From NCBI RefSeq assembly GCF_016097555.1, contig NC_054704.1, positions 77,278,638-77,342,637 on the forward strand: a stretch of 64,000 nucleotides of DNA, given 5' to 3'. This DNA is from Gigantopelta aegis. Its lineage: Eukaryota > Mollusca > Gastropoda > Neomphalida > Peltospiridae. The position numbers and the translations under genes were made by a program. Each line of letters begins with the position of its first letter. The first letter of the stretch is position 1. The notes below the pieces were generated by a model that saw only the letters and a list, made by a program, of their open reading frames with translations, was not told where the DNA came from and did not search any database. Below are positions 1 to 64,000 of the stretch, in pieces.

Positions 1-119
1 AGCAAGCAGTATTATATGGAAGAAACATATAGAAGTCGGTCTTCTGTAATAAAAGTAAAACAAGAAATATTTAAGTTTGGACAACTTAAAACCCGATTAA
101 ATGATAATGCCAGCATAAG

Positions 120-315
120 CATATGAGACACCCCATCACCTCTCCCCCACCCCCTCCTGCTGGAGAAAATCCTAAAATTTTGGTAAAAACAATAGAGATA
201 TTCAGGCAGAATGAGCGAAACTTTTTCATCATTCTACCCACAATATTATTTGCAATCCATTTAAAAATGCGTAGTGAATCATTTGCATCCCTATATAGCT
301 GTTTGGCAGTAATGC
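120..315. repeat. Host repeat, left half, split by the 8.5 kb element
   Basis: This stretch matches 32160-32350 over most of its length, sharing segments such as CATTCTACCCACAATATTA and a CCCTATATAG-type segment followed by GTAATGCTAATA. Its continuation is at about 8791-8880, beyond the inserted element. No coding potential is recognised. It is an unnamed dispersed repeat and marks the insertion site. Confidence 0.75.
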
Positions 316-318
316 TAA

Positions 319-1695
319 TAGTCCATGAGCCAGACCCTGGATTTTTGAGATTGACTACCAAGAAGGTGACCAGATCCAACAGTGATTTTTGGTTAGTCTG
401 GTACCTGAGGGGTCCAAAAAACTGTGATGGACTTTTTGGAAGTGTAGCTTAGTGCCCGTATGGCGGCCATCTTTAAAGATGGCCGCCGGTTTGGGACTAA
501 AATATGATACTTCATAAAAGTGACTTTGGAGCTCTAACCACATGACCCACAGACATGGGGTTTGGAGTATTTTGTTCATCTTTGGATTACGCATCTTATG
601 ATGTATATATAGTGTACCTTAATTACTATTGTCTGTTCCAAATTTAAGAAATAATGTAAAAAATGTGTGTTTTTTCACATTTTTCTAGTAAAGTTTATCA
701 CCATTCTCTATCTATACATGTTATGGTCAAATTTCCACCTAGGTCATCTCGATGTATTCATATGCCATCCATAACCACCATTACATTGTCTTGTTTAACC
801 ATTTTTGTACTCTGGTGACGCGTTTTACTATAGATACCTAATTTTCGTTTTCGGCTCTTTTGGGGTAGGGGTAGTATCAGATCTTTAATAAGCTGCTATA
901 AGGAATCATAAAGATGACTTGGGGACATGAAGTTAGGCTAATTTGATATCAAAATACATTTTGTATTCATATATTTATAATTTTACACCACTTCAACCCT
1001 TATAGTCTGTTCATAGGCCTATAGGTTCCGATGGTTTAGTCGTTTTAAATAATCTACCAAAACATACATGTTGGCCAACTACAGTACCAATCACTTGCAG
1101 AATTAGGCCTACCATGATTCATTATACACGAGCCCTACAGAATTGGTTATAACAAAAAACAACCACAACAAATACTACGTTCACTTTCATCATGGATGCC
1201 AGGAACTACAGACATGTGCACGTGTCAAAATGTTACTTTGATCTAGCTCAAATTATTGTTATCGTGAAGGCTTAAAACTTTCAGTAGGCCTACAGAGATG
1301 GTGAGTATTGACTTATGATATACGTTAATCCCACTTGTGCATACTTTGTGAGGGCTATTTTATGTATGTCACCTCTGCAATGCATAGCCATTGCATGTAC
1401 ATTGCACACCTGTATTCTGTAGGCCAGTTTCTATTGATACTCTATACTGTGGATGGATGGATGTAGCCCCACTGTGGCGATGTAATTAAACATTGCAATG
1501 ATTGTCAATGTAGCCTAGATTAAAAGGCTAGGTATTTTCATAAAAATTCTAGACATTGTCCCCGATGTGTTTCACAACATTAAAGAGATTATGTCCCAGG
1601 TAGCGGAAGTGGCAACAATTGGAATTTCATGGTAAACGAAATTCTAGTAAGACCCTCTATATTTCATATGTGTAACCTGGCTATTGTAGGTATAT
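319..1695 (+). repeat. Left long terminal inverted repeat of the 8.5 kb element
   Basis: It pairs with 7417-8787 in reverse complement over essentially the whole length. The only clear difference near the tip is a short variable patch at about 338-355. It holds no ORF of note. The homology stops at about 1695, where the two sides continue with different sequence. Confidence 0.85.
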
Positions 1696-1696
1696 T

Positions 1697-2338
1697 GAAC
1701 CGCTCATCCAAGGCGCCATCTAAATTTTATAGGTGTAACCTGAACTGCACGTCCGTGGAGTCACTAGGACTATGCTCTATGATTTCTATTATCCCCAGTG
1801 CCCACTAGGCATTGCCACTTGTCTGATTCCGATTCTGATAAACGCTGTTTATTTCAAATGTGAAGCCATGGCAGAGCCCCCACACAAACGCCCCAAACTT
1901 GACCCCTGCATAATCTGTGTAAAGAACTCTCCACCTGATCAACTGGTGAGGCCAAGAGATCTGGAATCTTGGAAAATGCTTTTTGATGCTGTAGAGATAC
2001 GACATTTTGAACCTATCATAAAACTGTCGACTGACAATCTAAGTGTTGTACCCAATGTACTGTATCATCGTGAATGCAGATCAGGATTCACGCACAAAAA
2101 GGAACTGACACGGCTACAAAACGTGGTAAAAAGGCAAGAATTGGTTAGGACTGAAGGGGAAAAGACAGAACCAAGGCAATCATTGCGACAAACGGGAACT
2201 GAAGAAAAATCACGTGTGCATGAATAAGGTGTGCATTTTCTGTGAACGTAAACACAAGTATGTAAAAGGAACACAGAGTAGAGAACCCTTGATACAGGCC
2301 GTAGACCTTTGGACTGACCAGACTATTCGAGACATTGC
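1697..2338 (+). repeat. Inner inverted repeat, left copy
   Basis: Begins GAACCGCTCATCCAAGGCGC and pairs in reverse complement with about 3293-3930. The two copies carry the same zinc-binding module in opposite directions, separated by a spacer of about 950 bp that is not repeated. The structure is a palindrome inside the larger palindrome. Confidence 0.8.
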
Positions 2339-2429
2339 AATAAAAACCGCTAATGAACGACTTCTCGCCATAACTTCCAGAGACATTGTTGCAGCAGAGG
2401 CACATTACCATAGTGCTCCAACAAAATGA
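1868..2429 (+). pseudogene. Zinc-binding N-terminal module of the element's protein, plus copy
   Basis: Reading from ATG 1868 gives MAEPPHKRPKLDPCIICVKN, with a basic KRPK stretch that could be a nuclear signal. CxxC at about residues 14-17 is followed some 50 residues later by HRECRSGF, a CxxC...HxxxC finger-like module. A second unit lies in the overlapping frame (2214-2429), with CIFC, then DIVAAEAHYHSA, again CxxC followed by a His-rich half. The same two-unit layout occurs, from memory, at the N-terminus of uncharacterised cnidarian and molluscan proteins that carry the SDGP...HGKGAPDGVGG domain encoded at 5561-6034. The likely role is DNA binding by the transposase. The two units lie in different frames and the sequence stops short of a full protein, so this copy looks broken. 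Confidence 0.6.
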
Positions 2430-2565
2430 TAATGATATTCTCTCTAGCTGAAACCAGCAGCAGCAACAACAGCACACGTAACTATCTCACCACCTGATAC
2501 AAACTGTCACACAGCTGTGGGTCACAGATTCTGAAAAACATTATCATGTTATAATCAGAATTAAT

Positions 2566-2622
2566 GAATGTTTAACGACACCCCAGTACGAAAAATACAT
2601 CAGCTACTGGGTGTGGTTATAA
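2566..2622 (-). repeat. SINE tail fragment
   Basis: GTTTAACGACACCCCAGTAC followed by a CAGCTACTGGGTGT segment matches, in reverse orientation, the fragment at 62858-62913. It lies in the spacer between the inner inverted repeats. Confidence 0.5.
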
Positions 2623-3181
2623 TCATGACAGTTTAGAATATTCAAAATGAAGATATTCTGTCGCAGAAAACTGAATTATAAAGCTACATCCTATAGCAAA
2701 GGATGATGGAACAAGTTACCAAGTCTGCAAGGTTAACTGTGTTACAATTTGAGCTAACAGTACTTTATATCAAGACAGATACTTACATTTTCAATTAAGA
2801 TACTTCTTGATAGATATAAATTGATAAAACATGTGTAAATATTATTAAAACAAAACTACTTGCAAATAAAATAACATTTTGTACTCATTGTGTCTTCAAT
2901 ATCGTTACACATTTAACTTTTATTCTACCCTTTATAAGTGCCATTCTCAATTTCGTTGAGCCTCTCATCTTTTACTTATCCTGAACGAGCACATCCAAGT
3001 TGGCAAGTAGCTCAGGAGATAACTGTCTAATCTTAATATAAATTACAAACACATAAAGTCGTCCCACATACAGTGCCCAGAACACTTTTGTAATAAAAGA
3101 AATTTTACACTGTATTGGTGAAGTACCTTTCACTATCCAAAATAAATTAATTAATTAGTTAGCACTTGTGTTTTGGATATC

Positions 3182-3759
3182 TCATCCATGTATTTTGCTG
3201 GTACGCTTACCAACAAATAAAATCGAATAAAAAGAACGAAAGAACGAAGATAAATGAAAGAATATCCAAGAATGCCCCAGCCTTAGCAAGTATATGTCTC
3301 GAATAGTCTGGTCAGCCCGAATGTCTACGGCCTGTATCAAGGGTTCTCTACTCTGTGTTCCTTTTACATACTTGTTTTTACGTTCACAGAAAATGCACAC
3401 CTTATCATGCACACGTGAATTTTCTTCAGTTCCCGTGTGTCGCAATGACTGCCTTGGTTCTGTCTTTTCCCCTTCAGTCCTAACCAATTATTGCCTTTTT
3501 ACCACGTTTTGTAGCCGTGTCAGTTCCTTTTTGTGCGTAAATCCTGATCTGCATTCACGATGATACAGTACATTGGGTACAACACTTAGATTGTCAGTCG
3601 ACAGTTTTATGATAGGTTCAAAATGTCGTATCTCTACAGCATCAAAAAGCATTTTCCAAGATTCCAGATCTCTTGGCCTCACCAGTTGATCAGGTGGAGA
3701 GTTCTTTCCACAGATTATGAGGGGTCAAGTTTGGGGCGTTTCTGTGGGGGCTCTGCCAT
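3182..3759 (-). pseudogene. Zinc-binding N-terminal module, inverted minus copy
   Basis: This is the reverse-complement partner of 1868-2338. Its start codon would be at 3757-3759. The ORF at 3182-3487 encodes CIFCERKNKYVKGTQSREPL, and 3488-3682 encodes the HRECRSGF finger half. The copy is interrupted elsewhere than the plus copy. It lies downstream of the minus-strand transposase-like ORFs, which is the wrong place for an N-terminus, so it probably arose by rearrangement. Confidence 0.55.
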
Positions 3760-3930
3760 GGCTTCACATCTGAAATAAACAGCGTTTATCAGAATCGGAA
3801 TCAGACAAGTGGCAATACCTAGTGGGCACTGAGGGTAATAGAAATCATAGAGCATAGTCCTAGTAACTCCACGGACGTGCAGTTCAGGTTACACCTATAA
3901 AATGTAGATGGCGCCTTGGATGAGCGGCTC
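3293..3930 (-). repeat. Inner inverted repeat, right copy
   Basis: Reverse complement of 1697-2338. Its outer edge continues into the TATGGGTCATTCTAC-type segment that also borders the right terminal arm at about 7405-7420. Confidence 0.8.
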
Positions 3931-4124
3931 TATATGGGTCATTCTACATGAATCTTGTCAAATTACAATGCATATTTACAAAATATAAACATAGTTATTT
4001 CTTCAAAAATTTTATTTTATTTATTTCATTACAGATTTCATATCACAGTGAGTATCATAGCCGAGCTCATGGGTGAAATAGTACTGCACATTGGATCTAG
4101 ATATTAAGTACCTTATACTGAAAT

Positions 4125-4517
4125 GTCCACTAAGTTACCGAGACATTCTGATATATTTTATCTTAACATGTGATGTCCGATCTGTACCAAGTTCTGTTGT
4201 ACACATTCAACTAAAGTCATTATGAGGAAAGAGTGTTAAACAAAGTGGTTCACCTTTGCAGATAATATCATAATCTCTTCAAATTACACTACAAAAAACG
4301 ATTATTTGCATTTCATGTCTCAACTAATAGTATAATATTCACTGTCTTAGTAGTATAAATTAGAAAAAGTGATATAATGCATCTATAACATTTATGTGAA
4401 TTATACCACCATATTTTGCAGTTTCTTCTTATTGTTCTTCATTTAAACATAAAAATATCTTCGGTAACTTAGTTGAACACTGGGTAACTTAGCTGACTGC
4501 TGGGTAACATAGATGAC
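4125..4517. promoter_or_regulatory. Motif cluster 1: four copies of GGTAACTTAGNTGAC
   Basis: Copies are at 4125-4139 (minus), 4463-4477, 4483-4497 and 4503-4517 (plus). The last three are 20 bp apart from start to start, about two helical turns, so proteins bound there would face the same side. Clustered repeats inside a DNA transposon are often transposase-binding sites. The assignment is inference. Confidence 0.6.
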
Positions 4518-4892
4518 AATATAAGATCACTAGATAAAAATAGTAGGAACTACAACAAAACTAATGCATCCTATATTTGTAGATGGCGATATTAAAACAA
4601 TACCACGAACCATACAGAGAAATGATTTGACCATACAAATGCTGTTTATCAGTATACGACAATCTGAAGCAACTGCCATACAGATCAAACAAAACACTAA
4701 TATAAAGTTTTGTCAAAGAAAGTTCAGCATAATCATGGCAAAGGGATAAACGCTGCAGTATGATAAAAAACAACAACATATGACTTCACAACACCACAAA
4801 TGGATGTGATTCTGTTCTGAAGAGCTACATGTATGTAACCCAAACATTCATAATATAGAAGATCATCTGAAATTCATCAAGCAGATTCAAAA

Positions 4893-5011
4893 GTATTAAC
4901 ACCATAAAATATTAAAATGAAACAATATAAACGCATTAACACCATAAAAATATTAAAATAAACAATATAAACGCATTAACACCATAAAATATTAAAATGA
5001 ACGAATATAAA
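4893..5011. repeat. Tandem repeat, three units of about 40 bp
   Basis: Three units of the type ATTAACACCATAAAATATTA followed by AAATGAA and CAATATAAACGC, just downstream (minus strand) of the transposase-like ORF. The third unit is partly diverged. Confidence 0.8.
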
Positions 5012-5064
5012 CTAAGATTGTACATTAAATCTGTATATTTTTCACACTGATTCATTCTAATGAT

Positions 5065-5544
5065 TCATTCATACTTCTTGACCATTTGCGCCCATATTTT
5101 CTGTTCGACTTGTCTGTGCCTGGAGCCAATCTTCACTGGTTCTGGAATAAGTCTGATTATTGAATCATAGCTGTACCAATATTCATCTGACATAGTAGGC
5201 CAAAAGAAGCGATTATGCCATAAGGAGCCAACTCGGTGCATCGCCTTCACTAACACATCAGACTCGTCAACTTCTATAATGAGGCCTGGGTATGGTTTGC
5301 CATCATACTCAATGATGCAGTGTTGCCCTTTTAAATCTTGTGAGTAGACTGTCGATGTTATGTAGCTTTCCTTGGCTGGTTGGTTTTCTGCTTTATGGAA
5401 ACTAAAATGCCTCATTGTGAAACACTCACATTTGAACTTTTCTGTAGGCTTGCAGAAGCAGCTCACATGTCGATATGTAATCTCCTTTGCACAGGAGGAC
5501 ACAACCTGATGAAGAGACATTGTTCCTGGCACCAACATTGGCAA
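5065..5544 (-). CDS. C-terminal part of transposase-like protein
   Basis: The 159-codon frame contains CFCKPTEKFKCECF, a Cys cluster (CxC...CxC) likely to bind zinc, then QHCIIEYDGKPYPGLIIEVD, HRVGSLWHNRFFWPT, a YDSI-type segment and LIPEP. From memory the same block (cysteine cluster, EYDGKPYPG, NRFFWP, PEP) ends the uncharacterised invertebrate proteins that contain the HGKGAPDGVGG domain. It abuts the ORF at 5561-6034 in another frame, and both belong to one ancestral gene. Function is inferred only from the element context. Confidence 0.55.
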   Translation of the reverse strand: MPMLVPGTMSLHQVVSSCAKEITYRHVSCFCKPTEKFKCECFTMRHFSFHKAENQPAKESYITSTVYSQDLKGQHCIIEYDGKPYPGLIIEVDESDVLVKAMHRVGSLWHNRFFWPTMSDEYWYSYDSIIRLIPEPVKIGSRHRQVEQKIWAQMVKKYE

Positions 5545-5560
5545 AGTGTTTGGTGGAACA

Positions 5561-6034
5561 TCAGGTACATAAAAAAAGTTTGATTGCAGATCCTTTCAAC
5601 TTTTCATAAAATGTTTCAGCATTTGGTACATCAATGCCATGAGCTACCAGGCGGTCAGTACTTCGCTTGATGGCACCACCTACACCATCAGGAGCGCCTT
5701 TCCCATGTGAGGATTCAAAGAAGTTCCAGGTCATCACATTAAAACCAGTTTGAAATGGTTTGGTACACATGAGGAAGAAGTTCTGCTTCTGTCGGTATTG
5801 TGTCACTGGTCCATCACTGAAGACATGAAGGGTTGATACTTGAGTGTATTCCACCTTAATATATCGGAGGACAGGATCCAGATAAGCCCAGATAGCCTTC
5901 ACCTTGTCACTTGCTTTATATTGCATCCATCGCTGTCTACCTTTTCGAAGATGAAGATACTCTTCCCGTTTTTGGACATCCTGATCTCTTTTCTGTCGAT
6001 AGCGCCGTTGTTTTTTGGCGCTGGTTAGTGCCAT
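5561..6034 (-). CDS. Transposase-like core (SDGP...HGKGAPDGVGG domain)
   Basis: The 157-codon frame begins with the basic segment MALTSAKKQRRYRQKRDQ and continues with HVFSDGPVTQYRQKQNFF, TWNFFESSHGKGAPDGVG, GAIKRSTDRLVAHG. The conserved acidic residues in SDGP and GAPDGVGG resemble the spaced catalytic Asp residues of RNase H-fold (DDE) transposases, but I cannot assign a known superfamily. Compared with the relatives I remember (several hundred residues before SDGP), the N-terminal segment appears directly fused to the core, so a large internal part is missing here. The gene reads toward 5065 and is flanked on both sides by the 15-bp motif clusters. A domesticated host gene is unlikely given the palindromic element around it. 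Confidence 0.55.
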   Translation of the reverse strand: MALTSAKKQRRYRQKRDQDVQKREEYLHLRKGRQRWMQYKASDKVKAIWAYLDPVLRYIKVEYTQVSTLHVFSDGPVTQYRQKQNFFLMCTKPFQTGFNVMTWNFFESSHGKGAPDGVGGAIKRSTDRLVAHGIDVPNAETFYEKLKGSAIKLFLCT

Positions 6035-6343
6035 AATCTAAGAATGAAATAAAATCTATAGGCTATACTAATAGGTGGATGTCCAGTAAATATGTAATGC
6101 AAAACAGGGTTATTTTATACCCCCTTTTGCATATACTGATTTGTAACTCAATATTGTTCCTCCATCTAAAATTATGTAATGCTCTTGTGATCTCACCTCT
6201 TTTCATGGTTAACTTGACATAATATAAACATTACTGCATATTCTGTTTGTATGTTTTATTTCTTTCTCAAGGTAATACTTGATTTAAAACATAATTATAG
6301 TAGAAAAACTAGCCTTCAAAATTTGTATTCACTTTACACTTTA

Positions 6344-6452
<109 letters not shown>

Positions 6453-6616
6453 TTTGAAAATGTCCCATAACTGTTTTAAAAAACACCCCTTCCCTTTCCC
6501 TCTCCTCCCATACCACCTCAAAATACGCTTCTGCCTTAGAGCATTGTCTAACTGGTAATGTTCTATGGGTTACTGGGGTTTTGCTGACACATTTTAAGAG
6601 ACATGTAATGAATTTA

Positions 6617-7030
6617 GTCAGTTAAGTTACCTTTTGTCAACTAAGTTACCACAACATGGTAACTTAGGTGACAGTAACTTAGTTGACGTTAATGCACTCA
6701 TTTGACTTTTAGATGCAAACAACACATTCACTATTCATGGGGCTGGTACTGGCATCAGAACTATATAGATATTCCATAGGATTTATAACATTTTATATAC
6801 TGATAACTAATTTTGAAAACTATTGGTAACTTAGATGACATTTAATTAAAGTACTCACCTAAAACATAGATCCATGAAATTAAAAATGAAACTTCTTTAA
6901 GTAAAAACACTCTTCTTGGAAGTTCCCGCCGAAAGCAACTTGTGGAAATGCCCTCTGGTGATTGTTAAGTCAGTGTTAATGGAGTTACCTCCCCGTGCAA
7001 GGCAAATATTCATCTGGTAACTTAGTTGAC
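6617..7030. promoter_or_regulatory. Motif cluster 2: six copies of GGTAACTTAGNTGAC
   Basis: Copies are at 6617-6631 and 6636-6650 (minus) and at 6658-6672, 6673-6687, 6825-6839 and 7016-7030 (plus). The middle four are almost contiguous and change direction at about 6654, making an inverted array. Together with cluster 1 they bracket the ORFs at 5065-6034. The motif was not noticed elsewhere in the window. Confidence 0.6.
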
Positions 7031-7416
7031 TTAGGAGTTGGGGACAACATTTGTAGGCCTTTATGAATGATACCGGAATACTAAAGAAGAACTATTAATC
7101 TTATTTTGGGCATATTATATTACACTATAAAATACATTAACATGTTTTGGCCAATTAGACACATAAAATGCCCACAAAAACATGCTATATCTTGTGAAGT
7201 GCATTTGGGGACATGTCACACTTGCTTAGTATGCATGAAATCATAATATTTCCATAATGTTGAGAACATGTAACATTACTTTGTATTCATTTTTCATGTT
7301 CCTAAATGACAATACAATGATATTTTGCTTAAAATAATGAATATTTTTAGATACTAGTATTTCAGAGGGTCTTACAAAACAGGGACAAAACAAACACATT
7401 TCGTGTAGAATGACCC

Positions 7417-8787
7417 ATATACCTACAATAGCCAGGTTACACATGTGAAATATAGAGGGTCTTACTAGAATTTCGTTTACCACGAAATTCCAATTGTTGC
7501 CACTTCCGCTACCTGGGACATAATCACTTTAATGTTGTGAAACACATCGGGGACAATGTCTAGAATTTTTATGAAAATACCTAGCCTTTTAATCTAGGCT
7601 ACATTGACAATCATTGCAATGTTTAATTACATCGCCACAGTGGGGCTACATCCATCCATCCACAGTATAGAGTATCTATAGAAACTGGCCTACAGCATAC
7701 AGGTGTGCAATGTACATGCAATGGCTATGCATTGCAGAGGTGACATACATAAAATAGCCCTCACAAAGTATGCACAAGTGGGATTAACGTATATCATAAG
7801 TCAGTACTCACCATCTCTGTAGGCCTACTGGAAGTTTTAAGCCTTCACGATAACAATAATTTGAGCTAGATCAAAGTAACATTTTGACACATGCACATGT
7901 CTGTAGTTCCTGGCATCCATGATGAATGAAAGTGAACGTAGTATTTGTTGTGGTTGTTTTTTGTTATAACCAATTCTGTAGGGCTCGTGTATAATGAATC
8001 ATGGTAGGCCTAACTCTGCAAGTGATTGGTACTGTAGTTGGCCAACATGTATGTTTTGGTAGATTATTTAAAACGACTAAACCATCGGAACCTATAGGCC
8101 TATGAACAGACTATAAGGGTTGAAGTGGTGTAAAATTGTAAATATATGAATACAAAATGTATTTTGATATCAAATTAGCCTAACTTCATGTCCCCAAGTC
8201 ATCTTTATGATTCCTTATAGCAGCTTATTAAAGATCTGATACTACCCCTACCCCAAAAGAGCCGAAAACGAAAATTAGGTATCTATAGTAAAACGCGTCA
8301 CCAGAGTACAAAAATGGTCAAACAAGACAATGTAATGGTGGTTATGGATGGCATATGAATACATCGAGATGACCTAGGTGGAAATTTGACCATAACATGT
8401 ATAGATAGAGAATGGTGATAAACTTTACTAGAAAAATGTGAAAAAACACACATTTTTTACATTATTTCTTAAATTTGGAACAGACAATAGTAATTAAGGT
8501 ACACTATATATACATCATAAGATGCGTCATCCAAAGATGAACAAAATACTCGAAACCCCATGTATGTAGGTCATGTGGTTAGAGCTCCAAAGTTACTTGT
8601 ATGAAGTATCATATTTTAGTCCCAAACCGGCGGCCATCTTTAAAGATGGCCACCATACGGGCACTAAGCTACACTTCCAAAAAGTCCATCACAGTTTTTT
8701 GGACCCCTCAGGTACCAGACTAACCAAAAATCACTGTTGGATCTGGTCATCTTTTTGGTAGTCAGATTCGGTCTGGCTCATGGACTA
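7417..8787 (-). repeat. Right long terminal inverted repeat of the 8.5 kb element
   Basis: Reverse complement of 319-1695. Its inner edge reads into a short segment (7401-7420, TATGGGTCATTCTAC on the minus strand) that also occurs at about 3932-3947 at the edge of the inner repeat. This suggests an internal rearrangement joined these parts. Confidence 0.85.
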
Positions 8788-8790
8788 TAA

Positions 8791-11700
8791 TAGGAATAAA
8801 TGTTATCCGGATTCAGGCATTTTTGTTTAATTCAGGCAAAAATCAGCCTGCCCCACTACAAACATGGGAGCCCATGTCTAAGACTGCCAGAAAATTATCT
8901 TGAAAGTCTAGCTATGGTCTGTAGATGTCTTTCAAATGCCAATTAATGGCAGTGTGTCCATCCATGGATACCTTTCAGTTGAATGATAAATATTTCAGCA
9001 GAAATAATTACTGAAATGTGTCTACATCTAAACACTTGGGTTTGTTTCATGAACAGTATTTACCAAAAAGAGTAACAATAGAAAAAACATTTTATTACAA
9101 AGATAAAATTCAGTATTTTATAAACAGGACTAAAATGGCAATTACATAAAATACGATAATAAAACTTAGTCAAACTATGACTATAAACTTGATACATCCG
9201 ATTCTAGCTGGAGATGACCGAGCTGGAGATGACAAAATCTTCAACAAAAGCAGAGGCATTTTGGTTATCTTTGCCAAAACTGCTCCCAACTCCAAAGGCT
9301 TTAAACATAAAACTCTTCCCCCCCCCCCCCCTCCCCGAGTCTAGGATAAACTAGGATAAAGTCTAAACCATTTTCATGTTATAAATTTAAGGTAAGTGTC
9401 TTTTGACCCACTGTGGTAATTTTGATACACATTAAAAACAGCAATACAAAAACAGCAATATTATTTTGAATATGTTTTACCAAAAACAAATTCAAACTGG
9501 ACACATGTGAATAGAATAAACTTGTTAAAATGTGAAAAACATACAGAATATATTCAGACACTACAAGTAGTCTAAGATAATAAGTTTCATCAAATAAGAA
9601 TGGTCTATGTCCGAGCAGAATGTGGAATGATTAGAGCACATGTATAAGCACGATACTTCCAGCACCGTTTGATTTAATCAAATCATACATGCACATAATA
9701 AATAACCATTGAAAAAAAGGAGGACAATTCCAGTGTAAAATATGAAAACTTCTATAATACATATACGGTATGTTTTACCTACAACCTATTGTTTATGTAC
9801 AAAATTAAATAAATATATACATACATGGAGTCTAATGTCTGCTACTTCTCAAATACCTGCTGTTGTAATATAAATCACCTGCCCATCAGTAACGTAGTCC
9901 TCATTTTAATACATGTATCTTATATTTTGTTTATTCCATGCCCCCTAGCATGTAGATCTTAACTCAGCTGTCATGAAAATATTTTCCATCGACACCCCAT
10001 CCCTCGACTTGTGGTCTTATTACCTAATTTAAGAGCCATGTAAAACTAAATATTAAATAAATGTCAATAAATCAAGTCAGTTACAATATAAAATGCATGT
10101 ACTTATATGAATAAAACCGGTAATATAACTGATGTGTTATGAATATTACAATGATTAATATTAAGTTAGAAAAAAACATCAACAGATTATTTTAGGGGTT
10201 TTTTCATTTAAAAAGAAGACATTTATATAGAAGTGTACATGAAAAAAAAGTGTCATCTGTCATAGAAAACTGGCACTGACTGCAATATTTGTTTTTTACT
10301 TATATAAAGCTGAAAAGCAATATGCATTAGGAACTGGGCATTTAATTGTACTTTGAGCCTATTCTAAGGAGATTGCGTATATCCAATCCCATGGGGAAAA
10401 TATTTTTACAGACACCATATAAGTCCATATTTTGAAAAGATTTCCATCTGTTACCCCCTCCCCCCATTATATTGATACAATGTATAAGGAGAGAATTTCC
10501 TAATCCAAAATTAACCCTAACCCTAAATCTAATGCTAACCCAAACAATAGTGGTGTAATGGTCAGATAGATCACAAATAGTTTTGCTTTTCCACCACCTT
10601 GGAAGCACAGTGCATATGAATAGTTTATTCTTTGGTTGCTTTCTGCTGTATAGCTTTTGGCTCTTTGCTGATGCATGTATCTACTTTAAGAGGAAACTAA
10701 AGAACAACTAGCAGTATAGTATGTATGATGTAACAATCAGAAACAGTCTCATCAGGACTTTTGTTGATGGACACAAGTTGCTATTATGCTAGTTGTATCA
10801 CTTGGATGCTATTATGCTAGTTGTATCACATGGATACTATGGTGCTATCCAATAAAACTGACTCTTGATTAATGATCAGATACATTATTGAACTAATCTG
10901 AACGTCTTCTTTGAGTTTTATGTATGTAGTACATGAAATAACAATTCTTGAAATTACTTAAGGGCCCAAAAACAAAAACAGCCACCAAAAAGTCCAAATA
11001 ACATTTTGAATCAACATTCATTCTCGGGATAAAAATGTTAACAATAAAATTCTTTTAAAATATCAGACTTCTGGATATAACAATCTTATTGTAAGTTAAC
11101 ACTGATAAACAACACTTTGTCATGATTAAAAACTCAGGGTCTAACATTTTAAAATGAAGTAAGTTAAAAAATTTTTACTGTCAACTGTTTAATCCAAAAC
11201 TGCTAAAATTATTACCCTCACAAACAAATGGAATGTAAGAATGTCCCTTATACAATATAGGTAAATAAAATACAAATAAAATGTTTGGAAAAACCACACA
11301 TTTATACAATTCTAACTGCTTACAAGACAAGTTGAAAACATCTGGTTCCATGTTGAATACAATGCCTTGAATATCATATGAAGCCATAACATTTCTGCTT
11401 TAACAAGAAGTACAAAATGGCAAGAAGTAAACAATAAATCAATATTTAAAAATGTAATATAAAAATGATCGTATTTTGTGTGAAAGCAATTAATAAAGTA
11501 TAAAGATTGTAAGACAGAGCAAGAAAGCAAATGAATTGGCTTTATCAATCGGAGATTGCACTGAGGGGGAAAATGAAGGTGTAGATTTTAAAATGCTCAT
11601 GAACTGCCGAGTTGAGCAGATATGAGAATTGAGCAAACAAATTTAACTTATTAAAGTTTTCTTTGGAATATTAAAAATTTGTATTAAAAAAAATAGCAAT

Positions 11701-12087
11701 ATCATGTTTTGCACATAACAGTGCTGGAAACTACACTAAAATATTGCAGACTAACAAACTAATACATCCACAATGTGATAAATTAAAACTACCAACCAAA
11801 ACATGATGACATCACTAATACATGTTTTTAAGATTAACTTTAAAAACATAAAACCTGCATCAATTCAATTTATTAAAATCTTAATATCCAGACAATATGG
11901 TTTGGCAGAATAAGACAAATATGGAATACAAATGTTCTGAAAGTATTAAAGGGAGATAAACAATATTCAAGGGAGGTAATAAAAACAAAAATAGCATGGT
12001 AAGTGCAGGTGTTGAAGCTGGCAGAATGCAAAGCTGGGCGGGCAGGAAGATGGTTGGTCCTGTGTGACATGGGTACTAGAGAAGTAT
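8791..12087. other. 3.3 kb without recognisable genes, downstream of the calcyphosine-like gene
   Basis: The first 90 bp complete the split host repeat. The rest is AT-rich unique-looking sequence with a C-run at 9318-9331, a short telomere-like patch (TTAACCCTAACCCTAA, 10512-10527), and a 28-bp tandem pair at 10779-10834. The 3' UTR of the minus-strand calcyphosine-like gene should lie somewhere in 11500-12087, but I cannot fix its end. I see no ORF with protein character. Confidence 0.6.
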
Positions 12088-25636
<13,549 letters not shown>

Positions 25637-25785
25637 TTTCACCGTCGATTACAAACAATACACAATCTGGGAAAACACAAAAAATGTCAATTAAAATAAG
25701 AGCACGGCGCTGCCTAATCGTCGACGAATGCGTTGTAATATGGCACGATGGAACTGTGTGAATGCTAAAATGTAATGTTACATAC

Positions 25786-26035
25786 CTGGATAAAAACACA
25801 AGGAATCAGTAAATCGCGTCTGGCAACTTGTCAACTGAGCGAATATCAGAATCGCGCGTCGTAGCTCTTTATTGTTGGGTCAACAATCAATGACGGGCTG
25901 TTTTTATAGGTTGTCATAACGATGGGGAGAAGTCGTTGGGAAAAAAATTAGAACCGCTTTGTAACCGATTTAATTAACAGCGAGCCGCTTAATTAGTCGC
26001 GCTAATTAGTCCCGACGTTTGACACGTAATTTAGT
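25786..26035 (-). promoter_or_regulatory. Non-coding first exon and promoter region of the calcyphosine-like gene
   Basis: The non-coding exon begins at an unknown point above 25786. Upstream the sequence becomes CpG-rich compared with its surroundings. 25910-25923 (GTTGTCATAACGAT) resembles an RFX X-box (GTTGCCATGGCAAC) at 10 of 14 positions. 25968-26032 holds four TAATT-type homeodomain cores (TTAATTAAC, CTTAATTAG, GCTAATTAG, GTAATTTAG) in about 65 bp. RFX control would fit a ciliary gene, but the X-box match is weak. Confidence 0.5.
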
Positions 26036-26268
26036 CGCAATGCAAATCGGATTAAGCGCTGTTGTTAAGACAGGACTTCTTTGTTTTAATTTGTGTGTTA
26101 ACTATGATCACCATTTCCCGGGCTTTTTTAACCTTGAGCGAGATACTATTTAGTGTAATACTTGTATACCGTGCTGGTATTATCACAATCCAAATTAACC
26201 CACATTCGGTATAACATATTATTACGCCACTTCAGATGTTATGTAATTTTTTGGCACTGACAAACAAT

Positions 26269-26391
26269 CACTGACGTAGAAAGTGGGGTGGAGGGGGGGG
26301 GGGGCAAGGGAGGAATGTGCCCCATATATGTGTGTGTGTGTGTGTGTGTGTGTATGCCCCCTACCCTTTTTGGCACCTTCCTATGCCACTG
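26269..26391. mobile_element. Short MITE-like repeat with CACTG ends
   Basis: CACTGACGTAGAAAGTGGGG at the left and CACCTTCCTATGCCACTG at the right form imperfect inverted ends. The centre has a G-rich stretch and a GT microsatellite. Related ends occur at 22893-23168. Confidence 0.55.
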
Positions 26392-26982
26392 ACAATTAAT
26401 ACAGCATGCATGTGTGCAAAGAGGGTGGGTGGATGTCGAACCCTCATTTTCTAAAAAAAATTAAAAAAAAATTAAATGTATTTCCTAGGGAAACATGTAC
26501 GACCCCACTCAGACCCCAACCCCCACCCCACCCTACCCCTTCCCAGTAAAAAAAAAAGTTCGCTCGCCACAAATAATGCAACCAAATGTTGGCGTATTAC
26601 ATAAAGAATAATCTACCACCATTTATCTTACATCGATTTTCTTTTTAAAAACATATATATTATACTAGCTCGAGTACTCTGACGGTGAGAGAGAGCTAGA
26701 TGGACATTTGTCCAAACGAGTAAATTAATTGTACTTGATAAATAGTATCTAACAGAGACGTATATAGTAGGCCTATTCAATTTTTTACCTATCCTAAAAA
26801 AAACCCACCACCAAACATCAACAATAACAAAAACAACAACAAATAAACAATAAAGAACAACAAAATAACAAAAACAGGAACAAAACCAATTTAAACCTCT
26901 TTTGCAAGTGAAACTTATTTACGGCGCTTGCGTTATATACTTTTGCATTTATTCAACTTTAAAAAGAACTCGTTCCAGAGGC

Positions 26983-27141
26983 AGGGCCGTAGATAGCGGA
27001 AGGGAGGTGGAATTCGGAAATTTTTTATAGAAACTTAAATAAAATTCTCTTCTTAAATGTTTAAGGAGTTTTAGACTATATTATCTACTCACTTGCTCCT
27101 CTCCCCCCCCCCCAAAAAAAAAATTCCTAGCTACGGCCCTG
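26983..27141. mobile_element. MITE-like repeat with AGGGCCGTAG ends
   Basis: AGGGCCGTAGATAG at the left pairs with CTAGCTACGGCCCT at the right. The centre is AT-rich with a C-run. No coding potential. Confidence 0.7.
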
Positions 27142-27399
27142 AGAGGGTGCATCATGACAAAATAAAAACACATATATCTAATTATATAATTATATATAAC
27201 AATTTAATCCACATTGTGAGTTCAATGAATATTTAACCCTAATCAATGGAATGCCATCTAAATAGGTTAGATGCGGGAAAGACATTTCTTTAGAAATAAA
27301 ATGGGCGACGCTTCCCGACTCAGAAAATAGAAGGACCGAAGACGTTTCTTCAAAAATAAAAATGGGCTTCGCTTCCCCCAGACTGTCATAGCCAGCAGG

Positions 27400-27410
27400 T
27401 GTGTGTGTGT

Positions 27411-27441
<31 letters not shown>

Positions 27442-27442
27442 G
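27400..27442. repeat. (GT)n followed by an 18-base G-run
   Basis: GT repeat 27400-27424, then G-run 27425-27442. ORFs reading through it are artefacts. Confidence 0.95.
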
Positions 27443-27564
27443 TATTTCCCCAACTATTCAGATAGTGTGGGTGGTCCACTAATATAAAATCCTGGTATGC
27501 CAATATTCGCTCTGCCCATTCTTATTTTGGACGAAACGCTTTAATGCCTTCTAACCTCAGGATC

Positions 27565-27636
27565 CGACGCCGTATAACCGTAAATAAAATGTGTTGAGTG
27601 CGTCGTTAAATAAAACATTTCCTTTCCTTTCCTTTC
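27565..27636 (+). mobile_element. SINE family A tail fragment
   Basis: CCGTATAACCGTAAATAAAA, then GTGTTGAGTGCGTCGTTAAA, then an ACATTTCCTTTCC run. Only the 3' end is present, as expected from 5' truncation. Confidence 0.8.
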
Positions 27637-28149
27637 TAACCTCAGGCCTACGTGAGGTCAAAATCATAGAGCGAAGTCACTTCTGTTTAAAATTTTGAAA
27701 ACGCGTAGTTTTAAACAAGATTGAGTCTTGAATTTTTAATCTTAAAAACCCCCCAAAGACCTGTGTGATGCATTGCACGTTAAGTCGATGGTGTGATGAA
27801 CACGGGGGATGTGATGAGCTATGGAGCGATACATCAACATCGACATTAGGGGAGTTTCACTGTACACATATATGACATTTTTTTGTTGTATGATATATCT
27901 TTATAAAATTCTCATAAAACAAAATATCGCCTTGTTCATCGAATAGGTCACTTATGAAAATAATAAGTATTTCACTATTATGCCAGATGTTAGTACATAA
28001 AATATATTTTATACTTTCAGAGTTATATTTATTTTCTATCTTTACCCAACAAAGTAATGCATCTCTCCAAAACATATTTAGAAGTTGGTTGGCTTTTCTC
28101 ATTGTGAAATAATCTCAATATATTATTAGCTCATTGGTTGATATATATA

Positions 28150-29748
28150 CTACTCAAAAGAATTTAAGGGTCAGACGATATTTTTGACATTATTTTTTGA
28201 ATGTCAGTTATATTAGCTAGACCATAATGTCACGCATGGTATTGTTCCATTTTGACGAAAGTGGGTCTAAGCAACCCATAAATGAATTAAAATCCACTGT
28301 CATTGACAATGTCGACTAGTTCTAATGGCGAAAACATGCTTACATTTGCACGTAAATTAGGGCGAAAGCGAAAGGTCTGCTAAGTGCCCATAACTTGCTT
28401 TTTCACAAAGCGCTTCATTTGCACGCTTTGCACGTGTATTCCATATTCCCAATGCTGAATTTCCGTATAATTGGAGCTTGCGTTCGTGTACGGTGCACAC
28501 TCCAAATTCGACAATGGTACGACTTCAACTGACTATCGAAGATCGAGAAAGGGCTATTGCTTGGCTTCAGGATGGCAATACGCAAAGAAATGTTGCTCTG
28601 AGACTTGGTGTCAGTCAGAGTGTCGTTGGCCGACTGTGGCAACGGTACCAAGCAACGAATTCTGTTCGAAATCGTCCACGTTCGGGAAGACCCCGAAGCA
28701 CTACAAATAGAGAGGACCGCTACATCACCAATATGGCTCTACGTCAACGCACAACCACTGCACGCCGATTATGTGACAATCTGCGGACTGCGACTGGAAC
28801 TCGAGTGTCTGATCAAACCATACGCAATCGTCTGAGAGCCAATAATCTACGCTGCCGTCGCCAGGCTGTTCGACCACCACTCCTACCACGTCACAGAACG
28901 GCCAGACGTCACTGGTGCACGCTTCATCTGCGGTGGCAACGTGTTCAGTGGGGTCGAGTGATGTTCAGTGATGAGTCCAGGTTTAGTCTCCAGTTCAACG
29001 ACGGTCGGGTTCGTGTCTACAGACGTCCTGGGGAGCGCTTCGCTGACGTTAACGTTAGCAACGTCACCGGTTCGGTGGTGGCAGCGTCATGGTGTGGGGC
29101 GGCATCTCTATAAACCACAGGACCCCCCTCTATGTGGTGGATGGCAATCTGAATGGAATCCGCTATCTGAATGAGAGTATCCGGCCGTTGGTTCTCCCAG
29201 GCCTTCAGCAGATTGGCGGCGGAGCAGTTCTGCAGGATGACAATGCCAGACCCCACCGCGCCAGGGTGGTAACGGACTTTCTCAGACAACAAGGTATCGC
29301 CAGGATGGATTGGCCAGCATATTCGCTGACTTGGCCCCAATAGAGCACGCCTGGGACGAATTAGGCAGGAGAGTTCGGGATAACCATGCCCCTCCGGCCA
29401 ACCTTCATGATCTGGGTCAACTTCTTATGGCAGAGTGGCAGGCCATTCCCCAAGAGTTCTCCAGACGTCTGATCAACAGCATGAGGCAACGATGTGTCGA
29501 GTGTATTCGTGCCAGGGGTGGATTCACACACTATTAAACGAATGTTCTAATGTGTAAAATCCATGTTTGACAACCTTCAACTTTGACAGCATGTCATGTG
29601 ACTTTCTTGTATACAGTGACGTTTATTTGTGTTTTTTTGTAAATATGGAACAATAAATAAAAAAAATTGTGTAGTTTACATCATCAATCTAATACACTCT
29701 GAAACTTATTTGGTTATAAATTTTTGACCCTTAAATTCTTTTGAGTAG
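28150..29748 (+). mobile_element. Tc1/mariner transposon inserted in the LINE
   Basis: CTACTCAAAAGAATTTAAGG and its reverse complement form the ends, each followed by TA outside (28148-28149, 29749-29750), the usual Tc1/mariner target duplication. At about 1.6 kb with one central transposase gene it is a complete-length element. It lies inside the LINE body at 27850-31556 and so is the younger of the two. Confidence 0.95.
28514..29537 (+). pseudogene. Tc1-like transposase
   Basis: ATG 28514 gives MVRLQLTIEDRERAIAWLQD. N-terminal helix-turn-helix: NVALRLGVSQSVVGRLWQRY, then the linker RNRPRSGRPRSTT (GRPR AT-hook-like). Catalytic core: VMFSDESRFSLQ (first D), LQDDNARPHRA (second D), and IEHAWDELGRR (third acidic residue), a DDE triad with Tc1 spacing. 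End: ARGGFTHY, stop at 29535-29537. Of normal length (about 340 codons), but the frame shifts twice, near 29070 (before VMVWGGIS) and near 29325 (before APIEHAWD), so no active enzyme is made from this copy. Confidence 0.93.
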
Positions 29749-30269
29749 TATATATTTGTAACAATCTTCGTATCCACCAGCTTTTTAAAGAGATCATGAA
29801 ATTACTTACGTTTATCATTTTGAGTCGTCCTACTTTATAGTCTTGACTTATTAGATCACGTTTTCATTTTTCAGGTTTATTCTGCCAAAATGTTTTTAAA
29901 AATAGAGTATTTAGAGTTTTTAAAAACATTTCTTCTGGGTTCGGTAATGCTATTATTGTTTTAAGAACAGTTATTCCACCTAACACTGTTATTTTTTTGT
30001 ATAGACCGTCTTTTCAATGAAGTTTGAATTTCTAGTAGCTTAGGGTTAAAATTAAGTTCATTAATATTTTTCAAGTTGACTGGAAAGTTGATTCTAAGTA
30101 AACTGAATTGGGTAGCGCCCCCTCTAACGTTTATCGTGTATGGTGATAAATATCTTTAGAAATCGTTTTACTGCCTATCCAGACAGATTTTGACTTAAGA
30201 GTAGTTTATTTTTACACCTAAAATATATTCATAATAATCTAATAACGTAAGTGTACTGTACTGGGACTC

Positions 30270-30293
30270 GGGGGGGGGGGGGGGGGGGGGGGG
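30270..30293. repeat. 24-base G-run
   Basis: Uninterrupted G-tract within the LINE reverse transcriptase region, at the SQYADD/ILDGS part. It is probably an expansion after the LINE died. Confidence 0.95.
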
Positions 30294-31556
30294 ATCCATC
30301 TAAAATAAAACCTTTATCATCTGCGTATTGCGATATTAGATATTCCTCACCATCTATATTAAATTTATGCCTTTAATAGTTGGACTATTTCTAATAATAA
30401 CTGCTAGGATTTCAGCACGTATTATGAAGATACTAGTATACGGCGACAACGGGTCACCCTGACTGCAGCCCCTTTCTAACAGAATTGGTTAGGATAAAAA
30501 TCCATTTTGTATTACCCTAGAAAAATATATAATTGTTGTAAAACATTTTGATCCAGTTTTAATAGATAATTTAATATTGAATATGTCAGTTACCTAATCT
30601 ATGAATGACCATGATACATAATCAAAAGCTTTTTCAAAGTCTATTAGTAACAGTAATCTGGGAATGGGGTGCGTTTCGGTATATTAATTTTATACTTTTT
30701 TCAATGTATCTTTCTTTTATGAAACCAGTTTAATCTTTATTTATTATTATATCTAATATCTGCTTTAATCTGTTAGCGATACAACCTGATGACATTTTAT
30801 AAATACAGTTTAATGTTAAGGGCCTCTAATTTTGAAGATATTCTTTTGGTTTATTTGCTTTTGGAATACATGTAATTATACTTAATTTTTGGACATTAGA
30901 CATCTCTTTAACTATATATAGTTAATAGATCAAACTATGAAATGTCCCAGATCTATCCAGAAAAACTCAAGAATTCCGTCGGAAAACCAAACAAGAAATG
31001 TTTTAATTTTTTATACCTTTACATACCTTCCGAATATATTAATTATTTCACGTTCTAATCTGTTTGCTTTGTCGTCACTTAATTTATTGAATTTAAAATT
31101 AAATATTTTTGTAATCACATCAAATTTTGGTTTCCTTTAACATTTCTTCTTGTTCATTCATTTCTTCTCCATTATCTAATCATACTTTTGATATTATAGT
31201 TTACTAAATATTTAGATGTTTTTTCACCTTCTTCTATCCATTTTGCCTTTGATCTAATATAATTACCTTTAATTTTTTCTTTTTGTAATTCTACTAGTTC
31301 ATTCTTTTTTGCCTGTTTCATCTATTTCGCTGTATTCACTTTCTTCTAGATTTTGTTTTCTGTGCAAAGCCTTCTTTTTAATTCATTCTTAGTTTTCTTT
31401 TGAAAAGCTAAAAATTAAATTGTTTTACCTCTTATTTCCATAAGTAATGTATCAATAAAGAGTTGATAATTTATTATAAACTGAATTTGATCTATTGGAA
31501 TTAGTTGTAAATTGTCTTTATTATATATTGGGACTGCATACTGATATTTAATTTGG

Positions 31557-31887
31557 GGTGGGACGTAGCCCAGTGGTAAAGTGCTCGCTTGATGCACAAT
31601 CGGTTTGGGATCAATCCCCTTCAGTGGGCCCACTGGGCTATTTCTCGTTCCAGCCAGTGCACCATGACTGGTATATCAAAGGCCGTGGTATGTACTACCC
31701 TGTCTGTGGGATGGTGCATATAAAAGATCCCTTGCTGCTAATCGAAAAGAGTAGCCCATGAAGTGGAGACAGTGGGTTACCTCTCTCAATGTATATGTGG
31801 TTCTTAACCATATGTCTGATGCCATATAACCGTAAATAAAATGTGTTGAGTGCATCGTTAAATAAAACATTTCCTTCCTTCCAAACA
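31557..31887 (+). mobile_element. SINE, family A, full length reference copy
   Basis: The tRNA-derived head GTAGCCCAGTGGTAAAGTGC has a good A-box, with a degenerate B-box GGATCAATCCC about 30 bp on. The central domain is GGTGCATATAAAAGATCCCT. The tail GCCATATAACCGTAAATAAA ends in CATTTCCTTCC. About 330 bp. No ORF; mobilised by a LINE in trans. Confidence 0.92.
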
Positions 31888-32077
31888 ATTTTTAAAACAT
31901 TTACTATTATTGCAAGATTTTGCCACCTCCTAAAATTTGTCTCACTAATGTTCTAAATAGTAAAATAATAAAACTGTTTTTGAATAAACAGCCTTACCTT
32001 CAAAAGGCACACTATCATTACAGTACTACAAATAGTTGCCAACATTACCACTTTTAATGGAAGGGTATACTCTGCAT

Positions 32078-32540
32078 TTTATAAAACCCCAATGAGATTG
32101 CTTTTAATATTGTCAGGATACGTACTTCTATAAATACTGTGACATCACTTCATTCAAAACGGGGACAACTCCCCAATACCCATGTTGGAGCAAATCCTCA
32201 AATTGGGGCAAAAACAATAGATATATTTGGGCAAAATTATCTGACTTAAAACCTTTTCGTCATTCTACCCACAATATTAGTTGTAATCCATGTAAAAATA
32301 CGAAGCGATTCACTTGCAACCCTATATAGTTGTTTGGAAGTAATGCTAATAAGAATAAATTTTGTTATTCAGATTTTAATGCAGGGGGAAAATCGGCCTG
32401 CATCCCCACCCCTCCAAAAAAATTAAAAAAGGGGAGTCCATACGCCTATAATTTAATTTTATAAACACCCAATCACATTGCTTTTAACATTGTCAGGACA
32501 TGTATTTCTATAAATATTACGAAATCACTTCATTCAACTG
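32078..32540. repeat. Host repeat, unoccupied relative of the split repeat, between two 80-bp direct repeats
   Basis: 32160-32440 matches the two halves flanking the 8.5 kb element (120-315 and 8791-8880) and runs through GTAATGCTAATAAGAATAAA without insertion. It is flanked by diverged direct repeats at 32078-32158 and 32459-32540, sharing ATTGCTTTTAA, ATTGTCAGGA, TTCTATAAATA and ATCACTTCATTCAA. Confidence 0.75.
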
Positions 32541-32623
32541 CTGAATATATTGATCATTAAGAATTGCCAAGTGATTATACTATGTGGCTAATAACAACAG
32601 TAAACTAAAGTGTCATTTTTACA

Positions 32624-32815
32624 CAAGGAAGGAAGTAAATATTTTATTTAACGACACACTCAACACATTTTATATTTACGATTATATGGCGTTGGACATA
32701 TGGTCAAGGACTACACAGATATTGAGAGAAAATGTGCTGTCGCCACTTCATGGGCTACTCTTTTCAATTAGCAGCAAGGGATCTTTTATATGCACCATCC
32801 ACACCGAAGACTCAA
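32624..32815 (-). mobile_element. SINE, family A, head missing
   Basis: Tail ATTTTATTTAACGACACACT and body to AAGGGATCTTTTATATGCAC; the sequence then departs, so the 5' part is absent. Confidence 0.85.
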
Positions 32816-33653
32816 GGAGATGAAACACCTTCAAAACCGGATATAATTTCCATGAAATTGTTTGTACCGGTATCTCTCATATATTAACCATGATATTGTC
32901 AATCATGCGGACAATTAAAAAAAACCTACATGCACCCCCTCCACCCCCACCCCCAACAACAAAAAAAGCACCCACCTCTCATATATCGGCTTAAATGTGA
33001 ACTGTTGACAGAAGACAAGAAAAACAAAAGAAAAACAAATGAAAATGAATTTTACAATCATTCTTTAATAACATATTTCTCATTATATATCCAGTGAGTA
33101 TCATTTTTAAAGACAATTATATGACTAAAAACACATTTCAAGAATCGACATAGACATCAAAAAATATTTGTTACATACCTATTCAATCTTACTATAGTGA
33201 TAAAGGCATTTTCAAACCGTATGATAAATTTATCTTGTATCACACATTTGTGCAATCTAGATCAGAACTGTTAAATGGGGAATTCCCTTTTTGTTTTTAC
33301 TGGAGTTGGTGCCTTTTTTTAACTGATGTCATTATATGATGTACAAATTATGTCATGTCGTATTTGAAACATTACACAAGATTGCTGTAGAGTATGATTC
33401 TTAACGTTAAGTAGATCCATGAAAGGCATATTGATCATAGATTTAAGAAAGTGTAGTTATGACGTTAAATTAAAAACCATCATTGTATAAAAATAACACA
33501 AAGTATGTGATAAATACTTGCTTCCTAGTTATTGTACTAATTTATTTTACACAAGAACATACCATGAGATCACAAAATAAACTTGTGCAATAAATAGGAA
33601 GCAAAAACAATGTGTGTGAAGTTCAGTATATATATTACACAATATTCTTTGTA

Positions 33654-34018
33654 TTAAAGGTACAGACGCTAGTTTTAGCCCGTGAAAATGGATGCACTAA
33701 GTTTGGTTAATCTACAAACCTGTAACATACCTGAATAACATTTTAATAGAGTAAAACTGAAGTCTGTCAGGTTTAAACGGGCATATAACATCTAAAATAG
33801 ATTAGAGTTTGCCTCGATAACTGTTACTTCTCAGACAATTGTAATAGAATTATGAAAACTGTATTGCGGGGTATTTCAAAACCTTGGATAACCAAAAACA
33901 CTTTGGATGTTCGAAAATGGATAATCTAAACAACATAACTTCTAATTTTAACTATCAAAATGGCTCTAATAGTAAAAAATACATCGTAGTGTTTAAAAAC
34001 TTGGGTTTGTCACTTTAA
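33654..34018. mobile_element. TTAA-flanked MITE
   Basis: Begins TTAAAGGTACAGACGCTAGT and ends ACTTGGGTTTGTCACTTTAA. The ends are inverted (TTAAAGnnACA) and abut TTAA, the target of piggyBac and Kolobok elements. 365 bp, no ORF. Confidence 0.65.
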
Positions 34019-35251
34019 GCTACTATCATATTGTTATTAATATTACCATGTGTTGTTACTCAATCATGAACATTTTAAACTGAGATGAAAGTCTGTTATT
34101 TTATTAGTTGTCTCCCCTTAACATTAAGAATTTTGACAACTTAATACATAAAATATTAAATATTTTTCAAATTCCATGATAACTTAATTTTTTATTATAA
34201 AATATTGTTTTTAGAAAGTCAATTCTACTTAATTTTGTCTAAAATACTTTTAAAAATATTTGTTTTGTTTTTTTAACATTCCAAATGTCTAAAAAATACA
34301 TTTGTTTTGTATTTATAGCAAAATGGCACACACTGTCTTCTCAAGTTGCATAAAAAGAAATTCATAAACAGTCACAGTAAAAAACCCAACATGTATAACA
34401 GACAAAAGATAAATATAAATTTTAAAAACATACAAAATGTATACTCATTTATATACAAGAAACACCTGTTCTGGTGCTTATAACACTTTTAGAGTCTAGA
34501 CACTAATGTCATGACAACACCATACAAATTGTATGTGTGTGACATCATTAGAGATTGAGTCTGGACTCTAAAAGGTTTTGGTTTGTATAACAACTTTATT
34601 TTAAATAACAGTATACATATCACAGGCACTGAAGTAAATATTTAAATATATATTATTCATAAATATTTTCAGTCTAGAAAGATGTTCCCTAAGGCACAAA
34701 CATAAAGTATATGTTGAAAAATATTCAGTTCTAAAAAAAATCCCAAAACAACCAAACACTCCACACCTGTACCCACCACAACTAGTTCTTAGTTAAAATT
34801 ATCAGTGAGAAAAGTTTTTATTATACACGATGGGTTTTAATAGAATTTTATTTAATGACTTGCACATGATGGGGCTACAGGTAAACATGCTTTTGTGTGG
34901 GGTATACCCTACAAATATCTTTTATCAAGGTGAGTGTAAAATCCAAGTATATGTTTTTCTGTGGTTGCATATCATTTACTTTTATACTGTCAATGTGGGT
35001 TTTAAATATTTGTCTGTAACCCCATCCCACTCATTTCCCATGTGATAATTTCTGGCACAATCCATGCTGAAAATCTGACATAGAACTGAAAAAACATCCT
35101 CATTAAAACGGTCAAAATAGTAAGTAATTGTACTATTTGAGTAAAAAAACCCCATGACAATAGTAGAAAACAACAAACAATTAAACATGCTTTAAAAGTC
35201 TAGTTTTAGTCATTTATCACATTGCACAAATTGATAATAAACATTCAGTTG
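34019..35251. other. Region downstream of the C8orf74 homologue
   Basis: AT-rich sequence expected to include the 3' UTR of the minus-strand gene directly below 35252. I see no other gene and cannot place the poly(A) site. Confidence 0.5.
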
Positions 35252-35388
35252 TCAAGACTTGGCTGATTTAATGGACTTGATTGATTTGCGACTTCCTCTG
35301 CTTGATGCACGAGACTTGCGTCGAGAGTTGGTGCTACCCGTCTTCCCAGCACTTGGAGGGGTCTTCAGTTTATAGCGAGGTGGAGGGC
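35252..35388 (-). CDS. C8orf74: C8orf74 homologue, last exon (basic tail)
   Basis: Acceptor CCTGCACCAG, then a split Gly codon, PPPRYKLKTPPSAGKTGSTN, an RRKSRASSRGSRKS stretch and stop at 35252-35254. Rich in Ser, Lys and Arg; the human protein also ends in a short basic tail (KGKKAKARK). Confidence 0.88.
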
Positions 35389-38300
35389 CTGGTGCAGGAA
35401 CAAAGAAAAAACATGAGATGAAGTCAGTCTATAGATGCAGGGCTAGATTTGGAAACTCACCAAATTTGCCAACTGCAAAATTTTAAAACAATTGGAGGTT
35501 TTAATTTACATAACTTGGCGAACTAATTTTTTGGAATGATCATTGATTTTCTGTTCACCTAGAGCTAGCCCAGACTGATAGAAAGAAATTCCAATTACAC
35601 AGTCACTTGAAGTGTTCTGACATATGCACAAATCAGTAACTTAAATACAATGTAATAAATGTAATGTAATACAGGAAGATGTGCCCAATATGGAGAGGTC
35701 AGAAGAATTATCTCCCCTTAACTATTGTGTTTGTTTAGAATATATATGCTTTATTTGTTTTGGATTTAGACAAATTTCTATAAAAATTTCAGTGGATGTG
35801 GCAATTTCTTGTTAGTATACATTTATTTATTTTATGATTCTGTATTTAGTTGCACACTCATATTTGATTCATTTAATTTATGTTAAACCTTAATGACCGT
35901 ACATTATGATCCAATCAAAGAAATGAATAAAATTTAAAAGAAACCAAAAATTCAAGTTTTAGGCATTTTCCTTTATGATCCATTTTGTAACCATTAAAAA
36001 AACCATAATTAGGTAGCAAAAAGGTTATGACATGAATCAATAATAAACTGTTATCATATTATCAGATATTTGCAATTAAAACAAAAAAGCAATGTAATAT
36101 TATAATAAAAACACAGAACTTCTAGATTATGGTAGCCCCACTCCCGCGGCTAGTTATATTTAATGTTGGGCTAGTCAATAACTACTATTGCATGCCCGAT
36201 GGCTAGTGGAAAAAAGTTGTCAAATGCTCCATTTTAGTCTATTTTGTAAATACAAATATCCAAACCCCACTCCCACCCCCACTCTATCTCCCTCTTTAGG
36301 TGACTTGTCTGATTATTACTATTAGTAAAATTGTAATTACTTGAAGTAAAATAGGGCTAGTGGATTTTTAATTGTTGCTAGTAATTTTTTTTAATTACTG
36401 ATCCCATCGCTAGTGGATTTTATAAAAAATTATTGAAGCCCTGAAACAGGTGTCTTGGGTAGATCTTGTGTGGAGTTCATGGGATTGCCCAAGAAAGACA
36501 TGTTTGAAAAACACACATGTGTCAGATGGTTGATTTTCATGACTACAATGAAGATGTCATGACCTGACTGAAAACAGGATACAACAGAAGATTCTGATTT
36601 GTAGCCAATGATTGGCTGTTGGGATGCTCAGATCAGTCTATTCTTACTATAAATGGGAAAATGCACAAAGGCTGAGAGGACAGGTTATAGTATGAAAACT
36701 ACGACTTTGAACTTAAGAATTTATTAGTATTACCTATTGCAACTTTTAAAAGTTTTTGCCGCAGGCAAAATGCTCACGTATAACAATTTTGAGGCTGCCT
36801 GCAGCAATTTTGAACCAGTAACGTTTACAACAAATAAACTATAAATTAAAAACAAAACATTCTCCCTTCAATTGACATCAATAATCTTTATCCAGTGGCA
36901 AAAAACTGCCATTGGTAAAATCCCTAACTTATGTTCTGTCCCTGGTCAGATCCCTATCCAGAGATCGGACCCGTGATAGATATGCCTGAAACTTTAGTGG
37001 TACAGGGGCATGATAAAATAGTTCATGCTCACACCCTGTGTCACGGGGATCCTATAATACCCGTAACCGAATAAAACAAGATTATCCAAATATCTCTCCT
37101 AACTATATATCTATTAGATCTCTCTGTATCGGGCAGTTCAAAAACCTGAGTGGCTCGTCTCTAGGTATAATCAGAGATAGATCTTAATATAAATTATATA
37201 TAATATAGCACGTTTAGTTCACTAGAAAACACAACAAAACACAATACACTTTGGAATCTGTATTAACCTTAAGCTGACAAATATATTTGCCGCAGTTAAT
37301 TAATTAACAACAACAATAATAATAACAACCCAGAACTAATCACTTAATTAGTTAATCACTAGGTGTCTAGTTTACACAATATTCTAATCAGTTCACCGTG
37401 ACACAACACCCACACATGTGATAATTGAGAAACGCTTCCAGGGGAACTTAATTAATAAAGGAATTACAACTCTATTCCTAACTGGTTAATTTTTAATTAA
37501 CCCTTAACTACTCATTCAGTAACCTTGTAATACAGACTTAATACTGGTACCTATCACAATAAAGACAATAACCTACAGTTTACCTAGGTCCTCTAGGATG
37601 ACTGGCTAAGCTTTAATAATTTTAGCACAGTGAAGCCTACAATTTACTTTGTCAGTTTACCGGAAACACTGTCTAAATAATATGGGTATAATACAGTATT
37701 AAAATATTTAAAGTCACAACAATCACATGAAGGTTATACAACAGAGCAGAAATAATATATTTACCAGTCCAAACGGACTAACGTTCCCTGGAAGCCTTCC
37801 AATATGTTTCTCCCTGATCAATCTAAATCCTAGCTATTTATTAAAAAAATCAGAATATCGCCTGGGGGTACAAGGCGGTACCAAATACCTATCGCCAATC
37901 GCTAGAAAAACAAGGTCGTAAAACAGAACTCGCGGAGGTATTACGTAACTACTGGCCACATGGCCTCCGCACCTGGTCTGGGTGTGTATTGGGAACAGCT
38001 CGACCACCGTCGCGCGGAGGTATTACGTAACAAAGTGCCCACCTGCCCACGGCCCTCTAAAACAATTAATATCGCCACAGGCGAAAAGAAATTAAGAGCA
38101 TGTTTCGTCACACCCTGACTTACAGCAATTCATATCGCAGATACGCCAATTGCCGTTGGTGCTGCCATTAAATACGACGAGACCTGTGAAATTCTGAGAA
38201 TACTACTAAAACAATACAAAAAAAAATTTGGCCCGTTAGGGGAATGTATCTCCTAAATTCAAGGGACATAACTCTGTAAAAAATTGGTATATCGCCATAA

Positions 38301-41300
38301 AAGTGAAACTTGATCTGTAACAGCACATGATAAAGCTATATACAAAATTTCATCTCAATATCTTCAGGCATTACAAAAACAATTTCGTATGGAAAACAAA
38401 CTGTCGTATCTCCTAAGTTCCAGGGCCACGATCCACGAAGCGATCTTAGCTGTAAGATCACCGTAAATGCACTTAAGATGATCTTAGTGTTAAGATCACT
38501 TCGTGGAACGGGACCCAGGGCCATAACTTTGTCAAAAAATGGGTTAATCGCTATAAATGTGAAATTTGATGTGTAACAGTACATGATTAAAAAAGATATA
38601 CAAAATTTCGGCTCAGTATCTTGGGTCATAACTCATAAAAATGGGTAAATCGCCATGAAAGTAAATACTTTAACACATTGTGAAAAAACCATCTAGAAAA
38701 TTATATGTGGGACAGATGGACAGAAAGACAGATGGACAGACATGCGAACAGACAAACAAGACAGAGATGAAACCTATAGTCTCCTCTGGTTAGACTGGTA
38801 GGGGACTAAAAAAGAAATGTTAACATACCCAAGACCTGAGGTCGAGGTAAGCTCGTCTTCTCCAACTTGAACTCCAGGTCTTCTTGTGCTTCGCGAATAG
38901 ATAACTGAATGTTTGACGAGATGGACGTCATGTAGGTGTGTAACACATCCTGTATGATTTCCTTAACAACCTAAACAAATTACACACAAAAGGATAGGAA
39001 GTAGATTAATACATATCCATGGGAAATCTTACATCACAGTAATCATTACATTTCTACACTTTAAAAGAGACTGTCCGCAATTTGCTGCCATTGTAAGGTG
39101 TTTCTGTCTAATAAAATATTTTAATGACCAAATATTACATACCAAATATAGTTTCGTGTTTAGAATATCAGTGTCTACTTATAATTCAGTATGTTTTTGG
39201 TTGTACTAATGTTTATAAGCAGCCCAAACTGAATTTTGTATGCACAAATATATATATATATATATATGTTACTAAGAAATAAAATCAAGTTTGACCTAGT
39301 ATAAACAGTAGGATGATCAGAAGCAAATTTCAAATATACAGTCACTGATAGTCGGCAAGATCTTAACAATGGCAACAAACTTGGTCCCTTTAAAAAAATT
39401 ATGATTCTCAACACTGACGTCAACCTTTTAAAAAATCATTATTAATACATGTATTTATGTTTGTGGGGGTTCACCATTGGAGTGGGTTGTAGCTCAGTAC
39501 CGGCCTCGGTGGCACAATGGTTAAGCCATCGAACTACAGGCTGGTAGGTACAGGGTTTGCAGCCCGGTACCAGCTCCAACCCAGAGCGAGTAGTTAAGGG
39601 CTCAATGGGTAGGTGTAAGGCTACTACACCCTCTTCTCTCTCACTAACCACTAACCAACTAACCAACTAACCCACTGTCCTGGACAGACTGCCCAGATAG
39701 CTGAGGTGTGTGCCCAGGACAGTGTGCTTGAACCTTAATTGGATATAAGCATGGAAATATGTTGAAATGAAATGAAATGTAGCTCAGTATAAAGTGTGAT
39801 GGTTCACGAGATTGATCACGGAGCTACAGGAATTCTACGGCTCATTTCCCAGTAGGGCCTATCAGATCTAAGAATGGGTTTTCACTGTGAAGTGGGAATT
39901 ACATGTATGAGACCACTATATTAACTTCTCTCACTAACTACTAACCATTAACCCACTGTCCTGGTGTGTGCCCAGGATAGTGTACTTGTTCCTTAATTGG
40001 ATATCCAGGTAAAAATCCAGTTAAAATTAATTTTAAAAACAGAAGTTCAAGGGCCATAACTCTGTGAAAAATAGTTAATTGCTATGAAAGTCAAACTTGA
40101 TCTGTAACAGTATGTGATAAAAGTTATACACAAAATGTCAGCTCAATGAAAGTCAAACTTGATCTATAACAGTACATGATAAAGCTATATAATTTTGTTT
40201 TAACTCAATATTTTTAAGCAGTGTGGAAAAAAAATCAGAAGGATGAAGGAAGGAAATGTTTTATTTAACGACACACTCAACACTTTTTATTTACGGTTAT
40301 ATGGTGTCGGACATATGGTTAAGGACCACACAGATATTGAGATAGAAAACTTGCTGTCACCACTTCATGGGCTACTCTTTCGATTGGCCGCAAGGGATTT
40401 TTATATGCATCATCCCACAGACAGTATAGCACATACCACAGCCTTTGATATAACAGTCGTGGTGCACAGGCTGGAACGAGAAATAGCCCAATGGGCCCAC
40501 CGATGAGGAATCGATCCTAGATCGATCGCGCATCAGGCGAGCACTGTTACCACTGAGCTACGTCCTGGCCCCTGACAAAAGGATGAAGACGAAACCTCCT
40601 ACAAAGATCAACCTACCTCTTCTGTGATGGGCGGCTCAATGTCCAACACCTTGTTGAACGTTTTCTCCTTTACACTGTTGACCTCCTCTGTGACCTTTTC
40701 CTTCAACAACAGCTGCTGATTGACCTTTTCACAAGCCTTTCTTTCCAGCTCTAGGAGAGTTTGTTCATAATTCCACACATCTATCTGTTTTGCGGTCGAC
40801 ATCTCCTGGGCATCAGGTGGAACGACAACATCCACACGGACATGAGGTATCTGCTTCTCTTGGTCCCGGGTAAAAACGTACTGGAATAGTTGATAATGCC
40901 TCATGAATGTAGAAAATATGAAATCTGCGTAAACTTTGAAATTCCTCTCACCAAGTTTTGCTGCTAGAACATCTGACTCTGACTTGAAAATGCTGAGAGC
41001 CTCTGTTAAACACTTGCCTACAAAAATGTAAAACAATATTGTTTAGATAGTTTTAAAGGAATAGTGTGGACTTCTTTCTTTTTTTTATAGCTTAATATGA
41101 ATTTATATAATGCTATTGTGTACAAACACTATTTTCAATATTGCATTTTGTTTGTTAGTTAAAGTTTGTTTTACTTAACGACACCACAAGAGCACATTGA
41201 TTTATTAATTATCGGTTATTGGATGTGAAACATTTTGTAATTTTGTCATATAGTCTTAGAGAGGAAACCTGCTACATTTTTCTATCAGTAGCAAGGGATC

Positions 41301-44300
41301 TTTTATATGCACTTTCTCACAGACAGGAAAGAACATACCACAGCATTTGACCATGTATGGTGCACTGGTTGGAACGAGAAAAAGCTCAATGAGTTGAATG
41401 GATCCACAGAGGTGGTTCGATCCTGTGACGTAACTGACTGAGCTAAATCCTGCCCCTGGTTGTAAATATGTTTTAGTTAAAAAAGATGTTCAAATTTATT
41501 TTAAACCTGGTTTCATATGATAAATGGTATCTAACAGCCAGTCTTGATGCACCATCCAGAACGAGAAATAGTCCAATGGGGATCAATCTTAGATCAACCG
41601 CGGATCAGCCGAGCGCATTACCATTGAGCTATGTCTCGCCCGCAAGATAATTAATTTGTTACAGCATGGTGTTAACACTACACTCATAGCTGCACAGAAT
41701 TTATCACAACTTGTAAGGATGTGCCTTATCTATCCTAAAAATAAATTATTCATATATAGATATAAAATATATTTTACAAGTTACACAAAAAAAATCCTAA
41801 AATATCAACATTTTTTTAAACCTGGGGACACAAATTTACCCCTCCTCAAGATTCACCTACTGTATTTCATTAGATCTGACTGTAACTGTGGTTGAGATAA
41901 AAATAACACAGTTAATATTAATATATACTAGAATAACCTGTGCTTAGCATGAGAAAGTTTGGATGGGATGTGCTGGCTTTTCATTAGGCTTTCCCCAAAA
42001 CATAATTACAAGTGTATAAAGCCATCCCTTATTCACTTATATATAGCCACTTATATGTAGCCACTTCTGTGTTGAATTCAGTGAACACAATATTTAGCAT
42101 AATATGGTAATTGTATGAACATAAGAGCAAAAAGATCCTTGCATTATGCGGCATCAGTACAAAGATGGCAGTCAGCAGTACAGATTTAATGAGAAGAAGT
42201 GATCAAAATGATTAGAAGCTCTTAGAAAAGCCTTTCATATGATATTATAGATTAAGTACCTCTCTCTCTCTCAATATCTCTCATACACATGAAATAAATA
42301 CTATTTATTAATATTAATTTCAACTTGAAAATAAAATAACAGATTAAATAGTATTGTAAACTATTGTAAACAATGCTAAGTACCATAAAAATAATATAAA
42401 ATACCCTTTGTCATTTTTAAGAAATCATCTGCAAATGACAGCACAGTTTCTATATGACTCCAAGGAAAACCCTTTTCTGCAGCAAAACTGATGTTGTCAT
42501 ACAGGTAGTCAACATATATCACTGTTCGCAGATCGTCTAGTTCATCAATTGGATGCAGATTTAAAGCTTTGGAGAGTAACAGCCTTCCCTCTTGCTTCTA
42601 CAAATTAAAAAAATTATCACTAGTTATTGTTTAATATTATAGAACTGTTCAAAATGTTGTAAAGCTAACAGATTACCAAATATTAGTACAAAACCACAAG
42701 TCGTGACAACATATTAACCTAATGTCATTACCTGAACATAATTAATTAGGCAGTTACTATATTTTAACTATAAAGACATTACATGTGACATAAAAAGGTA
42801 CACTGTTGAAGCATTATAATGTGAACAATGAATATAACATGTCATTATTATAGTTATGACTGAATTTGTGAAATTAGTTGGCCTACAATTGGCATTAAAA
42901 GTATTCAGTTAGCAATAGACCCCATAAAAATCAAAAAATCAGCACAACATAAAAACCTCAACTATCAGTTTAAAAGATATTAGAAATTTTCCTTCATTAC
43001 ACAGATTTAAAATACAAATTAAAAAATAGGACCCAACAGTACCTTGCTATTTCTATGAAGGTTATAGAAGTCAATATTCAGATTCTCCATAGTTAACTCT
43101 GTTTGGGTACCAGTGATTTAAATGGTCATAAATGTTCCCTTTGTGTACTTGTGGTCACCCAGTTGAAGATGCTGAAATTGTTTTATGCTTTTGCCCAATT
43201 TATACAAATTTATACTACTATGTAGCTCGTAATACGTACCATTTACCCAGTGATTGTAATCTTAACCGACATACTCCATTTTTTGGTGATCCAAACCTTA
43301 GTGTTCAAGAAAATATTTCTGTATTTAAATTGCTTCAGAACTTCCTTCGAGAATAAGTAACCATTCATCTGTTTTATTATCTTTCCTTTCCTTGTTTTTT
43401 TCTGATCCCGTATTTACTTTTCTATCTTTCAGGTCAGGTCAGGTCATAGGGTTTAAAGTGTACATTCTGAGCAAGCTGTTGTAGCACATGCATGCCTGTC
43501 ATGGGTGCAGGTGTCGACTTAATGTCGGCTCTTATGTCCAGGACAGGAAACTGTCTACCCTCCTTGATAACCATAACGGAAATAATCTTATTTGTTTGCT
43601 TCCGCACGTTTGATTTATCAAATATATGTAGTGTCAAGTGAAGGGAGAGGCTTCAATACAGGCATTAGCCTTTGGATAATCCCAAACTGCTGTATTTGAT
43701 GTGAGGAAATAAATATTATTTAAATTAAAAACAAACAAAAATCCAAAACAAGAAGTTTGTTTTATCAACACCACTAAAGTACATTGATTTATTAATCATC
43801 AGCTATTGAATGTCAAACATATGGTCATTTTTACACAGTCATAGAGAGGAAACCAGCTACAATTTTTCCATTACTAGCAAGCACCATTCCACAGACATGA
43901 TAGCACATACCACAGCCTTTAATATACCGGTACTAGTTGTGGCACACTGGCTGGAACAAGAAATAGCCCAATGGGCCCATCGATGGGGATCGATCCCAAA
44001 CCAAGCGCATCAAGCGAGTGCTTTACCACTGGGCTAGTCCCGCCAAAATCCAAAACAAATTCCAGGCACCAGATAAGTTGATCTCTATTTGTGGAAATCC
44101 ATTGAGATGGGGGTTGGATGCATATGTGAGTACTGGTAGTGTATTTTCAACTATGGAATATAATGTCCCTTGATTTCCAAAACTATCATAGTTTAACCCG
44201 TTTGACAATATACGGACAAATGATATGGTCGATAACTGCTACAGTTCAATAATTTTACTAACACGTAACATAGAAAAACATTTTAGGCATGAAATCCAAG

Positions 44301-44417
44301 ACATTTTTTATTATAGCAAAACACTTTATTAGCATTACAACTAATAACTTTTTATATGCATACTTCTCTAGTACAAATTTCTTGAATCTGTGAACTGTTT
44401 AAAAGCTCGTCCGCCAT
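35252..44417 (-). CDS. C8orf74: C8orf74 homologue, complete five-exon gene
   Basis: Exons 44364-44417, 42405-42597, 40617-41017, 38829-38970 and 35252-35388 join in frame to 927 bp, 308 aa; from memory human C8orf74 is 294 aa. Start MADELLNSSQIQEICTRE. Exon 2 has YVDYLYDNISFAAEKGFPWS, against human LLDTLYESIIFAVGKGFPW. Exon 3 has FMRHYQLFQYVFTRDQ, against FIRHYKLYQYVLGQDQ, then VVVPPDAQEM, a WNYEQ-type motif and a long charged, probably coiled-coil, helix. Exon 4 continues helical (EIIQDVLHTYMTSISSNIQL). The C-terminus (PPPRYKLKTPP...SRRKSRASSRGSRKS) is basic and disordered. The molecular function is unknown; the human gene is reported mainly from testis. It is divergent to the RP1-type gene at 44600 onward. 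Confidence 0.92.
36712..36935. repeat. Dispersed repeat, family E, copy 1
   Basis: CTTAAGAATTT, GCAAAATGCTCAC, TTGAACCAGTAAC and ACAACAAATA recur in the same order at 57897-58120. Two diverged copies about 21 kb apart; origin unknown. Confidence 0.65.
37039..38112. mobile_element. Solo LTR (LTR retrotransposon fossil)
   Basis: Begins TGTCACGGGG and ends TTTCGTCACA, the usual TG...CA limits with short inverted tips, and is bounded by an exact 5-bp duplication CCCTG (37034-37038 and 38113-38117). About 1.07 kb with no internal region on either side, so it is a solo LTR left by recombination between two LTRs. The 5-bp duplication and TGTCACG-type tips suggest a Gypsy-like element. It sits in the last intron of the C8orf74 homologue. 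It holds two copies of GCGGAGGTATTACGTAAC (37932-37949 and 38014-38031). The intact target duplication suggests moderate age. Confidence 0.75.
38222..38815 (+). repeat. Dispersed repeat with internal tandem units, ending GGGGACTAA
   Basis: Diverged units of the type GGGCCATAACTCTGT, AAATTGGTTAATCGC, TGAAACTTGATCTGTAACAG and TACATGATAAAGCTATA, followed by ACAGATGGACAGA repeats and CTCTGGTTAGACTGGTAGGG. A partial copy is at 40045-40235. From memory this family is common in molluscs. Confidence 0.75.
38423..38516. mobile_element. Hairpin MITE, second copy, nested in the 38222-38815 repeat
   Basis: GGGCCACGATCCACGAAGCG pairs with CACTTCGTGGAACGGGACCC; same family as 17957-18063. It interrupts a GTTCCAGGGCC/ATAAC junction of the surrounding repeat, so it inserted later. 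Confidence 0.85.
38829..38970 (-). CDS. C8orf74: C8orf74 homologue, exon 4
   Basis: 142 bp; acceptor TTGTTTAG, donor GTATGT. Encodes VVKEIIQDVLHTYMTSISSN, an IQLSIREAQEDLEFKLEK helix and PRPQVLG. It matches the helical LICQAVHTQMELLQELLQRQ part of the human protein in position and character. Confidence 0.88.
39500..39778 (+). mobile_element. SINE, family C
   Basis: tRNA-like head CCGGCCTCGGTGGCACAATG with GGGTTTGCAGCCC as B-box remnant, body with CACTAACCAACTAACCCAC-type words, and tail CTTAATTGGATATAAGCATG followed by GAAATGAAATG repeats. Reverse copies are at 46670-46900 and 50740-51005. Confidence 0.85.
39779..40015 (+). mobile_element. SINE, family C, diverged second copy
   Basis: Directly follows the first copy and repeats its order: GTAGCTCAGTATAAAGTG head remnant, CTCTCACTAACTACTAACC, GTGTGCCCAGGATAGTG, CCTTAATTGGATATCC. 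Confidence 0.7.
40240..40572 (-). mobile_element. SINE, family A, full length
   Basis: Tail GTTTTATTTAACGACACACT, body GGGATTTTTATATGCATCAT and head ACCACTGAGCTACGTCCTGG are all present, in the third intron of the C8orf74 homologue. Confidence 0.9.
40617..41017 (-). CDS. C8orf74: C8orf74 homologue, exon 3 (core)
   Basis: 401 bp; acceptor TTTTTGTAG, donor GTAGGT. Encodes KCLTEALSIFKSESDVLAAK, NFKVYADFIFSTFMRHYQLF, QYVFTRDQEKQIPHVRVDVV, then a Glu/Lys-rich helix. The most conserved block of the gene against human C8orf74. Confidence 0.92.
41155..41458 (-). mobile_element. SINE, family B
   Basis: Tail AAAGTTTGTTTTACTTAACG and middle AAGGGATCTTTTATATGCAC; head at the right end (GACTGAGCTAAATCCTGCCC). 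Confidence 0.8.
41540..41643 (-). mobile_element. SINE family A head fragment
   Basis: GAACGAGAAATAGTCCAATG through ACCATTGAGCTATGTCTCGC. Only the tRNA-derived head and adjoining sequence remain. Confidence 0.7.
42405..42597 (-). CDS. C8orf74: C8orf74 homologue, exon 2
   Basis: 193 bp; acceptor TTTGTAG, donor GTATTT after TKG. Encodes KQEGRLLLSKALNLHPIDEL, the conserved YDNISFAAEKGFPW and VLSFADDFLKMTK. Confidence 0.92.
43025..43375 (+). mobile_element. LINE 3' fragment
   Basis: Encodes PLCTCGHPVEDAEIVLCFCP, then LYYYVARNTYHLPS, FFGDPNLSVQENISVFKLLQ NFL-type sequence. The CxCGxxxEDAxHxxxxCPxY pattern (His replaced here) is the zinc-knuckle end of many LINE ORF2 proteins. It is a typical 5'-truncated dead insertion, in the first intron of the C8orf74 homologue. 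Confidence 0.75.
43432..43548 (+). repeat. Dispersed repeat, family D, copy 2
   Basis: GGTCATAGGGTTTAAAGTGT, GCAAGCTGTTGTAGCACATG, CATGCCTGTCATGGGTGCAG and GTCCAGGACAGG as in copy 1 (22988-23096). Confidence 0.75.
43750..44045 (-). mobile_element. Chimeric SINE (family B tail, family A head)
   Basis: The tail GAAGTTTGTTTTATCAACAC and TTATTAATCATCAGCTATTG belong to family B, but the right end AATAGCCCAATGGGCCCATC ... ACCACTGGGCTAGTCCCGCC is the family A head. Confidence 0.8.
44364..44417 (-). CDS. C8orf74: C8orf74 homologue, first coding exon
   Basis: ATG at 44415-44417 in a good context (ACAAAATGGCGG), 18 codons (MADELLNSSQIQEICTRE), then donor GTATGC. The join to exon 2 is in frame. Confidence is lower than for the other exons because the exon is short and the family is weakly conserved here. 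Confidence 0.75.
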
Positions 44418-44600
44418 TTTGTTACTAATAAACAAAATGACAAATACCGCTGTTCGAGATCAATAGAATTATTGGTGTTATTATTCTTATTCCAGATTAT
44501 AACATTTAGCAACCTTTCAAATGAATATAGACATGCGTAAAATGCTGAAATGACTTAGTGTTATAATAAATTGACCAAATCAAAGTTAGTTTACATCACG
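44418..44600. promoter_or_regulatory. Putative bidirectional promoter between C8orf74 and RP1-type genes
   Basis: The start codon of the minus-strand gene is at 44417. The plus-strand gene's first exon ends at 44731 and its transcript probably starts near 44600, leaving about 0.2 kb between them. The tract includes an E-box TCACGTGA (44595-44602) and, just inside, a GC-richer stretch with GGCAACC (44624-44630), a possible half X-box. No TATA box is obvious in a sensible place. Confidence 0.6.
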
Positions 44601-47600
44601 TGATTAGAAACCAGCGCGAGCGGCAACCTGCCAGGAACTTGGAACTTGACAGCTACACCGATGTAATACCAAAATATGGGAATAAAATAAGGTTCGCAAT
44701 TCACGTATGGCAAGAATGTACTTTGTTAAAGGTAGGTTATGTGTACTGTCATATTGATAGAGTATCCATAGTTCTCGTTATATTTCAAGTGCCACATATT
44801 CACAATTCTTAGATTATCTTAAACAAACTGAGAAAAGTGTCTTGGACTGGCACATAATGACATTCCATGATCATTATGGCGCGTGGTATGTACTGGTTCA
44901 CCCCTCCCCTATTTTCAATACAAACAGATTATAGTCAATTAATATATTTGATTAAATATATATATATATATTCTGTAAATTCATTCTTCATGCATTCTTT
45001 CATAGGCTTGTAGGGAACATTTTGCTTTCAAAATCTTGATTAGCATTATTTCTAGTTAATTGAAAATTGATTAGCAACTATTGTTTAATGTTTTAAAATT
45101 GTGTAACAAATTGCGACTCAATACTGAAAAACACATTTCCTGTCATTCATTCATTCATTTAACAATTTTTTCAGGATGATTTGTCAGGGCATTGGATGAA
45201 GTAAAAAAATTGTTCAACATGGCCAGTGACAGTAATGACAATGAATCGTCAAACTATTACGACCACCATGACAACTACCACCAACCAATCATTGCAAAGA
45301 CGTGCTACTTTTACAAAGAAAATGATTATAAATTTGGTGCCGTCAAGATGGCCATCAATCCAAAATATTACAAGAGCCTTGGACCAATTTATCATGAACT
45401 TTCCAAAAAGATTCCGGGACTGCCATATGGCGTAAGAAGTATCTTTACTCCTCGCGGACGAGACAAAATAACTGCTACCGACAGGTTTGCAGACGCAGGC
45501 CATTATGTGTGCTCGTCCAGTAGGATTCAGGCCAGGAGAATGGAAGTGGAGCGTGTCCACGCTCCCACCCTTTGGCATATCGCCAAGCCAAAAAGTGGAA
45601 TCAGGGAATTAAATGCAATGCTTGCAGAATATGAATTTGAAGACACACCACGAAAAAGACGTCGGTTTGGAATATTTGGTGGGGGAACTGATAAACGACC
45701 TAAGAAAATCCGGGTAATGAAGAATGGTGATCCAACATACAGCCAGATGTTGTTGCTAAATCGAAGGACAGCTCAGACATTCGATCAAGTTTTATCGGAT
45801 ATAAGTGACATGTTCAAATTTGCTGTTAGGAAGCTGTACACAATTGAAGGAAGACCAGTAAGCAACACTGATTATTAGTATTTATTATTATTATTACATC
45901 ATACATGTATTCTAATAATTATTTAAAAAAAAAAAAATTATATTCTAATAATTATTTAAAAAAAAAAAAATTGTAAAGTATATACTTATGTTACAAATGT
46001 TATTTACATGTACATAAATTTGTACTGGCTGTACATTATTAAATATATACCCTGAAAATATTCTCTACCTATATTTCCAATTGATTATTACAGAACATTT
46101 TATAACATTTACACACTCAAAAAATTATACTGACCAACAAACAAACAATGTCATTCATATTCAAATTCCCTACCCCCAAGTATTAAATATCCAGCCCTTA
46201 TAAGTTATAGTGTGTATAAATTACATGTATACTGAATATATTTCAGGTACTTAGTTTGCAACAAGTGTTTAATGGGCCAGAAGTGTATGTGGCTGCAGGA
46301 ACGGAGAATTTCAAGTCGATGATGGGTTTCATGTATACCCCCCAGCCACCTACCCGTGGAATGTCCACTGGCAGGAGAAATCGACTACCTAGTCGCAACA
46401 GAGATGTCGTTGCTTCACAAGTCAGAGATCGTCGAAACCGAATTCAGCGAACAAGTATGTATGATAGAATTTAATTTCAAATTATAAATATGTTAGCATT
46501 AAATTTAATTATTATGAAATTTCTGTTATTTAATGACTGTTCATGATTATCAACTGTATGCTATGGGTTAGAGTGGGTGATGGGTGGGTGGGAAAGTGTA
46601 TTCTCTGCATGCTTGTGAAGATGTTGATAATTGCAAATAGCCCATCAAAACAAAGCAAAAAACCCTCACCTTGCTACATTCATTCATTTCAAGCACGCTG
46701 TCCTGGGTACACACCTCAGCTATCTGGGCTGTCTAGGACAGTGGGTTAGTTGTTAGTTGGTTAGTGGTAAGTGAGAGAGAAGAGGATGTAGTGGCCTTAC
46801 ACCTTACATCCATTGAGCCCTTGAGAACTCACTCTGGATTGGAGCCGGTACTAGGTTGCAAACCCTGTACCTACCATCCTGTAGTCCGATGGCTTAGCCT
46901 TGCTACAGATTATTTTACAGAATGAAATGACTAAATCCAGGTCATTATCCAGTACTAGTAAAACACATTAAACTTCCAACACAAACAAAAATTAACCATA
47001 AGATCAGCCTGAATATACATATATGTTACTGTAGTAATTAATTTGCAGTTAACAAACTCTAGACATAAGAAGCAGACTTCACAGATATCAGTAAGTCTTA
47101 AGGTTGTCAACCAACATTCATATGTGTACATAGTAAATAAGAATTTCTGCTGGAAGTAACTGCTATCCCACTGTTTACTATTACATGTTCATGTAGGTGT
47201 TTTTAATTTATCTCAGGATGTCCATACATGTTTTGAGTAAAAGGAGGGAATGATTCTTTAACAGATAACCAGCTCATTGCTCAATCAGCAAGTTCTAAAT
47301 GTCAAGAGCACTTGATAAAGAGAATGGCATGGAATCCAATTTCACCATATTATTACTCTTATTAGTAATAGCAGCAAGTTATTTGTAATGTGGACTTTCT
47401 CACAGACAGGATAGCACATGCCATGGCCTTTAATGCATCAGTGAACATTGATTGCATGACCCATGACACCTCAAGCCAATTCTGTACCCAGGAACCACTG
47501 TTCTTCCCGTGTTTACATCGGGCTTTGAATTTGGGGAATTGTTTTTAGGATCCCGTCAGAATCATAAGCATGATTTAATATAGATATTTAGGGATTCGAG

Positions 47601-50600
47601 GAAGCATGTAATCCATCTAAATTAGCAGCCTATACATGTAACATAATGTAATTTCACAATTCTACATGTAACTATAATATTATTTGTTAATGCTTCCACT
47701 GGCACCTGGTGTTTTGAGAATTCTTTTAATACAGTGTTGTTATTGTTTTGTGTTCTGCAGGGGGTAGATGGAAAGTATGGATAAGCACCAATGAGCTCTC
47801 AACTGCAGGGACTCTGGCCCAGGTTACCATCACAGTTTATGGTCAAAAAGGCAACTCAGGACCTTTGCCACTGGGATTTGCAACTGAAGAACATTTTCAA
47901 AGTGGAAACAATGATGAATTTGATGTAAGTATATTTAGATTAAATAAACACTTAAAGGTAGAGTAAACTCAAACAAGAGATTTATGTGTTGAAAAGATGC
48001 ATACCTGGACCACCAACACATACTGACACTTTAACAAATAAAAAACGCGTAATTTTAGAGTTAATAAAAAAACATGATTATTCCTGCTAACGGGGGGCAG
48101 CCATTTTGTTTCGGTTTTGTGACGTCTGGTGGTATAGCTTGGGGCGAAGTGACGTCAGCTCCGTCCATCTGCTCTATGCACAGTGTAAACAAACGCTCTA
48201 ATTTATGACAAGGCGCTTCGCTTTCATCAACCTGACTTGTAAAACAACATAAATAACTTGATAGTATAATAAACTATTTAACTAAATATATTTCAGTTTG
48301 CATCAATAGAACGAAATGGAGTTATAGTATTTTTCTTTTTTTAAAAATCCAAAGAAAACAAATGCATATTATTAAGCCTTTATTGGTATGCTATGTTCGA
48401 GCAAAAACGACCACTCACGATACCCAAGTGATAATTTTCTTTTCTTTGGGACTATGTAATTGGTCAGTTTTGTGATTTTAGATGGGAAAGTCTACTTAAT
48501 CAAGGGTTTTACAGAATTTCTTACAGTAATAAAGCAGACGGCTGGTCGATTACGATTAGAGGGGTGTCCGTACGGTTAACACAATACCCTGTGATCTTAA
48601 TAAAAGAGGCATGTCTTTTTAGTGTGTCTAGACACAGTGTCTGGGAACTGTCTGAATATACACCTGCCAATCAGGTACAACAGGTACAGGCCACGGAAAG
48701 AAAAGACCAATTAGCTAAGAATTTATGTACAAACCATAATACAGTTATTTCAACACTTTGACAATGGTGGTTTATTTTGTATTAAACATAAATATATAAT
48801 TGTTGCTGGCTTACTGGGATGACTTATTACAGAATATTGCGATGCATCCGCAAAAATCAGGTATGTTTTGTTTCTTCATTTCGAAGACTAATTCCTGACG
48901 TGACATGTTAGGTATTACGTAACCACCAGCTCGCCAGAGGGCGTATTCACTAGGATGATACAAAATGGCTGCGCCCGTTATATATAATAGCCGTCACATT
49001 TAACCATTTTATTAATTAACTATACGATTATACTTGTTGATATTAAGCAATAATGTGTATTATATATTGTTGAATATGCATACCAGGTCAAATGCCTTGA
49101 TTGTCCCTTCCTTTAACAGTGTTTATAAACAGATTCCTTAGCTGCAACTTTTATGTTGAGTTGGGATATTTATCAACGAAAACACGTTTTGGTGTGATCA
49201 TACTCCAGAGCTGAATATACTTATTATTACACCAGCAGTCATTCATAACAAGGAAAATATTTTCCATATTTTCTCAGTGGGAAATATTCTGCATTGGTCT
49301 AATGAACAATGCTATTGGATAATTTGATACTTACAAACCTTGTTGGTACTAAATATGATGTCATCATGATTTGGCAAACACACAAAATGATGTCATGTAG
49401 TTTAAAGTGTTTGTATTTACGGTTCTCTTTTTTTGGTGTTAAATTTGTAAAAAAATGGCGTTTTGCATTGCAGTTCATTATAGATTTTTCACCAGAATAA
49501 AGAGATTTTTGTTTTTGAAAATTATCAGTGTGTAAAGTGGTTTACGTCGTATCACCCTCTGCCTACCATTCTCATTATCTTAATATAAAACACTTTCCAA
49601 TTACTCCTATAGCAGTATATGATATAGGAGAACAATACTGCATTGAAAACATACAGAGATTTTTATAAAATGGAAATAAGTCAACTTTGTGCATTTTAGA
49701 TGATAAATTGTATATAAAAACTGTCAGGTTTTGGGTTTGTTTTCATGCAGATGTAAAGAAAACAAGGATTGAATAGGAATTAAACGTAACATTTGCAAAA
49801 TACTTAGGGTCTAAACAACTGAACAGGACTATAGTAGCTGTTGGCAAATATCACTTAAAAATGTATTACGGTATTTGTTATTGTAATTTGTATACATTCT
49901 GCAATTTATAACAATGAGGATTTGCCTTTTATCTTGAATTTACTTCTGTATATATATTCAGCTTTCAATTAGACAACATCTGTATGAGATCGATTTTAAT
50001 TAGCATCTAGACTAAATCATTATATACACAACTTGACAAATGGGACATTTGTTTACATCATTCCTTATTTTGAAGAAAACCTTAATATAATGTGAAATTC
50101 TTCATTTCTATACCATGACAACTATGTATTAGTTAAAAAATTCAATGATGACATATTTTAATACTTCAATTTAAGTATCAAGTAAATCTATGTTTAAAAA
50201 GAGGTTTATTTTGTTTTTGAAATTATTAATTCAATAAAAATTATAAAAACTAAAGTATATTCATGAGTTGATGTAGGGTTTTCTCAGGGAAGGCATGCAG
50301 CGTTTAAGAGGGGCAACTACATTATTTAGGGAGGGGTGCTACATTTAGAATGGGCACCTACAGTATTGAAAAGTACACTATTTTACATTATACATTAGAT
50401 ATGGCAATACTCTCCCAGAGTACCAAGTTGAAGAAGATATTAGTTGTACATGCCCCACCACTAAATTCAAATAATGCATTGTATTCAATTACTATTCAGT
50501 ATTCATGACTGGTTTTGTTGGTAATGATATGCTGATTCCATTAATTGTGTATAGTAGGTGCCATTACTAAAATGGGCATTCTCATTACGTGACTTTTCAC

Positions 50601-53600
50601 AAAAACTTGTAGTTAGTGACTTGTTGAGGTTATGTCATAAGATTCTGTGACGTCAAACAAAGCTCGTCTGTTTAACCATTTTGCAGGAAATATAAGTATA
50701 TACAAATTTTCAATGAAATATAGAAAATATGAATGTACATTTCATTTCCACTTATTTTCATGCTTATATCCAATTAAGGTCCAAGCATGCTGTTCTGGGC
50801 ACACACCTATCTATCTGTGCTGTCTATCCAGGACAGTGGGTTAGTTGTTAGTGGTTAGTAGTTAGTGAGAAAGAAGAGGGTGTAGTGGTCTTATACCTAC
50901 CCATTGATTCATTAAAACTTGCTCTGGGTAGGAGCCGGTACTGGGGTGCGAACCCAGTACCTATCAGCCTTATGTCCGATGGCTTAACCACAACACCACC
51001 GAGGCCAAATGTCCAAAATGTTCTGATGGTATTATGAAATAAAACAATTATTAACTGGTCATAGTTTAAACAATAACAGGTTTTGTGGACCCATGAAATC
51101 TAAACATTTTGACATAAAGTTAGATATTATCACAGTACAATTTGATTGTAATGCTACAAGTTAGAGCAACAAGTCAAACTTTGAGAATGCCCCATGACAC
51201 TTATTTTCTAATATGTTGTAATTTGTATAAGCTTGTATAAATTTGTAGTCTTATTAAAACACACATTACGTATTCCTGCACAAGCAATTATAGATTTAAG
51301 AAAATGTACCACATTTCATTATTTCCTCAAGTTTCGGTCTTCCAAACACCGCCATCTTTTTCGTCCATCTCAACCACGGCGTTTGCTGAGAAAAATCTCG
51401 GAGATTCCAAGCAACAGGACGCCGCCACGTCATAGAGATTATTTTCGTTTGGTGTGCTGTGTTGGTTGTAATAATGACAGAAATGGCTGTAGGGCCTGTA
51501 CATTGGGCATCGAACACAGTGCTGTGTATCATCTTTGTTTACCATGCCATATTGGAGGTTTAGGATCTACATAAACAGTCCTTCATATTTGAAAATATCA
51601 GGCGAGTGATAAACTACTCTCCCCATAAGCCCCAGGCGAGAGTGATTTGCAAAAAATATAGGAAAGATCTTGAGTAAAGCTTGCACATATTGACATGAAG
51701 AAGTTGTGAATAGCACACATTGAACGAAGGGCGGGACGTAGCTCTGTGGTACAGTGTTCGCTCGATGCGTGGTCAGTGTGGGATCGGTCCCCGTCGGTGG
51801 GCCCATTGGGCTATTTCTCGTTCCAGCCAGTGCACCATGACTGGTATATCAAAGGCCGTGGTATGTACTAACCCTGTCTGTGGGATGCCATATAACCGTA
51901 AATAAAATGTGTTGAGTGCATCATTAAATAAAACATGTCTTTCTTTCTTTCTTTACATTGACAATTTCAGAAGCAATGTAATTATAGTAGTATTCAAAGC
52001 ACCTTCTGTTTAAATAGTCAGTGGGAGGTGCACTGTAGCCATGTTTTTAGGTGAACGATAAAATACGCTTCAGAGATAAAATTAGGGTGCGCTTAGGCAT
52101 GCAAGTGTGATCGCGCACCTCGGATGTGAAGGACTGCATATAGTGTCTTACGTAACCAGTTATGGAAAATGTGTGAAAAGTCAATGCCACTCAAAATTTA
52201 TATAGTTATAGACATACAAGTGTATTTTGCTAGAACAAGATCAGTCGATATAGATCACTTTAAATTTGTGGCTTTTTTACTGATTATGTTCAAAAATGAT
52301 TATTTTGTTTTGTCCTGTTGTTCATATTTTGTGACAGCCGGAATTGCTATGTGTATGCAGTAGGTTGCATGCACCTTCAAGTTTATATTTTCATTATTTA
52401 ACCACTAAAAAACTAAATATTTTAAAATAGTTATATAAAATGCTGTTACCAAATCTACTGCATCAGAGCTCCATTCACAAAAATATTCCTTATAAAATCA
52501 ACATTTTTATGTACTGCTCGAGGGTGTTACCAATAGATTAGCAACTTAGCAATCTTTTATTCATACTTTTTTATTTAAATACTGGAGAACAATGTGATTG
52601 AAAATTATTAATATAGTATTTTTTAAAAAGTATTTTCTATTATTATTCGTACATGTTTCTTACACATTTGTGTAAGAGATGACCCATTGTATAGAATAAT
52701 ATCGCCTTCAATAGAGATCACATCTGAGCTTGTGATTAGCTGTTACGAGGTCATGACCTAGTCACTACAACTATACCATCCAATAAAATAAGAAATTGAT
52801 TGTTCTGTGATATCGAAGTTAATCTGAAAGTGATTAATTTGTGATGTATAAGACTAAGTTAACTGCTGTGCAAGTGCCGAAAAAAAAAAAGAAGTTGGAA
52901 AAGACTTAAATTTATTTTAAACATAGTATTTGAGGCTGTATAAGAAATAGAATGTTTGTGTCTCTTAGATGTCTACCATTTATCTTACAACTTCTTGTTT
53001 AAAAACTTAACAAACTTGCTTTCATGCATTAGATAGGCTTTAAAAAAAAAATACAACTCATTGTAATATAATTGGTATCCAACGGCCACTCATGTTAGTA
53101 TTCTGTATTTGTAATATGTCAATTCAATTACCGTCACCAATTTAAGAGGAGAAAAAACTATTATTTACTCCCAACTGCATGGTTTCAATAGAATATTCTG
53201 CACTTGTTATCAATTAATAATGTTATAGATCTAAGGAAGTATGGCAACAAACTGTTAATACGTCGTTAAGTTAAATTATCTGTAACATGTCATGACTAAT
53301 GTATGACCTCCAACATGGCAGCTAGCAATTGACAGCATGGGCGTATTGCACAGGTTCTGCATACATATCAGTCTTGTATATAACTAATAATCATTCACCA
53401 TTCACACATTTATATTGCAACACTGTATTTAAACATGCACACATGGCTGATTATACATAATGTGGACTAGCATTCACAAGTGTGTATCAGTTAACACCTG
53501 TAGAGATTCAATCTAAGACAACTTCATTCTAGTTGTAAATTGTTTTGTACCTGTATGTCTCTGCTGTGAATTTTGTGAGTTGGGAGGGATATAAATATCA

Positions 53601-56600
53601 TATTACCGTAGTTTTTATACTGAACAGGGTATATTTTGATTTAAAATTTTTGATTAGCAACCATTGTTAATTGATTGAAAATGGATTAACAACTACTATT
53701 TAATATTTAGAATTATGTAGCGATATTTGAATCTTGCATCTATATATATATATTTATATATAGCGAATCATGATGCATTTCTGAACAAAATGTTTCCCGC
53801 TAAAATGCCTCTAATAATTTCAAATCAACTCATGTACTTAAAACTTGGTGGGTTTGCATGCACATTTTAACAGTTGTTAAGACATGTACGAAAATAAACT
53901 TGCTGCATAATATTTAATGTATCTACAGTATTCTTCTTGGTGTTTAACATCCAATAGCCAATGATTAATCAGTCAGTGTGCTCTAGTGGTGTCATTAAAC
54001 AAAACAGTCTTCTTCTTTTTGGTGCATTTTGAGAACAGTTCCCTTTCTTTCAAAAACTTTAGGAAAACGGACATGAAACTAAAAGAAAATGTACTCTTTA
54101 AATTTACAAATAAAGTATTCTAAAGTTTTGTGAAAACTAAATTATATACAAACTAGGCAGATAATTCAAGGCAGTTCCAGTATGTGGTATCTTGTTGAAC
54201 TTGGATTTGACAGTGTAGAAAATATATTACTGTTTCAAGTAGGGTACATTCCTATTCCATGTATTTGCTTAGGTTTTAAGAGATAACAATAAATTATAGT
54301 TCTGACAATTTAAGTACGTTTCAAGTATATCTACATAAACTCATTTACGACTAGCATATTGGCGTTATGAAAATTTGCAGGCCTTTCTAACTTGTCATGG
54401 ATATTTTTTAATTCATAAACATACTCAAATACATAATGCACTTACACATGTAGATGTATTAATGAATTAAATATTTTGTTAAACAGTTAAATGCTATTGT
54501 TAGGTTTTCAAACTAATTGTTGATACCTTTGATGTCCTTTAATAATTTAGTCAAATAAAAATTCTGATTGTGAAAGAAATAAATGTCTGTTCAACTCTTT
54601 AACAAGATCTTATTTTTATTTTCTTAAATTTGTTTTATTTGTAATGTCAGGTACATATTATAAATTTGATATTATGGAGAATCATGATAGTTGAATACAC
54701 ATTGTGGTTCATTTTGCAGTGTTGTTGCCCTGTTCACACACATTTTTCACAATTGGTACAAACTACACAGAGAATAGTAAACAAGTTACCAGTTATTGTC
54801 AAATTTATGTCCCAAGTGAAGTAATTTTCAGTTGTTGTGAGCTTTACTGATTGACAAGTGAAAATTATTACATAAGAGGCATAAACTTGTTAATATTTGG
54901 TACCAAGTTTATTGTTCTATTTATCACACATACTTTTCATAGTTTTCTGTTACAGTTATCTTTTTGTTTATATATTCATGTGGAAATCATTATATATACA
55001 CACTATTTATAATAGTTAGCTTATAGAGAGATTGATTGATTGATTGATTGATCTTTTTAACAAACAAAATATCAGCTTAATTGACTGTCAAAAAAAGTAT
55101 GTATGTTATTAAAACATTTTTCTTAAAATTTGTAAAAATTATTAGTTGCCTACTACATGTAATATGAATCGTACAAGCCAAAGTAACCTGTTCATTTTTT
55201 ATTTTAGTATGTGAAATGCGATGAATGTTTAAAATTTTGTTTATTAGTATGTAAAAATTATTCATGTGTATGTATTTCTTGAAAATTAGAATTCATTCCT
55301 TATTTGTTTTTGAGCAAGCTATTGTATTACATTCATTTGTCTGCTTTCCTACATTTGCATTTTGTGATCACAAGTGCATTGTGTTTAGTTGCTACATGGC
55401 CTGCCAGTAGGCAGTTGTGGCTAAACAGAATGGTCGAGTGGTATGATTTGTTCCAGTAATCTTGAAGGACATGTTGCTATCATAAACTGTTCATTGTTGC
55501 TAAACACACACGCCGCACCACTTGCCAACCAAAGGCATTCACGCAAACCAACATAAGCATATCTGTAAGGAATGCTTGACATCGTAGGCAAGCCTTTTGA
55601 AAAACACACAATGCATTCTTTTTGATACTTTTTCTTTCGTGCTTTGTGTCAACTTTAATATATACTGTTAGTGATTATGATCTATAGGATTTCATAGCAT
55701 ATCATGGTGTTGATTGGCTGTCATAAATTTATCTTAAAAATAGAAAATGTTGAGATTCACAGCCAGCTGTCAATGAAATAAATATTTCACTTTCAAAGAA
55801 ATTCAGTGTATGTTTATGCAAATCTGGGCTTTTACAGGGTAGTTATTTTTCTTTTTGTGAAAGAGTACATGACATTTGACCCTTTATTGCATATAAGAAA
55901 ATGACTAACATGCATGCCATAATATTTCATATATCGATATAGGGAAGATGATGGGTTAACCTTTTTTTTTTTCTTTTTTTTTGTGAGTTCCAAAAATCAT
56001 GAGGCACACGTTGACTTCTCAAGGGGACTAGTTTACTTAGTAATTCACTGAAAATTTACCTGTACATACATTTTAATTCTATGCTATCTGATGCAACACT
56101 GTATAAAATTAACTGTACTTTGTTTTGCTAATATACAGCTATATGGAAATATTAACATGTCTGGTAAGATACATATTAGTGGTATGTTTTGCATGACCAT
56201 TCACTATTCTGTATTATTTCACCTAATTTACATTTCTGTTGTTAAATAAATTAATGATGGATCTTTATATACTCCCCTCCCCACAAAGCCTCCAATCCTA
56301 CCACCACCTCCCTCATTTCTTGAATATATTAAAAAAGAAAGAAAAAATACATGTCTTTGATTTTAGAACAGTACTTTACTTTAACAGTAAAAATATTGAG
56401 GATAAGAATACTGTATCTCACTGGCAACTGTCCATATGAACAATCACCCTCAGTAAACCAGTTGTTTTTCTATTCCAACCACTACCCCATGACTGGTATA
56501 TGAAAGATCATATGTGCTGTCCTGTATGGCAAGATACATCTATAGAAAAGATCCGTTTACGCTGAAGCCCATAAAATATTAGCAATATGGCGAATTTGCT

Positions 56601-59600
56601 AAGAAAATTCGTTAGCCAAATTATTCATGTTTATTTAGCCAAATGGTGGTACACCCGATGATTTTTGAATTAGCTTTTTAGCTAATTAGTCATGAAGTAT
56701 ATTTGGCAAACAACAGCTTAGACCCCGCCCAAGTGCGACTATTTGGTAGGAGCAGTCTAATTATACAGCAGCAGGTTTCTCTTCGTACTCTAGATCAAGA
56801 GTTTTAATTAACATATAATAGAAAGCTAATAGCTATAGTGTAAAACGTGCTGGGATGTCCATAAAAATATATTTATCTCCTTTCAAAATATTGACAAGTT
56901 GCACAGTTTTCATTTGTCAGTACAGTTTTATTTAATTACCTGATGAAGAAATCTTTCTCTTCCATGCTGATGTCATGACGTTAGTTTGGTGACGTCATCG
57001 CTTTCCTTGACTGTCAAGTCTCTCATTAAACAGTGAATGTTTAGATAAATAAATTTAGCTCCACCAATGTTCAGTTTTTGTTGAAATCGTTTAAGCAATT
57101 TGTTCTTCAGACAAATGCTTGACCAACCATAGTGAATACACTTGTTTTGTCATGTAAGAAGTTTAAAGCTTGAGCAAATTGTTCTTGTTAACAATTAAAC
57201 ATGCTCTAAACTAATTTCTTTGTAGTTCATTCACTTCCCACTAGAACCATCAGTTCATTATGAATGTGACCTATCTTGCTTACATTTGATTTGTAAACCT
57301 AAAGATAGCTTTTGATGTCATTGCTTTTCTTTCATAATGTCATCAGTTTCCTCTTTTATATTATATAGTTTGTGTCATGTAAGAAGTTTAAAGTTTAAGT
57401 TTCTAAACTATTTACACTATGGGTAATAAATACAATAACCCACTTGCTACTCGGAATTAGGATTATCTGTCCCTCGTGAAATTAATGTTGTCGGTCATTT
57501 GCTAAAGCTTGTGACTGACATTAATTTCACTCTGGACAGAGAATCCGTAATTCCTCATAACTCGTTAGTTATTGTCTACATATGTTCATTTAAAATTAAT
57601 AAACAATGCCAACTTTTTTTTAATTGGCACAAGATCACATATTCACTGAGTTTATTTTGATCACCCTGATTGAGACAGATTATTCATGTTTTAAATAACA
57701 ATATTTCAAAATGAAATACTGGGGTATATATCTTCATACCCTAACATACTATTGTCTCCATCAGTTGTCCTTTTTTTTCTTCTTTTTTTACATGTTAGAT
57801 TTAATATTGGTGGTCAACATAATTATCATAGTCATTTCTTAATCGAGATTATTATAACAAATTGTTCTCATTGCTGTTAAAATCTCAAGGCTCAAACTTA
57901 AGAATTTGTTACCTATGGCAATTTTCAAATGTTTTTTGCTGTTCGCAAAATGCTCACCTATGGTATGTTTGAAATGTTTTGACAATTTTTAGCCTGCATA
58001 CAGAAATGTTAAACCAGTAACTTTTGCAACAAATATAAAAAAAACCCCAAAATTGTCTCTTTAACCAATGGCAAGTTTCTGTTGCCCAGCGACAAAAAAA
58101 AAGAGACCATCTGTAAAACCCCTGATCTACATATATGGCAAAACTACAGCAATTGTCATTGGTGCCATGGTTATTAGTTTCAAGCCATGAAATCTAATCA
58201 CTCATTTCAGCACTGCAGATTTCATGGTGGTAATTATTGGTCATCATGAATTAAGATTTCTGCTATGAACAGACAATAAGGCTTTGTTTTGCAAGAGTCT
58301 TTGTTTCGATACTATTTATTGCACACAGATGTAATATGGTCACATCCATGTGTTCTACGTAAATACATGTGTTTGTACATGTATATAAAAACTTTTAAGA
58401 CAAACACAGATAAAAGCTTGCAAATTATACTAGCAATGCTAAAAATGGAAGCCTTGCATAATTTACAAATGGTTAGTATATATCATTGCAGTATCTTACC
58501 TTGATTACTTTTACTTTGGATAACTCATACTTAGAATTTAGTTTGGCTGTATTCATGACATTGTTACAATAATATAATTTGACCACTGATAATGACATCA
58601 AATTATAAACTGTAACTTGGTACACATAATGTTTAATGCAATATAGTTTGGTGAAAGTACACAACATGTTGTATGATAACCTTGGTTGTTTATGACATTA
58701 CAAAACCAAACTAAAGTTTTACATTCTACAATTAATAATTATTTACTATATTTGCTACAGAAAATTATATTGTATGGTTTGATATTATTTTTCTTGTTTT
58801 GATGGTCATAGAATCTTAATTTCATACATTTTAAACTGTGATTCACTTGCAGTAAATTCCATTTTTTTTTCCTTTCCAGATAAATGTCGGCAATATTGGT
58901 GAGATCACCAAGATTCGTATTGCTCATGACAATACTGGTGACTTCCCTGGCTGGCTCTGTGATGAGGTAATGACATATGCATGTGATGTTAAGTTCTACA
59001 ACCCTATGTTAACTCTTTCCTAAAAAGAGAGACCTTCCCTACCACTTGCAAAATTATTAAAAATATTCTGGGTGGACTTCAGTGATTTTAAATTTGAGTA
59101 TGATGATGCTTGTGAACGAAAAGAAAAAGAGATATGATAGTGGAGAGGTGGGATTTAGCTTAGTTGGTTAAACGCTCACCTGGGGTGCTTGCATCACAGG
59201 ATCAAACCACCCCTGTGGATCCATTCAAATGACTGGATTTTTTCTTGTTTCAACCAGTGTATCACGGCTGGTCAAAAGCAGTTGTCTGTGCTTTTCTGTC
59301 TGTGGGAAACTGCACATAAAAAATCCTTTGCTACTAATGGAACAATGGTAGTGGGTTTCATTTCTAAGACTCTATGTCAGAGTTACCAAATGTTTGACAT
59401 CCAATACCTGATGATTAATTAATCAATTTGCTCTAGTGGTGTCATTAAACAAAATAAACTTTTTTTTGCTGCCGGCAGCTTGCAAAATGTTAATGCTTGA
59501 CCACTTACATGTGATTCTGCTAAATTTGGAAACTGCATGTGTAGCAGCTGTAGGTTTCCTCTTTCATGTGGTCTCTTGACCAAGTGTCATAGGAAGTGTA

Positions 59601-62600
59601 TGTTGACACCAAATAGCCACTGACACCATATAACCGTAAATAAAATGTGTTCAGTGCATCGTTAAATAAAACATTTCCTTCCTTCCTTCCAAATAGCCAT
59701 GGTTTAAAATATGTTGAGATGTTGTGGAACATTCCCATTCTTTCCCTTGACGACTACGTACAATATTTAGCTTGGTGTTGTTTTCAGGTGAGAATGAAGG
59801 ACATGGACACAGGAGAGGAGCTGGTGTTTCCCTGTAAGCGCTGGCTGTCTCGGGATGAAGACGATCATGAGATATGTCGGGAACTTCCTGTCATCAGGAG
59901 AGGGGAGCCAACCCTTCCAGGTATTTACATGATCAAAAGTTATTTTATTCTAATTAACATTACATATTAGGCCTACCTATTAGTGTTAAAGTTTATTTGA
60001 TAGTTGAAATTTTATAGAATTTGTCTACCATACTCAAAGAAAATTGATATTTCTTTATTTCGTTAATTGCATTCTGAGTCATTGGCAATATGTTTTTTTT
60101 TTCTTTCACAAGATACACCAATAGGTCTTCAGTCTGTTGGATAAAATGAGCAGTTTTTTTCCAGTTCTCTATCACCATAGGGCTTGCTGTGTAGGGGGAG
60201 TCTCGATGGGTCATGCATATTTTCCTTGTTTACTTTCTAGTTTTGAAGTATGAAGTGACTACAACTACAGGGGATGTGTGGAATGGTGGTACTAATGCCA
60301 ATGTTTACCTCACGGTATATGGTGACCGTGGTGATACAGGTGTCCGGCAGCTGTACACCACCAGCAAGAAAAACACCTTTAAGAAAGGACAGGTGAGGCA
60401 TTTCCTTTAAAACTGACTCAGTAGTGTACATTCCGTATCAGTTTAATTGTAATCAGCAAGTCAAATAATATGTTAATATTATAGTATTTATTATTTATAT
60501 TAATCTACTACATTTTACAGTACTAAAAGAAACCACAAGAGGAATTAATAACAACTTTAAGTTTAAAAAATATTGTCTAGAGAAACTTTTATATACCAGT
60601 GATGGATCACTGGTTGGAATGTGAAAATCCCTCATTGAGTCCACCATATGGAATCAGTCCTGAAATCCATTGTTAGCTGGTGAGCCACTAAGCTACATCC
60701 GCCCTCCTCTTAATATCTAATTTGTAGCCACTGATGCATCCTTAATATAATGTACTTGCATATATATGGCATGTTAAAACTAATTTTTTAAACCATTTTG
60801 TTTTAAGTTTTCTTTTTTAATATTTATTAATATTTAATTTTAGACTGACACCTTCCATGTGGAGGCAGTGACTTTAGGTCGTCTTAAAAGAGTCATCATT
60901 GGGCATGATGGCACTCAGCCAGGTAACAATATATGAAGATTTATACTTGAAACAATTCCTGCTTGGTAATGTGTTTTTTTTCACCGACTAAGAGGAAAAT
61001 ATTAGTGCCAAGTTAGCACTAAAGGTAAATAATGCTTTGGCAGGTGTTTTAAATAAGATAAAATGCCAAAACAGTCATGTATCTTTATACCAGACATTTT
61101 CGAACAACAGTTTCATTTTATGATAAATCATTTTGTAGGTGGAAGTTACAGCATTTATAAGGATGTTAGTAAAATTGGCTAGCTATATTCACATACAATA
61201 GGATACCAAATCAGTTTAAAATATGTACTACTATATTTTTGTACTGGGTCAAACTCTGGCATTTAATTTTACTACAAGTAATTAATAAATTAATAAATTG
61301 TTGACAAAACAAATGTGATTTAAAAACATGAATTTTTTTTTTTTATCTAATGGTCTTTGTTAAGATATTTTGTTGTAGAATGTGTTCCCATGTTTTTTTT
61401 TACATCAATATTTTTGTAGGTGATGGTTGGTATTTAGAGAAAATAACTGTCCAGGAACCAGGTGCTAAACCACATGAAGTGTACAACTTTTATTGTGGCA
61501 GGTGGGTTACATATATCTATTTTCATCATTGCTTTGTGTTTCGTATTCATACTGTTAATTTTATTCAGCCAATCACACCAATGCATTTTTAAATAATCCA
61601 CTTTTAAAAAACCCCAGTGTTATCCACATGGTTCAAAATAAATAGCTTAAAGCACATACATTCATGTAGGAGCTATGATTTATAAAGCTTTCATACATGA
61701 CTTTGACTGTGATTATTTCGCAGCATTACAAAAGACGTTCATTGTATGAATGATCATGGTTAAATGTTAACCTACCTGTAGAAGGTAATATTATAATGAT
61801 ACAACAGATTTGTATTTCCTGAGTTTCCTCAGTTTATTTCCATCACATTTTGTTGTTTCATCGTGATATCACTCATACCACATACCATTATGTTGTATTG
61901 CATGGTTGTTAAACTGACTCGGGCATTGCAGTAAGCAATGTCTGGTAACCCATGTACAGGTTATTATAAAATATAGACTATTGTATTTCCATTATTATTA
62001 TAATTATAAATAGCTAAACAGACACACTGATACTTTTTGTTATTTAAATAACACTCAATTGATCAAAATTTAAGTGGTATATTTTTAGTTTAATAGGATT
62101 TTGTAAAGAACGAAATACTTTCCGTTCTCGACTTTCTTGACATATGCTAACCTCCTGGTAACTTTAACAGCCATTCTTGACTTATTTTGATATCTGTGAC
62201 TGTGTGTTACAGGTGGTTGGATGAAGGAGAGGATGATGGGAAAATTGTTCGGGAGCTGCGAGTTCAGGAAGAATATGTTGAGGACATTATGGAAAAGAGA
62301 AATGTAAGAAATTACTATTTTGAAAATAATCTGTTAACTTTTAACACAAGATATGATAAGATAAGGTAAAGATTTAACATACTAATCAGAGTGAGCTCTT
62401 TTTAAGCATTCCTATTGTGGCTGTTACTCAGATGAACGAACCAGGTATCTTTTTAAAACAAGTGCAAATAAGACAATCCACAATTTAAATGTTTTACCAT
62501 TGATAATTTTAATTTTGTGTAAAACATTAAACATATTTTCAGTGTATCTTTTTTTTTCTGTATATATAATTGTTTACTGTTTATTATATTTACTATTGTT

Positions 62601-63072
62601 ATTATAGGTTATACTCAAAACCTAGCATTTGAATGGTTTAAAAAAATGTATGAAGTAATTATAATTATTAGCATGACAGGCATTGAAAACCACTTATAAA
62701 AGGAAAAAATATATATTTTTCTATTTTCCTATTAAGGTTATAACTTATTTGTTATTTGATTAGACTTAATAATGTTTTTATTTAAACTTATAAGCTGTTG
62801 TGTTCTCGTAACAGTGTTTGTCAGTGGAATAATCATGTTCATATACTTACCTTTGTTTGATGCCCAATAGCCAGTCTGTATTTTTTGTTCTCGGGTGTCG
62901 TTAAACATTCATTAATTCATTGATTCATTCCTTCATTGTCAGTGGGATCACGAGAAGTGGAAGTTTGACAGTCGGAATGAGATCATTCTGTTTTCCCAAG
63001 TCACCAACAAGCCGCTGCGTATCAAACCTGATGGTACAGTGGATGCTCTCGGAGACGTCAGAGATGCAGAGG
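44600..63072 (+). CDS. RP1/RP1L1-type tandem doublecortin protein with PLAT domains, 3' end outside window
   Basis: Non-coding exon about 44600-44731. Exons 45175-45857 (ATG 45219), 46247-46454, 47761-47924, 58880-58966, 59788-59920, 60241-60392, 60844-60922, 61420-61501, 62213-62303 and 62943-63072 join in frame to 588 codons so far. Doublecortin 1 (about residues 26-105) has FYKENDYKFGAVKMAINPKY and GVRSIFTPRGRDKI, close to human RP1/RP1L1 (GVRNISTPRGRHSI); doublecortin 2 (about 162-235) starts KKIRVMKNGDPT. Then come two PLAT domains and a further module. Doublecortin pairs bind microtubules; RP1 proteins act at photoreceptor axonemes. PLAT domains bind membranes or proteins, as in LOXHD1. 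The vertebrate RP1 proteins I recall lack PLAT, so the arrangement is a notable difference. The gene runs off the right edge. Confidence 0.9.
45175..45857 (+). CDS. RP1-type gene exon 2: doublecortin 1 and most of doublecortin 2
   Basis: Acceptor TTTTTTCAG, donor GTAAGC. The start is ATG 45219 (CAACATGGCC), giving MASDSNDNESSNYYDHHDNY; the frame is open a little further upstream but without an ATG. 213 codons. A basic linker (TPRKRRRFGIFGGG) separates the two doublecortin units. Three short upstream ORFs lie in the leader. Confidence 0.92.
46247..46454 (+). CDS. RP1-type gene exon 3: end of doublecortin 2 and basic linker
   Basis: 208 bp; acceptor ATATTTCAG, donor GTATGT. VLSLQQVFNGPEVYVAAGTE matches the end of the RP1 second doublecortin (human [20 protein letters not shown] as recalled). 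The Arg-rich linker GRRNRLPSRNRD follows. Confidence 0.9.
46670..46900 (-). mobile_element. SINE, family C
   Basis: Reversed copy: AGCACGCTGTCCTGGGTACA, GTTAGTTGTTAGTTGGTTAG, then head remnant near TAGTCCGATGGCTTAGCC. Lies in intron 3 of the RP1-type gene. Confidence 0.8.
47761..59920 (+). CDS. RP1-type gene exons 4-6: PLAT domain 1
   Basis: Exons 47761-47924, 58880-58966 and 59788-59920. WKVWISTNELSTAGTLAQVT, ITVYGQKGNSGP, then INVGNIGEITKIRIAHDNTG, PGWLCDE, VRMKDMDTGEELVFPC, KRWLSRDEDDHEICRELP. This is the PLAT/LH2 pattern (V-Y-V-T-V-x-G, G-x-I-x-x-I-x-I-x-H-D-N, W-x-L-x-x-V, F-P-C-x-x-W-L) typical of LOXHD1 repeats. The 10.96 kb intron 47925-58879 splits the domain. Confidence 0.92.
47952..49116. 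mobile_element. TTAA-flanked non-autonomous DNA element, about 1.2 kb
   Basis: Starts TTAAAGGTAGAGTAAACTCA and ends GATTGTCCCTTCCTTTAA. Both ends abut TTAA, are weakly inverted (TTAAAGGnAGnG) and share GCATACCnGG a little inward. Its base use is richer in CpG and GACGTC-type words than the flanks. No transposase ORF. It contains AGGTATTACGTAAC (48910-48923), a word also in the solo LTR. Confidence 0.5.
50740..51005 (-). mobile_element. SINE, family C
   Basis: CTTATATCCAATTAAGGTCC tail reversed, GTGGGTTAGTTGTTAGTGGT, head GATGGCTTAACCACAACACC, ACCGAGGCC at the right. Confidence 0.85.
51233..51574 (+). other. Unidentified 113-codon ORF of higher GC content
   Basis: The frame contains HRHLFRPSQPRRLLRKISEI and CCVGCNNDRNGCRACTLGIE. 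CCVGCNND faintly recalls the start of THAP zinc fingers (CCVxGCNND), but the rest does not follow that fold. It lies in a long intron, has no splice or poly(A) context I can defend, and may be a transposon remnant. Not called as a gene. Confidence 0.25.
51729..51958 (+). mobile_element. SINE, family A, internally deleted
   Basis: Head GGGACGTAGCTCTGTGGTAC with B-box-like GGATCGGTCCC, then a jump from CTGTGGGATG straight to CCATATAACCGTAAATAAAA. The central domain is missing. Confidence 0.9.
53935..54012 (+). mobile_element. SINE family B tail fragment
   Basis: CATCCAATAGCCAATGATTA and GCTCTAGTGGTGTCATTAAA only. Confidence 0.75.
56455..56570 (+). mobile_element. SINE body fragment
   Basis: CCCCATGACTGGTATATGAA, ATATGTGCTGTCCTGTATGG, AAAAGATCC. 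Diverged central part of the A/B SINE group. Confidence 0.55.
57430..57579. mobile_element. MITE with inverted arms of about 65 bp
   Basis: ACAATAACCCACTTGCTACT ... TGAAATTAATGTTGTCGGTC at the left pairs with GTGACTGACATTAATTTCAC ... CTCGTTAGTTATTGT at the right. Nearly the whole unit is stem. Confidence 0.8.
57897..58120. repeat. Dispersed repeat, family E, copy 2
   Basis: Same order of words as 36712-36935: CTTAAGAATTTG, GCAAAATGCTCACC, TTAAACCAGTAAC, CAACAAATA. Confidence 0.65.
59155..59462 (+). mobile_element. SINE, family B, full length reference copy
   Basis: tRNA-like head TTTAGCTTAGTTGGTTAAAC (good A-box TRGCNNAGYNGG) with GGATCAAACC B-box, body and tail CTCTAGTGGTGTCATTAAAC. The A-box shows that the family B head comes from a different tRNA than family A. 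Confidence 0.88.
59617..59692 (+). mobile_element. SINE family A tail fragment
   Basis: CACCATATAACCGTAAATAA, GTGCATCGTTAAATAAAACA, TTCCTTCCTTCC. Confidence 0.85.
60241..62303 (+). CDS. RP1-type gene exons 7-10: PLAT domain 2
   Basis: Exons 60241-60392, 60844-60922, 61420-61501 and 62213-62303, all in frame. KYEVTTTTGDVWNGGTNANV, YLTVYGDRGDTGVRQL, TDTFHVEAVTLGRLKRVIIG, HDGTQPGDGWYLEKITVQEP, VYNFYCGRWLDEGEDDGKIV. A second, clearer PLAT domain: GTNANVYLTVYGDRGDTG and GWYLEKI...FxCxRWL are hallmark LOXHD1-type segments. Confidence 0.93.
60590..60705 (-). mobile_element. SINE head fragment
   Basis: GGATCACTGGTTGGAATGTG through CCACTAAGCTACATCCGCCC, a decayed head of the A/B group in the intron between exons 7 and 8. 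Confidence 0.65.
62858..62935 (+). mobile_element. SINE tail fragment next to the exon 11 acceptor
   Basis: TGATGCCCAATAGCCAGTCT, CTCGGGTGTCGTTAAACATT and ATTCATTGATTCATTCCTTC. It ends only a few bases before the acceptor at 62941-62942, so the SINE tail seems to supply the pyrimidine tract. Confidence 0.65.
62943..63072 (+). CDS. RP1-type gene exon 11: start of a possible beta-trefoil module
   Basis: Acceptor TTCATTGTCAG, in frame from exon 10, donor GTTTGT. Encodes WDHEKWKFDSRNEIILFSQV, TNKPLRIKPDGTVDALGD and VRDAEG. The segment LRIxPDGTVDxxxDxxD is a strand pattern shared by FGF- and fascin-type beta-trefoils. It links to PLAT 2 after EEYVEDIMEKRN. The exon after it lies beyond the window. 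Confidence 0.8.
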
Positions 63073-63102
63073 GTTTGTCAACAGTTTCTCTCACACACTT
63101 GA

Positions 63103-63183
63103 GGGCGGGACATAGCCCAGTGGTAAAGCGCTTACTTGATGCGCGGTCGGTTTAGGATCGATCTCCGTCAGTGGCCCCATTGC
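63103..63183 (+). mobile_element. SINE family A head only
   Basis: GGGCGGGACATAGCCCAGTG, GATGCGCGGTCGG, GGATCGATCTCC, GTGGCCCCATTG, then an abrupt change. A 3'-lacking copy is unusual for retroposition; it was probably cut by the neighbouring palindromic repeat. Confidence 0.8.
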
Positions 63184-63185
63184 TT

Positions 63186-63247
63186 TCCAGACGGTTCGTC
63201 CACTGGACAATTCGTCCACTCACCTCGGACAATTCGTCCACTCGATG
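63186..63247. repeat. Short repeat built from GGACAATTCGTCCACT units
   Basis: GGTTCGTCCACT, GGACAATTCGTCCACTCACC and GGACAATTCGTCCACTCG follow one another. From memory this is a common invertebrate repeat end. Confidence 0.7.
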
Positions 63248-63796
63248 AGTGCATTTTTTTCAAACATATTAATAGTTATTTCTTTGACATTGTAATCGTT
63301 TCTTAACATTATTTTGTGGTATACTATAACCAAAAAAGTAAAATAGAGTTAGAATTCAACATTAATATCCAGCTTTTATTAACTGTTTGTACAATCTAAT
63401 TAAAATTAGCTCCACTATTGCATGTTTCGTGTGAATTACGAATGCCTTAAAACAAGTTTTATTTTATAAAATAAATAATTGTTAATGTAAAATTGAAGAC
63501 TGATAACCCATCCCGTACGTATTGGTATGGTTTGCTGTACTGCGGCCACTAAAATAGACTCGCCCGATATTTTTAGAATTTGTATGCTCCCAAATAACGT
63601 TATAAAATGCGAAGTGTGATCGGTCAATATTTAAGCGCACCCTTTTCTCTTTGGCATTTGACTGCTCCATTCAAATTCCATAGCACCACCACCACCCCCA
63701 CCCGCCTGCTACCGATTTGATCGGGCTGCTGGTGCTCCCTTGCACCTGCCAGTGCAGGCGGTCCCTCCTCTCCCCTCCCCCCACCTTTCCTGTCAT

Positions 63797-63899
63797 GGAC
63801 GGAGGAGCCGGCCAAGGCCGGCTCTTGTGCCCACGACAGGCGTGCGCTACAACAGCTTGTTCTGAATGTGCACGTAAAACCCTATGACATGACATGGCA
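63797..63899 (-). repeat. Dispersed repeat, family D, copy 3
   Basis: Reverse complement of the D family: CGACAGGCGTGCGCTACAAC, AGCTTGTTCTGAATGTGCAC, AAAACCCTATGACATGACA. Confidence 0.75.
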
Positions 63900-64000
63900 T
63901 GGTCAATATTTAAATTATTATTTACAGACGAAATGTTACCTGGACACTGGAGACTATGCAGTGTTAGCAATCTGATTAAAATTAGTTCTACTGGTCTAAA

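Follow-up and report, generated by a model that had tools for sequence, protein, structure and literature searches.

RP1 and RP1L1 are human blindness genes, and in the layout that we take both to have, a long last exon follows the exons encoding the doublecortin (DCX) domains. RP1L1 is not known to contain a PLAT domain, and newer annotation carries human and mouse RP1 much further downstream. The products of both genes have been located in the photoreceptor axoneme, RP1L1 being described as unique to photoreceptors, and a published account of RP1 names a single putative domain in addition to its two DCX domains (PMC11878163). The human 8p23.1 gene order is given as PRSS55, RP1L1, C8orf74, SOX7, PINX1 (table in PMC8027303), with C8orf74 at chr8:10530146-10558103 and SOX7 from 10581278 (PMC6696953), and the human adjacency of C8orf74 and RP1L1 on which a preliminary description of the present locus had drawn is borne out by this published order. 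C8orf74 itself is termed not yet characterised (PMC6696953). It has also been reported as a cancer-testis candidate, and no description of the C8orf74-RP1L1 pair was found in the open-access literature. We take the two human genes to be divergent, with about 17 kb between their 5' ends, and 4930578I06Rik to be the mouse name of C8orf74; no mention of this mouse name was found in open-access literature.

The other described system that bears on this locus is the flagellar C1a complex, the subunits of which include FAP114 and FAP119 (PMC7999657). A review (PMC7999657) and a paper on the mouse central apparatus (PMC12297659) name one mammalian homologue, CFAP119/CCDC189, for FAP114 and FAP119 alike, and according to the review bull sperm become nearly immotile when it is lost.

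In the window, i.e., the whole 64,000-nucleotide stretch of DNA from the gastropod Gigantopelta aegis that was analysed, a C8orf74 homologue on the minus strand and a gene with tandem DCX domains on the plus strand are arranged divergently, with start codons 801 bases apart (Table 1). The gene models thus bear out the divergent arrangement given in the preliminary description.

Table 1. Coordinates of the two divergent genes and the stretch between them, in window positions
Feature	Position	Strand	Basis
C8orf74 homologue exon 5 and stop	35252..35388	-	Gene model; basic Ser/Lys/Arg-rich tail; alone no Pfam match
C8orf74 homologue exon 4	38829..38970	-	Gene model; aligned to human protein; alone no Pfam match
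C8orf74 homologue exon 3, CLAMP/C1a-32 core	40617..41017	-	Gene model; Pfam PF14769 on open stretch 40611-41042
C8orf74 homologue exon 2	42405..42597	-	GT-AG; aligned to human protein; alone no Pfam match
C8orf74 homologue coding exon 1	44364..44417	-	Start codon 44417; GT donor; frame continuous with exon 2; alone no Pfam match
Intergenic stretch, candidate shared promoter	44418..45218		801 bases; CpG observed/expected 1.09 in 44400-44799
DCX-PLAT gene coding exon 1: DCX domain 1 plus the larger part of DCX domain 2	45219..45857	+	Pfam, joined model; followed by a phase-0 intron that coincides in place with human RP1 c.615
DCX-PLAT gene coding exon 2: remainder of DCX domain 2	46247..46454	+	Ends in phase 1; alone no Pfam match; DCX domain 2 complete in joined protein
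PLAT domain 1, first part	47761..47924	+	Alone 30.1 bits, above cut-off 23
PLAT domain 1, middle	58880..58966	+	Follows intron of about 11 kb; alone 16.5 bits, below cut-off
PLAT domain 1, end	59788..59920	+	Alone 18.8 bits, below cut-off
PLAT domain 2, first part	60241..60392	+	Alone 30.8 bits, above cut-off
PLAT domain 2, second part	60844..60922	+	Joined model and Pfam on joined protein
PLAT domain 2, third part	61420..61501	+	Alone 21 bits, below cut-off
PLAT domain 2, end	62213..62303	+	Joined model; alone no Pfam match
Exon like one repeat of an FGF-like beta-trefoil	62943..63072	+	Resembles designed beta-trefoils, at about 11-12 bits per single repeat

The C8orf74 homologue that had been proposed on the minus strand from 44417 was recovered as a complete gene model, which runs from there to the end of its stop codon at 35252 in five exons, with four introns that are all GT-AG (phases 0, 1, 0, 1) and a product of 308 aa. 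When this product is aligned to human C8orf74, for which a working sequence was used in place of a database entry, 84 of the 290 aligned residues are identical and the first 207 are gap-free; the alignment score is 336, as compared to a maximum of 56 in 300 shuffles. On the strength of this sequence match, the minus-strand gene is a C8orf74 homologue, colinear with the human protein. In viral contigs, the homologue gave 34 pattern matches of which none was confirmed, animal genes not being expected in such collections. AlphaFold, run on exon 3 alone without an alignment, predicted helices only (mean pLDDT 61.8, pTM 0.27), a result too weak for a fold search.

The similarity of this protein to the CLAMP family (FAP114/C1a-32, FAP119, CFAP119/CCDC189) lies in a common core. 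The open stretch 40611-41042, which holds exon 3, scores 26.9 bits against Pfam PF14769 (CLAMP, flagellar C1a complex subunit C1a-32), above the cut-off of 22.7 bits, whereas the whole 308-aa protein scores 21.2 bits and so differs from the family in falling just below it; the other four of the five exon stretches, scanned singly, gave no Pfam match. Of the seven chains listed by a phmmer search of the PDB with the whole protein, the best is the central-apparatus protein FAP114 from Chlamydomonas, matched colinearly at E 0.0036 over residues 40-235 and along most of its own length. CFAP119 from mouse was matched at E 1.4, and the other five chains are unrelated molecules with E values of 0.23 to 0.4. 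A search with only the core flips the ranking (CFAP119 E 0.032, FAP114 E 1.3), and no chain closely related to the C8orf74 homologue is present in the PDB copy searched. Pairwise alignment to the FAP114 piece scored 88 for the window protein (shuffle maximum 49) and 104 for the working human C8orf74 sequence (shuffle maximum 68). We conclude that C8orf74 is likely a distant member of the CLAMP/C1a-32 family, of which animals would then have a second protein beside CFAP119/CCDC189; since the whole-protein match to mouse CFAP119 reaches only E 1.4, we do not regard the C8orf74 homologue as the orthologue of CFAP119. Such a family match would support an axonemal role independently of gene position, and the ciliary role that had been suggested for C8orf74 from its neighbour may accordingly be argued on separate grounds.

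For the plus-strand gene, a tandem doublecortin gene had been described from about 44600. The gene is present and divergent as described, and its start codon is instead found at 45219. Ten coding exons were modelled from 45219 to 63072, with nine introns that are all GT-AG, phases that join and no stop codon; the window ends without a recognised end of the gene, which seems to run on past 63072. A candidate non-coding first exon ending at 44731 has a donor score of 9.4, and the acceptor for an exon from 45175 scores 7.7. For reference, the 13 modelled introns have donors of 5.8-11.1 and acceptors of 4.6-14.9, on scores trained on these same introns. It is possible that such a non-coding exon explains the earlier figure of about 44600. 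Pfam on the joined protein detected DCX in two stretches near the N-terminus (5.5e-32) and PLAT in two stretches (1.7e-41), while the trefoil-like exon matched no Pfam family above cut-off, either alone or in the joined protein. Searches with the first DCX exon gave 2 pattern matches in viral contigs and 125 in genome contigs (prokaryote and viral collections), with none confirmed; animal genes are not expected there.

The assignment of this gene to the RP1/RP1L1 type holds for its DCX part and does not extend to what follows, as PLAT and trefoil-like exons come after the DCX exons in a layout other than that of vertebrate RP1 or RP1L1. The tandem DCX region aligns to human RP1, likewise used as a working sequence in place of a database entry, with 75 of 203 residues identical (score 308) and to DCX with 64 of 200 identical (score 233); RP1 against DCX scores 240. 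The working RP1 sequence agrees with all four published RP1 residues that fall within it (185, 263, 376, 488). Against the PDB, DCX leads at 3.7e-20 and a DCDC2 domain is matched at 3.8e-6, with no RP1 chain among the 18 sequences matched.

Splice sites in RP1 are reported at c.615 and c.787, i.e., in phases 0 and 1 (PMC11878163, PMC13205176). The first intron of the plus-strand gene follows window codon 213, which aligns to RP1 codon 205, and is in phase 0 as at RP1 c.615; the second is in phase 1 as at RP1 c.787, its position falling outside the aligned part. The human DCX gene, however, is taken to carry an intron at this position of its second domain as well; the shared first intron may therefore predate RP1 and not be unique to it, which weakens it as a proof of RP1 descent. 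A 2006 survey lists the exons coding for the DCX domains in human as two each for RP1 and RP1L1, three for DCX, DCLK and DCDC2B, four for DCLK2 and five for DCDC2A (Table 2 in PMC1550402). The same table gives three for RP1 in dog, cow and mouse and one in chicken, and one for RP1L1 in chimpanzee, dog, opossum and chicken. The window gene is thus like human RP1 and RP1L1 in its tandem DCX domains, their two-exon coding and the residue and phase of its first intron. It differs in the PLAT and trefoil-like exons and in having no giant last exon within the window, where the gene is incomplete and open stretches on the plus strand between the second DCX exon and 64000 reach at most 120 aa. LOXHD1, which we take to be an array of many PLAT repeats, would resemble the window gene in its PLAT domains in series, of which the window gene has two before the window ends, and would differ in that the window gene has doublecortin domains in front. 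No DCX-PLAT form of RP1 was found described in the open-access literature, which was searched for the doublecortin and PLAT parts. We therefore file the predicted gene as a DCX-PLAT gene that is RP1-like solely in its DCX part, and not as RP1.

Homologues of the two window genes also adjoin at human 8p23.1 and are taken to be divergent there, with about 17 kb between 5' ends as compared to 801 bases between start codons here. Taking human gene number as about 20,000, we estimate the chance that two named human genes adjoin at about 1 in 10,000. If any of the 11 human DCX genes (PMC1550402) is admitted as the partner, our estimate rises to about 1 in 1,000, which makes a coincidental match with human unlikely. 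An ancient linkage of C8orf74 and a DCX gene is likely on this comparison of two species, with the human strand and distance taken as above, and the age of the pair can be dated no closer than the split between these two species.

A bidirectional promoter pair is defined as divergent genes with start sites less than 1 kb apart; the 801 bases here are counted between start codons. The CpG observed/expected value of 1.09 in 44400-44799 is reached by 3.1% of 400-base windows. The plain CpG count per 200 bases is a weaker result, with an intergenic maximum of 8 that is reached by 8.2% of windows. Of the 12 highest CpG observed/expected windows listed, eight begin at 25551-25901, where a calcyphosin-like gene starts. 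The other four begin at 63101-63251 (three) and at 28151 (one), neither of which is a known gene start, so we treat the raised intergenic CpG as suggestive. The region 63101-63650, beyond the last exon found of the plus-strand gene, has CpG observed/expected values among the highest in the window. The ciliary X-box was tried as evidence of a shared control element and rejected as such, as scans were no better than chance: a consensus scan of 44418-45218 found two sites at two mismatches and no closer site, where whole-window density predicts about 2.3 and 0.16, and the full palindromic X-box with up to three mismatches occurs six times in the window against 5.84 expected, with no occurrence between the genes. 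A shared promoter is plausible in this animal. In human it is doubtful given the roughly 17 kb between the 5' ends, and the promoter common to the human pair that had been suggested is on that count not supported. Furthermore, tight co-expression in mammals is not suggested by RP1L1 being unique to photoreceptors and C8orf74 a cancer-testis candidate.

The reading that we favour, with moderate confidence, is that of an old divergent pair of axoneme genes that in this animal probably shares one short regulatory stretch; the common ancestry, the shared regulation and the place in the axoneme are the parts that we infer. C8orf74 would be a mostly helical CLAMP/C1a-32 protein that most likely serves as a structural component of the motile axoneme, close to the central apparatus. 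Doublecortin domains bind microtubules and PLAT domains commonly bind membranes or partners, and the DCX-PLAT protein would correspondingly be a microtubule binder whose tandem doublecortin domains grip the microtubule wall while the PLAT and trefoil-like domains extend towards the membrane or partner proteins. With just 801 bases between the start codons, one short stretch would probably drive both genes, presumably in ciliated or flagellated cells.

The linkage could also be old and yet have been kept by chance or tight packing, with each gene under its own control. In favour of this, the human genes have stayed neighbours in spite of about 17 kb between their 5' ends, the X-box shows no enrichment between the genes here, and the raised CpG would fit any promoter; a gap of 801 bases is, however, small where introns reach 11 kb, and we consider separate control a reasonable possibility on which we would not rely. 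That the two arrangements are unrelated and look alike by coincidence is very improbable in our estimation. In its favour, two species only were compared, but both genes match human counterparts, the divergent layout agrees (human direction taken as above), and chance would produce the match about once in 1,000 cases by our own estimate even with any of the 11 DCX genes as partner.

It is also conceivable that the plus-strand gene belongs to a different DCX-PLAT family, e.g., a LOXHD1 relative with added doublecortin domains, in which case it is not the counterpart of RP1/RP1L1 and the match with 8p23.1 is partly accidental. The PLAT domains and trefoil-like exon after the DCX part, the published account of RP1, with no more than one putative domain besides the two DCX domains (PMC11878163), and the lack of a giant exon in the window all point in that direction. 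The DCX part is nevertheless nearer to the working RP1 sequence than to DCX, with agreement in intron place and phases, and two exons encode it as in human RP1 and RP1L1, against three to five in DCX, DCLK, DCLK2, DCDC2A and DCDC2B, a count that varies by species (PMC1550402). Since an accidental adjacency would in addition be improbable (about 1 in 10,000, our own estimate), we regard a separate family as unlikely. A bolder form of the favoured reading holds that C8orf74 is the missing animal counterpart of Chlamydomonas C1a-32 (FAP114), that its divergent pairing with an ancestral DCX-PLAT-trefoil microtubule binder predates the protostome-deuterostome split, and that RP1 and RP1L1 of vertebrates descend from this binder in reduced form; we put this forward tentatively and consider it rather doubtful.

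Should the apparent age of the pair be correct, position and family together give C8orf74 its first testable function, as a part of the axoneme. C8orf74 would then perhaps be a second C1a-type subunit beside CFAP119/CCDC189. Similarly, RP1 and RP1L1 may derive from a larger PLAT-bearing protein, which would bear on the ties between disc and axoneme in photoreceptors.

Several other features were observed in the window. The calcyphosin-like (CAPSL-type) EF-hand gene runs from 25636 to about 21940 on the minus strand, its first coding exon having been read by eye. Two joined pieces of it matched a calcyphosin-like protein in the PDB (11yj_1A, E 1e-49), as well as calcyphosin (3e3r), RIB22 and RIB57, the last two of which we take to be ciliate doublet-microtubule proteins. 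Together with the divergent pair, this makes three genes with ciliary relatives within about 41 kb. At 24370-24141 on the minus strand, inspection by eye showed a tandem repeat with a unit of about 29 bases, ggttccaaggattattaaaagactggcta. A Tc1/Tc3-type transposase ORF lies at 28394-29534 on the plus strand and is apparently broken by a frame change between 28394-29110, which matches PF01498 at 6.9e-14, and 29241-29534, which has no match. At 5068-6037 on the minus strand, two overlapping long open stretches of 176 and 158 aa have no Pfam match and possibly represent a mobile element. Short interspersed elements with a tRNA-like start, identified by eye, are repeated on the minus strand (e.g., 44035-43780, 41640-41180 and 40575-40250), and the plus strand has similar elements near 59150 and 63105.
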